A program made the position numbers and the translations under genes. The notes beneath the pieces were generated by a model. The model ran no database searches, was not told where the DNA came from, and saw nothing but the letters and a program-made list of their open reading frames with translations. A stretch of 57,578 nucleotides of DNA from Rhodobacter sp. CACIA14H1 (lineage in GTDB: Bacteria > Pseudomonadota > Alphaproteobacteria > Rhodobacterales > Rhodobacteraceae). The stretch lies in the NCBI GenBank assembly GCA_000500915.1, contig AYNO01000006.1:1-57578 (forward strand). Reading direction: 5' to 3'. Each line of letters starts with the position of its first letter. The first letter of the stretch is position 1. Below are positions 1 to 57,578 of the stretch, one piece after another.

Positions 1-1756
1 CCCCGATCAGCGAATCCGCACCGTCGCCACCGCCAGCAGGTCATCCCAAACCCCGTCAACGTGTCATTCCGCCCACCATCAGCACATCATTCCCCGCATC
101 ACCCCCAGCCGGTCCGTCCCTCCCCCCCGATCAGCGAATCCGCCCGTCCCCACCGGACAGCAGGTCATCCCCAAGCCCCCCTCCAGCGTGTCATTCCCGC
201 CCCGCCGTCCAGCGAATCCGCCCCTCGTCACCGGACAGCAGATCATCCCCGCCCCCGCCCGCCAGCGTGTCGTTCCCGCCGCCGCCGCGCAGCGTGTCGG
301 CCCCCTCGCCTCCGGCAAGCATGTCATGCCCCGCCGTGCCCCCCGCCGGCGGCTGCGGCGCGGCGGCTGGCACCAGCGCAAGCCGCCCGTGCAGCGGTGC
401 CACCATCGCCTGCACCTCGGCCAGCGTCAGCGGCCGCCCCGCCGCCGTCCGCAGCTCCAGTTCCTCCAGCCCGAAGCGCAGCACCGCCCCCGTCGCAGTT
501 GGCGTCACCGCCAACTGCCCCGCATTGCGGAAGAAGGCCCAGCCCGTCAGGTCGATCCGGTCGGCAGCAGGATCGACATCCGCGATCACGTCGCGCCGCC
601 CGTCCGCCACCAGCACGAAGATGTCCGCCCCCGCCCCGCCCGTCAGCACCTCGGACCCCGCGCCGTCGGTCAGGATGTCCCGCCCCGTCCCGCCCGTCAC
701 ACCGCCCGCGACGCCCTGCCCCGCCAGCGGCACCGACAGCACCGAAAGCCCCGCCTCGGCAGCGGACAGCGCCACGACCTGCAACGCCCCCTCCACCACC
801 GCCAGCCGCAGGGCCGACACATTGGCCAGCCCCAGATCGGCCCGGTCCGCCACCGTCGCCAGATGGACCAGCCGCCCCCCGGGCACCAGCGCAAACAGCG
901 TGACCCCCTCATCCGCCCCCGCCACCGCGACAAAGACCCAGTCCCCGTGCGACAGCACATCCATCGCCGTCACCCCCTGGAAACGCGTCGCCAGTTCGTC
1001 GATCACATGATCCACCGGCACCATGCGCCCGCCCTCGCCAAGGGCGAACACCGTCAGCCCCGACGTGCCCGCCGATGCCACGACCAGCCATGTCCCGCCA
1101 TGCGCCGTCACCGAAGCCATCGCCCGCACATCGGCCAGCGGCAGCCCCTGCGCCACGCCGATCTGCCCCGCGACCGACAGCCCCCCCGCCGCCGATACGG
1201 CCAGCGCCGTCACCCCGCCCTCCCGCGCCGAACCGGCATACAGGTAGACCTGCCCCCCCACCGTCGCCGTGGCCAGCGCCGACACCCCCGCCAGCGGCAG
1301 GTCCGCCGTATCCGCCACCCCCGACACCCGCGACAGCGCCCCGTCCGCGCCGATGCGGAACAGCTCCACCCCGCTGCCCTGCGGCCGCGCGGCGGCAAGG
1401 TAGGGCACCCCCCCGATCCCGAAGGCCAGCACCTCCACCGCCGCCCCCGCAAAGGCAGACCCCGGCACCAGAAACCCCGTCAGCGACCCCGCCCCCGGCA
1501 CACGCGCCGCCGCGATCAGGTCGGCCGGCAGGCTTCCCGCCATCCCGCCCACCGTCACCGGCACCCGCGCCGCGCCCTGCGCCGCAAAGGACAGCACCTG
1601 CGCCCCCGCCCCGGTCAGGGCCAGCCGCACCGTCTCGTCCGGCACGGGGTTCAGGACGCGCAGCGCCCCGCCCGCCTCCACCACCATCTCGCCCTGTGCC
1701 ACCGGCTGCACGAAACGCGCGCCGAGTGTCACCCCGATCCGCACGAACGCCCACAT
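1..1756 (-). CDS. beta-propeller/RTX calcium-binding protein, 3' end beyond window, tail frameshifted
   Basis: Probable secreted RTX-type protein; the gene runs off the left edge. The ATG at 1756 begins MWAFVRIG; there is no N-terminal signal peptide, as expected for type I secretion with a C-terminal signal. Residues about 80-340 hold several similar segments of roughly 45-50 residues (GVELFRIGADG, GVTALAVSAAG, GLTVFALGEGG, GVTLFALVPGG), suggesting lactonase/YVTN-like propeller blades. Calcium-binding RTX nonapeptides follow (GGTGRDILTDG, GGAGADIFVL, GGEGADTLRGGGGNDTLAG). The frame read from the start meets a stop at 191-193, but RTX repeats of about 72-75 bases continue to base 1 if about eight single G residues are restored in G runs on the coding strand. 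Neither the substrate nor the adjacent secretion genes can be seen. The RTX identity is firm, the propeller likely, and the real tail sequence uncertain. Confidence 0.75.
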
Positions 1757-1867
1757 CGCCCGCCTGCCCCGTCTGCACCCAACCGGCAAACAGGTGCCAC
1801 CGCGCCCTGTCCGGCAGCCGGACAAGGGGGCGGCATCTTTCGGGCAATCCGTCCGGATTTTAACGGT

Positions 1868-2776
1868 TCAGAGAGTTTCGCCCTCGGCCGGCGTCACCGC
1901 ACGCCGCTTCACCACCGCCTCGCGCCAGGTGATGTAGCTGATCGCCCCGATGATCACCGCGCCCCCCAGCAGGACGAACAGGTCCACCCCCTCGCCAAAG
2001 ACCAGCGCCCCCAGCAGGGTCGCCCAGACAAGCTGCAGGAATGTCACCGGCTGCGTCACCGCCAGCGGCGCGGCGCGGAAGGCCCGCGTCATGCAGTAAT
2101 GCGCCACCGTCGCAAAGACCGCCACCAGACCCAGCCAGCCAAGCTGCGCCCAGCCCATCGGCACCCAGACCCAGACCGCCAGCGGCAGCAGCCCCAGCGT
2201 CACCGTCAGCGACATCATCGCCACCACCGTCCCGGCGGGGACCACCTGGCTCAGTCGCTTGGCGAACAGGTAGGAAGCCGCAAAGAAACAGGCCGCGCCA
2301 AGCTGCGCCAGATGCCCGTCCGTCACCTCGCGCAGGCCGGGCCGGATCACGATCAGCGCACCGCACAGCGCCACCACCACCGCAAGGATGCGGCGCAGCG
2401 CCAGCGCCTCGCCAAAGAACAGCGCCGCGCCCAGCGTCACCAGAACGGGGTTCAGGTAGCCGATCGCCGTCACCTCGGCGACAGGGATACGCGCCATCGC
2501 ATGGAACCACAGCACCACGGCCGCCGTATGCACCACCCCGCGCCAGCCGAACAGCGCCAGCGTCCCCTGCGGCACCCCCTGCCGCAGCACGGCCACAAGG
2601 CTGGGCAACAGGAAGACGACACCCCAGCCAAAGCGGACAAAGGCGGATTGGGCCGCAGGCAGGTCCGTGCCCAGATAGCGGACGATGCCGGTCACGGCCA
2701 CGAAGCACAGCCCCGTGGCCAGCATCCACAACACGCCCTCGACAGGACGCCCCGCATTGGTCTGTTCAGCCGCCAT
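1868..2776 (-). CDS. EamA/DMT family transporter
   Basis: Inner-membrane drug/metabolite transporter of 302 residues with ten predicted hydrophobic helices in two EamA halves (second half from about residue 150, GAACFFAASYLFAKRLS). The start is taken as the ATG at 2776 (MAAEQTN); an in-frame ATG 12 codons earlier lacks hydrophobic or family-like sequence. The C-terminal helix IGAISYITWREAVVKRR is typical of the family's end. The substrate cannot be inferred; family members export amino acids, nucleosides or other metabolites. It lies alone between the RTX gene and the argO-like gene, all on the minus strand, and is one of five EamA proteins in the window. Confidence 0.9.
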   Translation of the reverse strand: MAAEQTNAGRPVEGVLWMLATGLCFVAVTGIVRYLGTDLPAAQSAFVRFGWGVVFLLPSLVAVLRQGVPQGTLALFGWRGVVHTAAVVLWFHAMARIPVAEVTAIGYLNPVLVTLGAALFFGEALALRRILAVVVALCGALIVIRPGLREVTDGHLAQLGAACFFAASYLFAKRLSQVVPAGTVVAMMSLTVTLGLLPLAVWVWVPMGWAQLGWLGLVAVFATVAHYCMTRAFRAAPLAVTQPVTFLQLVWATLLGALVFGEGVDLFVLLGGAVIIGAISYITWREAVVKRRAVTPAEGETL

Positions 2777-2836
2777 GCCGCGACCTAACCCGAAGCCGCA
2801 GCACAGCGCCACCCCCGACAGACCGCCCGCCCCGTC

Positions 2837-3445
2837 TCAGGCCAGCGCCAGCTTGGCCGCGATGGCCCACATGGTGCAGCCCACCACCACCTCCAGCACG
2901 ACCCACGCCCTTGGCCGCGCAAAGACCGGCCCCAGCAGCCGCGCCCCGAACCCCAGCGCAGAAAAGAACACCAGCGACCCCAGCGCCGCCCCCGCACCGA
3001 AGGCCCATCCCATCGGCGCATATTGGGCGCTCAGCGACCCCAGCAGCACCACCGTATCCAGATAGACATGCGGATTGCCCCAGGTCAGCAGCAGGCATGT
3101 CCCCAGCACCTGCCCCAGCGGCGCCCCGCCCCCCGCCGCAGGCACCAGCGCCTCGCCCCCCTGCCAGGCCGCGCGGAACCGCATCGCGCCATAGACGACG
3201 AGGAAGGCCACACCGCCCCACAGCATCGCATCCGCCAGCCACGGCACCGCCCCCGACACCGCGCCGAAACCCGACACCCCCGCCACGATCAGCACCGCAT
3301 CCGACAGCGCACAGGTCAGAACCACGGGCAGCACATGCTCCCGCCGGATCCCCTGCCGCAGCACGAAGGCATTCTGCGCCCCGATGGCCGCAATCAGGCT
3401 CAGCGACACCAGAAACCCCGCCCCGCCCGCAAAACCCGCCGTCAT
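2837..3445 (-). CDS. LysE/ArgO family amino-acid exporter
   Basis: Inner-membrane exporter of 202 residues, the usual LysE/ArgO size, probably for basic amino acids. The N-terminus carries the family signature (IAAIGAQNAFVLRQGIRREH) and the fourth helix has TWGNPHVYLDTVVLLGSL, where the Asn-Pro is typical. Six hydrophobic segments are visible. It is divergent from an ArgP-type LysR regulator across a 144-base gap, the classic argO/argP layout, so arginine or lysine export induced through that regulator is a reasonable inference. Which amino acid is exported cannot be read from the sequence. Confidence 0.92.
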   Translation of the reverse strand: MTAGFAGGAGFLVSLSLIAAIGAQNAFVLRQGIRREHVLPVVLTCALSDAVLIVAGVSGFGAVSGAVPWLADAMLWGGVAFLVVYGAMRFRAAWQGGEALVPAAGGGAPLGQVLGTCLLLTWGNPHVYLDTVVLLGSLSAQYAPMGWAFGAGAALGSLVFFSALGFGARLLGPVFARPRAWVVLEVVVGCTMWAIAAKLALA

Positions 3446-3589
3446 CCTGCCCGCCCTCCATCGCGGACACCCCGGCCCGCCCCGCTTTCGGCCTTGACCT
3501 ACCCCGCCGGCCGGGGATCAATCCAGTTAATCTCTCTGCGCCGACCTAAGCCGCGCTAATCCGTCCTCCACCGCCACAGGCCCGCCCCC

Positions 3590-4477
3590 ATGCAAGACCC
3601 CGCCCAGCTCGCCGCCCTCGCCGCCGTCCACCGGCGCGGCTCCTTCGAACTGGCCGCCGCCGACCTGCACGTCACCCCTTCCGCCATATCGCAACGCCTC
3701 AAGGCGCTGGAGGAACGCATCGGCACCCTCCTCATCCGGCGCGGCACACCCTGCACCGCCACCGAAACCGGCCTCCGCCTCATCCGCCACCATGACGAAA
3801 TCGCCCTTCTGGAACAGGCCCTCGCCGCCGACCTGCCCGCCATCTCCTCCGGCCCCGCCACGCTCCGCATCGCGGTGAATGCCGACAGCCTTGCCACATG
3901 GGTCATCCCCGCCCTCGCCGCGACGCCGGGCTTCCTCTACGACATCGTCATCGACGATCAGGACGTATCGCAGGACTGGCTCCGCCGGGGCGAGGTGGCT
4001 GCCGCCATCACCGCCCATCCCGGCCCCCTGCAGGGCTGCGACACGCTGCCCCTCGGCGCCCTGCGCTACCGCGCCACCGCCGCCCCCGCCTTCGCCGCCC
4101 GCCACCTGCCCGACGGCCCGACCCGCGACGCGCTGGCCCGCGCCCCCGCGCTGGTCTTTTCGGAAAAGGACAGGCTGCAACATCTCTGGGCCGACCGCGT
4201 CACCGGCGGCGCCACCGCAAGGACCGGCTTCCCCTTCCACCGCCTCGCCTCGTCCCAGGGCTTCGTCGAGGCCTGCCTCGCCGGTCTGGGCTGGTGCATG
4301 AACCCCGAAATCCTCGTGTCCCGCCACATCGCCGAAGGCCGCCTGACCGACCTCGCGCCCGACCACCCGCTCGACGTGCCGCTGCACTGGCAATTCGCGC
4401 GCCTCACCGCGCCGGCCATCGCGCCGCTTACCCGCGCGATGCTGGCCGCCGCCCGCGCCGCCCTGCGTCAGATGTGA
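3590..4477 (+). CDS. argP: ArgP-like LysR family transcriptional regulator
   Basis: DNA-binding regulator of 295 residues. An N-terminal LysR helix-turn-helix occupies residues about 5-60 (RGSFELAAADLHVTPSAISQRLKALEERIG), followed by a periplasmic-binding-like effector domain (ATLRIAVNADSLATWVIPAL; DDQDVSQDWLRRGEVAAAIT), which resembles ArgP/IciA more than general LysR proteins. It is divergent from the LysE-type exporter at 2837-3445, which is probably its target, with lysine or arginine as likely co-effector; both are inferences from family and position. Its 3' end overlaps the converging membrane-protein gene by 10 bases. Confidence 0.88.
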   Translation: MQDPAQLAALAAVHRRGSFELAAADLHVTPSAISQRLKALEERIGTLLIRRGTPCTATETGLRLIRHHDEIALLEQALAADLPAISSGPATLRIAVNADSLATWVIPALAATPGFLYDIVIDDQDVSQDWLRRGEVAAAITAHPGPLQGCDTLPLGALRYRATAAPAFAARHLPDGPTRDALARAPALVFSEKDRLQHLWADRVTGGATARTGFPFHRLASSQGFVEACLAGLGWCMNPEILVSRHIAEGRLTDLAPDHPLDVPLHWQFARLTAPAIAPLTRAMLAAARAALRQM

Positions 4478-5052
4478 CGTAACGCCCGGAACAGCAGCAT
4501 CGCCCCCGTCATCACGACCACCAGCCCCACCAGATCGGCCCCGACCGCCACCGCATAGGCCATCGCCTTCTCGGCCAGCGTCATCACCTCGCAGCAATGG
4601 CCATAGGACACCCGCAGCAGGTTGAACGCCAGCGACGACAGCAGCCCCGCCGCGAACAGCGCCCGCAGCCCCCGGCGCCCCGTATCCTGCCGCGCATCGC
4701 AGCAGACATGGCGCAGCACCTCGAAGGCCAGCATCACCGTCAGGATTCGCGACACCGTCAGCAGGGCCACATTCGGCGTCATGTATTCCGGCCCCGCGAT
4801 GAAGGCCACCGCCACCAGCAGCGCCGGCAGCACCAGCGGCACCACCATCCAGCCATAGAACCATGCCAGCAGCACGATCATCCCGTGCGGCAGGAAGATC
4901 ATATGCACCTCGGGCCGCACCTTCGGCTGCCAGTGCGACGGGTCAAGCCAGTGCAGCCCCTCGCACAGCAGGAAGGACAGCCAGACCAGCGCACTGACCA
5001 CCAGCAGATGCCAGAGCGGATGCCGCGGTGACTGTGACCGGATGTCAGCCAT
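4468..5052 (-). CDS. multi-pass membrane protein of unknown function
   Basis: I do not recognise a family. The 194-residue product has about five to six hydrophobic helices (LWHLLVVSALVWLSFLLCEG near the N-terminus, MIVLLAWFYGWMVVPLVLPALL in the middle, ADLVGLVVVMTGAMLLFRAL at the end). Between them are paired cysteines (HVCCDA at about residue 117 and GHCCEV at about 152) that could bind metal or form disulfides. It starts 24 bases after the small winged-helix gene on the same strand, so the two are probably co-transcribed. The topology resembles integral-membrane sensory (MASE-like) modules, but no output domain is attached, so this stays a hypothetical protein. Confidence 0.7.
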   Translation of the reverse strand: MADIRSQSPRHPLWHLLVVSALVWLSFLLCEGLHWLDPSHWQPKVRPEVHMIFLPHGMIVLLAWFYGWMVVPLVLPALLVAVAFIAGPEYMTPNVALLTVSRILTVMLAFEVLRHVCCDARQDTGRRGLRALFAAGLLSSLAFNLLRVSYGHCCEVMTLAEKAMAYAVAVGADLVGLVVVMTGAMLLFRALRHI

Positions 5053-5076
5053 GCATCGCTTGCCCCGGCCCCGTCG

Positions 5077-5376
5077 TCATTCCGCGTCGTCCCGTACCAG
5101 CACCACATATTGCCCGGCCCGCGTGTCGGGCGCGTGGCCGACCAGCCCGCGCTGGACAAGGCTTTTCAACGCACGGTGATAGGTGGCCTGCGGGATCGCC
5201 GCCGCCAGAGGATGGTTTCGGATCGCCTCGGACCGCGCCGTGCGCGACGCTCCTCCCGACACCTCGTTGATCGCATAAAGGACATCGCGTTCGTTCTGCG
5301 ACAGCTCCACCAGACCGAGCGTCGATTCCATCTCGAACAGCAGCGCCCTCAGCTGGGCAAGGCTTTTGATATTCAA
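5077..5376 (-). CDS. small winged-helix (MarR-like) regulator
   Basis: A protein of 99 residues with a winged-helix fold of MarR type: LSQNERDVLYAINEV opens the domain, IPQATYHRALKSLVQRGLV looks like the recognition helix, and AGQYVVLVRDDAE is the wing and end. The start is taken as the TTG at 5376, because GGAG lies five bases upstream (GGAGTAACC TTG) and the product then begins MNIKSLAQL; an upstream ATG at 5445 would add an unlikely basic tail. It leads a two-gene unit with the membrane protein at 4468-5052. The target genes are unknown; autoregulation from the gap at 5377-5646 is plausible. Confidence 0.7.
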   Translation of the reverse strand: MNIKSLAQLRALLFEMESTLGLVELSQNERDVLYAINEVSGGASRTARSEAIRNHPLAAAIPQATYHRALKSLVQRGLVGHAPDTRAGQYVVLVRDDAE

Positions 5377-5565
5377 GGTTACTCCACCGACTAGAACACG
5401 GGCTCCGACCCTGAGCGTGAAAACTATTACATGTGCCCGCGCCATGCCAATGAAAACCGATGCGACGCGCAGGGGGCCGCTGCGTCACGCGCCTGCGAAA
5501 GCGGCAAGACGCCTGCCGCCGATGCAACGGGCGGCGCCACCCCTTGACTCCCGCCCGCCAACGCA

Positions 5566-5605
5566 CAACTTAAGATAGATTTATTTAAAATCGATCATCC
5601 TGAAG
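5566..5605 (+). promoter_or_regulatory. AT-rich promoter-like segment upstream of the receiver-like gene
   Basis: In the 270-base gap between two divergent genes, the stretch containing TAGATTTATTTAAAATCG is far richer in A and T than anything nearby and includes a TTTAAAAT core that could serve as a -10 region. No clear -35 partner was found. Placed by composition only. Confidence 0.3.
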
Positions 5606-5646
5606 TTTATCCCTTTTCCCGCCCCCTCTTTCCCGTGTGACACCCG

Positions 5647-6129
5647 ATGCCCGATACCCCCCTCCTCCCCCGGCTCCGCCAGGATCCGGCAATGCCGCCC
5701 CTTCCCGCGCGGATCGTGGCCTTCTGCCAGTCCCCGGGCAGCCCGCTGGACCGCCACATCGCCATGCTGATCGGGCAGGGCATCCATGTGACGATCGTCC
5801 CGCTCCGCCATGTCCCGCTGGAATGGTTCGACCGCTACGCCACCAGCCATGACCTCGCCCTCGTCGATGCGGATTTCCTCGGCGACAAATTCGCCATGAT
5901 CGACTTCGGGATGCGCCTGCGCCGCTACAGCCCCGGCCTGCCGGTGATCATGCTGTCCTCCCGCGTCGCGGCCTCCGACCGGTCCACCGAACGCATGGCC
6001 TTCTGCGACATCACCCTGCGCCTGCCCGCCGACGGGGATGACGTGGCCGCCGCGCTTCCGCTCGCCATGGAAAACCACGCCTACTGGCGCGACAGCCGCG
6101 ACGCGGCACGCGCAATGCCCCGCGCCTGA
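5647..6129 (+). CDS. receiver-fold-like protein of unknown function
   Basis: A soluble protein of 160 residues. Its alternating hydrophobic strands and helices (ARIVAFCQSPGSPLDRHIAML, HDLALVDADFLGDKFAMIDF, GLPVIMLSSRVAASDRSTERM) resemble a CheY-like receiver, with the LVDADF strand where the phospho-acceptor usually lies and IMLSSR resembling the strand with the conserved Ser/Thr. The acidic pocket and final Lys are not convincing, so it may be an atypical, non-phosphorylated receiver. The start could also be the ATG at 5692 (MPPLPARIVAF). It faces yebC and is divergent from the small winged-helix regulator. Confidence 0.55.
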   Translation: MPDTPLLPRLRQDPAMPPLPARIVAFCQSPGSPLDRHIAMLIGQGIHVTIVPLRHVPLEWFDRYATSHDLALVDADFLGDKFAMIDFGMRLRRYSPGLPVIMLSSRVAASDRSTERMAFCDITLRLPADGDDVAAALPLAMENHAYWRDSRDAARAMPRA

Positions 6130-6142
6130 CCGCCAAAGCAAA

Positions 6143-6167
6143 GGGCGCGGCCCGCAAGGCCGCGCCC
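6143..6167 (-). terminator. hairpin terminator between convergent genes
   Basis: Perfect 10-base arms GGGCGCGGCC and GGCCGCGCCC around a five-base loop. Read on the minus strand the stem is followed by TTTGCTTT, so it most likely ends the yebC transcript; it may also act on the converging plus-strand gene, though no T-run follows in that direction. Confidence 0.7.
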
Positions 6168-6192
6168 CCGACGCTCCGCCACGGAAAACCGG

Positions 6193-6936
6193 TCAGCCCA
6201 GTTGCGCGGCCACCTCTTCGGGGATGTCGAAATTGTGCGTCACCGTCTGCACGTCGTCATCCTCTTCCAGCATGTCGATCAGCCGCATCAGCTTCGTCGC
6301 CGTCTCCAGATCGACCTCGGTCCGCGACTGCGGCCGCCAGACCAGCTTCGACTCGGTCGATTCCCCCAGCGCCTTCTCCAGCGCGTCCGACACTTCGGAC
6401 AGGCTTTCCACGCTGCAATAGATCCAGTGCCCTTCCTCGTCGGATTCCACATCATCGGCACCGGCATCCAGCGCCGCCATCATGACATCATCCGCCGACC
6501 CGACCGACGCGGGATAGGAAATCTCGCCCACCCTGTCGAAGGAATGGCTGACCGATCCGGTCTGCCCAAGGTTCCCGCCGCATTTGGTGAAATAGGACCG
6601 CACGTTGGACGCGGTGCGGTTCAGGTTGTCCGTCATCGCCTCGACGATGATGGCGATCCCGTTCACGCCATAGCCCTCATAGCGGATCTCGGTGTAATCC
6701 TCCGCATCCCCGCCCTGCGACTTCTTGATCGCCCGCTCGATCACGTCCTTGGGCATGGACACGGCCTTCGCCGCCTTCACCGCAAGACGCAGGCGCGGGT
6801 TCTTGTCGGGATCGGGGTCGCCCATCTTCGCCGCGACGGTGATTTCCTTCGCCAGCTTGGAAAACATCTTGGACCGCAGCTTGTCCTGCTTGCCCTTCCG
6901 ATGCTGGATGTTCGCCCATTTGGAATGGCCTGCCAT
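6193..6936 (-). CDS. yebC: YebC/PmpR family protein
   Basis: A full-length member (247 residues) of the universal YebC family, described as transcriptional regulators and, more recently, as translation factors acting on difficult peptide motifs. The start at 6936 gives [18 protein letters not shown], the invariant family N-terminus; an in-frame ATG 15 codons upstream is rejected for that reason. Other signatures are [26 protein letters not shown] and the middle-domain [19 protein letters not shown]. The acidic C-terminal domain ends [20 protein letters not shown]. It is probably a single-gene transcript ended by the hairpin at 6143-6167. Confidence 0.96.
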
Positions 6937-7040
6937 GACCCTTGCTCCGCTGTCCCTGATCGGTGATGGCGTCCTATACACAAGGCAAGCAGGGGAACGG
7001 CAACCCCGCCCGCCCGACGACGCCCGCCCGACACCCCCCG

Positions 7041-7568
7041 CTAATGCGCGGCGGGTGCAAGCACGGCGGCCAGACCGGCGAAGGCCTGCCCCCGGTCCCC
7101 GCCCGCAAGCCCGTCAACCGTGCTGTCAGGCCCCGCCCCGGCCAGACCCGCCCCCTCCAGCGCCGCGATGACCGCAGGCACATCCTTCCCCGACAGCTCC
7201 GCCAACACCGCCACCGGTGCCCGCTCCACCGCGCCCAGCACGGCCTCCACCGTCGCGGCAGGCCCGCCCTGCGGCTCCGGCACCAGCATCCCGCCCGCCG
7301 TCAGCACGACGCCCAGCCCCATGATCCCCGCCGCCAGCGGCCGCCGCAGATAGGCCCCCAGCGCACGCCGGTTCAACCACAGATGCACCCCCGCCCCCGC
7401 CAGCAGCGCCCAGCCCGCCCATTCGTGCAGCCCCTTCATCGCCCCCGTCTCGACATGGAAGAACATCGCCACCCCCGTCGCCGCCATCAGCAGGAAGGAC
7501 CCCGCGACAAGCGGCGTGGCCCAGCCCCTCGGGGCGAATGACAGGCGCGGCATGGCAAGAACGGACAT
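7041..7568 (-). CDS. DUF4405-like membrane protein
   Basis: An inner-membrane protein of 175 residues. The start at 7568 ([11 protein letters not shown]) is set by AGGAG eight bases upstream. Three hydrophobic helices lie in the first 110 residues ([60 protein letters not shown]). The membrane histidines ([23 protein letters not shown]) match the DUF4405/cytochrome-b561-like pattern that may bind haem. The C-terminal third ([19 protein letters not shown]) is soluble and resembles the DUF4405 tail. The redox partner is unknown. Confidence 0.72.
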
Positions 7569-7691
7569 CGGTGGTCTCCTTCGACGGGTTTCCACCGTCA
7601 AACGCCGCAGCGCACCGTTTCCGTCGCGCCGCGCCTCATGTGCGGCAGCGCACGGTTAACCATGATCCGCACCGCATCCCTGCCGGATTTT

Positions 7692-7744
7692 GTATGTACA
7701 CTTTGCGGTACGGAATGCGGCACAACACACGGCACCGGCACATC
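7692..7744 (+). repeat. three-box GGYAC element, copy 1 (diverged)
   Basis: Intergenic copy with GGTAC at 7707, GGCAC at 7719 and GGCAC at 7731, exactly 12 bases apart, preceded by ACTTTGC. It matches the two closer copies at 23204-23254 and 54177-54228 in spacing and in about two thirds of its bases. It lies between the lipoprotein stop (7793) and the DUF4405 start (7568). If translated it gives the pattern CGTxxGTxxGT seen in the other two copies. Nothing else was recognised in the gap 7569-7792. Confidence 0.7.
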
Positions 7745-7792
7745 CCGCCGGACCGCAGATTTCCGCCCTGATTCCAGAAGGTTAACGCCGCC

Positions 7793-8167
7793 TCAGAAGG
7801 CGCCCGCGTCCCAGTCCACCGGCGGCGGCGACACGAAGTCCCACGCCCGCCCGTTCCCCGAAACCTCCACCCGCGCCATCGGCGGCACCGCCCCCTCCGC
7901 GCCCAGCGCGGATGTCAGCTCCGACCAGAACTGCCGCAGCAGGTTCGGCTTCTCCACCACCGTCACGCGGTAGTCATAGCCCGGCCCGCACCCCTCCAGC
8001 CGCCCCGCGCCACCCGCCGCGGCCCAGTCCGCGCGGCACACCGTCCCGTCGCCCAGCACCACCGTCAGCACCTCTGCCGACAGCCGCGCCTCCTGCGGCA
8101 CCGCAGGCTGCTGCAACCCCGCACAGCCCGCCAGACCCAGCACCGCCACAAGACCCAAGACCCGCAT
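7793..8167 (-). CDS. small lipoprotein
   Basis: A 124-residue lipoprotein, presumably exported and anchored by lipid. The signal peptide MRVLGLVAVLGLAGC ends in a clear lipobox (LAGC) with the modified Cys at residue 15. The start at 8167 is preferred over an ATG three codons earlier because it gives the shorter, standard signal sequence. The mature part contains two further Cys (GTVCRADW, LEGCGPGYDY) that may form a disulfide, and ends with Pro-rich VSPPPVDWDAGAF. It lies 12 bases after the permease gene on the same strand, so co-transcription is likely. Function unknown. Confidence 0.8.
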   Translation of the reverse strand: MRVLGLVAVLGLAGCAGLQQPAVPQEARLSAEVLTVVLGDGTVCRADWAAAGGAGRLEGCGPGYDYRVTVVEKPNLLRQFWSELTSALGAEGAVPPMARVEVSGNGRAWDFVSPPPVDWDAGAF

Positions 8168-8179
8168 CCCGCCCACTCC

Positions 8180-9957
8180 TCACAACGGCCAGAAGACCGG
8201 GATCAGCGCCGAAGCCACCAGCCCCGTCAGGATGTTCAACGGTATCCCCACCCGCATGAAGTCCGAAAACCGGTATCCGCCCGGCCCATAGACCATCATG
8301 TTCGTCTGATACCCCACCGGCGTCGCAAACGCCACCGAGGCCGAGAACATCACCGCCACCACGAACCCCCGCGGGTCCACCCCCAGCGACTGCGCCAGTT
8401 CGATCACGATGGGCGTATAGATCACCGCCACCGCGTTGTTCGACAGGAATTCCGTCAGCACCAGCCCCAGGAAATAGACCGCAAGGATCATCAGGAACGG
8501 CGACAGCCCCGCCATCTGCGGCGCCACCGCATTCACGATCAGCTCCACCGCGCCGGACTGGTCCAGCCCCTCGCCCACGGCCAGCATGGCAAAGATCATC
8601 GCCATCAACCGCCCGTCCACAAAGGAAAAAGCCTCCTCCGCATCGACGCAGCGCGTGACCAGGATCAGCGCGACGGCCAGCAGCGCCAGCGCCATGATCG
8701 GCGCGATATCCAGCGCCGACAGCACCACGATCCCCGCCAGCGCCGCCAGCGCGATTGGCGCCTTGGACCGCCGGAACGGCTTGATCGACGGGCGCGTGAT
8801 GTCCACCAGATCCATATCCGCCGCCAGCCGCTGGATATCTTCGATGGACCCTTCCAGCAGCAGCGTATCCCCCACCCGCACCACCAGATCGTCCAGTTGC
8901 CGCCCGATATTCTGGTTCCGCCGGTGCGCCGCCAGCACATAGACGCCATAGCGCCGCCGCAACCGCAACTCGCCCAGCCGGCGCCCCTCCATCCGGCAAC
9001 CCGGAGAGATCAGGACCTCCACCGTCTCGGTCCGGGTGGATGACAGCTTGTCCACCAGATGCAGGTCCTTGCGCCCCTGCAGGCCCAGCAATTCCGTCAT
9101 CTCGGTCCGCAGCACCACGCGGTCCCCCGCCTCCAGCTTCACCGGCGCAAGGTCACGCCGCAGCGACGCATCGCCCCGCAGCACGTCGATCAGCCGCACC
9201 CCGTCACGCCGGAACAGATCGACCTCCAGCACCGCCTGCCCGATCAGCGGGCTGTCCTCGGGAATGGCGACTTCGGTGAAATACTTCATCTTGCGCCGGT
9301 CGCTCAGCAGCATCCCCATGCTCTGCCGCACCGGCAACAGCCGCTCTGCCGTCAGCGCAAGGAACCCCCCGCCACCACCAGCAGCACCAGCCCCAGCGGC
9401 GCGATCTCGAAGATCGAGAAATGCTCCAGCCCCTCCTTCGCCGCCACCCCGTCCACCAGCAGGTTGGTGGATGTCCCGATCAGCGTGATCATCCCCCCCA
9501 GAACGGTAATATAGGACAGTGGAATCAACAGCTTCGACGGCGCCGTCCGCAGCTTGGACGCAAGTTGCATCACCACGGGGATCATCACCGCCACCAGCGG
9601 CGTGTTGTTCATGAAGGCCGACGCCAGCCCGATCACCGCGAACAGCACGAAGATCGTCATGCGCGGCCGGTCGCCCGCATGACGCTCGGCCATCCGCACG
9701 ATCTCCTCGACCGCGCCGGTCCGGACCAGCCCGCCCATCACGAGGAACATCAGCACGATGGTCCATGGCGCCGCATTGGACAGCACCGCCACCCCGTCCT
9801 TTATCGGCAGGATGCCCGTGACGATCATCACCGCCGCGCCACCGATGGCCGTGACCTCGACAGGATAGGTCTCGCGCACGAACAGGACGAACATCACGAC
9901 AAGGACGGCCAGCGCCACCCAGGGTTGCCATTCCGCCGCCAGCTCGAAACCGAACAT
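8180..9957 (-). CDS. SLC13-type permease with TrkA-C domains, apparent frameshift
   Basis: An inner-membrane anion (dicarboxylate/sulfate-type) permease. From the ATG at 9957 it reads MFGFELAAEWQPWVALAVL and stays in frame through TLIGTSTNLLVDGVAAKEG. At a C6 run on the plus strand (9365-9370) the frame changes; restoring one G on the coding strand joins it to GFLALTAERLLPVRQ and the rest, giving about 592 residues, normal for the family. Two cytosolic TrkA-C (RCK) modules lie in the centre (ADLAPVKLEAGDRVVLRTE, LDDLVVRVGDTLLLEGS) between two permease halves, the second ending TPVGYQTNMMVYGPGGY. The loss is probably a sequence error, otherwise the gene is broken. Substrate not determinable. 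The lipoprotein follows by 12 bases. Confidence 0.85.
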
Positions 9958-9984
9958 ACCGCCTCCAGACGCCTTGAACGCGCT

Positions 9985-10917
9985 TCAGGAGGCCACGGTT
10001 GCCTCCCGCCCCGCCCTCTCGCGCGGGCTGACCAATGCCACACCCGACAGAAGCAAAACAAGCGCAAGCCACAGAGAAGGAGAAAATCGTTCTCCCAGCA
10101 GCAGCATCGCCCAGAAAATTCCCGCTCCCGTCACGATATAGGAACATTGTGAGGCAAACACCGCCCCGGCCCGGAACGCCAGCCACACATAGGCCGCGTA
10201 GATCAGCGCATGGATGGCCGAAGACCCGGCCAAAGCCACCTCCGCCCGCCCGAAATCCGCGAAGGGATCGAAGAACTGCCCCGTCAGCACGGCAACCGGC
10301 AGGCATCCCAGCAGCCCCGCCAGCGACGCGCCGAACATCGCCTGCACCGGCTCCATCCCTGCCGTCCCGTGCCGCGCCACGAACAGCCCTTCCAGCGCGT
10401 AACACAGCGGCCCCACCAGCGCGACGGGAAGGAACGCCACCATCCCCGCCTCCAGCACCGCGCCGGGCGCGGCCAGCAGCGACACCGCCGCCAGACCAAG
10501 GCACAGCCCCAGCAGCCGCAGCCAGCCGAACCGCTCCATCCCCAGCATCAGCGCCAGCGGAAAGGCGATCATCGGCACGGCGGAAATCACCATCGACATC
10601 ACCCCCGCCGGCAGCCGCGCCACCGACAGGTAGAAGGTCGCATTCGGGATCAGCGTCCCCAGCACCGCCACAACGCCATAGAACCGCAGCGCGGGCGCGG
10701 TGAAGACCAGCCCCTTCCCCCGCACCATCGTGACAGCCCCCAGCACCAGCACGCAGACCACCAGCTGCCAGAAGATCAGCCCGAAAGGCCCGTGCCCGTC
10801 CTGCGTGGCGATCTTGCCCAGCGGCTGCGTCGATCCCCACCCGATGCCGAGGCACAGCAGCACCCCCACATGGAACCACCGCCTGTCCGTCACGCCCCCC
10901 GCAGCGGCACCGCTCAA
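9985..10917 (-). CDS. EamA/DMT family transporter
   Basis: A ten-helix metabolite exporter of 310 residues with two EamA repeats (first from GIGWGSTQPLGKIATQDG, second from about residue 165). ASQCSYIVTGAGIFWAMLLLG and the final LVLLLSGVALVSPRE match the family pattern before the basic end. Its start (ATG 10917) overlaps the ymdB stop by four bases (ATGA), so it is translationally coupled to ymdB. It precedes the SLC13 permease by 27 bases, making a likely ymdB-exporter-permease-lipoprotein transcript. Substrate unknown. Confidence 0.88.
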   Translation of the reverse strand: MSGAAAGGVTDRRWFHVGVLLCLGIGWGSTQPLGKIATQDGHGPFGLIFWQLVVCVLVLGAVTMVRGKGLVFTAPALRFYGVVAVLGTLIPNATFYLSVARLPAGVMSMVISAVPMIAFPLALMLGMERFGWLRLLGLCLGLAAVSLLAAPGAVLEAGMVAFLPVALVGPLCYALEGLFVARHGTAGMEPVQAMFGASLAGLLGCLPVAVLTGQFFDPFADFGRAEVALAGSSAIHALIYAAYVWLAFRAGAVFASQCSYIVTGAGIFWAMLLLGERFSPSLWLALVLLLSGVALVSPRERAGREATVAS

Positions 10918-11726
10918 GGCGCACTCTCCTGCAACCTTCCACCCACCCGCACGGGGACGATCCGCGTGGCCTTGCCCGTCCGGTCCTCCGTCTCGACAAA
11001 GACGCCCGACAGCGTCGCCTCGCCCGCCGCCGGCTCGAACCGCCCCTTGGCCATGCCGGTCACGAACCGCCGCAACGGCTCCATCTTCTCCATCCCGATG
11101 ACGCTGTCATAGTCGCCGCACATGCCCGCATCCGACAGATAGGCCGTGCCGCCCTTCAGGATCATCGCATCCGCCGTCGGCACATGGGTATGCGTGCCCA
11201 CCACCAGCGACGCCTGACCGTCGCACCAATGGCCCATCCCCATCTTCTCGGACGTGGCCTCGGCATGGACATCCACCACCGCCGCCTGCACCGCAGCGCC
11301 AAGGGCATGGGCCTTCAGCACCCCCTCGATGGCGGAAAACGGGTCATCGAAGGGCCGCTTCATGAACACCTGACCCAGCACCTGCGCCACCAGCACCTTG
11401 CGCCCCTGCGTCGCGGTGAACACCCGCCACCCCTTGCCGGGCGCGACCTTGGAAAAGTTGATGGGCCGGATGATCCGCGGCTCGGTCTCGATGAAGGACA
11501 GCATGTCCTTCTGGTCGAAGGCATGATCCCCCAGCGTGATGCAATCCGCCCCCGCCGCCAGCAACAGCTTCGCATGTTCCGGTGTCAGCCCCGCGCCGCT
11601 GGACGCGTTCTCGCCGTTCACCACCACGAAATCGAGCGCCCAATCCGCCCGCAACGCAGGCAGCCGCGCGGTCACCGCCGCACGCCCCGCCCGCCCCATC
11701 ACATCGCCAAGGAAAAGGATACGCAT
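10914..11726 (-). CDS. ymdB: YmdB family metallophosphoesterase
   Basis: A 270-residue cytosolic metallophosphoesterase with 2',3'-cyclic-nucleotide phosphodiesterase activity in characterised relatives. The dimetal motifs are intact: MRILFLGDVMGRAGR at the N-terminus, VVVNGENAS with the metal-bridging Asn and Glu, TLGDHAFDQKD, VDVHAEATSEK and VGTHTHVPTAD. The length is typical. It leads a minus-strand unit with the EamA exporter (ATGA overlap at 10914-10917). In many relatives a 5-formyltetrahydrofolate cyclo-ligase gene lies directly upstream; here the 171-base gap to the divergent exporter holds no such gene. Confidence 0.94.
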   Translation of the reverse strand: MRILFLGDVMGRAGRAAVTARLPALRADWALDFVVVNGENASSGAGLTPEHAKLLLAAGADCITLGDHAFDQKDMLSFIETEPRIIRPINFSKVAPGKGWRVFTATQGRKVLVAQVLGQVFMKRPFDDPFSAIEGVLKAHALGAAVQAAVVDVHAEATSEKMGMGHWCDGQASLVVGTHTHVPTADAMILKGGTAYLSDAGMCGDYDSVIGMEKMEPLRRFVTGMAKGRFEPAAGEATLSGVFVETEDRTGKATRIVPVRVGGRLQESAP

Positions 11727-11897
11727 CCCCCCGCCCTACGCCCCGCGCAGGCAAACGGCAATCCCGTTCCCGACCCCCGCCGTCGGTTTCCATCCCCCCG
11801 CCGCCGGACCGTTTTCCGTGCAACCCCACCTTGCACCCGACGTCCGCGCGGTCCATTACGTTACCGCTCCCATATCGTGCGCCCGAAGGCTCCGCCC

Positions 11898-12869
11898 ATG
11901 ACCAGCTCCAGCTCCAACCTCAAGGGGGCCGCCCTGTCGCTTGCCGCTTTCGGCGTCTATGCGACCCATGACGTCGTCGTGAAATTCCTTGGCGGCAGCT
12001 ACAACGCCGTCCAGATCATCTTCTTCTCCGGCCTGCTGTCCTTCCCGCTGGTCACGGCCATGCTCCTGTCCGACAGGCGCGACGAAAACCTCGTCCCCCG
12101 CCACCCGTGGTGGAGCCTTGCCCGCGCCGTCTCTGCCGTCCTGACCGGCGTGGCAGGCTTCTTCGCCTTCTCGCAACTGCCCATGGCACAGGCCTATGCC
12201 ATCTTCTTCGCCATGCCGCTGCTGATCACCGTCATGGCCATCCCGATGCTGGGCGAACGCGTCGGCGCAAGGCGCGGCATGGCGGTCCTCGTGGGCCTGC
12301 TCGGCGTCCTCGTCGTCCTCCGCCCCGGCGAGGCCGACCTTGGCCTCGGCCACCTCGCCGCGCTGTCGGCCGCCGTCACCGGCGCACTCACCTCCGTCAT
12401 CGTGCGCAAGATCGGGGCCGAGGAACGCTCTGCCGTCCTGATGATCTACCCCATGCTCGGCAACGTGCTGGCGATGGGGGCCGTCCTGCCCTTCGTCTAT
12501 GAACCCATGCCCGTCACCCATCTGGGCCTGATGTGCATCATCGCGCTCTTCGGCTTCATCGGCGGGCTTCTGGTCATCAAGGCCTACCGCACCGCCCCCG
12601 CCGTCATCGTGGCACCGATGCAATATTCCCAGATCCTCTGGGCCGCCCTCTATGGCTGGCTGCTCTTCGGCGAATCGATCGACCTCTACACCGCCATCGG
12701 ATCGGCCATCATCATCGCCTCGGGCATCTACATCGTCCTGCGGGAAGGCAAACCCAGCGTGTCGGAAAACCGCCCCGTCTCCTCCACGAAAAGCCGCCCC
12801 GAAACCGGCGCCATGCCCCGCGTCAGCGTGATGATGAGCCGGATGGGCATTCCCGAACGGCAGGATTGA
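11898..12869 (+). CDS. EamA/DMT family transporter
   Basis: A 323-residue inner-membrane exporter. The start at 11898 (MTSSSSNLKGAALSLAAFG) follows a gap shared with divergent ymdB. Ten helices in two EamA repeats are visible, with VYATHDVVVKFLGG in the first and SQILWAALYGWLLFGESIDL in the second; IASGIYIVLREGK closes the membrane part. An unusual cytosolic tail of about 45 residues follows (SENRPVSSTKSRPETGAMPR). It ends 35 bases before a hairpin and upstream of tRNA-Pro. Substrate unknown. Confidence 0.9.
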   Translation: MTSSSSNLKGAALSLAAFGVYATHDVVVKFLGGSYNAVQIIFFSGLLSFPLVTAMLLSDRRDENLVPRHPWWSLARAVSAVLTGVAGFFAFSQLPMAQAYAIFFAMPLLITVMAIPMLGERVGARRGMAVLVGLLGVLVVLRPGEADLGLGHLAALSAAVTGALTSVIVRKIGAEERSAVLMIYPMLGNVLAMGAVLPFVYEPMPVTHLGLMCIIALFGFIGGLLVIKAYRTAPAVIVAPMQYSQILWAALYGWLLFGESIDLYTAIGSAIIIASGIYIVLREGKPSVSENRPVSSTKSRPETGAMPRVSVMMSRMGIPERQD

Positions 12870-12903
12870 CCCGTCGCAACCCGCACCGCTTTTCCCCGCC
12901 CAT

Positions 12904-12928
12904 CCCCCTTGCAAATGCCGCAAGGGGG
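12904..12928 (+). terminator. hairpin between exporter gene and tRNA-Pro
   Basis: Nine-base arms CCCCCTTGC and GCAAGGGGG around the loop AAATGCC, 34 bases after the exporter stop. Only a weak T content follows, so it is a probable terminator that separates the mRNA from tRNA-Pro. Confidence 0.65.
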
Positions 12929-12949
12929 CTGTAACCCACCCCCCACGGT

Positions 12950-13026
12950 CGGAGCGTAGCGCAGCCTGGTAGCGCACCTGCTTCGGGAGCAGGGGGTCGG
13001 AGGTTCGAATCCTCTCGCTCCGACCA
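12950..13026 (+). tRNA. tRNA-Pro (CGG)
   Basis: A complete 77-base cloverleaf: acceptor CGGAGCG pairs with CGCTCCG, D-stem GCGC/GCGC, anticodon arm CCTGC-TTCGGGA-GCAGG with CGG at positions 34-36, and T-arm GGAGG-TTCGAAT-CCTCT. Discriminator A and an encoded CCA end at 13026. All stems are well paired. Confidence 0.97.
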
Positions 13027-13097
13027 GTAATCCCGCCCATTCGGAAAGATACAGATCCAACCCCGCAGGGGCAGCGGTCTGTCCGGCAGTATATCGG

Positions 13098-13170
13098 AGC
13101 GGCGGACCGGACTCGAACCGGCGACCTACGGACTGGAAAACCGGCGCTCTGCCGACTGAGCTACCGCCGC
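13098..13170 (-). tRNA. tRNA-Gly (TCC), atypical anticodon stem
   Basis: Folds into 73 positions: acceptor GCGGCGG/CCGCCGC perfect, D-stem GCTC/GAGC, T-arm GCCGG-TTCGAGT-CCGGT. The anticodon loop TTTCCAG puts TCC at 34-36 with A37, and discriminator U73 suits glycine. The anticodon stem CCGGT/TCCGT, however, has only three good pairs, with mismatches at 27-43 and 31-39, and the 3' end is followed by CCG rather than CCA. It lies three bases downstream of tRNA-Arg on the same strand and is probably co-transcribed with it. Functional status is uncertain. Confidence 0.75.
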
Positions 13171-13173
13171 ATT

Positions 13174-13250
13174 TGGCGCTCCCGGCAGGACTCGAACCTG
13201 CAACAGACCGGGTAGAAGCCGGATGCTCTCTCCAATTGAGCTACGGGAGC
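13174..13250 (-). tRNA. tRNA-Arg (TCT)
   Basis: A 77-base cloverleaf with acceptor GCTCCCG/CGGGAGC, D-stem GCTC/GAGC, anticodon arm TCCGG-CTTCTAC-CCGGT with TCT at 34-36 and A37, T-arm GCAGG-TTCGAGT-CCTGC, discriminator G and encoded CCA. One mismatch (27-43) in the anticodon stem. First of a two-tRNA unit on the minus strand. Confidence 0.95.
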
Positions 13251-13469
13251 AGAAATCAGCCCCGTCCTCGTCCCCTGTGAAGCAGCGTCATCGCCATGGG
13301 AAACCCCCGGTCATCCATGACACTGCTTAAACCACGCCCGTCCCGCCTGCAACCCTGACGTGCGCTTCGTGCGGAAACGCCCCGGGTCGGCGTTCCCGCC
13401 ACGACAGACCGGACGGCGATTGCCATTCCCCCGCCTACCCCTACCTTCCCCCCATCAAGGGCAGGGCCA
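13251..13469. other. intergenic gap upstream of the MoxR/VWA operon
   Basis: Holds no convincing ORF or RNA. It must contain the promoters of the minus-strand tRNA pair and of the plus-strand operon beginning at 13470; neither could be pinned to clear -35/-10 boxes. Confidence 0.4.
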
Positions 13470-14156
13470 ATGCTGATCGTCACCGAAGCCACCATCGCCA
13501 ACCGCGCCGCGCTGGAAACGCGCAGCCTGCCCAAGCGTTTCCTCGGCCGCGTGACGCTGTTCCCGAAGGGCGCACCCCTCACGCTCTGGCTCCGGCTCCT
13601 TATGGAAATCCAGCTCCTCCGCTACCTCGGTGCGCTGCTGCCCTTCGTCCTGATCCCCCTCGTCTGGCGCGACACCGCCCTGCCCATCTCGCAGGCCCCG
13701 CTCGTCATGCTCATCCTCATCGCGGGCGTGGAACTGAAACTCCTGCGCCTGTCGAAATCCGCCCGTGCCCGCCTTCTGACCCCGGACGAAGCCGCCCGCC
13801 GTCTGGACACCCTTGCCTTCCGCGCCCGCGCCTGCCTGCGCCGGATCGCCGCCCGCCACGGCCTGACCGAAGGCGAACTGCGCCTTGTCGTGGAACAGTC
13901 CGAACTCGCCCGCATCCCGCCCCTCACCCTCGTCTCGGTGCAGACCGACCGCCCCGAACCCCGCCTCCTGCCCCTTACGCCCGATGACCGCGCCCATATC
14001 ACCGCCACCCTCTTCGATGCCGGTTTCACCGAACGCCACCTGCACGCCGTGAACCAGCGCGAGGACCGCCACCTCCGCGACATCGCGCAGGAAGCCCGCG
14101 CCGTCTCTGCCCATTCCCGCCTTGCCGCCTTCCTCGAACAACGGGCCGCCGAATGA
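13470..14156 (+). CDS. membrane-anchored protein of the MoxR/VWA operon
   Basis: I do not recognise a named family. The 228-residue product has two adjacent hydrophobic helices at about residues 45-95 (LLRYLGALLPFVLIPLVW and APLVMLILIAGVELKLLRL), a basic N-terminal part before them, and a charged cytosolic domain of about 130 residues after them (FRARACLRRIAARHGLTEGE, ITATLFDAGFTERHLHAV). Its stop overlaps the MoxR start by four bases (ATGA), so the three genes 13470-16456 form one translationally coupled unit. Membrane recruitment of the MoxR-VWA machine is a fair inference from position, but there is no direct evidence for it. Confidence 0.72.
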   Translation: MLIVTEATIANRAALETRSLPKRFLGRVTLFPKGAPLTLWLRLLMEIQLLRYLGALLPFVLIPLVWRDTALPISQAPLVMLILIAGVELKLLRLSKSARARLLTPDEAARRLDTLAFRARACLRRIAARHGLTEGELRLVVEQSELARIPPLTLVSVQTDRPEPRLLPLTPDDRAHITATLFDAGFTERHLHAVNQREDRHLRDIAQEARAVSAHSRLAAFLEQRAAE

Positions 14157-15250
14157 CCGTCAACGCCACCGCCATTTCCGCAGGCGAAGCCCTCCGCACC
14201 CTCCTCGCCGGATGGGAGGCGCAGCAGGCCGGAACCCTCACCGCCTCGTGGATGCTGCATGGCCGCCCCGGTGTCGGAAAGACCGAAATCGTCCAGACCC
14301 TCGCCGCCCGCATAGGCGCCACACTTTACGACCTGCGCCTGACGACGATCGAACCGCAGGACCTGCGCGGCCTGCCCTTCTTCGATCACGAGGCGCGGAA
14401 AACCGTCTGGTATCGCCCCGAAGACCTGCCCGACACCGACGCCCCCGCCATCCTCTTCCTCGACGAACTCACCGCCGCCGCCCCCGCCCTGCAACCCACC
14501 GTCTATGGCCTGTTGCAGGAACGCCGCGTGGGCCGCCACCGCCTGCCCGACAGCACGATGGTCATAGCGGCTGGCAACCGGATCGAGGACGGGGCCATCG
14601 CCTATGACATGGGCACCGCCCTGTCAGACCGCCTCATCCACATCATCGTGCAGGCCGATGCCGACGACTGGCTGCGAAACTACGCCATCCCCGCGGGCAT
14701 CCACCCCGCCGTCGCCGCCTTCCTCCGCACCCGCCCCGACCTGCTGGAAACGACCGAAGACAGCCTGCGCCGGGGCCAGATGGTCGCCTGCACCCCCCGC
14801 AGCTGGACCCGCGTCAGCCGCATCATGGATGCCGTCCCCGACCGCACCCTGCGTCAGGTGATGATCGCGGGCACCGTGGGCCTTGCCCCCGCCGCCGAAT
14901 TCGCCCTGCTGGCCGACGACATCGCGGCCACCGTCCAGATCGCCGAACTCCTGCACACCCCCCGCGCCGACCGCGCCCCCCTCTACCCGCGCAGCCTGCA
15001 CGGGCTGACCGCCCTCGCCTTCGGCCTGACGGGCAGCACCAGCCGCGACACCCTGCCCGCCGCCATCGAAATCCTTGCCGACCTGCCCAGCTTGCCCGAC
15101 CCGCAGGGGCTGCCCCTGTCCGAACTCGCCAGCTTCGGCTTCGAACTCCTCATCTCCCGCGCCCTCGACCAAGGCTGGGCCGACGCCTTCGCCACCTCCG
15201 ACGCCTACGCGCACTACGCGGCCAGACGTCAGGCCGCAGGCCTGCCGTGA
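14153..15250 (+). CDS. MoxR-type AAA+ ATPase
   Basis: A 365-residue ATPase. Walker A is HGRPGVGKTEIV at about residues 36-47, Walker B ILFLDEL at about 101-107, and the sensor region is TMVIAAGNRIEDGAIAYDMG with ALSDRLIHI. The C-terminal 150 residues form a helical lid (RGQMVACTPRSWTRVSRIMD). MoxR ATPases act as chaperones that, with VWA-domain partners, assemble complexes or insert metals. Start ATG 14153 overlaps the upstream stop; its own stop overlaps the VWA gene start (GTGA at 15247-15250). The client is unknown: no dehydrogenase, chelatase or nitrogen-oxide reductase gene lies nearby. Confidence 0.88.
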   Translation: MTVNATAISAGEALRTLLAGWEAQQAGTLTASWMLHGRPGVGKTEIVQTLAARIGATLYDLRLTTIEPQDLRGLPFFDHEARKTVWYRPEDLPDTDAPAILFLDELTAAAPALQPTVYGLLQERRVGRHRLPDSTMVIAAGNRIEDGAIAYDMGTALSDRLIHIIVQADADDWLRNYAIPAGIHPAVAAFLRTRPDLLETTEDSLRRGQMVACTPRSWTRVSRIMDAVPDRTLRQVMIAGTVGLAPAAEFALLADDIAATVQIAELLHTPRADRAPLYPRSLHGLTALAFGLTGSTSRDTLPAAIEILADLPSLPDPQGLPLSELASFGFELLISRALDQGWADAFATSDAYAHYAARRQAAGLP

Positions 15251-16456
15251 CCCACTCCACCCGCGCCGCCCGCGCCCTCGCGCATCTGGGCGAGATCGAC
15301 CCCGCCCTCGCGGTCCTCTCCCTCTGGTGCCGCCACCGCGATGGCGACGGGCCGACCACCACGCGGGGCGAAACCGTCACCTACGGCCCCGCCTTCCCCG
15401 CGCTCGGCCTGCCCGAACAGACGGGCCTCGCCGCCCACCACATCCTGCATGTCGCTCTGCGCCACTCCGCCCGCATGGCAGCCCTTGCCGAACGGCTGGG
15501 CGACAGCTTCGACCCCACGCTCTTCCAGCTCGCCGCCGACGGCATCGTCAACGAAACGCTCCAACTCGCAGGCCACGCCCTGCCCCGCCCCGCCACCACC
15601 CTGACCGCCCTGCTGGCCGAGGCGCAGATCCCCCACACCTCCCCCATCGACGCCCTGACAGAATGGGACGCCGACCGCCTGACGATGGAACTGCACCGCG
15701 ACCCCGACCGCGCCCGCCGCCTGCGCGACACCGCCCGCACGCGCGGCATCGAACCCGACCTCGCCGCAGGCGACCCCGCCGACGGCCCTGCCCAATCCGC
15801 CGCCGACTGGCGCAACCAGATGCTCCGCGCGCTCGAGGCTGGCCGCAAGGCAGGCACCGGCATCGGCCGCCTCGGCGCCATCCTCGCCGACCTCGCCCCC
15901 GCCTCGGTCCCGTGGGAACTCCACCTCCGCCGCCTGCTGGCGCTGGCCCTGACCGACCACCCCCGCACCACCTTCAAACGCCCCGCCCCCGCTGGACCGC
16001 CCGCCTCTCCGAAGCCGAACGCCTGAACACCCCCCTCCCCCCTTCGAACCCGGACGCCAGCGCAGCGACCACCGCCCCCGCCTTGTCATCGGGCTCGACA
16101 CCTCCTCCTCCATCGACGCCCAGACCCTCCGCCTCTTCACGGCCGAGGCAGAAGCCATCGCCCGCCGCACCGGCGCGGAAACCCACCTCCTCCCCTTCGA
16201 CGAAACCGTCGCCTCCCACACCCGCCTCGACCCGAACGCATGGTCCAGCCTGCAAACCCTCCAACTCCGCACCGGCGGCGGCACCGATTACACCGACCTC
16301 TTCGCGCAATCCGCCCGCCTGAATCCCTCGCTCCTCATCATCCTCACCGACCTCGACGCCCCCCTGCCCCCGAAACCCGCCACCCCCGTCCTCTGGGCCA
16401 CCCCCCGACCGACCGACCCGCCACCCTATGGCCGCCACCTGACGCTGGGCGACTAG
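15247..16456 (+). CDS. DUF2201-type VWA/putative metallopeptidase protein, two apparent frameshifts
   Basis: Partner of the MoxR ATPase. The GTG at 15247 overlaps the MoxR stop. The N-terminal domain has HHILHVALRHSARMA at about residues 62-76, at the HExxH-like site of DUF2201 putative metallopeptidases, though the usual Glu is replaced here. The C-terminal VWA domain shows a MIDAS DxSxS motif (GLDTSSSID), TGGGTDYTDLF and LTDLDAP, ending at TAG 16454-16456. Between the domains the reading frame slips twice, near the C5 run 15986-15990 and in the adjacent C6 runs 16030-16042; adding one C at each yields a continuous protein of about 403 residues. Sequence error is the simplest reason; otherwise this is a pseudogene. 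Confidence 0.8.
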
Positions 16457-16514
16457 GCCAACACACTAGGCACCCCGCCCCCCGCCCTGTATCAACGGCC
16501 CAAAGGGGGAACCC

Positions 16515-17207
16515 ATGACCGACACCGAAGAACGCAAACGCGGCGGCGGCGCACGGCTCGTCTATGACACGCTGCGCGACGAAATCCTCGACCTCGCCCT
16601 CCAGCCCGGCGAACCGGTGGACGAGGCGGGACTGGCCGACCGCTTCGCCATGTCCCGCACACCCGTGCGCGAGGCGCTGGTCCGCCTTGCAGGCGAAGGG
16701 CTGGTGACGATGCTCCCCAACCGCTCCACCGTCGTCAGCCAGATCGACTTCCCCAACCTCTACGCCTTCTTCGACGCGCTGACGTTGATGTATCGGGTCA
16801 CCACCCGCCTCGCCGCCGAATTCCACACCGACGCGGACCTGCACATCATCCGCGCCCGTCAGGCCACCTTCGCCAAGGCCGTCATGGCAGGCGACACCGC
16901 CGCGATGATCACCCGCAACCGCGACTTCCACGCCGCCATCGCCGAAGCCGGACGCAACCCCTATTACACCCCCCTCTTCATCCGCCTGCTGGACGAAGGC
17001 CGCCGCATCCTGCGCCTCTACTACTACCCCGCCTTCGCCCCGCAGGACCCCCACCCCTACATCACCGAACACGAAGCCATCATCACCGCCGTCGCCGCCC
17101 GCGACATCCCCCTCTGCGACCGGCTGGCGAAAGACCATGCAGACCGGATCGTGCAGCAGATACAGGCCATGATCGCCGCCGACCGCCGCCAGCCCATCAC
17201 CCTCTGA
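16515..17207 (+). CDS. GntR family regulator with FCD domain
   Basis: A 230-residue DNA-binding protein of the FadR/FCD subfamily. The winged helix occupies about residues 12-75 (VDEAGLADRFAMSRTPVREALVRL is the HTH). The FCD effector domain follows with the metal-binding acidic/His set (RNRDFHAAIAEA, TEHEAIITA, KDHADRI), implying a carboxylate ligand. It is followed at 93 bases by the hydroxyproline genes on the same strand, and the gap holds a palindrome of a type often bound by such regulators. Control of that operon by hydroxyproline or a breakdown product is an inference from position. Confidence 0.9.
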   Translation: MTDTEERKRGGGARLVYDTLRDEILDLALQPGEPVDEAGLADRFAMSRTPVREALVRLAGEGLVTMLPNRSTVVSQIDFPNLYAFFDALTLMYRVTTRLAAEFHTDADLHIIRARQATFAKAVMAGDTAAMITRNRDFHAAIAEAGRNPYYTPLFIRLLDEGRRILRLYYYPAFAPQDPHPYITEHEAIITAVAARDIPLCDRLAKDHADRIVQQIQAMIAADRRQPITL

Positions 17208-17231
17208 CCCGCTTTTCCCTGCCCGCAAATC

Positions 17232-17262
17232 TTGTCGACAAACTTTATGCAATACCTATACT
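17232..17262 (+). promoter_or_regulatory. putative promoter with overlapping palindromic operator
   Basis: A perfect ten-base palindrome TTGTCGACAA (17232-17241) lies 60 bases before the start of the hydroxyproline operon. Its TTGTCG half can serve as a -35 box, with TATACT at 17257-17262 as -10 (19-base spacing). FCD-type GntR proteins commonly bind TTGT-N2-ACAA palindromes, so this is a candidate operator for the regulator at 16515-17207; binding would cover the promoter. Confidence 0.55.
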
Positions 17263-17300
17263 GACGGCCAAAGCACACCGGATTCGCAAAGGCACCCCAG

Positions 17301-18257
17301 ATGGACAGCAGCATCTTCACCGGCACGATCCCCGCCCTCCTGACCCCCTGCAAACCCGACCGCACGCCGGATTTCGACAAGCTGGTGGCCCATGCGAAAT
17401 CCCTGATCGACCTCGGCATGTCGGCGGTCGTCTATTGCGGGTCCATGGGCGACTGGCCGCTCCTGACCGAAGCGCAGCGGATGGAAGGGGTGGAACGTCT
17501 GGTGAAGGCCGGCATCAAGGTCGTCGTCGGCACCGGTGCGGTGAACACCGCCACCGCCGCCGCCCTTGCCGCCCACGCGCAGAAGGTGGGCGCCCATGGC
17601 CTGATGGTCATCCCGCGCCTGCTGTCACGCGGCACCGTTCCCGCCGCGCAGAAGGCGCATTTCAAGGCCGTCCTCTCCGCCGCGCCCAAACTGCCTGCGG
17701 TCATCTACAACAGCCCCTATTACGGCTATTCCACCAAGGCCGACCTCTTCTTCCAGATCCGCGCCGAACACCCCAACCTCGTGGGCTTCAAGGAATTCGG
17801 CGGCTTCGACGACCTCTCCTATGCAGGCGAGGCGATCACCTCCGCCGCTCCCGACATCCGCCTGATGATCGGTGTCGATACCGCCGTTTACCACGGCTAC
17901 GTCAACTGCAACGCCGACGGGGCAATCACCGGCATCGGCAATGTCTTTCCCGTCGAAACCCTGCACCTGACCAAACTCTGCAAGGCCGCCGTCGCGGGCG
18001 ACTCCACCGCCCGCCGCCTTGCCTATGAACTCGACGCCGCCATGCAGGTTCTGGCAGAAGTGGACGCAGGCCCCGACCTCGTCCTCTTCTTCAAACACAT
18101 GATGGTGCTGAAGGGCGACGCGGCCTTCACGCTCCACTTCAACGAAACTGACGCCCTGTCGCCGTCGCAAAAGGGCTTCGTCGAACAGCAATTCGCCATG
18201 TTCAACGCATGGTATGCCGACTGGACCGCGAAGCTGGACGCGAAATACAAAGCCTGA
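17301..18257 (+). CDS. DHDPS-family aldolase/dehydratase, probable 1-pyrroline-4-hydroxy-2-carboxylate deaminase
   Basis: A 318-residue TIM-barrel enzyme of the dihydrodipicolinate synthase/N-acetylneuraminate lyase family. The family catalytic Tyr is in IYNSPYYGYSTK (about residues 136-147) and the Schiff-base Lys in LVGFKEFGG (about residue 165); the substrate loop is GSMGDWPLLTEAQRMEG. The neighbours (D-amino-acid oxidase, proline-racemase-type epimerase, FCD regulator) are those of trans-4-hydroxy-L-proline breakdown, where this member deaminates pyrroline-4-hydroxy-2-carboxylate to 2-oxoglutarate semialdehyde. The specific reaction is therefore inferred from context. It is the first gene after the operator-like site; the next gene begins two bases after its stop. 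Confidence 0.85.
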   Translation: MDSSIFTGTIPALLTPCKPDRTPDFDKLVAHAKSLIDLGMSAVVYCGSMGDWPLLTEAQRMEGVERLVKAGIKVVVGTGAVNTATAAALAAHAQKVGAHGLMVIPRLLSRGTVPAAQKAHFKAVLSAAPKLPAVIYNSPYYGYSTKADLFFQIRAEHPNLVGFKEFGGFDDLSYAGEAITSAAPDIRLMIGVDTAVYHGYVNCNADGAITGIGNVFPVETLHLTKLCKAAVAGDSTARRLAYELDAAMQVLAEVDAGPDLVLFFKHMMVLKGDAAFTLHFNETDALSPSQKGFVEQQFAMFNAWYADWTAKLDAKYKA

Positions 18258-18259
18258 CC

Positions 18260-19498
18260 ATGCCCAATGTCGCCATCATCGGGGCCGGTGTCATCGGCCT
18301 GTCCTCCGCCCTGATGGCACAGGCGCGGGGGCTATCGGTCACGGTCATCGACCGCGAAGGTCCCGCCGCAGGCGCATCCGCCGGCAATGCGGGCGCCTTC
18401 GCCTTCACCGACATCCTCCCCCTCGCCTCGCCGGGCATCATGCGCAAGGCCCCCCGCTGGCTCCTCGACCCGCTCGGCCCGCTCTCCATCCCGCCCGCCT
18501 ATGCGCTGAACATCGCGCCGTGGCTCTGGCGCTTCTGGCGGGCCTGCGCACCCTCGGCCGTGGCGGCCAGCACCGCCGCCCAGACCGCCCTGATGGACCT
18601 GTCCAAGGCAGAGCTGGAACCCTTCCTCCACGCCACCGGCACGCATGACATGCTGGCCAAACGCGGCAACCTGCAGGTTTACGAATCCGACGCCGAATTC
18701 CGCGCCTCCCTCCCGGGCTGGCAGGCCCGCACCGACCACGGCATCGAATTCCACCACCTCACCGCAAGGGAAATGGAGGCCATCCAACCCGGCCTGTCCC
18801 CCCGCTTCACCCACGGCACCTTCACCCCCGGCTGGTTCTCCATCGCCGATCCGAAACTCTACACGCTCGCGCTTGCCGACCGCTTCCGCACGAACGGGGG
18901 CAACATCCGCATCGCCCAGGCCACCGCCATCGACCCGACGACCACGGGCGCCACCATCCGCCTGAACGACGGCACCACCCTGCACGCCGACAGGGTGGTC
19001 ATCAGCGCGGGCGCCCATTCCCACCACCTTGCCCGCACCCTCGGCGATCGCATCCCGCTGGAAACCGAACGCGGCTACAACACCACCCTGCCCCCCGATG
19101 CCTTCGACCTGCGCACGCAAGTCACCTTCGGCGGCCACGGCTTCGTCGTCTCGCGCCTCTCCACCGGCATCCGCGTGGGCGGGGCGGTGGAACTCGGCGG
19201 CCTGACCCTGCCGCCCAACTTCAAACGGTCCGAAGCGATGCTGAGGAAGGCAAAATCCTTCCTCCCCGACCTGAACACCGCAGGCGGCAGGCAGTGGATG
19301 GGCTTCCGCCCCTCCCTCCCCGACAGCCTGCCCGCCATCGGCCCCGCCCGCCGCAGCCCGCATGTGATCTACGCCTTCGGCCACGGCCACCTCGGCCTGA
19401 CCCAAAGCGCAGGCACCGCCCGCATCGTGGCCGACCTTCTCACGGGCGCAAGGCCACCTGTGGACCTCTCCCCCTTCACCCCCCACCGCTTCCAGTAG
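18260..19498 (+). CDS. FAD-dependent D-amino acid (cis-4-hydroxy-D-proline) oxidase/dehydrogenase
   Basis: A 412-residue DAO-family flavoprotein. The start at 18260 gives MPNVAIIGAGVIGLSSALMA with the FAD-binding GxGxxG at residues 8-13. The DadA-like segment AGASAGNAGAFAFTDILPLA and the C-terminal FAD contact HLGLTQSAGTARIVADLL are present; the middle holds GFVVSRLSTGIRVGGAVELG. In hydroxyproline pathways such an enzyme oxidises cis-4-hydroxy-D-proline to pyrroline-4-hydroxy-2-carboxylate, the substrate of the preceding gene product. It sits two bases after that gene and eight before the epimerase gene. The substrate is assigned by neighbourhood, and D-proline or another D-amino acid cannot be excluded. 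Confidence 0.87.
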   Translation: MPNVAIIGAGVIGLSSALMAQARGLSVTVIDREGPAAGASAGNAGAFAFTDILPLASPGIMRKAPRWLLDPLGPLSIPPAYALNIAPWLWRFWRACAPSAVAASTAAQTALMDLSKAELEPFLHATGTHDMLAKRGNLQVYESDAEFRASLPGWQARTDHGIEFHHLTAREMEAIQPGLSPRFTHGTFTPGWFSIADPKLYTLALADRFRTNGGNIRIAQATAIDPTTTGATIRLNDGTTLHADRVVISAGAHSHHLARTLGDRIPLETERGYNTTLPPDAFDLRTQVTFGGHGFVVSRLSTGIRVGGAVELGGLTLPPNFKRSEAMLRKAKSFLPDLNTAGGRQWMGFRPSLPDSLPAIGPARRSPHVIYAFGHGHLGLTQSAGTARIVADLLTGARPPVDLSPFTPHRFQ

Positions 19499-19506
19499 GC
19501 CAGCCC

Positions 19507-20508
19507 ATGCCCGTCCACACCTTCCACTGCATCGACGGCCACACCTGCGGCAACCCCGTCCGCCTCGTCGCGGGCGGCGGCCCCCGTCTGGAGGGCGCGA
19601 CCATGCTGGAACGCCGCGCCCATTTCCTGCGCGACTATGACTGGGTCCGCACCGGCCTGATGTTCGAACCACGCGGCCATGACATGATGTCCGGCTCCAT
19701 CCTCTACCCGCCCACGCGCCCCGATTGCGACGTGGCGGTGCTGTTCATCGAAACCTCCGGCTGCCTGCCCATGTGCGGCCACGGCACCATCGGCACCATC
19801 ACCATGGGCATCGAAAACGGCCTGATCACCCCCCGCAGCCCCGGCCACCTGTCCATCGACGCCCCGGCGGGCAAGGTGGATATCGCCTACCGTCAGGAAG
19901 GCCGCTTCGTCGAGGAAGTCCGCCTCACCAACGTCCCCTCCTTCCTCTACGCCGAAAACCTGTCAGCCCCTGTCGAAGGGCTGGGAGAAATCACCGTCGA
20001 TGTCGCCTATGGCGGCAACTTCTACGCCATCGTCGAACCCCAACCCGCCTTCCGCGACATGGCCGACCACACGGCATCCGACCTGATCGGCTACAGCCAG
20101 AAACTCCGCGCCGCGCTGAACGCGAAATACAGCTTCACCCATCCCGAACACCCCGCCATCAACGGCCTGTCCCATGTGATGTGGACCGGCAAACCCACCG
20201 CCCCCACCGCCCACGCCCGCAACGCCGTCTTCTACGGAGACAAGGCGATAGACCGCAGCCCCTGCGGCACCGGCACATCGGCCCGCATGGCCCAACTGGC
20301 CGCCCGCGGCGAACTGAAGGCAGGCGACAGCTTCATCCACGAAAGCATCATCGGTTCCCTCTTCAACGGCCGCGTCGAAGCAGAAACCACCGTCGCGGGC
20401 AAACCCGCCATCATCCCCTCCATCGCCGGATGGGCGCGGATGACGGGCTACAACACCATCTTCATCGACGACCGCGACCCCTTCGCCCACGGCTTCGTCG
20501 TGCGCTAA
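19507..20508 (+). CDS. 4-hydroxyproline 2-epimerase (proline racemase family)
   Basis: A 333-residue member of the proline racemase family, the usual length for the 4-hydroxyproline epimerases. Both catalytic cysteines are present: LPMCGHGTIGT (about residue 88) and RSPCGTGTSARMA (about residue 253). The related trans-3-hydroxyproline dehydratases have Ser or Thr at the first position, so the Cys/Cys pair supports an epimerase interconverting trans-4-hydroxy-L-proline and cis-4-hydroxy-D-proline. The N-terminus HTFHCIDGHTCGNPVRLV is typical. Last gene of the operon; its stop overlaps the converging OCD gene by four bases. The final pathway enzyme, 2-oxoglutarate-semialdehyde dehydrogenase, is not in this window. 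Confidence 0.9.
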   Translation: MPVHTFHCIDGHTCGNPVRLVAGGGPRLEGATMLERRAHFLRDYDWVRTGLMFEPRGHDMMSGSILYPPTRPDCDVAVLFIETSGCLPMCGHGTIGTITMGIENGLITPRSPGHLSIDAPAGKVDIAYRQEGRFVEEVRLTNVPSFLYAENLSAPVEGLGEITVDVAYGGNFYAIVEPQPAFRDMADHTASDLIGYSQKLRAALNAKYSFTHPEHPAINGLSHVMWTGKPTAPTAHARNAVFYGDKAIDRSPCGTGTSARMAQLAARGELKAGDSFIHESIIGSLFNGRVEAETTVAGKPAIIPSIAGWARMTGYNTIFIDDRDPFAHGFVVR

Positions 20509-21404
20509 CGCCCGCGCCACGCCTTCTGGATATAGACCGCCGTCATCAGGTCCAGATGCGCCCCGCCGCCATTCTTGGCGATCGTGACCTCGTCCTCCGA
20601 CCGCCGCAGGAACAGCGCCGGATCATCCCAGAAATCCGCCACGATATCCGCCTCCGTGATCGCCCCCGACTTCAACGGCTCCATCATCTCGCCGATATGG
20701 TGCAGCGTCGTCGCCCGCGCATCGACAAAGACCCGCGCCCGCGCCATCGCGGCATCATCCACCTCGCGCATGTCGGGCTTGTAGGCCCCGATCAGGTCCA
20801 GATGCTGCCCCGGCTGCAACCACTCCCCCTTCACCAAAGGCGACGTCGCCATCGTCGCGCAGCAGATCACATCCGCCGCCCTGACCGCCGCCTCCAGATC
20901 ATCGGCCACGGGCAGACCCATCGCCTCGGCACTTCCCCGCGACCGGCTCCACACCGTGAACTCCGCCTCCGGCCAGACCGACCGGTAGGCATCCACCATC
21001 GACCGCGCCACATTCCCCGCCCCCACCAGCAGGAACCGCCGCGCATCCTTCCGCGCCAGACGGCTGGCCGCATAAAGCGAATCCCCCGCCGTCTTCCACT
21101 TCGTCACCAGATGGAAATCGACCAGCCCCGTGAACTCACCGGTCACGTCGTCATACAGCGTCACCGACCCGTGGATCGTCGGCAGCCCCCGCGCGGCATT
21201 CCCCGGCACGATGGTCGCCACCTTCACCAGCGCCCCCAGCCCGTCGATCCACGCCCCCCGGTCCAGAACCGTATCCGCCCCCCGATACAGGAACAGGTCC
21301 TTGATCTCCGGCTGCGGCAGGCGATGCCCCGCCGCAAAGGCCTCCATCAGACCGGACCACGACAGCAACCGCTCCGCCTCGAACGGCACGAAATCCACGC
21401 TCAC
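20505..21404 (-). CDS. ornithine cyclodeaminase/mu-crystallin family protein
   Basis: A 299-residue NAD(P)-dependent enzyme. The GTG start at 21404 overlaps the upstream HAD gene stop (GTGA). The Rossmann motif is FLLVGAGNVARSMVDAYR at about residues 120-137, the substrate region is FHLVTKWKTAGDSLYAASR, and the later LIGAYKPDMREVDDAAMARA is family-typical. The family includes ornithine cyclodeaminases, pyrroline-2-carboxylate (ketimine) reductases and amino-acid dehydrogenases. Pyrroline-2-carboxylate reduction to proline would suit the converging hydroxyproline operon, but this gene belongs to a different transcript, so that link is tentative. Confidence 0.88.
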   Translation of the reverse strand: MSVDFVPFEAERLLSWSGLMEAFAAGHRLPQPEIKDLFLYRGADTVLDRGAWIDGLGALVKVATIVPGNAARGLPTIHGSVTLYDDVTGEFTGLVDFHLVTKWKTAGDSLYAASRLARKDARRFLLVGAGNVARSMVDAYRSVWPEAEFTVWSRSRGSAEAMGLPVADDLEAAVRAADVICCATMATSPLVKGEWLQPGQHLDLIGAYKPDMREVDDAAMARARVFVDARATTLHHIGEMMEPLKSGAITEADIVADFWDDPALFLRRSEDEVTIAKNGGGAHLDLMTAVYIQKAWRGR

Positions 21405-22024
21405 AGCCCCGCCTCCCCTTCCGTCAGCAGCCCCTCGGCCACCAGCCGCCGCGCCCAGCCTTCCCAGCTCTCGAACTGATGCGTCCGCCACCCCCGCCGT
21501 GCAGCGGCGGTGATGTTGTCCGCCCGGTCATCGGTGAACAGCAGCCGCGTCGGGTCCAGACCACAATCCGCCTCGACCATTTCATAGATGCGCGGATCGG
21601 GCTTTATCACCCCCATCCGGCCGCTGACATAAAGCCGGTCGAAATCCTGCAGGAAATCCATCTGCGGCAAAGCCTCCTCGAAGGAATACCGCCCGAAATT
21701 CGTCAAGGCGAAGACCGGAACCCCCTTCGCCCGCAGCGCCCGCTGCAACCGGATCGACCCCTCGATCCGGGGACTCGCCAGCTCGATCCAGCGGTCATAC
21801 CACAGCCGGATTTCCGGCCCCCAGTCGGGATGCCGCTCCGCCCAGTCATAGATCGTCTCGCGGAACAGGCCCCCCATATCCACAAGATCGTTCATGTGAT
21901 GCAGGTCAACGGCGGCAAACAGCGCCCGCCGCCGCGCCTCGCCGATCACGCGGTCATAGAACGCCTCCGGTTGCCAGCGCGTCAGCACATTGCCGACATC
22001 AAAGATCACTGCCTCTGGGGTCAC
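21401..22024 (-). CDS. HAD-superfamily hydrolase (subfamily IA)
   Basis: A 207-residue soluble phosphatase-like protein with all HAD motifs: the VIFDVGNVL nucleophile segment (the acid/base position is Asn, so DxGN), FALTNFGRYSFEEAL (motif II), GVIKPDPRIYEMV (motif III Lys) and RLLFTDDRADNI (motif IV). The small helical cap makes it a YihX/GPH-like member. It starts with GTG at 22024, overlapping the EamA gene by 26 bases, and is coupled to the OCD gene by a GTGA overlap. The substrate is unknown; many such proteins are sugar-phosphate or 2-haloacid-type hydrolases. Confidence 0.9.
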   Translation of the reverse strand: MTPEAVIFDVGNVLTRWQPEAFYDRVIGEARRRALFAAVDLHHMNDLVDMGGLFRETIYDWAERHPDWGPEIRLWYDRWIELASPRIEGSIRLQRALRAKGVPVFALTNFGRYSFEEALPQMDFLQDFDRLYVSGRMGVIKPDPRIYEMVEADCGLDPTRLLFTDDRADNITAAARRGWRTHQFESWEGWARRLVAEGLLTEGEAGL

Positions 22025-22970
22025 CCGTCACATCCTTCTTCCGGCGCACCGTCTCGCGCCACAGCGTATAAAGACCCGCCCCGCAGATCAGCGCAATGCC
22101 CACCGCCGCCACGGCATCCGGCCATGTCCCGAAGACCACCACCCCCCAGAAGATCGCCAGGGGCATCGCCGCATATTCGAAGGGCGCCACCAGCGCCGCC
22201 TCCAGCAGGCGGTAGGCCTGACTGACCATCAACCCCCCGATGGCCACCGACAACCCGGTGGCAAGGAACCACGGCCAGTCCTGCACCGGCGGCCAGACCC
22301 ATGTCCGGAAGAGGAAGGCCAGCGACGCATCCGGCGACCCCGCCAGATGCCCGTCCCCCACCACCAGCCCCATGGTGGACGACACCACGATGAAGCCGCA
22401 TTGCACATAGAAGGACAGCGCCATGGCGCTTTCCGTGTCCCGCATCCGCCGCGTCATCATGTGCGACGACGCGTAACAGAAGGCCGACACCAGCACCAAC
22501 ACCGCCGCAGGCTGCACCACCCCCGCCCCCGGGCGCAGCATCACCACCACCCCCAGCATCCCCACCGCCACGGCGGCCCAGCGGCGCGGCCCCACCGCCT
22601 CGCCCAGCACCACGACGGACAGCAGCGTGACCAGCAAGGGCGAGATGAAGGCAATCGCCACCGCATCCGCCAGCGGCAGCGCGGCAAGACCAAGGAAGTA
22701 GCAGACATTCGATACCATGACGAAGCCCACGCGGATCAGATGATCCTTCCCCCGCCGCGTCACGACCTGACGGAATCCCGTGCCGGAAAAGTGCATCAGC
22801 CCGATCAGGAAGATCATCCCGATCCCCGCCCGGATCAGGATGACCTGATGCAGCGCATAGTCCCCCGACAGGAACTTGATCGCCAGATCGTTGACCGACA
22901 GCATCATGCTGCCGCCCAGCGCCAATAGGATGCCCGTCAACGTGGTGCGGGCGGAAAGGCTCTCGCTCAT
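21999..22970 (-). CDS. EamA/DMT family transporter
   Basis: A 323-residue metabolite exporter with ten helices in two EamA halves (ILLALGGSMMLSVNDLAIKF early; SQAYRLLEAALVAPFEYAAM in the second half, ending GAGLYTLWRETVRRKK). First gene of the EamA-HAD-OCD transcript: its 3' end overlaps the HAD start by 26 bases. A plausible promoter region lies in the 351-base gap upstream. Substrate unknown; pairing with an amino-acid-type dehydrogenase hints at an amino acid or imino acid. Confidence 0.9.
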   Translation of the reverse strand: MSESLSARTTLTGILLALGGSMMLSVNDLAIKFLSGDYALHQVILIRAGIGMIFLIGLMHFSGTGFRQVVTRRGKDHLIRVGFVMVSNVCYFLGLAALPLADAVAIAFISPLLVTLLSVVVLGEAVGPRRWAAVAVGMLGVVVMLRPGAGVVQPAAVLVLVSAFCYASSHMMTRRMRDTESAMALSFYVQCGFIVVSSTMGLVVGDGHLAGSPDASLAFLFRTWVWPPVQDWPWFLATGLSVAIGGLMVSQAYRLLEAALVAPFEYAAMPLAIFWGVVVFGTWPDAVAAVGIALICGAGLYTLWRETVRRKKDVTGDPRGSDL

Positions 22971-23050
22971 GATGGCCGCATCATCGCGCCCCGCGCCCCA
23001 AACTCTGTCCCGCCCGCGACCCCGCCACGCGCCATCCCCGACACCTCGCC

Positions 23051-23169
23051 CCTCACCCCGGCCCTCTCCCCGCAGGGGAGAGGGAGCAGCCCTCTTCCGT
23101 CCCGCCGCGCCGATGGACGAAGCGGGGCGCCCTCCCTCTCCCCCCCGGGGGGAGAGGGTCGGGGTGAGG
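23051..23169. repeat. REP-like nested inverted repeat
   Basis: Outer arms of 21 bases (23051-23071 and 23149-23169) are reverse complements with one mismatch; the left arm begins CCTCACCCCGG and ends CTCTCCCC. Each arm also forms its own short hairpin with adjacent bases (CCCTCTCCCCGCAGGGGAGAGGG centred at 23073; CCCTCTCCCC/GGGGAGAGGG centred at 23147). This resembles the widespread proteobacterial REP/BIME-type palindromes. Confidence 0.75.
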
Positions 23170-23203
23170 GGGTGAAAACCCTAACGCTCTCTCACGGCAG
23201 CGT

Positions 23204-23254
23204 CCGCTGCGTGCTGACAGTTTGCGGTACAGTTCGCGGCACAGAAGCCGGTAC
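23204..23254 (+). repeat. three-box GGYAC element, copy 2
   Basis: GGTAC at 23226, GGCAC at 23238 and GGTAC at 23250 are each 12 bases apart. The preceding CCGCTGCGTGCTGACAG is shared with copy 3; together 40 bases match with one difference. It sits about 70 bases upstream of the GlsB-type start on the same strand and in the same open frame, where it would encode CGTVRGTEAGT. Confidence 0.8.
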
Positions 23255-23321
23255 GCCGAAAACACTCCCCCGGTGCCCGAAACCATGCCATCCTGCACCC
23301 CCCGAAACAGCGCAGGCCCCC

Positions 23322-23564
23322 ATGCCCCTCCTCGTCACGATCGTCATCATCGGCGCCGCTGCAGGCTTCCTCGCCACCCGCTTCATGCAGGTCCGGACCG
23401 ACGTTCCCACCACCATCGCCATCGGCATCGGCGGGGCGCTCGTCGGTTGGCTCGCGCTCCGCTTCCTTGCCGCCGTCAGCGGCTGGGCAGCCATTTCCAT
23501 CGGCGCCATCCTCGGCGCGATGGGGCTGATCTGGCTCTGGCAGAAATATGCGGGCCGCGGCTAA
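23322..23564 (+). CDS. GlsB/YeaQ/YmgE family small membrane protein
   Basis: An 80-residue inner-membrane protein with three hydrophobic, glycine-rich helices (LLVTIVIIGAAAGFLATRFM, TTIAIGIGGALVGWLALRFL, AISIGAILGAMGLIWLWQKY), the pattern of the transglycosylase-associated GlsB family, often stress-induced. The ATG at 23322 gives the usual length, but the ribosome site is weak and the frame is open upstream to 23172, so an N-terminal extension running through the GGYAC element cannot be excluded. Confidence 0.85.
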   Translation: MPLLVTIVIIGAAAGFLATRFMQVRTDVPTTIAIGIGGALVGWLALRFLAAVSGWAAISIGAILGAMGLIWLWQKYAGRG

Positions 23565-23588
23565 CACGCTGATCCCTTTGGGAAACCT

Positions 23589-24230
23589 TCAGTCCCCCTT
23601 GCGCGTCCCGGGCCGGGGCGGCCTTGCGCGATAGACCGGCAGCCGCCAGCCCAGCGCCAGCGATCCCGCCCGCAATCCCAGCACCACCCCGGCACAGACG
23701 ACCAGCGCCGCCCCCGCCGGAACCCCCGCCATGACCAGCAGCACCGCCGCCAGCGCACCGGCAAAGGCGCAGGTGACGTACAGCTCCCCCTGCTTCAGCA
23801 CCAGCGGCACCTCGTTGCAAACGACATCCCGCATCAACCCGCCCATGCAGCCCGTGACCATCCCCATGACAAGGACCACCGGCCACCCCAACCCTTCCGC
23901 AAACGCCACACCCACCCCCGCCGGAACCGCCACGGCCAAGGCAAAAGCATCCAGCCATTCCAATGCCTTATACCGGCTCTCCAACCGGTGCGCGCCAAAG
24001 AACACCACCACCGCCGCCACCGCCGCCACCAGCAGGAGCAGCGGCTGCCCGATCCAGACAGGCTCCCGCGACAGGATCACGTCCCGCAACGTCCCGCCCC
24101 CCAAAGCCGTCAACGCCGCCACGAAGATGAACCCCACGACATCCAGCTGCGCCCGGCTGGCCACCAGCGCACCGGTCAGCGCGAAGACCGCCACCGACGC
24201 AAGGTCCAGCAGCGGCAGCAGCCCCGTCAC
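23589..24230 (-). CDS. TRIC-type (YadS/UPF0126) cation channel family protein
   Basis: A 213-residue membrane protein with two homologous glycine-rich halves: [19 protein letters not shown] in the first and [20 protein letters not shown] in the second, each with the GGxxRD kink of TRIC channels, and about seven helices. Bacterial members are small trimeric cation (K+) channels; some have been linked to glycine uptake. The GTG start at 24230 overlaps the rnhA stop (GTGA), so it is coupled to rnhA. A basic tail ([13 protein letters not shown]) ends it. Confidence 0.9.
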
Positions 24231-24693
24231 ACCTTCACCTTGTTCGGTTTGAACGGCGCCATCCCCGCACGGGCAAGGGCGTCCGCCCGTTCGTTCTCCT
24301 CATGCCCGGCATGGCCCTTGATCCAGCGCCACTGCACCCGGTGCCGCGCCGCCGCCGCGTCAAGCCTTTGCCAAAGCTCGACATTCTTCACCGGGTCCTT
24401 CCCCGCCGTGCGCCATCCGTTGCGCTTCCAGCCGTGGATCCACTCCGTCACGCCGTTCTTCACATAGGCGCTGTCGGTCACCACCGTGATCTCCGACGGC
24501 TTGGCCAAGGTCTCCAGCGCCGAAATCGCGGCCAGCAATTCCATCCGGTTGTTGGTGGTCAGCGCCTCGCCCCCCGACAGCTCGCGCTCCTTCACCACCG
24601 CGCCACCCTCGCGGGCGATCAGCAGCACGCCCCACCCCCGGGCCCCGGATTGCCCGAACAGGCCCCATCGGTATAGGCGAAAAGCTCTGGCAT
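24227..24693 (-). CDS. rnhA: ribonuclease HI, apparent frameshift near N-terminus
   Basis: Degrades the RNA of RNA-DNA hybrids. The start at 24693 gives [20 protein letters not shown] with the first catalytic Asp ([11 protein letters not shown]). At a C5 run on the plus strand (24635-24639; G5 on the coding strand) the frame breaks; adding one G joins it to [16 protein letters not shown]. The rest holds the remaining acidic site: [16 protein letters not shown] (Glu), [16 protein letters not shown] (Asp) and [16 protein letters not shown] (His and Asp). The repaired length of 155 residues equals the family norm. Loss of a housekeeping gene through one base is less likely than sequence error. 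Coupled downstream to the TRIC-type gene. Confidence 0.9.
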
Positions 24694-24757
24694 GAACGGC
24701 TCCTTTGCCTTCCCGTGTAGGAACATCACCCCGACAGGACAAGCCCATTCATCTCGG

Positions 24758-24812
24758 CCCAAATACCCTCGGGGAGTGAAGCCCCGCAGGGGCGAGGGGG
24801 CGGAACGCCCCC
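24758..24812 (-). repeat. double-hairpin/GAGGRTATTTGGG element, copy A
   Basis: On the minus strand: a 17-base hairpin (24796-24812, stem GGGGGCG, loop of three), a second hairpin (24781-24793, GCCCC-GCA-GGGGC), then ACTCCCCGAGGGTATTTGGG (24758-24777) and a further CGAGATGAA. The order and motif match copy B at 54335-54402. It lies 22 bases past the DUF3429 gene stop on that strand, so it may act as its terminator. Confidence 0.7.
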
Positions 24813-24833
24813 TGCGACGCCCGCCGCAGGCGA

Positions 24834-25288
24834 TCACTCCAAGAGGATCGGCACCGCCAGACAGGCCAGCACGACCGCCGTCAGCAGAACCCGCAGCCGC
24901 ATCCACCACGCGGGCGCAAGCCCTTGCAGCGCAAAGAAATAATCCAGCATCAACAGCCCCGCGAAACCCGCCGCCAAATTGACCGCCGCGTTCCCCGGAT
25001 CGCCATTCACCATGAAGAAGGCCCACAGAGCCGGCACCACCGACAGCGCATAGCCCAGCGCCGCCTTCGCCCCCTTGGCCTTCGTGGCAAAGCCCCACAG
25101 CACCCCCGACATGAAGGACAGGATCACCACCCCGTAGGTCAGGCTCACATAGGTCCCGCGATACATCGGCGGCAGCCAGCCCCCGACCCATCCCCCGCTC
25201 GGCGGCCAGGCGACATTCGCCGCCCCCACAGGAACGGGATCAACCCGGCAAGGCCGAGTGCAAGGGCGGCAAGGGGTATCTGTCTCAT
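24834..25288 (-). CDS. DUF3429 family membrane protein, apparent frameshift
   Basis: A small inner-membrane protein of about 151 residues when repaired. The start at 25288 overlaps the ydeI-like gene stop (ATGA), which fixes it: [22 protein letters not shown]. At the C5 run 25223-25227 (plus strand) one G is missing from the coding strand; restoring it continues as AANVAWPP, then four more helices (TYVSLTYGVVILSFMSGVLWG, AALGYALSVVPALWAFFMV, AVNLAAGFAGLLMLDYFF, LRVLLTAVVLACLAVPI). The helix pattern and SFMSGVLWG fit DUF3429. Function unknown. Confidence 0.82.
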
Positions 25289-25734
25289 CTCAGTCCCTGG
25301 ATCATCGCATCTATGCGCTTCGCCCGCGTCGGCGCGGTCTTGGCGGTGCCGATCTGATAGAGCATCCCGCGCCGCTTTCCAGCCGTCAGCCCCTCCCACA
25401 CCGCCGTCATCCCCGCCGCCCGCAGCGCCGCCGCCACATCCTCGGGCGTGTCCACCTGATCATCCGGCGCGGGCCGCAGCCGCACCTCCAAGGGCTCGCC
25501 CGGCGCGATCCCCAGCCGGTCCAGCAGCGATGACCCGGCCCAGAGGAACACGCCCTCCACCACCGGCGCACGCGACAGGGCAAGGTTCACCCAATGCTCG
25601 TTGATCTCGCCCTCGACCCGCTTCGCCCCGCCCAGCGCCACCACGGCCTCATCGGGCACGCGCAGGATGGTGTATGTGGCCCGCCCCCAGTGCAGCGGCT
25701 CCACCGCCCCCTCGAACGTCACCCAGTCGCTCAC
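25285..25734 (-). CDS. YdeI/OmpD-associated family protein (DUF1905-like)
   Basis: A 149-residue cytosolic protein. The GTG at 25734 overlaps the ispH stop (GTGA). The N-terminal barrel-like half ([44 protein letters not shown]) resembles DUF1905, and the C-terminal half ([26 protein letters not shown], ending [13 protein letters not shown]) matches the YdeI-type helical tail. The molecular role is not established. It is coupled to ispH upstream and the DUF3429 gene downstream. Confidence 0.83.
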
Positions 25735-26681
25735 GCAGGTTCCCGCAGGATGCGCGGCACCTTGAACTCCACGTTCTCCACCGCCGTCTCGACCATCTCG
25801 ACCACCGTGTCGAACCGCGCACGGAAGGCGTCGATCACCTCGTTCACCAGAACTTCCGGCGCACTGGCGCCTGCCGTGATGCCGATGGACCGGATGCCCT
25901 CCAGCGCCCGCCAGTCGATATCCGTGGCCCGCTGGATCAGCTGCGCGTAGCCGCAACCCGCATTCGCCCCAACCTCCACCAGTCGCTTGGAATTGGACGA
26001 ATTCGGCGCCCCGATCACCAGAAGCGCGTCGATCTTGCCCGCCATCGCCTTGACCGCCATCTGCCGGTTCGTCGTCGCATAGCAGATGTCGTCATGCGCG
26101 GGCGCCACGATCGCCGGAAACCGCGCCTTCAGCGCCGCCGCGATATCGGCGGTATCATCGACCGAAAGCGTCGTCTGCGTGATGAAGGCGAGCTTTCCCG
26201 GATCGCGCACGTCCAGCCGCGCCACATCCTCGACCGTCTCGACCAGCAGCACCTCGCCCTCCGGCAGCTGCCCCATCGTTCCCACGGTCTCGGGATGCCC
26301 CGCATGACCGATCATGATCATCTGCAGCCCGTTTTCGTTGTGCCGCGCCGCCTCGTTATGCACCTTAGTGACAAGGGGGCAGGTCGCGTCCACCGCGATC
26401 ATCTCGCGCCGCGCGGCCTCGGCCGGGACGGCCTTGGGCACGCCATGCGCAGAAAACACCACCGGACGGTCCAGCGGACACTCGTCCAGCTCCTCGACGA
26501 ACACGGCCCCCTTCGCCCGCAGCCCGTCCACCACGAATTTGTTGTGGACAATCTCGTGGCGGACATAGACGGGGGCGCCCCATTTCTCCAATGCCATCTC
26601 GACGATCTTGATCGCCCGGTCCACGCCCGCGCAGAAGCCGCGCGGGGCGGCAAGGTAAAGGGTCAGGGGCGGCAGGGTCAT
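25731..26681 (-). CDS. ispH: 4-hydroxy-3-methylbut-2-enyl diphosphate reductase
   Basis: The last enzyme of the MEP isoprenoid pathway; it reduces HMBPP to IPP and DMAPP with a [4Fe-4S] cluster. 316 residues, full length, from ATG 26681 ([20 protein letters not shown]). The cluster cysteines are in [25 protein letters not shown] and [12 protein letters not shown]; the catalytic Glu-region and substrate His are in FSAHGVPK and [13 protein letters not shown]. The C-terminal [17 protein letters not shown] is invariant in the family. An ATG seven codons earlier is less family-like. It heads an overlapping ispH-ydeI-DUF3429 unit. Confidence 0.97.
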
Positions 26682-26736
26682 CGGCGCATCCTTTCGGGTC
26701 ATGGGCAGAGATAAGCCGAAACCCCGCCGCGGTCCA

Positions 26737-27174
26737 TCATCCGATGAAACCCGTCACGATCAGCCCAAGCACCAGATAGCGACCCGTCTTCGCCAGTGCG
26801 ACCAGCGCCACAAACAGCCAGACCGGCGTCCGCAGCACACCCGCCACGACCGTCAGCACGTCACCCAGCGGCATCCATGACAGCAGCAGCGACCACACGC
26901 CCCAGCGACGGAACCATGCCTCGGCCCGTTGCATCGCCGCCTCCGGGATGCGGAACCGTTCGGGTATCGACATCCCGGCCAGCCCGCGCCCAAGCGCGTA
27001 ATTCACGCAAGACCCCAGCGTATTGCCCACGGACGCAACGGCAAGAATCACCCAGAAGCGCGCCGGTTCCGCAACCAGCATCCCGCCGAAGATGATCTCG
27101 GACTGGAACGGGACAGGGGTTGCCGCAATGAAAGCGGCAAGGAACAGACCGAAGAGGGCAGAGCCGAAAACCAT
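26737..27174 (-). CDS. YqaA/DedA-type SNARE-associated membrane protein
   Basis: A 145-residue inner-membrane protein. The family core is present: [38 protein letters not shown] with conserved Gly-Asn, and [27 protein letters not shown]. Larger DedA relatives work in lipid-carrier recycling or proton-dependent transport; the role of short YqaA members is not settled. It stands 50 bases from the YcxB-like gene and 55 from ispH, all on the minus strand. Confidence 0.88.
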
Positions 27175-27224
27175 CCTGCGTCAGATGCGATGCCAAGGCG
27201 GCCCGTGCAATACGGCAAACACCC

Positions 27225-27752
27225 TCAATCGCGCAACTTCTGCCGCCATCGGGCGGCAAAGGCGTCCTTTTCCGGTCCGGACCCGAAGGCGCGGGCGGGC
27301 AGGATCGCAACATCGGTCCCGTTGGACAGGAAGATATGGTCTGCCCGGACCACCACCTCGCGCAGCGATTTCGCGCCGATCCTGACCGCCGCCTCGTCAC
27401 CGGCCACGCGCTGCACCACGCGCGAGGGCGAGATTTCCGTCTCCACCCGGACAACGCGGGGAAAACGCTCCCGCGCCCGTCTGGCAGCGGCTTGAGTCTG
27501 CAACAGGAGCACCGCGACGGCGGGCATCAGGATGAAGACGGCGGCCATCGGGACGGAATGCAGCCATCGCAGGTCTGCAAGGTGCGACCCGGTCACTTTG
27601 ACCAGACCGATACCCGCAAAAAGCGATGCCGCAACCGCAACCCTGCCGCGACGGCGGTGCCGCGGATCGACACGTTCCCACGCAAGCGCATCGCGCCAGT
27701 CAAGGTCGAAGCGCAGGAATTCCCCGTCCTGCGCCGCATCGGCAGCCGTCAC
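27225..27752 (-). CDS. YcxB-like membrane protein
   Basis: A 175-residue protein with two helices in the first half (RVAVAASLFAGIGLVKVTG and MAAVFILMPAVAVLLLQT) and a soluble C-terminal part (REVVVRADHIFLSNGTDVAILPARAFGS, then EKDAFAARWRQKL) that fits the PH-like YcxB end, where the last strand is read-out of residues near Ile-Pro. The start ATG at 27752 overlaps the NYN-protein stop by four bases, so the two are translationally coupled. I place it in the family by pattern only. Function unknown. Confidence 0.65.
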   Translation of the reverse strand: MTAADAAQDGEFLRFDLDWRDALAWERVDPRHRRRGRVAVAASLFAGIGLVKVTGSHLADLRWLHSVPMAAVFILMPAVAVLLLQTQAAARRARERFPRVVRVETEISPSRVVQRVAGDEAAVRIGAKSLREVVVRADHIFLSNGTDVAILPARAFGSGPEKDAFAARWRQKLRD

Positions 27753-28324
27753 TTGACGTCAACCACAGCCTCTTCCCGGTCAGCCGGACGCGGTTCGCGC
27801 GGCGGGCGACCGATGACTTCGCGCAGTTCGTCCAGTTCGATGAAGTTGTCGGCCTGCCGCCGCAATTCATCCGCGATCATCGGCGGCTGGCTGCGGATGG
27901 TGGACACGACCGACACACGTACACCCTGCCGTTGCAGGCTTTCCACCAGCGGCCGGAAATCGCCGTCACCCGAGAACAGGACGATATGATCGACCCGCGG
28001 GGCCAGTTCCATGGCATCGACAGTCAATTCGATATCCATGTTGCCCTTCACCTTCCGCCGTCCCTGGCTGTCGGTGTATTCCTTCGCGGGCTTCGTCACC
28101 ATCGTGAAGCCGTTGTAGTGCAGCCAGTCCACCAGCGGACGGATGGGCGAGTAGTCGTCATTCTCCAGCAGCGCGGTGTAGTAGAAGGCCCGCAACAGCT
28201 TGCCCCGGCGCATGAATTCCTGACGCAGCAGCTTGTAGTCTATGTCAAACCCGAGCGCCTTGGCGGCGGCGTAAAGGTTCGACCCGTCAATGAACAGCGC
28301 AAGCCGTTCGTCCTTGTAAAACAT
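27749..28324 (-). CDS. LabA-like NYN-domain protein
   Basis: A 191-residue cytosolic protein of the NYN (PIN-like) RNase fold. The acidic metal site is intact: LALFIDGSNLYAAAKAL (first Asp), GNMDIELTVDAMELAP (middle Asp pair) and HIVLFSGDGDFRPLVESLQR (last Asps). LabA-like members are presumed RNases or regulators; a cyanobacterial member affects circadian output. The start ATG at 28324 follows a 140-base divergent gap, and the gene overlaps the YcxB-like gene by four bases. RNA substrate unknown. The tail (REVIGRPPREPRPADREE) is charged and probably disordered. Confidence 0.9.
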   Translation of the reverse strand: MFYKDERLALFIDGSNLYAAAKALGFDIDYKLLRQEFMRRGKLLRAFYYTALLENDDYSPIRPLVDWLHYNGFTMVTKPAKEYTDSQGRRKVKGNMDIELTVDAMELAPRVDHIVLFSGDGDFRPLVESLQRQGVRVSVVSTIRSQPPMIADELRRQADNFIELDELREVIGRPPREPRPADREEAVVDVK

Positions 28325-28370
28325 TATAGGTTCCCCTCAATAGAGTTCCCCGGACGCATCCTTGAGTGGT

Positions 28371-28386
28371 TCTACGACAACGTAGA
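28371..28386. promoter_or_regulatory. perfect inverted repeat between labA-like gene and folK
   Basis: TCTACG-ACAA-CGTAGA, six-base perfect arms with a four-base centre, lies in the 140-base divergent gap, 46 bases before the NYN-protein start and 78 before folK. It may be an operator or a small RNA hairpin; there is no T-run to make it a terminator. Confidence 0.45.
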
Positions 28387-28464
28387 GTAATACGCGGTGA
28401 ACGATGGAAAACTATCAGTGCGGGCAAAAACCATTCAAGTTCGGCTATACGAAAGGGTAACAAG

Positions 28465-29064
28465 GTGGAACTGCCCGGCCAACAGGCCCTGATCGCACTT
28501 GGCGCAAACCTGCCGGAGGCAGACAGAGCGCCGGAAAAGACGCTGCAACTTGCACTTGCAGAGATCGAAGCGGCGGGGCTAGGGCCGGTCAGGTGCAGCC
28601 GTTTCTTCGCTACGCCCTGTTTCCCGCCGGGTGCCGGTCCCGATTATGTAAACGCTGCGGCGGCCCTGACGGTTCCGCCGGGCTGGGATGCGGACCGCCT
28701 TCTTTCCTTGCTTCACAGGATCGAGGACGCGCATGGCCGCCGCCGGATCCAACGCTGGGGAATGCGCACGCTTGACCTCGACCTTGTCGCTTGGGGCGAT
28801 ACGGTCCTGCCCGACCTGCCGACCCTGCGGCACTGGATGGACTTGCCACCCGCCGAACAGGCGCAACATGCGCCCGACCGGCTCATCCTGCCGCATCCGC
28901 GCCTTCAGGACCGCGCCTTCGTCCTGATCCCGCTGATGGATGTGGCGGCGGACTGGCGCCACCCCGTCACCGGGCGCACCGTGGCCGAAATGGCAGATGC
29001 CCTTCCGTCATCGGATCGTGACGCGGTGCGGCCGTTGCAGGCCGGATTCAACGCTTGTCAATAG
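28465..29064 (+). CDS. folK: 2-amino-4-hydroxy-6-hydroxymethyldihydropteridine pyrophosphokinase
   Basis: Transfers pyrophosphate from ATP to the pterin alcohol in folate synthesis. 199 residues from the GTG at 28465, chosen because AAGGG lies about nine bases upstream and the product then begins MELPGQQALIALGANLPEAD; the open frame extends further upstream without family sequence. Conserved regions: ALIALGANL, FFATPCFPPGAGPDYVNAA, RRRIQRWGMRTLDLDLVAWGD with the Mg-binding Asp pair, and LILPHPRLQDRAFVLIPLMD. The insertion before LILPHP (MDLPPAEQAQHAPD) is common in Rhodobacterales. It is followed by rpoZ after 56 bases. Confidence 0.93.
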   Translation: MELPGQQALIALGANLPEADRAPEKTLQLALAEIEAAGLGPVRCSRFFATPCFPPGAGPDYVNAAAALTVPPGWDADRLLSLLHRIEDAHGRRRIQRWGMRTLDLDLVAWGDTVLPDLPTLRHWMDLPPAEQAQHAPDRLILPHPRLQDRAFVLIPLMDVAADWRHPVTGRTVAEMADALPSSDRDAVRPLQAGFNACQ

Positions 29065-29120
29065 CGGATGATGCGACTAGATAGGCGCTTCCATGCCCCC
29101 CATCCGAACTGGAGTCGCTC

Positions 29121-29474
29121 ATGGCCCGCGTGACGGTCGAAGATTGCGTTGACAAGGTGCCGAACCGTTTCGAACTGGTGATGCTCGCCGCGCACCGTGC
29201 GCGTGAGATCGCGGCCGGTTCGCCGATCAGCATCGACCGCGACAACGACAAGAACCCGGTCGTCGCCCTGCGCGAGATCGCGGAGGAAACGCAGTCCGCC
29301 GAAGTCCTGCGCGAACGCATGATCGAATCGCATCAGACCCAGATCGAGGTTGACGAACCCGAAGAGGACCAGATGGCCCTTCTGATGTCGGGCGAGATCG
29401 ACCGTCCGATGCAGGACGACATGTCCGAGGAAAAACTGCTCCGCGCCCTCATGGAAGCGCAGGGCGAAAACTGA
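29121..29474 (+). CDS. rpoZ: RNA polymerase omega subunit
   Basis: The 117-residue omega subunit supports assembly of RNA polymerase by binding beta-prime and takes part in the ppGpp response in many bacteria. Family signature: [30 protein letters not shown], then [16 protein letters not shown]. The acidic extension after residue 75 ([15 protein letters not shown]) is usual in alphaproteobacteria. It lies directly upstream of the ppGpp synthase/hydrolase gene, a conserved pairing. Confidence 0.97.
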
Positions 29475-29475
29475 T

Positions 29476-29491
29476 CCGGGCTTCGGCCCGG
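29476..29491 (+). promoter_or_regulatory. UUCG-loop hairpin between rpoZ and rsh
   Basis: CCGGGC-TTCG-GCCCGG begins one base after the rpoZ stop: six G/C pairs closed by the very stable cUUCGg tetraloop. No T-run follows and rsh starts 13 bases later, so it is more likely a transcript-stability or partial-attenuation hairpin than a full terminator. Confidence 0.6.
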
Positions 29492-29504
29492 CCGTGGGGC
29501 GGTG

Positions 29505-31622
29505 ATGATCGACGTTGAAGACCTCATCGCCCTCGTCCGGAATTACAATCCGCGCACCAATGCCGATCTGATCCGCAAGGCCTATGCCTACGGGAAGCAG
29601 ATGCATGACGGGCAGTTCCGCAAGTCGGGCGAGCCCTACTTCACCCATCCCATCGCCGTTGCCGCCATCCTGACCGAACAGCGTCTGGACGATGCCACGA
29701 TCATCACCGCGCTGCTGCACGACACGATCGAGGACACGCGTTCCACCTACACCGAAATCTCGCAGCTATTCGGTGAGGAAGTGGCAGAACTGGTCGATGG
29801 CGTGACAAAGCTGACCAACCTGCAACTCTCCTCGGCCCAGAGCCAGCAGGCAGAGAATTTCCGCAAGCTGTTCATGGCCATGTCCAAGGACCTGCGCGTC
29901 ATCCTCGTGAAACTGGCCGACCGTCTGCACAACATGCGGACGATCAAGTCGATGAAGGCCGAAAAGCAGGCCCAGAAAGCCCGCGAGACGATGGAGATCT
30001 TCGCCCCGCTCGCAGGCCGCATGGGGATGCAATGGATGCGCGAGGAACTGGAGGACCTTGCCTTCCGTGTCCTGAATCCCGATGCCCGCAACTCCATCAT
30101 CCGCCGTTTCATCACGCTGCAGCGCGAAACCGGGGATGTCGTCCACAAGATCACCGCCGACATCCGCAACGAACTGGAAAAGGTCCAGATCGAGGCGGAT
30201 GTCTATGGCCGCGCGAAGAAGCCCTATTCGATCTGGCGCAAGATGCAGGAGAAGGACCTCGCCTTCTCGCGCCTGTCCGACATCTACGGCTTCCGCGTCA
30301 TCTGCGGCAATGTCGCGGACTGCTATCGCATCCTCGGCGTGATCCACCAGCGGTGGCGGGCCGTGCCGGGGCGTTTCAAGGATTACATCAGCCAGCCGAA
30401 ATCCAACGGCTACCGGTCGATCCACACCACGGTCTCGGGCCGTGACGGCAAGCGGGTCGAAGTCCAGATCCGCACGCGCGAGATGCACGAGGTTGCGGAA
30501 GCCGGTGTCGCCGCCCACTGGTCCTACCGCGAAGGCGTGCGGGCGGTGAACCCGTTTGCCGTCGATCCTGCGAAGTGGATTGCCAGCCTTACCGAACGCT
30601 TCGACGCCGAGGATCACGACGAATTCCTCGAACACGTGAAGATGGAGATGTACTCCGATCAGGTCTTCTGCTTCACGCCCAAGGGGGATGTGGTGCAGTT
30701 GCCGCGCGGAGCGACGCCGCTGGATTACGCCTATGCGATCCACACCCGCATCGGGAATTCCTGCGTCTCGGCCAAGGTGGACGGCATCCGCGTGCCCCTT
30801 TGGACACGATTGAAGAACGGCCAGTCGGTCGAGATCATCACCGCCGAAGGCCAGCGCCCGCAGGCAAGCTGGATCGACATCGTCACGACCGGCCGCGCCA
30901 AGGCCGCGATCCGGAAATCCCTGCGGGAAGAGGACAAGGGCCGCTTCGTCAAACTGGGTCAGGAACTGGCCCGCGCCGCCTTCGACCATGTCGGCAAGAA
31001 GGCCACCGACAAGGCCCTGCGCACGGCGGCCAAGATGATGGGTCTGGCCGATGAAACGGACCTTCTCGCCCGCCTCGGCAGCGCTGAGATCACCGCCCGC
31101 CGCGTGGTCGAAACGCTTTACCCCGAACTCGCCCGCGCACAGGCCGACGAGGTGGATGCAAGCCGTCCCGTGGTCGGACTGTCGGACGACCAGTCCTTCC
31201 GCCGCGCCCCCTGCTGCCAGCCTGTCCCCGGCGAACGGATCGTCGGGATCACCTATCGCGGGCAGGGCGTCGTGGTCCACGCCATAGACTGCCCCGCGCT
31301 GGAGGAATTCGAGGAACAGCCCGGCCGCTGGATCGACCTCCACTGGCATTCCGGCCGCCATGCCGCCGTCCACACCGTCAGCCTCGAGATAACCATTTCC
31401 AATGACGCCGGTGTGTTGGGTCGCATCTGCACCTTGATCGGCGAGCAGAAGGCAAATATTTCGGACCTGCGGTTTACGGACCGCAAACCGGACTATTATC
31501 GACTGATTGTCGATGTGGACCTCCGCGATGTCGAGCATCTGCACATGGTCATGACCGCGCTCGAGGCCGAGACCGATGTCGCCCAGATTTCACGTCACCG
31601 CGATATGACGCGAAAGCCCTGA
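29505..31622 (+). CDS. rsh: bifunctional (p)ppGpp synthetase/hydrolase (RSH)
   Basis: A 705-residue stringent-response enzyme that makes and destroys (p)ppGpp. HD hydrolase domain at about residues 25-150 (EPYFTHPIAVAAIL, ITALLHDTIEDT with the HD pair, VILVKLADRLHNMRTI). Synthetase domain at about 240-340 (KDLAFSRLSDIYGFRVI, DYISQPKSNGYRSIHTTV). TGS at about 385-450 (QVFCFTPKGDVVQLPRGATP), and a C-terminal ACT domain (VSLEITISNDAGVLGRICTL). Both catalytic halves look intact, as in SpoT/Rsh of alphaproteobacteria, which have one such long enzyme. The GTG one codon upstream (29502) could also start it. Probably co-transcribed with rpoZ. Confidence 0.97.
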   Translation: MIDVEDLIALVRNYNPRTNADLIRKAYAYGKQMHDGQFRKSGEPYFTHPIAVAAILTEQRLDDATIITALLHDTIEDTRSTYTEISQLFGEEVAELVDGVTKLTNLQLSSAQSQQAENFRKLFMAMSKDLRVILVKLADRLHNMRTIKSMKAEKQAQKARETMEIFAPLAGRMGMQWMREELEDLAFRVLNPDARNSIIRRFITLQRETGDVVHKITADIRNELEKVQIEADVYGRAKKPYSIWRKMQEKDLAFSRLSDIYGFRVICGNVADCYRILGVIHQRWRAVPGRFKDYISQPKSNGYRSIHTTVSGRDGKRVEVQIRTREMHEVAEAGVAAHWSYREGVRAVNPFAVDPAKWIASLTERFDAEDHDEFLEHVKMEMYSDQVFCFTPKGDVVQLPRGATPLDYAYAIHTRIGNSCVSAKVDGIRVPLWTRLKNGQSVEIITAEGQRPQASWIDIVTTGRAKAAIRKSLREEDKGRFVKLGQELARAAFDHVGKKATDKALRTAAKMMGLADETDLLARLGSAEITARRVVETLYPELARAQADEVDASRPVVGLSDDQSFRRAPCCQPVPGERIVGITYRGQGVVVHAIDCPALEEFEEQPGRWIDLHWHSGRHAAVHTVSLEITISNDAGVLGRICTLIGEQKANISDLRFTDRKPDYYRLIVDVDLRDVEHLHMVMTALEAETDVAQISRHRDMTRKP

Positions 31623-31643
31623 CACGGGCAGTGGGAGAGAGAG

Positions 31644-32351
31644 TTGGTTTTCAAGCGGCGCAATCCTCGCACCCTCTGGGGATGGACCCGCGAGATGGTC
31701 TATCCCCAGGGCGGGTTCAAACGGGCGACGCAATACGTACTGCACCGGATGCGCCGTCTGCCCGACAGCCCGCACAGGATTGCCCGTGGCGTATTCGCGG
31801 GGTCCATTGTGGGCTTCCTGCCCCTTCCCGGGATGCAGTTCATCGCGGCATGGCTTGCCTGCCGGCTGGTCAAGGGAAACCTGCTGGCAGCCCTTCTGGC
31901 GACGTTCAACACGAACCCGCTGACAACACCCTTCTTCGCCGTCCTTTCCATGACGCTTGGCCACTGGATGCTTGGTATCCAGAAGCCCCTGTCGCCGGAA
32001 TACATCGGCATGGCCTTCGCCAATGCAGGCGCGGACCTGTGGTTCAACGTCAGGGCGCTGTTCGGCCCGGAACATACGCGCTGGGACGGGCTGGTGCAGT
32101 TCTGGCACGAGATCTATCTGCCCTATTTCCTTGGCGCCCTTGGTCCGGGACTGGTGCTGTCGGTGATCTTCTACTACCTCACGATCCCGCTTGTGACCGC
32201 CTACCAGAAGGCACGCGCCGCGAAATCGCGGGAACGCAATGAACGCCGCCACAAGCTGCGCGAGACCCTGGCCGCCGCCGCCGCCAAACTGACGCATCGC
32301 ACCGATGCGCCGCATGGCGCGGGGGATGACGACACCTCGGGTCCGGCCTAA
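31644..32351 (+). CDS. DUF2062 domain membrane protein
   Basis: A 235-residue inner-membrane protein starting with TTG at 31644 (MVFKRRNPRTLWGWTREMVY) behind GGGAGAG. Two main helical regions: GVFAGSIVGFLPLPGMQFIAAWLACR with the NTNPLTTPFF motif typical of DUF2062, and YFLGALGPGLVLSVIFYYLTI. The C-terminal 45 residues are charged and probably cytosolic. The family has no established function. In this operon it sits between rsh and pdxJ, an arrangement common in Rhodobacterales. Confidence 0.9.
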   Translation: MVFKRRNPRTLWGWTREMVYPQGGFKRATQYVLHRMRRLPDSPHRIARGVFAGSIVGFLPLPGMQFIAAWLACRLVKGNLLAALLATFNTNPLTTPFFAVLSMTLGHWMLGIQKPLSPEYIGMAFANAGADLWFNVRALFGPEHTRWDGLVQFWHEIYLPYFLGALGPGLVLSVIFYYLTIPLVTAYQKARAAKSRERNERRHKLRETLAAAAAKLTHRTDAPHGAGDDDTSGPA

Positions 32352-32386
32352 TCTTCGCCCGACTCGACCAAAGGAAAGATGCGGCA

Positions 32387-33142
32387 ATGAAACCCCTCGG
32401 ACGACTGCGGCTTGGCGTCAACATCGACCACGTGGCGACGGTCCGCAACGCACGCGGTTCGGCCTGGCCGGACCCCCTGCGTGCGGCCCTGCTGGCCGAG
32501 GCAGCGGGTGCGGACGGCATCACAGCCCACCTGCGCGAAGACCGCCGGCATATCCGCGACGCGGATATCGAGGCCCTGGTTGCAGGGATTTCCATTCCGC
32601 TGAACTTCGAATGCGCGGCGACGGCGGAAATGCAATCCATCGCGCTGCGGCACCGGCCCCACGCCGTCTGCCTTGTTCCGGAAAAGCGCGAAGAGCGGAC
32701 GACCGAGGGCGGGCTTGACGTGGCCGGCGATATCGACCGCCTGACCGACTATATCGCGCCCCTTCGTGAAGCGGGTTGCCGCGTTTCGATGTTCATCGGC
32801 CACGATCCCCGCCAGATCGAAGCCAGCGCCCGCATCGGCGCGGCAGTGGTGGAACTGCATACGGGGCACTATTCCGAACTGCTGGCCGATGGTCTGGAAA
32901 GTGCCGCAGCGGAAGAGCTGGAGGGACTGCGCCGCGGTGCCCGGCTTGCCCATAGCCTGGGTCTGGAAGTCCACGCGGGACACGGCCTGACCTATGACAA
33001 TGTCGCCCCCGTCGCCGCCTTCGCCGAGGTGATGGAACTTAACATCGGGCATTTCCTGATCGGCGAGTCGATCTATCGCGGCCTCGGCCCCGCGATCGAG
33101 GAAATGCGCCGCCGCATGGATGCCGCGCGCGAGGGGTTGTGA
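32387..33142 (+). CDS. pdxJ: pyridoxine 5'-phosphate synthase
   Basis: Condenses 1-deoxyxylulose 5-phosphate with 3-amino-2-oxopropyl phosphate to pyridoxine 5'-phosphate. 251 residues, full-length TIM barrel. Signatures: [17 protein letters not shown] (active-site Asp-His), [53 protein letters not shown] and GHGLTYDNV. It stands in the order pdxJ-acpS-lepB-rnc-era, a well-known proteobacterial gene string. Confidence 0.98.
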
Positions 33143-33158
33143 TGGCAGGAAGCGCCGC

Positions 33159-33584
33159 ATGATCATCGGCATCGGCACCGACCTTGCCAACATCGAACGG
33201 ATCGAGGCCACGCTCGCCCGCTTCGGTGACCGCTTCAAGGACCGCGTCTTCACCGAACGCGAACAGCGGAAGGCCGAAGGACGCCCCCGCGCCATCGCAG
33301 CCACCTATGCCAAGCGATGGGCCGCGAAGGAGGCCTGTTCGAAAGCATTGGGAACAGGGCTCCGCATGGGAATTTCCTGGAAGGACATGGCGGTCACGAA
33401 CCTCCGCTCGGGCCAGCCTGTGATGCATGTCACAGGCTGGGCTGCCGAACGCCTGCGCGAGATGACGCCTGCGGGGCACGAGGCCGTGATCCATGTGACC
33501 TTGACCGATGACCATCCTTGGGCGCAGGCCTTCGTCGTGATAGAGGCACGTCCCATAGGCGATGTCGGCGCACCGCGAACTTGA
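33159..33584 (+). CDS. acpS: holo-[acyl-carrier-protein] synthase
   Basis: Moves 4'-phosphopantetheine from CoA to apo-ACP. The ATG at 33159 gives 141 residues beginning [16 protein letters not shown] with the Mg-binding Asp; an in-frame upstream ATG (33120) overlaps pdxJ and is not family-like. [35 protein letters not shown], whose core is RWAAKEA with the second metal-binding Glu, is present, along with the C-terminal [19 protein letters not shown]. It follows pdxJ by 16 bases. Confidence 0.97.
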
Positions 33585-33648
33585 CTCCCCCGCGCCCTGT
33601 GCGCAAACAGCCCCCGCCCCGAAGGGCAGCCAGAAAGAGTGAAATGAC

Positions 33649-34458
33649 ATGGCAGGCAGCAAGGCCAAGAGCAACAGCGGCATCATGGAGACGGTCAAGA
33701 CCGTCCTCTGGGCGCTTGTGATCGCAGGGGTGTTCCGCACCCTCTTTTTCCAGCCTTTCTGGATTCCCTCGGGTTCGATGAAGGACACGCTTCTGATTGG
33801 CGACTTCCTCTTCGTCAACAAGATGGCCTATGGCTATTCACGCTATTCCTGTGAACTTCCCGGGCTGGGGATCAGCTTCTGTCCCTTCATAGGCGACCGC
33901 TGGCTGTCGAACGAACCCCGCCGGGGCGATGTCGTCGTGTTCAAGCATCCCGTGAACGGGACCGACTTCATCAAGCGACTCGTCGGAATGCCCGGCGATA
34001 CAGTGCAGATGCGGGGCGGCGTGCTGTATCTGAACGGTCAGGAAGTCCCGCAGGAACCCGCTGGCGTGTTCGAGGAAATCTATGAAAAGCAGGGTCCGAT
34101 GGGCCTGCTGCCGCGTTGCGAGAACGGCCCCGTTGGCGAAGGGGGCATCTGCACCTCGTCCCGGTCGGTCGAGACGCTGCCCGAAGGCCGCCAGCACGAT
34201 GTGCTGAACATCGACCAGAACGGCTTTGCCGACAATACGGACGTGTTCACCGTGCCCGCGGGCCACTATTTCTTCATGGGCGACAACCGCGACAACAGCC
34301 AGGACTCCCGTTTCGGACAGGCTGTGGGTGGCGTCGGCTTCGTTCCGGCCGCGAACCTGATCGGTCGCGCCGACCGCATCATCTTCTCGTCTGCCGGCCG
34401 CTCCATGCTGTTCTTCTGGACTTGGCGCGCCGACCGCTTCTTCAAGGCGATCGAGTGA
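33649..34458 (+). CDS. lepB: signal peptidase I
   Basis: Inner-membrane serine protease that removes signal peptides from Sec-exported proteins. 269 residues with one N-terminal helix ([20 protein letters not shown]) followed by [20 protein letters not shown] with the catalytic Ser, [20 protein letters not shown] with the catalytic Lys, and [15 protein letters not shown] (box E). A region with a Cys pair ([14 protein letters not shown]) between the Ser and Lys boxes is usual in Rhodobacterales. Its stop overlaps the rnc start (GTGA at 34455-34458). Confidence 0.97.
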
Positions 34459-35162
34459 GCGGCGAACGGGTCAGGCTGGCCGCGGACCTCGCGGCTTTCT
34501 CGGCCCGTCTCGGGCACGAATTCCGGCGGCCGGACCTTCTGGTCCGCGCCGTCACCCATTCCTCGCTGTCCTCTCCCACCAGACCGTCGAACGAACGGCT
34601 CGAATTCCTCGGCGACCGCGTCCTCGGGCTTTCGATCGCGACAGCTCTCTTCGGAGCGGACGAACGCGCTGCGGAAGGCCAGCTTGCCCCGCGTTTCAAC
34701 ACGCTGGTCCGGCAAGAGACCTGCGCAGACGTGGCACGCGAGATCGGGCTGGGCGACGTCCTGAAGCTGGGCCGGTCCGAAATGCTGTCTGGCGGCCGCC
34801 GCAAGGAAGCCCTGCTGGGCGATGCGATGGAAGCTGTCATCGCCGCAATCTACCTTGATGGCGGCTTCGAGGCAGCGCGCGACATCGTCCTGCGGCTGTG
34901 GGGACCGCGCATTGCGGCAGCAGCGACGTCCGAGGCGCGCGATGCCAAGTCCAACTTGCAGGAATGGGCGCAGGCGCGCGGGTTGCCGCCCCCTACCTAT
35001 GTCGAAACGGGCCGCGAAGGCCCCGATCACCAGCCGACATTCACTGTCGAAGCGCGGCTTTCCACAGGCGAGACCGCCAGCGGAACCGCGGCAGGCAAAC
35101 GCGCTGCCGAACAGGCCGCCGCCCGTGCCCTTCTGGCACGCATGGAGAGAACCGATGACTGA
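34455..35162 (+). CDS. rnc: ribonuclease III
   Basis: Double-strand-specific endoribonuclease for rRNA and mRNA processing. 235 residues from the GTG at 34455, which overlaps the lepB stop. The RNase III domain has the signature [17 protein letters not shown] (catalytic Glu and Asp) and [20 protein letters not shown] (second Asp/Glu pair). The dsRNA-binding domain is at about residues 160-230 ([38 protein letters not shown]). The stop overlaps era by eight bases, and the rnc-era coupling is conserved across bacteria. Confidence 0.97.
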
Positions 35163-36072
35163 TGCCCCCACCCGCGCCGGATTCGTCGCCCTGATCGGTG
35201 AGCCGAACGCGGGCAAATCCACCTTGCTGAACCGGATGGTGGGCGCAAAGGTGTCCATCGTCACCCACAAGGTCCAGACCACCCGCGCCCGGATCCGGGG
35301 TGTCTGCATGGAAGGCCCGGCGCAGATCGTCTTCGTCGATACGCCCGGCCTTTTCCGTCCACGCCGCCGTCTGGACCGCGCCATGGTCGCTGCCGCATGG
35401 GGGGGCGCCGCAGATGCAGACATCATCGTCCTGCTGGTCGAGGCACATCGCGGCCTAACAGACGGCACGCAGGCGATCATCGACAATCTGAAGGACAAGA
35501 TCCCTTCGACAGCCACCGTGGCACTGGCCATCAACAAGATCGACAAAGTTAAAGCCGAGAACCTTCTTGCACTGACCGAAAAGTTGAACGGCGCCTTCCC
35601 CTTCGCCAAGACTTTCATGATCAGCGCCGAACGGGGCTATGGCGTGGACGACCTGCGCGAATGGCTTGCCGCCGAACTGCCGGAAGGACCGTGGTTCTAT
35701 CCCGAGGACCAGATCGCAGACCTGCCAATGCGCATGATCGCTGCCGAGATGACGCGCGAGAAGCTGACCCTGCGCCTGCACGAGGAACTTCCCTACCAGC
35801 TTACGGTCGAGACCGAGAAGTGGGAGGACCGACCCGACGGTTCCACCCGCATCGATCAGGTGGTCTATGTCGCGCGCGAAGGACACAAGGGCATCGTGCT
35901 TGGCGCCAAGGGCGAGACGATCAAGGCCATCGGCAGCCAGGCCCGGGCCGAGATCGCGACGTTCCTCGACCGCCCCGTGCACCTGTTCCTGACCGTGAAG
36001 GTCCGCCCCAACTGGCTTGAGGAAGCGGAGCGCTATTCGGAAATGGGGCTGGACTTCAAGGATGGCGACTAG
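35155..36072 (+). CDS. era: GTPase Era
   Basis: GTP-binding protein for 30S ribosome maturation that binds the 3' end of 16S rRNA. 305 residues from ATG 35155 ([20 protein letters not shown]). G motifs: GEPNAGKST (G1), IVFVDTPG (G3) and AINKIDKV (G4). The KH domain at about residues 205-290 contains [20 protein letters not shown]. The N-terminus overlaps rnc by eight bases, so translation is probably coupled. Confidence 0.97.
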
Positions 36073-36116
36073 GCCGCCCCAGATGGTTGCTCACACTCCT
36101 GCACGGGGGGCAGCGT

Positions 36117-36446
36117 TTGCGACTGACGACTGACGTTTGGGTTTCTGCCTATCTCGCCCGGCTGCGGCTGGCCGACATACCGGTCTATGTCACCGCCAAA
36201 GGTGACGCGACCGCAGGCGCGGTCATCGTCAAATGCGCCACTCTCGACGGGCAGGCAAAGGCCGTGCAGCGGAGCTATGACCTGATGACCGGCGCCCGCG
36301 TCTGGGTCACGCTGGCCGAAGGAGCGGAGTCCGAGGTGGACGCCACCCTGCGCCGCCAGCGCGACCGCGACCGCGATCTCTGGATCATCGAAGTGGAGGA
36401 CCGGCAGGGCCGAACCCTGCTGGACCAACCCGGATTGTCCGATTGA
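36117..36446 (+). CDS. DUF1491 family protein
   Basis: A small cytosolic protein of 109 residues found next to era and recO in Rhodobacterales. The TTG at 36117 is chosen because the product then begins MRLTTDVWVSAYLARLRLAD, the family N-terminus; an ATG ten codons upstream (36087) gives MLTLLHGGQR, which is less typical. Other conserved parts are GDATAGAVIVKCATLDGQA and RDLWIIEVEDRQGRTLLDQP. Function unknown. Confidence 0.87.
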   Translation: MRLTTDVWVSAYLARLRLADIPVYVTAKGDATAGAVIVKCATLDGQAKAVQRSYDLMTGARVWVTLAEGAESEVDATLRRQRDRDRDLWIIEVEDRQGRTLLDQPGLSD

Positions 36447-36482
36447 CTTGCCCTTCCTTCCGCAGACACGGATAGTAACCGC

Positions 36483-37208
36483 ATGGAATGGCGGGACGAA
36501 GGCGCGCTCCTGTCGGTCAGACCCCACGGCGAAAGCGCGGCGATCATCGAGGTCTTTACCGCGGAACACGGCCGCCATGCGGGCGTGGTGCGTGGGGGCA
36601 CGTCCCGGCGGATCGCTCCGGTCCTGCAGCCCGGTGCGCAGGTGCAGGTGGTCTGGCGTGCACGGCTGGATGATCATATCGGAGCCTTTACCGTCGAACC
36701 GCTCCGGTCGCGTAGCGCGGTCCTCTCGGACCGCCTCGCATTGGCCGGAATGAATGCAGCCTGCGCCATGCTGCGCTGCGCACTGCCGGAACGGGAGCCG
36801 CATCCGGTTCTTTGGCAGGCGACCATGCCGCTGCTCGATGCCATTGACAGGGGCATGGACTGGCCAGCGGATTACCTGCGTTGGGAATTGCAGCTTCTCG
36901 ACGAGATCGGCTTCGGTCTTGACCTTGGGACCTGTGCCGTCACAGGTGCGCGGGACGATCTGGCCTACGTCTCGCCCAAGACAGGTCGCGCCGTCAGCCG
37001 CCAGGCCGCCGGAGAATGGGCCAGCCGTCTTTTGCCACTCCCGCAGGTGATGATGGGGCAAGGAACCGGAACGATGGCCGAAATCATCGCCGGGCTGACC
37101 GTGACGGGCCATTTTCTGGGCCGCGAACTGTCGCCCGTGTCGAAGGGCCGTGCCCTTCCCGAGGCGCGGGCACGGTTGCTGGACTTGCTGGCGCGTCAGC
37201 CGTCCTGA
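36483..37208 (+). CDS. recO: DNA repair protein RecO
   Basis: Loads RecA with RecR at single-strand gaps. 241 residues: N-terminal OB fold ([38 protein letters not shown]), helical middle and a C-terminal part with [20 protein letters not shown] where zinc-binding relatives keep Cys residues; only one Cys remains here, as in many alphaproteobacteria. Last gene of the core operon; its 3' end overlaps the converging EamA gene by 13 bases. Confidence 0.95.
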
Positions 37209-38113
37209 GCCTGCTCCTGCAGCGCACGCACACGCTGGCGCCACAGGGTAAAGATACCCGCCGCGACCACCAGCGCCGCACCGATGGCAACGTTGGTCCG
37301 CAGTTCCTCGCCAAAGATCAGAAGACCGATGCCCGACGCCCAGACCAGTTGCAGATAGGCAAAGGGCTGGATCGCCGATGCCTCGGCCACGGCAAAGGCG
37401 CGGATCAGCAGCCAGTGCCCGACAATGGCCGTGCAGCAGAGGGTTGCCATCCAGCCCCAGTCGGACAGGGTCATCGGCTCCCAGAACCACACACCCACCA
37501 AGGTCATGGCGGCGGCCCCTGCGGTCCCCGTCCAGAAGAAGGATACCGATGCACTGTCGCCTCGCGCAACGTATCGGGTCAGCAGCCCATAGATCGCGAA
37601 AAGGAAGGCCGACAGCAGCGGAACCAGCGCCCAGGGCGAGAACACGGCATAACCCGGCTGCAGGATGATGAGCACACCGACAAAACCGATCAGGATGGCG
37701 GTCCACCGTCTCCAGCCGACTTTCTCGCCCAGAATGGGACCCGAGAGCGCGGCGACAAGCAGGGGATAGCAGGTGAACACAGCGTGGCTTTCCACAAGGC
37801 CCAGTCGGACGAAGGCCACCACCATCACGCAGACCTCGGCCACCAGAAGGACTCCGCGCACGACCTGCAGGACCGGAAAGCGCGACCGCGCCGCACCGCG
37901 GACGCCCGCCGGATCGCGGGCCGCAAGGGCCATCACGAAGGCGGCAAAGAACCAGAACCGGATCATCACCACCATGAAGACGTTGTATTCCGTGGCCAGA
38001 TGACGCGAAATGCCGTCCTGCGCCGCGAAGACCACCGTCGTCGCGATCATCAGCCAGATACCAAGCCTTGTATTCTGCGCGGTCGCATTGCTGCCCGCGT
38101 CCAGTCTGGTCAT
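37196..38113 (-). CDS. EamA/DMT family transporter
   Basis: A 305-residue inner-membrane exporter. The start at 38113 ([18 protein letters not shown]) overlaps the mnmD stop by four bases (ATGA). Two EamA halves: [20 protein letters not shown] at the first helix and [20 protein letters not shown] at the start of the second; [20 protein letters not shown] is the characteristic seventh-to-eighth helix motif. Basic tail [18 protein letters not shown]. Co-transcription with mnmD is likely. Substrate unknown. Confidence 0.9.
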
Positions 38114-38790
38114 TCCAAGTATCCCGCAGTCATATGTCTTTTTCTGCCATGCCCCGGCCGCCGCCCGACCGTGAAACCCGCCGCAGCCAGCGCCCGCCTC
38201 ACATGTCCGGCGGCGCTGTAGGTGGCAAAGGTCCCGCCCGGCACCGTATGCGCCGCAACGGCCGCCATCAGCGTATCGGACCACATTTCCGGGTTCTTGG
38301 CGGGCGAAAAGCCGTCCAGAAACCAGGCATCCGCGACGCCCTGCCAGGCCGGAAGAGTGTCACGCGCATCCCCGACGACAACCTCGGCCCGAACGCCGGG
38401 CAGGTCGATCGTCCTGTTTCCCTTTTCCCACTGTTCCAGCAATGGCACCGCCGTTTCTGCCACTTCGGGAAAGGCTGCGAGGGCCCGCGCCATGCTGCTG
38501 GCCGAAAGGGGATACGCCTCGAACGAGGTGAAGCGCAGTGTGCCCGCAACGCCCGACTCCTGCCACGCAATCGCAAGCGCCAACAGGTTCAGCCCGGTGC
38601 CGAAGCCCAGTTCGGCAACATGGAAGCCATCGCACAGTCGCTGCGGCAGACCGTTGCCCGCCAGAAAGACATGCCGCGTTTCGTCCAGACCATCCGAGAG
38701 CGAGAAATAGGGGTCGTCGAACCGGCACGATACCGGCACGGTCCCGTCGCGCCAGTCCAATCCGTCCAAAGCCTGTTCGCCGCCCGCCAT
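38110..38790 (-). CDS. mnmD: tRNA 5-methylaminomethyl-2-thiouridine methyltransferase (MnmD)
   Basis: SAM-dependent methyltransferase equivalent to the N-terminal half of E. coli MnmC; it makes mnm5(s2)U at wobble position 34. 226 residues from ATG 38790 (MAGGEQALDGLDWRDGTVPV). The SAM motif is HVAELGFGTGLNLLALAIAW, and the catalytic/Pro-rich part is ADAWFLDGFSPAKNPEMW; C-terminal FATYSAAGHVRRALAAAGF is typical. The usual fused FAD domain of MnmC is absent, but a FAD oxidoreductase gene lies divergently 48 bases away. Overlaps the downstream EamA gene by four bases. Confidence 0.92.
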   Translation of the reverse strand: MAGGEQALDGLDWRDGTVPVSCRFDDPYFSLSDGLDETRHVFLAGNGLPQRLCDGFHVAELGFGTGLNLLALAIAWQESGVAGTLRFTSFEAYPLSASSMARALAAFPEVAETAVPLLEQWEKGNRTIDLPGVRAEVVVGDARDTLPAWQGVADAWFLDGFSPAKNPEMWSDTLMAAVAAHTVPGGTFATYSAAGHVRRALAAAGFTVGRRPGHGRKRHMTAGYLE

Positions 38791-38838
38791 ATGCCCTAAA
38801 CCCGAAGTCGCGGCGGACCATGGGGAAGGGCGCGGAGA

Positions 38839-39882
38839 ATGGCAAGGGTCGATCTCACCGTGATGGGCGGGGGCATTTTCGGCCTGTCCTGCGCATGGGA
38901 AGCGACGCGTCGTGGTGCAAGGGTCCGCCTGATCGACCGATACGGCATCGGGGCGGGGTCTTCTGGAGGAGTGGTCGGAGCCTTGGCTCCGCATGTTCCG
39001 GAAAACTGGAACGCAAAGAAGCAGTTCCAGCTCGAGAGCCTCTTGATGGCTGGCAGCTGGTGGTCCGCCGTCGCGGACGCGGGCGGGACGGACGCCGGAT
39101 ACCTGCGATCGGGGCGAATACAGCCGGTTCCCGATGACCGCGCGCTTGCCAATGCCCGCGCGCGGATCGCCGAGTCGAAGACGCTCTGGCAGGGTCAGGC
39201 AGAGTGGTCTGTGGTGCCGTCATCCGGGGCGGACTGGGAACCGGCCAGTCCGACCGGCTGGCTCGTCCATGACACCCTGTCGGCCCGCATCTCTCCCCGT
39301 CGTGCGGCGACCGCACTTGTCGCGGCGCTGAAGGCAGGCGGTGCGGAAATCCTGATCGGCGACGCGCAACCGCAGGGACCGACGCTCTGGGCCACGGGAC
39401 AGGACGGCCTTCTGGACCTTTCCGCAACCTTCGGAAAGCCGGTTGGCCAGGGGGTGAAGGGACAAGCCCTGCTTTTGGACCACGACGCGCGTGACCTTCC
39501 CCAGGTCTTTGTCGATGGCTTGCACATCGTGCCTCATGCGGATGGCACGACAGCCATCGGGTCCACATCCGAAAACCAGTGGTCCGACCCGTCGGCGACC
39601 GACGGTCAACTGGACGACCTTCTGGCCCGCGCCCGTGCCGCCTTGCCGGTTCTGCGGGGGAGCAGGGTCATCGACCGCTGGGCAGGCGTTCGGCCCCGCG
39701 CCCGGTCCCGCGCACCAGTTCTGGGGCGCTGGCCGGGAAGGCCGGACAATTACGTTGCCAATGGCGGGTTCAAGATCGGCTTCGGTATCGCGCCCAAGGT
39801 TGCCGTGGCGATGGCCGACCTGATCCTTGACGGAAGAGACACCATACCGGACGGGTTCAGCGTCGAGTCGAACCTGCGCTGA
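38839..39882 (+). CDS. FAD-dependent oxidoreductase, possible MnmC oxidase half
   Basis: A 347-residue DAO-family flavoprotein. The N-terminal Rossmann motif is LTVMGGGIFGLSCAWEATRR, followed by GIGAGSSGGVVGALAPHVPE and a C-terminal FAD contact VANGGFKIGFGIAPKVAVAM. It resembles the C-terminal domain of MnmC, which removes the carboxymethyl group from cmnm5s2U, and lies head-to-head with mnmD (48 bases). A split two-gene MnmC system is therefore an attractive inference. Against it, general amino-acid oxidases such as ThiO share the fold. Its stop lies three bases from the converging gene. Confidence 0.72.
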   Translation: MARVDLTVMGGGIFGLSCAWEATRRGARVRLIDRYGIGAGSSGGVVGALAPHVPENWNAKKQFQLESLLMAGSWWSAVADAGGTDAGYLRSGRIQPVPDDRALANARARIAESKTLWQGQAEWSVVPSSGADWEPASPTGWLVHDTLSARISPRRAATALVAALKAGGAEILIGDAQPQGPTLWATGQDGLLDLSATFGKPVGQGVKGQALLLDHDARDLPQVFVDGLHIVPHADGTTAIGSTSENQWSDPSATDGQLDDLLARARAALPVLRGSRVIDRWAGVRPRARSRAPVLGRWPGRPDNYVANGGFKIGFGIAPKVAVAMADLILDGRDTIPDGFSVESNLR

Positions 39883-39885
39883 AGG

Positions 39886-40236
39886 TCAGGCGCGTGGCAG
39901 ATAGCCTACGGGCGCGTTCTCGTCCCGCCAGTAGTCCAATGCCGGACGATCCAGTACCATCGTGGACCGCTTGAACTCGCAGACAAGTTCGCCACCCTCT
40001 TCGACCGAGGCGACGATCAGGCACTGGAAGATGTGGTTGGCACCGTCGAACACATCGACCAGACCGCGCATATGCGGGGTCAGCGCGGCATCCAGCGCAA
40101 AACCTTCGTCCCAGAACCGCAGGATCGGGAAGACCGCGCCCCCCACCTGTACGCGCAGTCGTGACTTGCGCTTGAGGTCGCGCTTGCGTGCGGCCTCGAG
40201 CCCTTCGCGGATCTCTTTCGGCAGGAACTCCAACAT
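39886..40236 (-). CDS. conserved hypothetical protein
   Basis: I do not recognise a named family. The 116-residue product starts at 40236 (MLEFLPKEIREGLEAARKRD), set by GGAGG five bases upstream. After a basic helix (RDLKRKSRLRVQVGG) comes a beta-rich part (AVFPILRFWDEGFALDAALT, HMRGLVDVFDGANHIFQCLI, VCEFKRSTMVLDRPALDYW). The strand pattern with RSRLRVQVGG and D/F-rich turns recalls a PilZ-like barrel, but the c-di-GMP RxxxR motif is not clear. It is divergent from the cobalamin genes. Confidence 0.72.
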   Translation of the reverse strand: MLEFLPKEIREGLEAARKRDLKRKSRLRVQVGGAVFPILRFWDEGFALDAALTPHMRGLVDVFDGANHIFQCLIVASVEEGGELVCEFKRSTMVLDRPALDYWRDENAPVGYLPRA

Positions 40237-40440
40237 CGTACCCTCCGCCCCCGGTATGAGTGTGTGCCGCATTCCGGCTTCTTCAAGGAAACGGAAAACC
40301 ATGACAGCAATGTTAACGAAGCGTGGCGCAAAAGCCGCAACCCGGCGTGGCTGTTCCTGTTCCACGGCGTGAAAAGCCGTGTTGTTCCAGTGGACAGGGA
40401 TCGTCCGATGGGCTTTCTGCGACGCATGATGGAGCCGGAC
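40237..40440. other. 204-base divergent gap upstream of cobalamin genes
   Basis: Checked for a cobalamin riboswitch because two late B12 genes follow, but no B12-box-like GCCACTG sequence or matching helices were found. The frame of the aminotransferase-like gene is open through part of the gap, and no other gene is visible. Confidence 0.4.
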
Positions 40441-41376
40441 ATGCGAATCGAAGAACCCGACCACGGCGGTGGCATCGACGCCGCAACCGCACGTTGGGGC
40501 GGGCGACGCGCGGATTGGCTGGATCTTTCGACCGGAATAAATCCGCGCCCCTATCCACTGCCGGATATCCCGGCAGAGGCATGGACATCCCTGCCGGACC
40601 GTGCCGCCTTCGCGGCGCTCGAGATGGCGGCACGGCAGTTCTGGCGCATACCCGACGAAGCCGCAGTCATCGCGGCACCGGGCGCGTCGGCCCTGATCGC
40701 AAGGATACCCGCCCTTATGCCCCCCGGCAGGGTCGCAATACCGGAACCCACATACAACGAACACGCCCGCGCGTTCCGCGCCTGCGGATGGACTGTTTCC
40801 GACAATGCCTGCGACGCCACGGTCATCGTGCATCCCAACAATCCCGACGGCCGGCTGCACCCGCTGCCCGAGACCGGGTTTCGTGTGATCGATGAAAGCT
40901 TCTGCGATGTGTCACCGATGGCAAGCCACATGCCGTCCGCCGCTACCCCGGGCACGATCATCCTGAAAAGTTTTGGCAAATTCTGGGGCCTTGCCGGGGC
41001 GCGTCTGGGTTTCGCGGTCGGCGATCCTGTCCTTGTTTCCCGACTGAGGCCGATGCTGGGACCATGGGCCGTATCCGGCCCCACCCTTGCCATCGCAACC
41101 ACCGCCCTGCAGGACGGGGACTGGGCCGAAACGACCCGCAACCGGCTGGCCGCCGATGCGGACCGCCTCGACCATATCATGCACCAGGCGGGTGCCGTGC
41201 CTTTGGGGGGAACGACGCTGTTCCGGCTTTACGACACACCGGACTGTGCGCAGTGGCAGGAGCGACTTGCCCGCCACCACATCCTGTCGCGTGTCTTCCC
41301 GTATTCCGGTCGCTGGCTGCGGCTGGGCCTGCCTGACGCCGACGGCTGGGCTCGACTTTCGGCGGCACTGGCATGA
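40441..41376 (+). CDS. cobC: threonine-phosphate decarboxylase-like cobalamin biosynthesis enzyme (CobC/CobD)
   Basis: PLP enzyme of the class II aminotransferase fold, making the aminopropanol arm of cobalamin. 311 residues from ATG 40441, chosen because GGAG lies six bases upstream and the product then begins MRIEEPDHGGGIDAATARWG; several upstream ATGs give unrelated sequence. Motifs: LDLSTGINPRPYPLP, IAAPGASALIARIP, EPTYNEHARAFRACG, the catalytic Lys in ILKSFGKFWGLAGARLGF, and RWLRLGLPDADGWARL. Overlaps the next gene by four bases (ATGA). Called cobC in Rhodobacterales usage, cobD in Salmonella. Confidence 0.9.
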   Translation: MRIEEPDHGGGIDAATARWGGRRADWLDLSTGINPRPYPLPDIPAEAWTSLPDRAAFAALEMAARQFWRIPDEAAVIAAPGASALIARIPALMPPGRVAIPEPTYNEHARAFRACGWTVSDNACDATVIVHPNNPDGRLHPLPETGFRVIDESFCDVSPMASHMPSAATPGTIILKSFGKFWGLAGARLGFAVGDPVLVSRLRPMLGPWAVSGPTLAIATTALQDGDWAETTRNRLAADADRLDHIMHQAGAVPLGGTTLFRLYDTPDCAQWQERLARHHILSRVFPYSGRWLRLGLPDADGWARLSAALA

Positions 41377-42281
41377 GCGCGACCCTCCTCATTCCCGCCA
41401 TGCTGCTGGATGCCGCATTCGGCGAACCCAAATGGCTCTGGGACCGGTTCCCGCATCCGGCCGTCGTGATGGGGCGCGCCATCGGCTGGGCGGACCGGAC
41501 GTTCAACCATGGCACCCACCGGAAGCTGAAGGGTGTGCTTGTCATGGTGGTCCTGGGCCTGTCGGGCATGGTGATCGGCTGGCTGATCCACTCCGTTCCG
41601 GACTTCGGCCTTCTGGAAGTCACGGCAGCCGCGATCCTGCTGGCGCAGAAATCGCTGGTCCAGCATGTCCGCAGCGTGGCCGACGCGCTGCGTCTTTCGC
41701 TGCAAGGCGGACGTCGTGCCGTTTCCATGATCGTCGGACGCGACACGGCCAATCTGGACGAAGCCGCGGTTTCCCGTGCTGCCATCGAAAGTGCGGCGGA
41801 AAACCTTTCCGACGGGGTGATCGCACCGGCGTTCTGGTTTCTGGTCGCCGGCTTGCCGGGGCTGGTCCTCTACAAGATCACCAATACCGCCGACAGCATG
41901 ATCGGCCACCGCACCCCGCGGCATGAGGAGTTCGGTTGGGCCGCCGCCCGCTTCGACGACCTGCTGAACCTGGTTCCTGCCCGGCTGACGGCGGTGTTGC
42001 TGGCCCTTGCCCATGGCTGGGCCGATGCCCGCCCGATCCTGCGCGATGCGCCCCTGCACCGCTCGCCCAACGCGGGATGGCCCGAGGCAGCCATGGCCGT
42101 CGTGCTTGACACCGCGCTGTCCGGTCCCCGCGCCTATCACGGAGAGATGCGGGATTATCCCTGGGTCTGGCCCGAAGGGCGCCGCGACCCCGGCCCGGAC
42201 CAGATCGACGCGGCCTGTTCGGCACTGTGGCGGGCATGGGGTGCAATGCTGGGCGTGACGGCGCTGATCGCACTGATCTGA
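41373..42281 (+). CDS. cbiB: adenosylcobinamide-phosphate synthase (CbiB/CobD)
   Basis: Membrane enzyme that attaches aminopropanol (phosphate) to adenosylcobyric acid. 302 residues with several helices: MLLDAAFGEPKWLWDRFPHP (the conserved D-x-x-xGDP-like start), VSRAAIESAAENLSDGVIAP and YKITNTADSMIGHRTPRHEE, all family hallmarks, then a C-terminal helix ending GAMLGVTALIALI. The start overlaps the cobC stop, so the two consecutive pathway steps are made together. Named cobD in the aerobic pathway and cbiB in the anaerobic one. Confidence 0.95.
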   Translation: MSATLLIPAMLLDAAFGEPKWLWDRFPHPAVVMGRAIGWADRTFNHGTHRKLKGVLVMVVLGLSGMVIGWLIHSVPDFGLLEVTAAAILLAQKSLVQHVRSVADALRLSLQGGRRAVSMIVGRDTANLDEAAVSRAAIESAAENLSDGVIAPAFWFLVAGLPGLVLYKITNTADSMIGHRTPRHEEFGWAAARFDDLLNLVPARLTAVLLALAHGWADARPILRDAPLHRSPNAGWPEAAMAVVLDTALSGPRAYHGEMRDYPWVWPEGRRDPGPDQIDAACSALWRAWGAMLGVTALIALI

Positions 42282-42344
42282 CACCGGCTCGGTTGCCCGG
42301 GCGCCCCGCACCGCCTACGTTCACTGCCTGGAATGGAGTGTCCC

Positions 42345-43508
42345 ATGTACAAAGCCCTTATCGGCGCCCTCGTCCTTGCCACACCTGCCTGGGCACAGAC
42401 CCCTTGCGGCGGCGATTTCCGCGACTGGGTGGCAGGGATCAAGACCGAAGCCATGGGAAAGGGTATTCCCCCGGCAACCACCGAGGCCTTCTTTGCCGGA
42501 CTTTCACCGGACCCCAAGGTCCTGAAGGCCGACCGGTCGCAAGGGGTTTTCCGGAAAAGCTTCCTCGATTTCTCGAAAAGCCTGATCTCGGGCGACCGAC
42601 TGGACCGGGGACGCCGCCTTGCAGAGGAATGGGATGCGGTCTTTGACCGGGCCGAATCCGAATACGGTGTCCAGCGCGGCATTCTTCTGGCTTTCTGGGC
42701 ATTCGAAACCGATTACGGCGCGGTGCAGGGCAATTTCGAGACCCGCCGTGCGCTGGTCACACTGGCCCATGATTGCAGGCGACCTGATCTTTTCCGGCCG
42801 CAGGTGCTTGCCGCGCTCGAGATGCACCGGCTGGGCGAATTCGATCTGGCCACGACAGGCGCCTGGGCTGGCGAGATCGGGATGGTCCAGATGCTGCCAG
42901 CGGACATACTGGATCGCGGGGTGGACGGGGATGGTGACGGTCTGGTCACGCTCAAGTCATCGGTTCCCGACGCCATTCTGTCCGGCGCCCGGATGCTGCA
43001 ACACCATGGCTGGCGCGCCGGTGAACAATGGCTGCAAGAGGTCACGCTCCCCGACAGCTTCGACTGGTCCCTGACCGGACTCGAGAACGAGTTTCCCGCC
43101 GAACAATGGGTGGCCATGGGGGTGCAAGTTCGAAGCGGGACAGTGACAAGCGGGCTGCCGGCCTCGATCCTGTTACCGCAGGGCCGGAAGGGACCGGCAT
43201 TCATCATCTATCCCAATTTCCGCAGCCTGTTCGAATGGAACAAGAGCTTCGTCTATGTGACCACGGCAGCCTATTTCGCCACCCGCCTGATGGGAGCCGA
43301 ACCCTATCTGGCCGGTACGCCCGACCCTGCGCTGAATGCCGAACAGATGAAGGCCCTGCAGGAAAAGCTTACGGCCCTTGGCCATGATGTCGGCGCGGTG
43401 GACGGCATTCTGGGCGCGGCGACTCGGATAGCGGTGCAGAAGGAACAGGAACGCCTCGGCCTGCCTGCAGATGCATGGCCGACGGTCGAGCTGCTCGGGA
43501 AACTCTAG
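42345..43508 (+). CDS. MltB-type lytic murein transglycosylase
   Basis: Periplasmic enzyme that cleaves peptidoglycan strands to anhydromuropeptides. 387 residues from ATG 42345 (MYKALIGALVLATPAWAQ), whose first 18 residues form a signal peptide. The catalytic-domain Glu is in LLAFWAFETDYGAVQGNF, and IGMVQMLPADILDRGVDGDG is the substrate-groove segment of the SLT_2 family. A C-terminal peptidoglycan-binding domain (EKLTALGHDVGAVDGILGAA) completes it. Its stop TAG overlaps the converging cupin gene stop within CTAG. It follows cbiB by 63 bases. Confidence 0.93.
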   Translation: MYKALIGALVLATPAWAQTPCGGDFRDWVAGIKTEAMGKGIPPATTEAFFAGLSPDPKVLKADRSQGVFRKSFLDFSKSLISGDRLDRGRRLAEEWDAVFDRAESEYGVQRGILLAFWAFETDYGAVQGNFETRRALVTLAHDCRRPDLFRPQVLAALEMHRLGEFDLATTGAWAGEIGMVQMLPADILDRGVDGDGDGLVTLKSSVPDAILSGARMLQHHGWRAGEQWLQEVTLPDSFDWSLTGLENEFPAEQWVAMGVQVRSGTVTSGLPASILLPQGRKGPAFIIYPNFRSLFEWNKSFVYVTTAAYFATRLMGAEPYLAGTPDPALNAEQMKALQEKLTALGHDVGAVDGILGAATRIAVQKEQERLGLPADAWPTVELLGKL

Positions 43509-44086
43509 ACCGGCAGGAACCAGAGCGCGAGGAAAGGCCCCTCGCCTGAACGCATCGCATGGCGGATCCCCGGGGGATTGTAGATCAGCCCGGCTGCTCC
43601 CGGATCGGTCCAGTCCATCCGCGCATTCCACCATTCGCCTGCCGTAATCGACAGATAAACCTCCTCCGGCGGATGTTCATGGTCCGCATATGCCACACGT
43701 GGCGCCATGACCGTTGCCCCGATCCACAGGTCATCCCGTTCTTCCAGACCGCTCGGCCCGAAGATCATCGCATTCGCATGACCGTTCCAGAAGTTGCGAT
43801 CAGCCGGGTCCGCAGAGGCGCGCCGTTTCCACGCCAGCAGGCCCATCAGCGCACCCAGCGCGTCGGCCACGGCCTGACGCGGCGTCCCATCGGCTGCGTC
43901 AAGCGCCGGTTCCAGCCAATCACAGACCGGCAGCCGTTCCGGCCGCACCGGACCGGCAGGACCGTGCAGGCTGCGGCATCGGTCGAACACGCGGCCGGCC
44001 GCACGCAAGGACTCCGGCGAAGCCGATGCCACCCTGATCGCAGCTTCCGCCGTGTCGAGGAACACCTGCAGATTCCGGTCACGCAT
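43505..44086 (-). CDS. cupin dimethylsulfoniopropionate (DMSP) lyase, DddL/DddQ-like
   Basis: Probable enzyme splitting DMSP into dimethyl sulfide and acrylate. 193 residues from ATG 44086 (MRDRNLQVFLDTAEAAIRVA). The helical N-terminus precedes a C-terminal cupin with the metal set ADHEHPPEEVYLSITAGEW (two His, Glu, Tyr) and a later His in NPPGIRHAMRSGEG. FLALWFL ends it. The arrangement fits the DMSP lyase family of marine Rhodobacterales; I cannot separate DddL from DddQ by eye, and an unrelated cupin is possible. No acrylate-utilisation genes lie nearby. It is 64 bases downstream of a receiver-domain gene on the same strand. Confidence 0.72.
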   Translation of the reverse strand: MRDRNLQVFLDTAEAAIRVASASPESLRAAGRVFDRCRSLHGPAGPVRPERLPVCDWLEPALDAADGTPRQAVADALGALMGLLAWKRRASADPADRNFWNGHANAMIFGPSGLEERDDLWIGATVMAPRVAYADHEHPPEEVYLSITAGEWWNARMDWTDPGAAGLIYNPPGIRHAMRSGEGPFLALWFLPV

Positions 44087-44150
44087 AGCCGCACCGCCTT
44101 TCTCCAGCCCAGCCTGCCCCAGCGGCAGGTGCTCTGCAAGACTGGCGGAA

Positions 44151-44567
44151 CTACTCTGCTGCCGTTGCCGCGTCACGCCCCAGAACGCGCTGGATTTCCT
44201 CGCCGATCTGGACCCTGCGGACGGGCTTGGCAATGCAGCCGTCGAAGCCGACCGCAAGATATTCGGAAACCTGCGCGGGAAGCGCGTTGGCCGTGATCGC
44301 AAGGGCCGGAGTGACCCTCGCACCGGCAGTCTGCGCACGCCGCTGGATCTGCCGCAACGCCTCCAGCCCGCTGAGTTCCGGCATGGCGATATCGAGACAC
44401 AGGATGTCGAACCGGCCCGGCGCCCATTGGTCCACGGCCTGCCGCCCGTTTTCGACCAGCGTCGTGGTCAGACCGAGACGCCGCAGGAAACTGTCGATGA
44501 TTTGCAGGTTGATCGGATTGTCATCCGCGACAAGGGCCCGCAGCCCGGCGAGTTCGGTTTCAGTCAT
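44151..44567 (-). CDS. stand-alone CheY-like receiver
   Basis: A 138-residue single-domain response regulator. The phospho-acceptor is in FDILCLDIAMPELSGLEALR; the acidic pocket is in ALVADDNPINLQI and the switch Thr/Lys in PALAITANALPAQ and GCIAKPVRRVQI. ALRALVADDN matches receivers normally attached to hybrid kinases, so it may serve one in trans, for example the sensor at 51004-53541 (inference only). The start at 44567 (MTETELAGLRALV) is preferred over 44591. It probably shares a transcript with the DMSP-lyase-like gene. Confidence 0.9.
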   Translation of the reverse strand: MTETELAGLRALVADDNPINLQIIDSFLRRLGLTTTLVENGRQAVDQWAPGRFDILCLDIAMPELSGLEALRQIQRRAQTAGARVTPALAITANALPAQVSEYLAVGFDGCIAKPVRRVQIGEEIQRVLGRDAATAAE

Positions 44568-44705
44568 GCGCAGCCGTTGCCCCTTTTCCACGTCCCGCCC
44601 TCCCGAAAAGAGGCGGACCCTCGCCGGTAATTACGGCTCATGACCGGAAACTTTGAACCCTTCGGGCCGGTTCCGTGTTGGTCCTGACAGAAAACGGAGG
44701 TTGCC

Positions 44706-44942
44706 ATGCGGGTTGAACTCTATCGGACACGCAATTGCACCGAAGGTCAGCAGGTCGCACTGTGGCTCTGGCGGGCCGGAGTGCCGCATGGTGACCGTGA
44801 CCTCTCCGACCCTGCAGTTTCCGCCGACCTCCGCAAGAGGACAAGGATCGGGATCAGCCCCGTTGTCCTTGTGGATGGCAGGGCCGTCTGGGGCACCGCC
44901 CGCGAACAGATCCGCCGGCTGCGCGGGTTGGGCATCGGCTGA
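44706..44942 (+). CDS. small glutaredoxin-like protein with a single N-terminal Cys
   Basis: A 78-residue thioredoxin-fold protein. The first strand MRVELYRTRNCTEGQQVALW places one Cys where glutaredoxins have CxxC or CxxS, followed by TEGQ, so the second Cys is missing. The cis-Pro segment is IGISPVVLVDGRAVWG, typical of the fold. Monothiol glutaredoxins or Grx-like NrdH proteins are the nearest comparison. Start ATG 44706 follows GGAGG closely. Alone between divergent genes; role unknown. Confidence 0.75.
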   Translation: MRVELYRTRNCTEGQQVALWLWRAGVPHGDRDLSDPAVSADLRKRTRIGISPVVLVDGRAVWGTAREQIRRLRGLGIG

Positions 44943-45002
44943 CCCTCTGGCATTGCCGATCCGCTTCATGTCACATGCGCCCTGCGATCACAGGAGCCGT
45001 AA

Positions 45003-45824
45003 ATGAAACTACATCGCCTTGCCATGAATGATGGTCAAAGCATCCCGCAGCTCGGCTTCGGCCTGTGGGAAGTTCCGGCAGAGCAGACTGCGCGGGTTGT
45101 GCGCGAAGGGCTTGCTGCAGGCTATCGCCTGATCGACGGCGCGGCCATCTACGGCAACGAAAAGGGTCTGGGCGAGGGCCTGAGGGAAACCGATGTGCCG
45201 CGCGACCGGATTTTTGTGACGACCAAGGTCTGGAACGACCGGCAGGGGCGCACCGAAGCCCGCCGCGCCGTCGAGGAAAGCCTGGAACGCATCGGGCTGG
45301 ACCGGATCGACCTGATCCTCATCCACTGGCCCTGCCCGCACCGCGACCTCTACCACGACACGTGGAAGACCCTGATCGAGCTGCGCGACGAAGGGCGCGT
45401 CACGTCGATCGGCGTGTCGAACTTCCACGAAGCGCAGTTGCAGCGGATCATCGGCGAAACCGGCGTGGTGCCGGTGCTGAACCAGATCGAACTCCACCCG
45501 CGTCTGCAGCAGGCCGATCTTCGCGCCTTCCACAAGGCGCACGGCATCATCACCCAAAGCTGGACTCCGCTCGGTCAGGGTCGATCGTTTGACGCTGCAC
45601 CCGTTCGGCAGGCAGCGGCGCGGACCGGGAAGAGTCCGGCCCAGATCATCCTCCGCTGGCATCTGCAAATCGGGTGTTCCGTCATTCCCCGTTCGACGCG
45701 TGCAGCCGGGCTGGCGGAAAACATCGACCTGTTCGATTTTGCCCTTACCGACGACGAAATGGCCGGCATCGCCAGCCTCGACGCAGGTGAGCGTACCGGA
45801 CCGGATCCGATGCGGTTCAACTGA
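45003..45824 (+). CDS. aldo/keto reductase
   Basis: A 273-residue NADPH-dependent (beta/alpha)8 barrel reductase. The catalytic tetrad is visible: Asp and Tyr in GYRLIDGAAIYGNEKGLGEG, Lys in IFVTTKVWND, His in LILIHWPCPH. The NADP-binding segment is SVIPRSTRAAGLAENIDLFD. This is the 2,5-diketo-D-gluconate reductase-like branch, which has broad carbonyl substrates. N-terminus MKLHRLAMNDGQSIPQLGFG is family-typical. Its 3' end overlaps the converging opgC gene by eight bases. Confidence 0.93.
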   Translation: MKLHRLAMNDGQSIPQLGFGLWEVPAEQTARVVREGLAAGYRLIDGAAIYGNEKGLGEGLRETDVPRDRIFVTTKVWNDRQGRTEARRAVEESLERIGLDRIDLILIHWPCPHRDLYHDTWKTLIELRDEGRVTSIGVSNFHEAQLQRIIGETGVVPVLNQIELHPRLQQADLRAFHKAHGIITQSWTPLGQGRSFDAAPVRQAAARTGKSPAQIILRWHLQIGCSVIPRSTRAAGLAENIDLFDFALTDDEMAGIASLDAGERTGPDPMRFN

Positions 45825-46968
45825 CCTTCGGAGCCTTGGGCCAATACTGGCGTGCGGCGGCCAGCGCGAATTGCAGCGCCAGCCCGCCGCCGATCAGCAA
45901 GCTGTCTGTGGCAAGCTCCTGCCCTGTCACGTGCTTCACGCCCTGGAATCCGATGCACAGAACCGACCCGAGCGCGAAAACAGGCAAGGCCTGCCGTCCC
46001 AGAAGCTCGAACGGTGCGGCACACGCATGGGCACAGGCGCGTCGGACAACAGGAAGACTCGACAGCAAATAGGCCAGTGCGAGGATGTGCAGAAGACGGG
46101 GTGCCGTCAGGAAGGTCTTGTCGAAAGCCGTCAGGTTCCACGGCAGGTTGAACGTCTCCTTGGCCAGCCAGAGTGTATGCCCGGTAAGCTTGGAAACGGC
46201 AGGAAACTGCGCCGACAGCGCGGCATAGAGGACAAACGCGCCGGTCACTATCTGAAGCCATCTGCGCACCGGCACCAATCGTCGGCCGTCCTTCATCGCG
46301 ACACCGGTCAACAGACCGGTCACAAAGACCAGCTGCCATGTCAGCGGGTTGAAGAACCATCCGCCCGACGACGGCCAGTTCGGCAGACTCAGGTAGAAAA
46401 TGCCGGAAACCAGCCACAAGACGGCGGACGACGCCCAGAGCCGCATTGGCCAGCGCCATGCCGCGAACAGAAGCAAGGGCGACGCCGCCAGCAGGACAAG
46501 GTAAAGCGGCAGGATGTTCACATAGCCGAACTGGTGGGTCAGCAGGATCAGCCCGATGAAGGTGCGCAACGGGTCCAGCCAGACCCATTTCATCTGGTTC
46601 TCGAACAGGATCTCGGAGTCGTGCAGCCATAACGCCACGGCCGAAGCGGCAGCCAAGGCAGCAAGGGACGTCAGGATATGCACCAGATACAGCGTCCAGA
46701 CACGACGCCATACCCGTGCAAGCCCGGTCCAGAGCCGCATCGACCGTTCCCGGAAATCAGGCGAATAGGCCAGCCCTGCCGCGATGCCGGACATCAGGAC
46801 AAACCCTTCCGCCGCATCTGAAAAGCCGAAATTGCGGCTGGTGAAGTCCTCGTAGAAATTCCCCGGCACATGATTGATGAAGATCATCACGAGGCAGAGC
46901 CCCCTGAAGACATCCAGCCGTGGATCACGGGCGCTGGCAGCCCGCAGGGGTGCATTGGTCTGGGACAT
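45817..46968 (-). CDS. opgC: OpgC, succinylation of periplasmic glucans
   Basis: A 383-residue inner-membrane acyltransferase-like protein with about ten helices. It opens DPRLDVFRGLCLVMIFINHVPG with the family D-x-R-G start and His-Pro on the first helix; SRNFGFSDAAEGFVLMSGIA is the second OpgC hallmark. In Rhodobacter sphaeroides OpgC adds succinyl groups to osmoregulated periplasmic glucans. It is the last gene of opgGIHC, 115 bases after opgH; that gap shows no clear terminator. Start MSQTNAPLRAASARD at 46968. Confidence 0.93.
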   Translation of the reverse strand: MSQTNAPLRAASARDPRLDVFRGLCLVMIFINHVPGNFYEDFTSRNFGFSDAAEGFVLMSGIAAGLAYSPDFRERSMRLWTGLARVWRRVWTLYLVHILTSLAALAAASAVALWLHDSEILFENQMKWVWLDPLRTFIGLILLTHQFGYVNILPLYLVLLAASPLLLFAAWRWPMRLWASSAVLWLVSGIFYLSLPNWPSSGGWFFNPLTWQLVFVTGLLTGVAMKDGRRLVPVRRWLQIVTGAFVLYAALSAQFPAVSKLTGHTLWLAKETFNLPWNLTAFDKTFLTAPRLLHILALAYLLSSLPVVRRACAHACAAPFELLGRQALPVFALGSVLCIGFQGVKHVTGQELATDSLLIGGGLALQFALAAARQYWPKAPKVS

Positions 46969-47083
46969 GGACTCACCGCTCGCCGGAACGCCCGGGGCTC
47001 GGCGCGCTCATGCCTGCTGGATGGCGGATAGGCAAGGGCGGACCATGGCGGGTGGCAGTTTGCTGCCCGCTTTGCCCTTTCCG

Positions 47084-48847
47084 TCAGGCGGCTTCGGTCT
47101 GGCCTGTGTCGCTGGCGGTCCAGCGCAGCATCACACGATCATGAAGCTGCACCACGGGCGCAGGCCGAAGCTCGGTCCGCGTGCTGAACAGGGCCGTACC
47201 GCTGGGCCGCGAAGACCAGGCGATGATCGCGGGCGCCAGCACCATGGGCAGCGCCACCGGCAGCAGCCATGGCACCAGCTCCGGCGAAAGCCATTGCGCC
47301 GTGCCGAGAACGACCGCGCCCGTCGTCACGATCCAGTGGGATGCCGCCCAGGCATCCCCGAAGGACAGCGTGCCGTCGCCCCGTGTCTGCGCCGGCCAGC
47401 CGCCATCCGCGCCGCGCAGCACCTGCAGGACCGACCGGGTCTGGAACATCAGAAAGACCGGCGCCGTGATGGACGAGAACAGCAGTTCGGCCAGAGTGGA
47501 CTGCGCCGCGCGGACTGCCCCGCCGAAACCGGCTGCCCGCCCCCGCAACACCGCATCCAGCAGGATCAGAAGCTTGGGCAGGAACAGCAGCCCGCCGATC
47601 CCGATCGCCAGCCCGAGCGCCTTCGATACCTGGCTGACCGGAATGACGGGGAACGGCCAGTATTCGATGGGGAAATAGTCGATCGGCGGCGCGAACAGCG
47701 GCGCGGCGATCGATGCGGCCAGGAAGGCCAGCCAGAAGCCGGGCGAGATATAGGCAAGTATCCCCTGCAGAAAGACGAACCGGCTCCATGGTTTCAGCCC
47801 CGGCGCCAGCAGCAGCCGCGAATGCTGGAGGTTGCCCTGGCACCACCGGCGGTCGCGCTTGGCGTGGTCGATGATGTTCTCGGGCGCTTCCTCGTAGCTT
47901 CCGGTCAGGTCATCATCCACCCGCACCGTCCAACCTGCCCGCGCCAGCAGTGCGGCCTCGACATAGTCATGGCTCAGGATGTGCCCTCCGAACGGCGGTT
48001 TGCCGGACAGTTCCGGCAAGCCGCAGCTTTCGGCAAAGGCCCGCATCCGGACGATTGCATTGTGGCCCCAGAACGGCCCCGTCCGCCCCTGCATCATCGC
48101 CAGACCGCGTGCGAAGATGGGCGAGTAGAATGCGCCCGCGAATTGCATCGTCCGACCGAAGCGCGACCTTGCACGGATGATGGTGGGCAGGGTCTGCAGC
48201 AGGCCCAGTTCTGGCACCGCCTCCATCCGGCGCACCATCTCCACCATCGTCGCGCCTTCCATCAGACTGTCGGCGTCAAGGATCACGGCATAGTCATAGG
48301 CCGCTCCCGCCCGCTTGATGAAATCCTCGATATTGCCCGCCTTGCGTCCCTTGTTGCTCGTGCGGCGCCGATAGAAGATTCGCCCCTCGCCATGCGTGTC
48401 GGCCAGCAGCCGCAGGAACCAGACCCGCTCGCGGGCGGCAACGCCATCGTCGCGCGTGTCCGACAGGATCGCAAAGTGGAACCGGTCGCCCCAGCCCGTC
48501 GCGCGCAGCGATGCATCCATCGCGGCGATCCGCGCGAATGTCGCGACAGGATCTTCGTTATAGACAGGCACCAGCACCGCCGTCATCGCACGGATCGGCC
48601 CCGCCGCACGCGGCACGGCAGGCGGGCGGCTTGTCAGACCGGCGAAGGCCGTGAACGCACCCCATGCCAGCCAGAAGGTGGACGCGAAGATCAGGACCGA
48701 TCGCAGGACGTCGAAGGCATCGAAACCGTCGGATGCCCCGAATTGCAGGAACACGATGAAACCAAGCCCGGCGGCAAGCAGGGAGGCCGTCAGGGTCAGG
48801 CTGCGCACCAGAACAACCCGGTGCCCGGAGGCGGCCCCGGCCGCCAC
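47084..48847 (-). CDS. opgH: glucan glucosyltransferase OpgH
   Basis: Inner-membrane family-2 glycosyltransferase that polymerises glucose from UDP-glucose for periplasmic glucans. 587 residues. Two helices at the N-terminus (VRSLTLTASLLAAGLGFIVF) precede the catalytic domain: AVLVPVYNEDPVATFARI, YAVILDADSLMEGATMVE (DxD), GHILSHDYVEAALLARAG (second acidic), and RRWCQGNLQH (the QxxRW-type motif). Several helices follow. The GTG start at 48847 lies three bases after the opgI stop and in the same frame as opgI. Shorter at the N-terminus than E. coli OpgH, whose extra cytosolic part may correspond to opgI. Confidence 0.95.
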   Translation of the reverse strand: MAAGAASGHRVVLVRSLTLTASLLAAGLGFIVFLQFGASDGFDAFDVLRSVLIFASTFWLAWGAFTAFAGLTSRPPAVPRAAGPIRAMTAVLVPVYNEDPVATFARIAAMDASLRATGWGDRFHFAILSDTRDDGVAARERVWFLRLLADTHGEGRIFYRRRTSNKGRKAGNIEDFIKRAGAAYDYAVILDADSLMEGATMVEMVRRMEAVPELGLLQTLPTIIRARSRFGRTMQFAGAFYSPIFARGLAMMQGRTGPFWGHNAIVRMRAFAESCGLPELSGKPPFGGHILSHDYVEAALLARAGWTVRVDDDLTGSYEEAPENIIDHAKRDRRWCQGNLQHSRLLLAPGLKPWSRFVFLQGILAYISPGFWLAFLAASIAAPLFAPPIDYFPIEYWPFPVIPVSQVSKALGLAIGIGGLLFLPKLLILLDAVLRGRAAGFGGAVRAAQSTLAELLFSSITAPVFLMFQTRSVLQVLRGADGGWPAQTRGDGTLSFGDAWAASHWIVTTGAVVLGTAQWLSPELVPWLLPVALPMVLAPAIIAWSSRPSGTALFSTRTELRPAPVVQLHDRVMLRWTASDTGQTEAA

Positions 48848-48850
48848 GGC

Positions 48851-49030
48851 CTAGTGACCGACCTTGCCCATACGTCCGGAACGCGGACGCAGGACGGCGA
48901 AAAGCCGCGCGGGCTGAACCGGCGGTTCAAGGCGCTGCACGGGCATGGCAAGCGGCGCATCGGGCAGGGCGCCCAGCTCTTCGGCCAGACGATCCAGGTC
49001 GAACTGTTCCGGCTTGGCGAGATCCATCAT
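48851..49030 (-). CDS. opgI: OpgI, small protein of glucan synthesis
   Basis: A 59-residue polypeptide between opgG and opgH. The ATG at 49030 overlaps the opgG stop (ATGA); an adjacent ATG at 49027 gives one residue less. Sequence: MMDLAKPEQFDLDRLAEELG, then Pro-rich basic LRPRSGRMGKVGH to the TAG at 48851. Knowledge: in Rhodobacter sphaeroides a third gene, opgI, lies between opgG and opgH, lacks an E. coli counterpart and is needed for backbone synthesis. The position, size and coupling here fit that gene. It stays in frame with opgH past TAG-GCC, so it could be a detached N-terminus of OpgH. Confidence 0.82.
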   Translation of the reverse strand: MMDLAKPEQFDLDRLAEELGALPDAPLAMPVQRLEPPVQPARLFAVLRPRSGRMGKVGH

Positions 49031-50640
49031 TTTGCGTTGATCCACTGATAGAGCCAGTTCTCGGTCAGACGGCGGTCATATCCAGCCAGATGCGCGGCCA
49101 ATTCGACCACCGCGCCATCGGCAGCAGAGATATCGATCACGAGCCGCCAGATATCCGTTCCCGCGATCTTTTCGAGAACCGTCCCGGTGATTTCACCATT
49201 CGCAATCGTCACCACAGGCTGGATGGCCGCATCCGGTTCCATCCCGCCGACAAGCCCGCCCTTGAAATCGACAACGAACTTGCGGGTTCCCTGCTGCGCC
49301 TCGACCCCGGCAAAACCGCCATGGCCCGACCGCGTTTCGAAAACATAGGCCAGCGGCTCTCCCACGTCATGGGCCAGGTCGCCCCAGTGCAGCCGATAGG
49401 CAAATTCGCGCGAGTCGCCCGCCTTGGCCGGAGCTTCGGGAATCCAGTAGGCGACGATATTGTCGTTGGCTTCCAGATCGGACGGTATCTCGACCAGACG
49501 CACATGCCCGTTGCCCCAGTCCCCCACCGGTTCCACGTCGAGAGAGGGGCGCCGCTCGTACCTTGCGCCGGTATCCTGATAGCTGTCGAAGGAACGATCG
49601 CGCTGATGCAAGCCGAAACGGCGCGGTGCGGTCTCGGCGAAGTAGCTTCCGGTCAGTTGCGGCGGATTGTTCAGCGGACGCCAGATCACGTCGCCGTCGG
49701 CGCGCAGGATCCGCAGCCCGTCGCTGTCATGAACATTGGGGCGGTAATCGTCGAACTCCGCGCGGTTCTTTTCCGAAAACAGGAACATCGATGTAAGCGG
49801 CGCGATGCCAAGCTCTGCCACGTCCTGACGGAAGAAAAGCCGGCATGTCACATCCATGACCGTTTCGGTTCCCGGCGTGATGACGAAACGGTAGGCTCCG
49901 GTCACGCTGGGGCTTTCCAGCGTTGCATAGACGGTGATGCTGTTTCCGCCCGCAACGTCCCGCTCCATGTAAAAGCGCGAGAAGCGCGGGAATTCCTCGC
50001 CCTGTGCCGTCGCAGTGTTCAGCGCCAACCCGCGGGCCGAGATGCCGTAGGCAGAATTGCGGCCCAGAGCACGGAAATAGGAAGCCCCGACAAAGGCCAC
50101 CAGTTCGTCCCACTTGTCCGGACGGTTCAGGGGGTGGTTCAGGCGGAACCCGGCCACGCCGGGCAGTTCCGCATGTTCCGGAACCCGTTCGACCAGATCG
50201 TTCAGGTACTCGAAATCATCCGTCGAAAACAGAAGTTCCGACGCCATCCCGTCCCGCACCTCGAACAGGCGCACCGGCTCGGGGAAGAGCCATCCCATGT
50301 GGAAAGCCGCGAGCCGGAAACGTGTCGGCTCGTCCGCCCAGCGGGACCGGTCGTCACGGAAACGGATCAGCCGGTAATCGTCATAGGTGAGCTCCCCGAG
50401 GAAACCTTCCGGCGGCGGTGCCGTGACATGCGGCTGCGCCGAGAGCGCACGCATCTCTTCGGCCAGCATGTCGAACGAGAATTGCTGCGCTGCCGCAACA
50501 GGAGCCGGCGCTTCGGCGTCTATTTCTTGCGCAAGGCCCCGGAAGGGCACGGCCACCAGCGCCAGAGGCATGGCAGCCCCCGCCACGTTCAGCAGGGCCC
50601 GACGCGTAAGCCGGGAGGAAACGGAGCCATCGATTGACAT
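49027..50640 (-). CDS. opgG: periplasmic glucan biosynthesis protein OpgG
   Basis: A 537-residue exported protein that shapes the glucan backbone, possibly by branching or release. The N-terminus carries a twin-arginine signal (SSRLTRRALLNVAGAAMPLA, RR at about residues 12-13), so export by Tat is expected. Family marks: FDMLAEEMRALSAQP, YDDYRLIRFRDDRSRW, HPLNRPDKWDELVAFVGASY, FFRQDVAELGIAPLTSMF and YWIPEAPAKAGDSREFAYRL. First gene of opgGIHC; its promoter should lie in the 363-base gap upstream. Coupled to opgI by ATGA. Confidence 0.95.
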   Translation of the reverse strand: MSIDGSVSSRLTRRALLNVAGAAMPLALVAVPFRGLAQEIDAEAPAPVAAAQQFSFDMLAEEMRALSAQPHVTAPPPEGFLGELTYDDYRLIRFRDDRSRWADEPTRFRLAAFHMGWLFPEPVRLFEVRDGMASELLFSTDDFEYLNDLVERVPEHAELPGVAGFRLNHPLNRPDKWDELVAFVGASYFRALGRNSAYGISARGLALNTATAQGEEFPRFSRFYMERDVAGGNSITVYATLESPSVTGAYRFVITPGTETVMDVTCRLFFRQDVAELGIAPLTSMFLFSEKNRAEFDDYRPNVHDSDGLRILRADGDVIWRPLNNPPQLTGSYFAETAPRRFGLHQRDRSFDSYQDTGARYERRPSLDVEPVGDWGNGHVRLVEIPSDLEANDNIVAYWIPEAPAKAGDSREFAYRLHWGDLAHDVGEPLAYVFETRSGHGGFAGVEAQQGTRKFVVDFKGGLVGGMEPDAAIQPVVTIANGEITGTVLEKIAGTDIWRLVIDISAADGAVVELAAHLAGYDRRLTENWLYQWINAK

Positions 50641-51003
50641 AGAAGCCTATAACCCAACGGTTTTCCAACGCGCACGACACCTGCGCGACTCAGCGCGGGA
50701 TATAGGTTAGAGGTGAAGCGGACTGCAAGGAGGCTTCAACCGGCCGTGATCGGGACGGCACCATTTCGCCGCCGCTTTGCAGCGCCTGCCCCTTTTTTGC
50801 ACGATGGGCCATGCTGCAGATGCAAAAGACAGGCGGCCCTGATCTGTGCCCTCCGACAATACCCCCCGGCAGCCTGCTACTTCTGCCCCTTCGTCCGAAC
50901 GAAAGGGATGTGATACATCCTTTAGATTGCATTTACCGACTAACCCCGTCGGGCTAGTTCCCTCCGAAAGCAATCATCCCGGCAGAGGGATACGGGACAG
51001 GGC
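50641..51003. other. 363-base divergent gap between opgG and the sensor kinase
   Basis: Contains no convincing gene. It must hold both promoters. Notable are a perfect inverted repeat GGATGT-GAT-ACATCC at 50906-50920 and a weak hairpin ACTAACCC-CGTC-GGGCTAGT at 50939-50958, both nearer the sensor-kinase start. Small ORFs crossing the gap look like shadows. Confidence 0.5.
50906..50920. promoter_or_regulatory. inverted repeat GGATGT-GAT-ACATCC
   Basis: Six-base perfect arms with a three-base centre, 84 bases upstream of the sensor kinase and 266 from opgG. The spacing would suit binding by a dimeric regulator. No T-run, so not a terminator. The protein that would bind is unknown. Confidence 0.4.
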
Positions 51004-53541
51004 ATGCGGACGGATGTTCACGCTGCGGCTCGCGGGCCGGAAACGCTCTTTGCGGAGATCGCGGAGCCACGTCTAGCCTATGTGGTCCAAAGTCTGAACA
51101 CCGCTCCGATGCGGACCTCGCTCGCCTTCGGGGCGATCGTGGCCGCGTTCACGACACTTCTCGCGCTCAGCCAAGCCCATGCGCCCGGCAATGGCGCACT
51201 GATCGACCTCCTGCCAAGCGAAACCGCCTTCGCACTGATGCTTGGCCTTGCGGTCTTTCCGTTGCGGCTGATTACGGTCCCCCTTCTGACTTACCTGGTC
51301 TGCTTCTCGCTCGGTTTCGGACTGCGCCTCTGGCTCGAGGATGACTACCTGCCGGCAGGGATCGCGCCTTATACCATCTTCTGGACGGCGCTTGTTCTGA
51401 ACGCCCTTCCCGCAATCGCCGCGGCCATCATCGGGCGGGCCGTCGCCGGGCGGGCAAGACCGGGGGCACTCGGCGACGTGCTTCTGTCGCTGGCATCGAC
51501 GGTCGCCTATATCGTCATTGCCGGCGCTTTGGTCGCAGGCATGGTGACCTTCGTCTATCCTCCCGACCTGCCGGACGAGTCGCTCGGGTTGCTGGGCATC
51601 CTTGGCGCGGGGTTCATCCGCGTCATCCGCATCGGCCTGTGCGGCGCAGTGCTGGTGCTTTACCTTCTGGACCGGCCCGACCGCAGGAACATGGGCGTTG
51701 CGCTTCTGGTGCTGCCGCTGTTCATCGGGCTGGCGGTGCTGCGCAATCTCGGCGTTGCCGGGCATCCGCCTCTGGACGTGGAACTCTTGGCCCTCGCCGT
51801 GGCGCTGCTCGCGCCGCCCTATGCGGCGATCTTTGCGAATATCGTCGGCGTTTCCGCCTATGTGATGCTGACGGGTGAATTCCTCGTGCAGCATCCTGTT
51901 CCATCGGCCGATGTGATGAAACTGGAACTCGCCTCGGTGTTCCTGCTGGCCCTCGATTACCTGCTCCTGCTGCAGCGCCATATCGCGCAGGCCGAACTCG
52001 AGAGAAACCGTGCCACCATCGACAGGATGATCCGCATCCGTGCGCTGGCGACGATCGGCTACTTCGTCATGGACACGCGCACCGGGCGGGTGCGTCTCGA
52101 CGCCGTCGCGGCCGAGATACTGGGAACGCCCGCCTCCTTCACCATCGCGGACTTCATCGGACGGGTGCGCCCTGAGGACAGGCCCATCATAGAGGCATCG
52201 ATCGCCGACATATCCGAGGAGTCGCGGACACTCTCCTTCCTCTTTTCCAGCAACGGAATGTGGAACGAGACGGCCGAAACCCGCTACGTCACCGTCCACG
52301 CCTGGTACGAGGACCGCTCGGGCAGCCGATCGCTGGCCTATGGTGCGCTGATCGACCTGACACGGGATCACCGCAGGGAACAGGACCTTGCCGCAGCACT
52401 GGCCAGCCTGTCCGAACAGCAGAACCGGCAGACGCAGATGTTCTCGATCGTGTCGCACGAGTTGCGGACGCCCGCATCGGTCATCTCGATGCTGCTGGAG
52501 GAACTGGAAGGCGGCGCCTCCTGGCAGGAGATGGGGCCGCGACTGCGGGCGGTCAGCGACCAGCTGCTTTCCGTGCTGGCGGACATGCGGCAGACGGTGC
52601 GCCCCGAACAGAACCTGCCCATCAGGCTGGAAACCCTGCGCCCGCAAGAGGTTGCGGAAACGGTGCGCAACACGTTCGCGCTCATGGCAGGGGCGAGGCA
52701 GATCGACCTGGACCTCGACCTTGCACCGGAGGCCTGGCAGTTGCGGGTTTCGGACAGGGTGCGGCTGGTGCAGGCGCTGTCCAATCTGGTGAAGAACGCG
52801 ATCCTTCATGCCGAGTGCCGCCGGATCACCATCGGCTATTCCGAGACAGCGGTCGGGGCCGGGGTCATGGGGCAGTGGCGGGTGTCGGATGACGGGCGCG
52901 GGGTTCCGCCGGAGGCGCAGGCGACGCTGTTCGACGCCTTCCGGCGCGGCGCGGGCACATCGACCACCCGGACGGACGGGTCGGGGCTGGGCCTGTATGT
53001 CACCAAATCTTCGGTCGAATTGCTTTCGGGAACAGTCACTTACCAGCCCCGCGCGGCAGGAGGATCCGTCTTCGTGATGCGGTTGCCCATGGCCCTGCCC
53101 GCCGAGAGCGAGGAAAAAGGGGCGCCGCGGCAGCGGGTGGATCTTGCCAGCCTGAAGGCGATGACAGTCCTGATAGCCGAGGACAGCGACCTTATCGGCG
53201 AATTGCTGGTGGCGCGTCTGCGGCGGGTGTTCGGGCGGATCGTCTGGGTGCGCGACGGGCAGGAGGCGCTGGCGGCGTTCGATGCGGAAGCAGCGGATAT
53301 GGTGTTGACCGACCTGTTCATGCCCCAGATGGGCGGGGATGACCTGACCGCGGCATTGCGGGAAAAGGGAGCGGAATGTCCGATCATCGGCATGACCGCC
53401 GCCGCCATCGGCGACGAGCGGGAGCGGTTCGAGGCGGCAGGGACCGATCGCGTGCTGACCAAACCCATCTCTACCGCGCAACTTATCGAGGTTCTGGAAG
53501 GGCTTGCAGGAAATGGCAGATCGCGGCCCGCGGCGGAATGA
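51004..53541 (+). CDS. hybrid sensor histidine kinase with polytopic membrane N-terminus
   Basis: An 845-residue membrane sensor. Residues about 35-325 hold roughly nine to ten helices (LAFGAIVAAFTTLLALSQA, LGLAVFPLRLITVPLLTYLV, IFWTALVLNALPAIAAAIIG), resembling MASE-type sensory modules. A PAS-like domain follows (LATIGYFVMDTRTGRVRLDA), then HisKA with the phospho-His at about residue 485 (SIVSHELRTPASVISMLLEE), a HATPase domain (LSNLVKNAILHAE, VSDDGRGVP, GSGLGLYVTKS) and a C-terminal receiver with Asp at about 770 (MVLTDLFMPQMGGDDL) and Lys in RVLTKPIS. The signal is unknown. There is no dedicated output gene next to it; the lone receiver at 44151-44567 is a possible partner. Confidence 0.92.
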   Translation: MRTDVHAAARGPETLFAEIAEPRLAYVVQSLNTAPMRTSLAFGAIVAAFTTLLALSQAHAPGNGALIDLLPSETAFALMLGLAVFPLRLITVPLLTYLVCFSLGFGLRLWLEDDYLPAGIAPYTIFWTALVLNALPAIAAAIIGRAVAGRARPGALGDVLLSLASTVAYIVIAGALVAGMVTFVYPPDLPDESLGLLGILGAGFIRVIRIGLCGAVLVLYLLDRPDRRNMGVALLVLPLFIGLAVLRNLGVAGHPPLDVELLALAVALLAPPYAAIFANIVGVSAYVMLTGEFLVQHPVPSADVMKLELASVFLLALDYLLLLQRHIAQAELERNRATIDRMIRIRALATIGYFVMDTRTGRVRLDAVAAEILGTPASFTIADFIGRVRPEDRPIIEASIADISEESRTLSFLFSSNGMWNETAETRYVTVHAWYEDRSGSRSLAYGALIDLTRDHRREQDLAAALASLSEQQNRQTQMFSIVSHELRTPASVISMLLEELEGGASWQEMGPRLRAVSDQLLSVLADMRQTVRPEQNLPIRLETLRPQEVAETVRNTFALMAGARQIDLDLDLAPEAWQLRVSDRVRLVQALSNLVKNAILHAECRRITIGYSETAVGAGVMGQWRVSDDGRGVPPEAQATLFDAFRRGAGTSTTRTDGSGLGLYVTKSSVELLSGTVTYQPRAAGGSVFVMRLPMALPAESEEKGAPRQRVDLASLKAMTVLIAEDSDLIGELLVARLRRVFGRIVWVRDGQEALAAFDAEAADMVLTDLFMPQMGGDDLTAALREKGAECPIIGMTAAAIGDERERFEAAGTDRVLTKPISTAQLIEVLEGLAGNGRSRPAAE

Positions 53542-54090
53542 TCAGTCTGTCCGGCCCCTTGCCGCTTCGGACCGGAGGATGGACATGAGTTCCGCCAGCC
53601 CCTTGCGATAGCGGTCGTCGAGGAGGTGGCCGTCGGCTTCGAAGGCGCTGCGGGACTGGGCGACCAGAACTTCGGGGCCGGAAATAAGCCTTGGCCTGAA
53701 AGGGGTTAGGCAGAGGCGGAGGCTGTATTGCGAGCGTTCGCCCCCGGCCCTGCCATCGGCGGCGGAGAGGATGGCCACCGGCTTGTCACGCCAGGCCGCG
53801 CCGGGGATCCGCGACACCCAGTCCAGCGCGTTCTTCAGCACGCCGGGAAGCGCCTTGTTGTATTCGGGCGTGGCGATGACGATGGCATCGGCGGCCTTGA
53901 TCTGGCCATGGAGGCGGATGGCGGATTCAGGGAATCCCTGTTCGATTTCAAGGTCTTCGTCGAAGAGGGGCAAGCGCAGGTCGGCTTCGGAATAGGCGGC
54001 ATCGCCGAAGGCGCGGCGGGCTTCGGCCAGCAGGAGCCGGTTGGTGGAGGCCGCGCGGAGCGCGCCGGGGATGCCGAGGAGGGTGAGCAT
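53542..54090 (-). CDS. NADPH-dependent FMN reductase family protein
   Basis: A 182-residue flavodoxin-like oxidoreductase. The ATG at 54090 (MLTLLGIPGALRAASTNRLL) gives the family N-terminus with the FMN phosphate loop; the open frame runs 24 codons further without matching sequence. IVIATPEYNKALPGVLKNAL is the central flavin/active motif. Members reduce FMN, chromate or quinones. It ends immediately before the converging sensor-kinase stop. A GGYAC element lies about 90-140 bases upstream on the same strand. Confidence 0.92.
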   Translation of the reverse strand: MLTLLGIPGALRAASTNRLLLAEARRAFGDAAYSEADLRLPLFDEDLEIEQGFPESAIRLHGQIKAADAIVIATPEYNKALPGVLKNALDWVSRIPGAAWRDKPVAILSAADGRAGGERSQYSLRLCLTPFRPRLISGPEVLVAQSRSAFEADGHLLDDRYRKGLAELMSILRSEAARGRTD

Positions 54091-54176
54091 TTCGGGTCCT
54101 GCTTCGGGTTCGTTCGGGATATCGGATCGGGCGGAAGGTATGGCGGGCGACGGCGGGCGCAAGGGGCGTCGCGGCT

Positions 54177-54228
54177 GTACCGGAGGTTGTGCCGCGAATT
54201 GTACCGCAAACTGTCAGCACGCAGCGGG
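54177..54228 (-). repeat. three-box GGYAC element, copy 3
   Basis: On the minus strand GGTAC (54201-54205), GGCAC (54189-54193) and GGTAC (54177-54181) are 12 bases apart; the 40 bases from CCGCTGCGTG differ from copy 2 at only one position. It lies upstream of the FMN reductase gene on the same strand. In translation it gives CGTIRGTTSGT, but this frame is not that of the reductase. Confidence 0.8.
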
Positions 54229-54334
54229 CGGCGGGGTAACGGTCCGGTCATCCTTGCCCCCGCCGCGAAGGCAGCGGAGCGGCGTGCCGCCGCAAGCCTT
54301 TCCTCTCGCCTCCGCATCCGCTCCGGCTCGGTCC

Positions 54335-54402
54335 GGGGGCATTCTGCCCCCGTCGCCGCCAAGGCGGCGACTCCCCCTGAGGATATTTGGGAACGGATGA
54401 AG
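54335..54402 (+). repeat. double-hairpin/GAGGRTATTTGGG element, copy B
   Basis: Hairpin GGGGGCA-TTC-TGCCCCC (54335-54351), then GTCGCCGCC-AA-GGCGGCGAC (54352-54371), then CTCCCCCTGAGGATATTTGG and GGATGAAG. Stem and loop sizes of the first hairpin and the tail motif equal copy A at 24758-24812, although the second stem has a different sequence. It ends 18 bases before the GFA-GNAT gene stop. Confidence 0.7.
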
Positions 54403-54419
54403 GGTATGGGTGGGGGGCG

Positions 54420-55280
54420 TCAGACCGGGCGGCGGAAAGTGAGGGTCGTGGGGCGGTCGTAGCCCGGATGTGACGTGGCAGCGATGCGGGTGAAGCCCAT
54501 GCGGGTGAAGGCCGCGTGGTTGGCCACCAGTTCGATGCGGGTCTGGAGTTCGAGGGCCGGCAGGCCGAGGGCGCGGGCGCGGGTGGCGGCGAGGTCGATC
54601 AGGGCGCGGCCGAGGCCCCTGCCCTGCTGCGCGGGATCGACCGCGAGCTTGCCGAGATAGAGCGCATCGGGTCTGCGGGTGAGGAAGACGCAGGCGACGG
54701 GCGGGGCGCCGGTCAGCCAGACCTCCTGTTCGCGGGCCTGCCTTGCGATCTCTGCCATGGTGAGGCGGTGCAGGGAGGAGGGCGGGTCGATCACCCCGTC
54801 CATATAGGCGAAGGCGCGGTGGAGCAGGGCAAGGAGGGCGGACCAGTCCGTCGACTCCGTCGCCTGACGGGGGCTGTGGGGATCGTCCTGTGCCGCGTGG
54901 CGGGGGAGGTTGTCGTGGATGTCGGCCCAGGACTGGCGTTCGGCGGCATGGACATGGATTTCGGCCCGGAATTGACCGGCATGGTCCAGGGTGCCTGCAT
55001 GGATGTGGGTTTCGCCGGGGAAGCGGGGGGAGCGGTAGGCCAGCCGCGTGCCGCAGGCCGGGCAGAACAGCCGCTGCGTTCCCGCCGGGGCGGCATGGGT
55101 GGCGGGGGTTCCGGTCGTCCAGACCCACGTGCCGTCCCGGACACCGAAGTAGGAGGCGAAGGCCGAACCGGTGGTGCGGCGGCAGCTTTCGCAGTGGCAA
55201 TGCGCCTGCCAGAGCGGCGGGGCATCGCAACGGTAGGTGATGGCGCCGCAGTGGCAGCGGCCGGTGATCGGCGGGTGCAT
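54420..55280 (-). CDS. GFA/CENP-V zinc domain fused to GNAT acetyltransferase
   Basis: A 286-residue two-domain protein. The first 125 residues are a GFA (glutathione-dependent formaldehyde-activating-like) zinc domain with paired cysteines: GRCHCGAITYRC, HCHCESCRRTTGSAFASYFG and RLFCPACGTRLAYRSPRFPG. Residues about 140-286 are a GNAT domain: MAEIARQAREQEVWLTGAPP, LYLGKLAVDPAQQGRGLGRA (acetyl-CoA loop Q-x-x-G-x-G) and NHAAFTRMGFTRIAATSHPG. The frame is continuous, with no stop between the domains. The substrate of each is unknown; proteins with both are uncommon as far as I know. It is upstream of smc on the opposite strand. Confidence 0.9.
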   Translation of the reverse strand: MHPPITGRCHCGAITYRCDAPPLWQAHCHCESCRRTTGSAFASYFGVRDGTWVWTTGTPATHAAPAGTQRLFCPACGTRLAYRSPRFPGETHIHAGTLDHAGQFRAEIHVHAAERQSWADIHDNLPRHAAQDDPHSPRQATESTDWSALLALLHRAFAYMDGVIDPPSSLHRLTMAEIARQAREQEVWLTGAPPVACVFLTRRPDALYLGKLAVDPAQQGRGLGRALIDLAATRARALGLPALELQTRIELVANHAAFTRMGFTRIAATSHPGYDRPTTLTFRRPV

Positions 55281-55466
55281 GGGTGCAGCCTAGCGCGGAC
55301 GGGCGGGGCGGGGAAGGCGGGGGTTGCAGCGGAGGGACGGAGGGGATGCGCAATATCTTGGGGATAAGGGCGGGATACCGCCGATATGCGGTGGGCATAC
55401 TGTTGACGGGGGGCGGGAAGGGGCGAACGATGCGGGTTTGACGGAATCAGACATGGACCCCGCCCC
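55281..55466. other. 186-base divergent gap upstream of smc
   Basis: No gene or clear hairpin seen. A possible smc promoter is CATACTGTTGACGG near 55400, which contains a TTGAC-type -35, but the matching -10 is unclear. Confidence 0.35.
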
Positions 55467-57578
55467 TTGCGCTTTACCAAGCTGCGCCTCAACGGTTTCA
55501 AGAGCTTTGTGGACCCTACCGATCTGGTGATCCACCAAGGTCTGACGGGCGTGGTCGGGCCGAATGGCTGTGGCAAGTCGAACCTGCTGGAGGCCCTGCG
55601 CTGGGTGATGGGCGAGAACCGGCCCACCGCCATGCGGGGCGGCGGGATGGAGGATGTGATCTTTGCCGGGGCCGCGACGCGGCCGGCGCGGCATTTCGCG
55701 GAAGTGGCGCTGGTGATCGACAACCAGGAGCGGCTGGCGCCATCCGGGTTCAATGATGCGGACACGATCGAGATCGTGCGGCGGATCACGCGGGATGCGG
55801 GTTCGGCCTACAAGGCCAACACCAAGGACGTGCGGGCGCGGGATGTGCAGATGCTGTTTGCCGATGCCTCCACCGGATCGCACAGCCCTGCGCTGGTGCG
55901 GCAGGGGCAGATATCGGAGCTGATCAACGCCAAGCCCAAGGCGCGGCGGCGGGTGCTGGAAGAGGCGGCGGGAATTTCCGGCCTTTACGCGCGGCGGCAC
56001 GAGGCGGAGCTGAAGCTGCAGGGGGCGGAGCAGAACCTGACCCGCGTGGACGATGTGCTGGAGCAGTTGGCGCAGCAGCTGTCCACGCTGAACCGGCAGG
56101 CGAAGCAGGCGGCGCGGTATCGGGAAATCGGCGAGGAGTTGCGGCGGGCCGAGGGGATGCTGCTCTATCGTCGCTGGCGCGAGGCGGAGCTGGCGCGGGC
56201 CGAGGCCGAGGGGGTGCTGCGCGGGCGGCTGGTGGCGGCATCGCAGGCCGAGGCGGCGGCGCGGGCGGCGGGCAAGGCGCGGGAGGGGCGCGAGGATGTG
56301 CTGCCGTCGCGGCGCGAGGAGGAGGCGATTGCGGCGGCCATCCTGCAACGTCTTGTCGTGCAGCGCGACGGGCTGGCCGAGCAGGAGGCGCGGGCCCGGG
56401 CGATGATCGAGACGCTGCGGGGGCGGATCGAGCAGCTTGTGCGCGACATGGAGCGCGAGGCGGGTCTGAACCGGGATGCCGGGGAGACGATTTCGCGGCT
56501 GGACTGGGAGATCGAGCAATTGGCCCGTGCCCATGACGGGCACGAGGAGCGGCTGGCCGAGGCGGCCGAGGCGGCGCGGGAGGCGGGGGCCGTGCTGGGG
56601 GACCGCGAGGCGCTTCTGGCGCATGCGACGGAGGATTCGGCGCGGCTGGCGGCGCGGCACCAGTCGGCGCAGCGGTTGCTGTCGGATACGCGGGGGGTGC
56701 TGGAGAAGGCCGAGGCGCAGGCCCTGGCGGCGCGGGAGGCGGTGGAGGGGGCGACGGAGGCTTTGGCTTTGTCCTCCGATGCCTTCGAGGCGGCGGAGGA
56801 AGCGCAGGAGGTGGCCGCCGCGCAGGCCGAGGAGGCGGAGGCGCTGCTGGAGCAGGCCGAGGCGGCGCGGGCCGAGACGCAGGGGCGCGAGGCGGAGGCG
56901 CGGGCGGCGCGGTCGGCGGCCGAGGGGGAGGCCAATGCGCTGCGGGCCGAGGTGGCGGCGCTGGCGCGGCTGGTGGAGCGGGAGGCATCGGCGGGGACGC
57001 AGCTCTTGGACCGGCTGGAGGTGGAGCCGGGGTATGAGAAGGCGCTGGGGGCGGCTTTGGCCGATGACCTGCGGGCGCCGGAGGTGGAGGCGGGGGCGCG
57101 GTCGGGCTGGGCTTTGCTGGCGGATTATGACGCGCCGCAGGGTTTGCCGGACGGTGTGGCGCGGCTGTCGGCGCATGTGAAGGCGCCGGGCGTGCTGGCG
57201 CGGCGGCTGGGGCAGATCGGGCTGGTGGACCGGGCGCAGGGGGCGGCCTTGCAGGCCGCGCTGCTGCCGGGGCAGCGGCTGGTGTCGCGCGAGGGTGATC
57301 TGTGGCGCTGGGACGGGTTCCGGGCGGGAGCGGAGGATGCTCCTTCGGCGGCGGCGCTGCGGTTGCAGCAGTTGAACCGGCTGGTGCAGTTGAAGCGCGA
57401 TCTGGAGGAGGTCGCGGCGCGGGCCGAGGGGGCGCGTCGGGCGCATGAGGCGTTGCAGGCGCGGCTGGCGGATCTGGCGCGGGCGGACCAGATGGCGCGG
57501 GAGGCGCGGCGGGCGGCGGACCAGCGCGTGACCGAGGCCAACCGTGCGGCGGCGCGGGCCGAGGCGGACCGGTCCATC
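55467..57578 (+). CDS. smc: chromosome segregation protein SMC, N-terminal part (cut by window end)
   Basis: Condensin-type ATPase that organises the chromosome; the first 704 codons are present and in frame at every point checked. The TTG at 55467 is chosen because the product starts MRFTKLRLNGFKSFVDPTDL; an ATG at 55453 is out of frame by one base. Walker A is VVGPNGCGKSNLLEALRWVM (about residues 31-50), and the Q-loop segment is VRQGQISELINAKPKARRRV. Ala/Glu/Arg-rich coiled coil runs from about 165 to 490 (EAELKLQGAEQNLTRVDDVL), then a hinge (YEKALGAALADDLRAPEVEA). The C-terminal half with Walker B lies beyond the window. Codons are strongly G-rich here. Confidence 0.95.
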   Translation, partial: MRFTKLRLNGFKSFVDPTDLVIHQGLTGVVGPNGCGKSNLLEALRWVMGENRPTAMRGGGMEDVIFAGAATRPARHFAEVALVIDNQERLAPSGFNDADTIEIVRRITRDAGSAYKANTKDVRARDVQMLFADASTGSHSPALVRQGQISELINAKPKARRRVLEEAAGISGLYARRHEAELKLQGAEQNLTRVDDVLEQLAQQLSTLNRQAKQAARYREIGEELRRAEGMLLYRRWREAELARAEAEGVLRGRLVAASQAEAAARAAGKAREGREDVLPSRREEEAIAAAILQRLVVQRDGLAEQEARARAMIETLRGRIEQLVRDMEREAGLNRDAGETISRLDWEIEQLARAHDGHEERLAEAAEAAREAGAVLGDREALLAHATEDSARLAARHQSAQRLLSDTRGVLEKAEAQALAAREAVEGATEALALSSDAFEAAEEAQEVAAAQAEEAEALLEQAEAARAETQGREAEARAARSAAEGEANALRAEVAALARLVEREASAGTQLLDRLEVEPGYEKALGAALADDLRAPEVEAGARSGWALLADYDAPQGLPDGVARLSAHVKAPGVLARRLGQIGLVDRAQGAALQAALLPGQRLVSREGDLWRWDGFRAGAEDAPSAAALRLQQLNRLVQLKRDLEEVAARAEGARRAHEALQARLADLARADQMAREARRAADQRVTEANRAAARAEADRSI

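Follow-up and report, generated by a model that had tools for sequence, protein, structure and literature searches.

REP and BIME elements are intergenic and favour the 3′ ends of genes, and DNA uptake sequences are single short words present in very many copies. Ter sites, about ten in number, all face one way within a replichore, and RTP sites are paired half-sites. According to the available parts of the reports cited here, KOPS and AIMS are strand-polar along the chromosome, with suites that are alike among close taxa (PMC5993296); the Tus–Ter and RTP–Ter systems rely on polar, protein-bound and clade-restricted sites (PMC6549158); the DNA uptake sequence of Neisseriaceae is a dispersed motif with a spelling that depends on the species (PMC3630211); and the STAR elements of Staphylococcus are intergenic direct repeats with stable positions, variable repeat number and unknown function, built from 14-bp GC-rich repeats separated by spacers of 40 bp or more, in a report whose main text does not contain the word 'orientation' (PMC3532100). 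Literature searches with sequence words, on Rhodobacter and Tabrizicola repeats and on oriented alphaproteobacterial repeats returned, among the matches listed, no description of the element reported below. To our knowledge, long, four-box, intergenic and strand-polar chromosomal signals with species dialects are not a recognised kind.

The window analysed here is the 57,578-nucleotide stretch formed by positions 1 to 57,578 of contig AYNO01000006.1 of Rhodobacter sp. CACIA14H1 (assembly GCA_000500915.1). The genome of this assembly is referred to as G000, and the other genomes of the genus as G001–G018. An earlier note on this DNA had pointed to three intergenic copies of an element made of GGYAC boxes. 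We confirm this observation and find that the family is far larger than three copies; the interpretation put forward with it is partly supported.

Three copies in the window

The pattern GGYAC-N7-GGYAC-N7-GGYAC matches the window exactly three times, at 7707–7735 (+), 23226–23254 (+) and 54177–54205 (−), as against no match in 100 dinucleotide-preserving shuffles of the window. As the earlier note stated, all three copies lie between genes, the gene calls being those of a codon-usage ORF caller made for this analysis rather than of a standard annotator. The exact 12-base spacing of the three boxes also stands, but a fourth box had been missed: a divergent box, box0, is found upstream in the same 12-base register. 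It is spelled GTATGTAC in copy 1 and GTGCTGAC in copies 2 and 3, and the latter two do have 40 bases in common, with one mismatch, starting with CCGCTGCGTGCTGACAG. Copy 1, which had been described as diverged around the boxes, looked so because its left flank belongs to a different class (class C) from that of copies 2 and 3 (class A). Copies 2 and 3 lie upstream of a start on the same strand: 63 bp separate the end of the 60-bp core of copy 2 from the ATG at 23322, and 82 bp separate that of copy 3 from the ATG at 54090. Copy 1 is flanked by two minus-strand genes. The features of the window are as follows.

7639–7664, plus strand: class C left module of copy 1, TGTGCG...CGCAC plus GGTTAACCATG; varied forms of it occur in other class C copies
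7680–7739, plus strand: 60-bp core of copy 1, of class C, with CTGCCGGATTTT as its left flank
7692–7699, plus strand: box0 of copy 1, GTATGTAC, placed by alignment
7707–7735, plus strand: boxes 1–3 of copy 1 (GGTAC 7707–7711, GGCAC 7719–7723, GGCAC 7731–7735)
7780–7789, plus strand: GGTTAACGCC to the right of copy 1, a TTAAC word that several class B and C copies also have on their right side
23179–23187, plus strand: left module of copy 2, CCCTAACGC, taken by eye as a reduced form of the CGTTAACCTTAACG of relatives
23199–23258, plus strand: copy 2, 60-bp core, class A
23211–23218, plus strand: box0 of copy 2, GTGCTGAC
23226–23254, plus strand: boxes 1–3 of copy 2 (GGTAC 23226–23230, GGCAC 23238–23242, GGTAC 23250–23254)
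53542–54090, minus strand: gene for an NADPH-dependent FMN reductase, the landmark for the comparison of this orthologous site across 14 genomes
54173–54232, minus strand: copy 3, 60-bp core, class A
54177–54205, minus strand: boxes 1–3 of copy 3 (GGTAC 54201–54205, GGCAC 54189–54193, GGTAC 54177–54181)
54213–54220, minus strand: box0 of copy 3, GTGCTGAC
54233–54242, minus strand: left module of copy 3, CCGTTACCCC; several relatives have GTTAACCTTAACG here, by eye

Across the family, the conserved core of about 60 bp consists of four boxes 12 bp apart, connected by freer spacers, in the order (i) divergent box0 and (ii) three CGGYAC boxes (box1, box2 and box3). Box0 is mostly of the form GTxxxxAC, followed by AG or AC. 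The sequence to its left defines three classes, A (ACCGCCCGCTGC), B (CACCGTGC) and C (the CTGCCGGATTTT of copy 1), and many copies have a TTAAC-type word 20–40 bp further left, the fullest form of which, CGTTAACCTTAACG, is seen by eye in relatives. The number of 12-mers varies, G007 having one fewer than G018 at one site and one G000 copy having an extra box. Tandem copies are spaced by 105–163 bp (105 four times, 106, 114, 115, 116 three times, 126, 127 twice, 128 twice, 147, 149 and 163 bp, with two loci counted in two registers). These spacings mostly fall near whole 10.5-bp helical turns (R = 0.73, 14 loci), with 11.0 bp fitting slightly better (R = 0.81) and four extra spacings from pattern lists giving a broad peak near 11.15 bp; this phasing is suggestive only.

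Family size and distribution

When the same pattern was run on the whole assembly, as the earlier note had advised, it gave 99 matches, against one for the reversed pattern used as a control; the three copies of the window are thus not the only ones. At least three of the 99 matches, two overlapping on C16 and one on C19, lie inside genes and look like chance. A sequence-only profile built from 26 copies of several species was then run on the 19 genomes of the genus, and it matched in 11 of them and in none of the other eight. Since 150 candidates were scored per genome, the counts are lower bounds: at least 114 in G000, 101 in G009, 100 in G002, 98 in G011 and 79 in G006 for the five richest genomes, and at least 48 in G018, 48 in G007, 37 in G017, 21 in G001, 18 in G005 and 8 in G014. 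The copies are spaced on average by about 30–40 kb, in gaps between genes. Given its absence from eight of the 19 genomes, the element is not indispensable to the genus. A search with stricter filters of 198 genomes sampled across the bacterial family matched in eight of them, and only G000 and G002 matched in number; the other six had one or two weak matches each, the best of which (in G131) falls within a run of GCGGCACAGAC, apparently coding when judged by eye. In these searches, the element hardly occurs outside the genus.

Position relative to genes

The copies are strongly biased towards intergenic sequence and, within it, towards gaps between convergent genes. In G000, 79 of the 82 rows are intergenic, and 41 of these 79 are flanked by convergent genes, with one side unknown in five cases. 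In G002, 59 stretches were sampled (51 on regular grids and eight picked at known copies), tandem copies being counted singly. Only one of the 39 copies is inside a predicted gene; 18 of 38 fall in gaps between convergent genes, a type that represents 13.2% of gap length (p = 4e-7, a value that is too small because five tandem pairs were counted twice), 16 are in tandem gaps and four are in divergent gaps, which account for about a third of gap length. Within convergent gaps, the right end of the array is the one nearer to a stop codon, with a median distance of 34 bp, versus 121 bp on the left, for the 41 G000 copies (p = 0.0008), and the right side is the shorter in 15 of the 18 G002 copies. 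In the tandem gaps of G000, sense and antisense positions are about equal in number (15 and 14, respectively), which favours a double-stranded DNA signal over an mRNA signal.

Strand polarity and GC skew

The orientation of the copies agrees with the local GC skew, measured as G minus C at the third codon positions of nearby genes and signed by gene strand. With identical 60-bp cores counted once, the element strand is the C-rich strand for 83 of 83 copies in G000, 35 of 37 in G009, six of six in G006 and eight of nine in a first G002 sample. A balanced estimate, which corrects for gene strand, could be made for 93 of 137 copies, those having sufficient coding sequence on both strands, and 90 of the 93 agree. 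The window conforms to this picture: its GC skew is −0.38 in the bin of copy 1 and −0.45 in that of copy 2, both on the plus strand, and +0.50 in the last bin, which contains copy 3, on the minus strand.

The near-complete genome G002 allowed polarity to be followed along a chromosome. Over the 59 stretches, 38 of 39 copies agree with the local skew, three of the 38 sitting where the skew is below 0.05 and carrying little weight. One strong copy, at 1.1056 Mb, is discordant, as are the two of 37 copies in G009. The orientation of the G002 copies reverses between 2.294 and 2.311 Mb, where the GC3 skew climbs from −0.37 (2.28 Mb) via +0.11 to +0.28 (2.32 Mb). The skew switches in the other direction near 0.82–0.88 Mb. 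The two global arcs so defined fit 31 of the 39 copies. At the eight others (0.571, 1.008, 1.106, 1.708 twice, 1.764, 2.913 and 3.106 Mb), the local skew is also reversed except at 1.106 Mb, weakly so at 0.571 and 1.008 Mb, a pattern as expected of recent inversions. Because most of these off-arc copies sit in locally reversed skew, a wrong global polarity must be tolerated, at least for a time. Note that dnaA (2.754 Mb) and gidB (2.703 Mb) do not coincide with the skew switch, so that the G002 'origin' is placed from skew alone.

Gene direction cannot explain the polarity of the element, since the genes in strongly skewed stretches of G002 are unbiased (371 on the G-rich strand versus 368). 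The polarity does fit a strand-biased insertion as well, as such insertion would yield the same pattern.

Orthologous sites and dialects

Element position and orientation are conserved between species. We compared the site upstream of the FMN reductase gene in 14 genomes that have a close homologue, with a protein query that took in seven residues ahead of the ATG (to 54111). Judged by eye, nine genomes carry the element, each with its own spelling, two lack it and three have an unrelated palindromic repeat. When copies were paired through a flanking protein, side and orientation agreed in 25 of 25 pairs between G000 and G009, 17 of 17 between G009 and G002, five of five between G000 and G006 and 21 of 23 between G000 and G002, with tandem copies entering more than one pair; the two exceptions (65% identity) are probably not orthologous. 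None of these four comparisons contained a mirrored pair.

The spelling of the element differs between orthologous sites. Box0 differs in 18 of 19 orthologous G000–G009 pairs, which were hand-picked with the best-matching copy taken at multi-copy loci, so that the comparison is tilted towards similarity. In these pairs, spacer identity is the same as or lower than in shuffled pairs (0.487 versus 0.486 and 0.337 versus 0.379), which means that descent is not retained there; it is retained in the left flank (0.73 versus 0.59), and the right end shows a slight signal of descent (0.82 versus 0.74).

These spellings form species-wide dialects, which in two genomes depend on the flank class. In G000, GTGCTGAC is found in 53 of 58 class A copies and in none of the 14 class B copies, a link that is partly circular because the class strings came from copies sorted partly by box0. 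In G002, the only genome for which the test is independent of such pre-sorting, GTGCCCAC is found in 18 of 23 class A copies and in none of the seven class B copies. In G009, the dialect is the same across flank classes. The copies left unclassed number three in G000, six in G002 and three in G009. The dialect tables lean towards strict copies, since retrieval from G000, G009 and G006 relied on strict patterns and yielded 82, 34 and six distinct copies, respectively, where the profile has at least 114, 101 and 79 matches. Rows lying within predicted genes were left out of the tables on frame and phase, flank modules, neighbour proteins and box identity. Two features of the dialects pull in different directions: the spacer AAACAGG, present at 31 of 39 G002 copies, is more readily accounted for through copying than through point mutation followed by selection, which favours copying, whereas class-specific respelling favours selection by a changing putative reader.

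Interpretation

The reading that we prefer, to which we give a probability of roughly 0.45, is that the element is a polar array bound by a putative clade-specific protein that signals, or acts upon, the direction in which replication or other traffic runs. Four subunits or half-sites of this protein would sit 12 bp apart on double-stranded DNA, and box0 together with the class-specific left flank would mark one end of the array, which would make the bound complex directional. Some four in five G002 copies point, from box0 to box3, from the skew-defined terminus to the skew-defined origin, and with that orientation box3 would be the first box encountered by a replication fork. The complex might then read, or act on, the direction in which replication forks, DNA translocases, loop extruders or head-on RNA polymerases travel; such a role in the direction of traffic is the most likely one for a bound complex. 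The sites would be kept, and respelled, through selection exerted by a changing reader, and their function would concern replication or chromosome traffic. A narrower version, in which a clade of Rhodobacteraceae signals the direction of replication through more than a hundred polar four-box arrays, a new DNA-binding protein tells apart the directions in which forks, translocases or RNA polymerases move, and this putative reader and its sites change specificity together between species, is possible but more tentative. The present analysis brought out no candidate for the reader. Among the three readings offered in the earlier note, that of a regulatory array close to helical phase comes nearest: the array is protein-binding-like, the tandem phase being suggestive only, yet it is unlike an ordinary promoter operator, about half of the copies lying between convergent genes and the neighbours having no common function.

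The main rival is a fossil mobile element that inserted strictly into the lagging strand before the species diverged and was later homogenised by gene conversion or re-copying. Agreement with the local skew is the expected trace of an insertion targeting single strands, gene 3′ ends are places where insertions are tolerated, and tandem copies, gains and losses of 12-mers and the single G002 spacer all fit. A simple remnant of a mobile element, as had been suggested, is nevertheless weakened by the orthology of positions and orientation across species and by the fact that the dialects change in concert. Besides, the box0 dialects of G000 and G002 are distinct by flank class while the rest of the core is shared, and gene conversion should have mixed them. 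The search for REP/RAYT and IS200-like carriers gave no Y1/RAYT transposase above the cut-off in any of the 19 genomes (one weak match, in G009, lies below it), and one 60-base core used as a BLAST query matched no plasmid or phage record at E = 0.01. Two viral contigs match one pattern, through long 12-mer runs that we read by eye as coding low-complexity repeats, and two further dialect patterns gave no match in the viral search. On balance, we consider the fossil element doubtful. A protein-dependent polar roadblock or terminator of transcription, which would block head-on transcription into the co-directional neighbour, appears less likely still: it would account for the strong preference for convergent gaps and for the closeness of the array's right end to the stop of the opposite-strand gene, but not for a skew agreement that is equal in tandem and divergent gaps nor for the balance of sense and antisense positions, and the three copies folded displayed no significant RNA hairpin.

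The remaining explanations fare worse. A 12-bp direct repeat is reminiscent of operator arrays in general, and some copies, among them copies 2 and 3, precede a start codon; the element could on these grounds consist of the operators of a large transcription regulon. This is very unlikely, as divergent gaps hold only four of 38 G002 copies despite their share of gap length, orientation tracks GC skew rather than genes, and a promoter regulon found no support in neighbour function: 91 of the 110 neighbour proteins listed for G000 match 125 Pfam families, none of which is present in more than two proteins. Strand polarity along the whole chromosome would also be expected of KOPS or another known chromosomal guide site. 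However, an intergenic array of four boxes over 50 bp does not resemble an octamer, and the FtsK gamma segment STSYIQRKLGIGYNKAA, which we take to hold the KOPS recognition helix, is identical in the 11 element-bearing and the eight element-free genomes, across dialects, the gamma domain varying at a few positions outside it. Since this putative recognition segment changes neither with the presence of the element nor with the dialects, the element is probably not KOPS, and we give little credence to any guide site of this kind. Least credible of all are short peptide genes or a structured RNA. In the frame proposed in the earlier note, third codon positions are on average slightly more variable than the other two (0.69 versus 0.48 and 0.52 bits), and one of the six folds computed (three copies, both strands) has a z-score of −1.9. 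But the frames fail to discriminate, since 115 or 116 of the 116 copies have no stop across the boxes whichever frame is read, and the spacer codons, which exchange GAA, GTT and GTC, vary at all positions, so that the amino acid changes freely; the idea of a peptide family is not supported. As for RNA, the five other z-scores range from −0.7 to +1.5, box0 could pair with a later box at three of five positions at most in any of the 116 copies, Rfam at the gathering score gave tRNAs only in the window and 12 loci, and there is no sense bias.

If a reader exists, the orthologous sites spelled in several dialects constitute a natural experiment on a protein and more than a hundred targets changing together. 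Furthermore, since G002, the one genome in which gene strand bias was measured, shows no such bias (371 versus 368), it may need another way to manage head-on encounters between replication and transcription.

Comparison with known systems

The element shares with REP and BIME elements an intergenic location and a preference for gene 3′ ends, but it consists of direct 12-bp repeats, is not palindromic and is not accompanied by a Y1 transposase above the cut-off in the 19 genomes. Like STAR elements, it is made of intergenic direct repeats with stable positions and variable repeat number; unlike them, it has a 12-bp period and fixed boxes, and neither a box0 nor flank classes appear in the available part of the STAR report (PMC3532100). 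The DNA uptake sequence is likewise a dispersed motif with species dialects, whereas the element is a four-box array that follows strand skew. Tus–Ter and RTP–Ter sites are, like the element, polar and clade-restricted, protein binding being putative here, but there are about ten Ter sites as compared to over a hundred spread copies of the element. Finally, KOPS and AIMS display the same strand polarity along the chromosome, which holds here for 38 of 39 copies locally and 31 of 39 on global arcs in G002, and for 83 of 83 in G000. They differ in being octamers, the element being a roughly 50-bp intergenic array of four boxes spaced by 12 bp, with about a hundred copies and species dialects. 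AIMS rise in abundance and in bias towards the terminus; no rise is seen by eye among the 31 chromosome positions of one G002 subtype, a sub-sample. In its logic, the element resembles KOPS and fork-trap sites; it did not pass the single KOPS reader test applied to it.

Element sequence and composite copies

The commonest forms of spacer 1 among the 116 fetched copies of the element are GAAT (24 copies), GAAC (14), GTTC (13) and GTTT (13), so that AA and TT are exchanged as pairs, a pattern that hints at a DNA-shape requirement. Inspection by eye of the class B copies, a class defined by the left flank, revealed a right-hand module, GGATTAANGCAGCGCCCGCAA...CTTNGC, common to several of them; the same copies also carry a left word of the GACTCACCCC type and thereby form composite units of about 150–170 bp.

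Class B copies with extra modules (fetched loci, identified by eye):
L048, L050, L059, L062, L067, L107, L108

Sequences adjoining the element

An imperfect inverted repeat, CCCTCACCCC...GGGGTGAGGGGG (window 23050–23172), adjoins copy 2 (23199–23258, + strand); it is a second repeat, unrelated to the element, and stretches resembling it were also seen near other element copies (L023, L032 and L046). Upstream of the FMN reductase gene, the neighbor of copy 3 in the window, three genomes without the element (G003, G008 and G013; loci L122, L123 and L124) instead show several GGAATTTGCGTCAAATTCC-type palindromes in a row where the element stands in other genomes. Related palindromes lie near some element copies of the CACIA14H1 assembly, G000 (L001, L021 and L043); a search of the window allowing at most three mismatches found none of this type.

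Other features of the window

The third-position GC skew passes from about −0.45 to +0.50 across positions 24000–54000 and is weak between about 30 and 54 kb, a change that possibly marks an inversion junction or an acquired stretch. The window also contains three tRNA genes:
12950–13250, tRNA-Pro (CGG), tRNA-Gly (TCC) and tRNA-Arg (TCT)

Copies near the FtsK and dnaA genes

Four genomes have element copies within about 2 kb of the stretch coding for the FtsK gamma domain, and these copies probably occupy orthologous sites:
G000, contig C29
G002, contig C1, 2.927 Mb
G009, contig C11, 671 kb
G011, contig C20, 50.7 kb

Another copy in G000 lies between dnaA and a dnaN-like gene.
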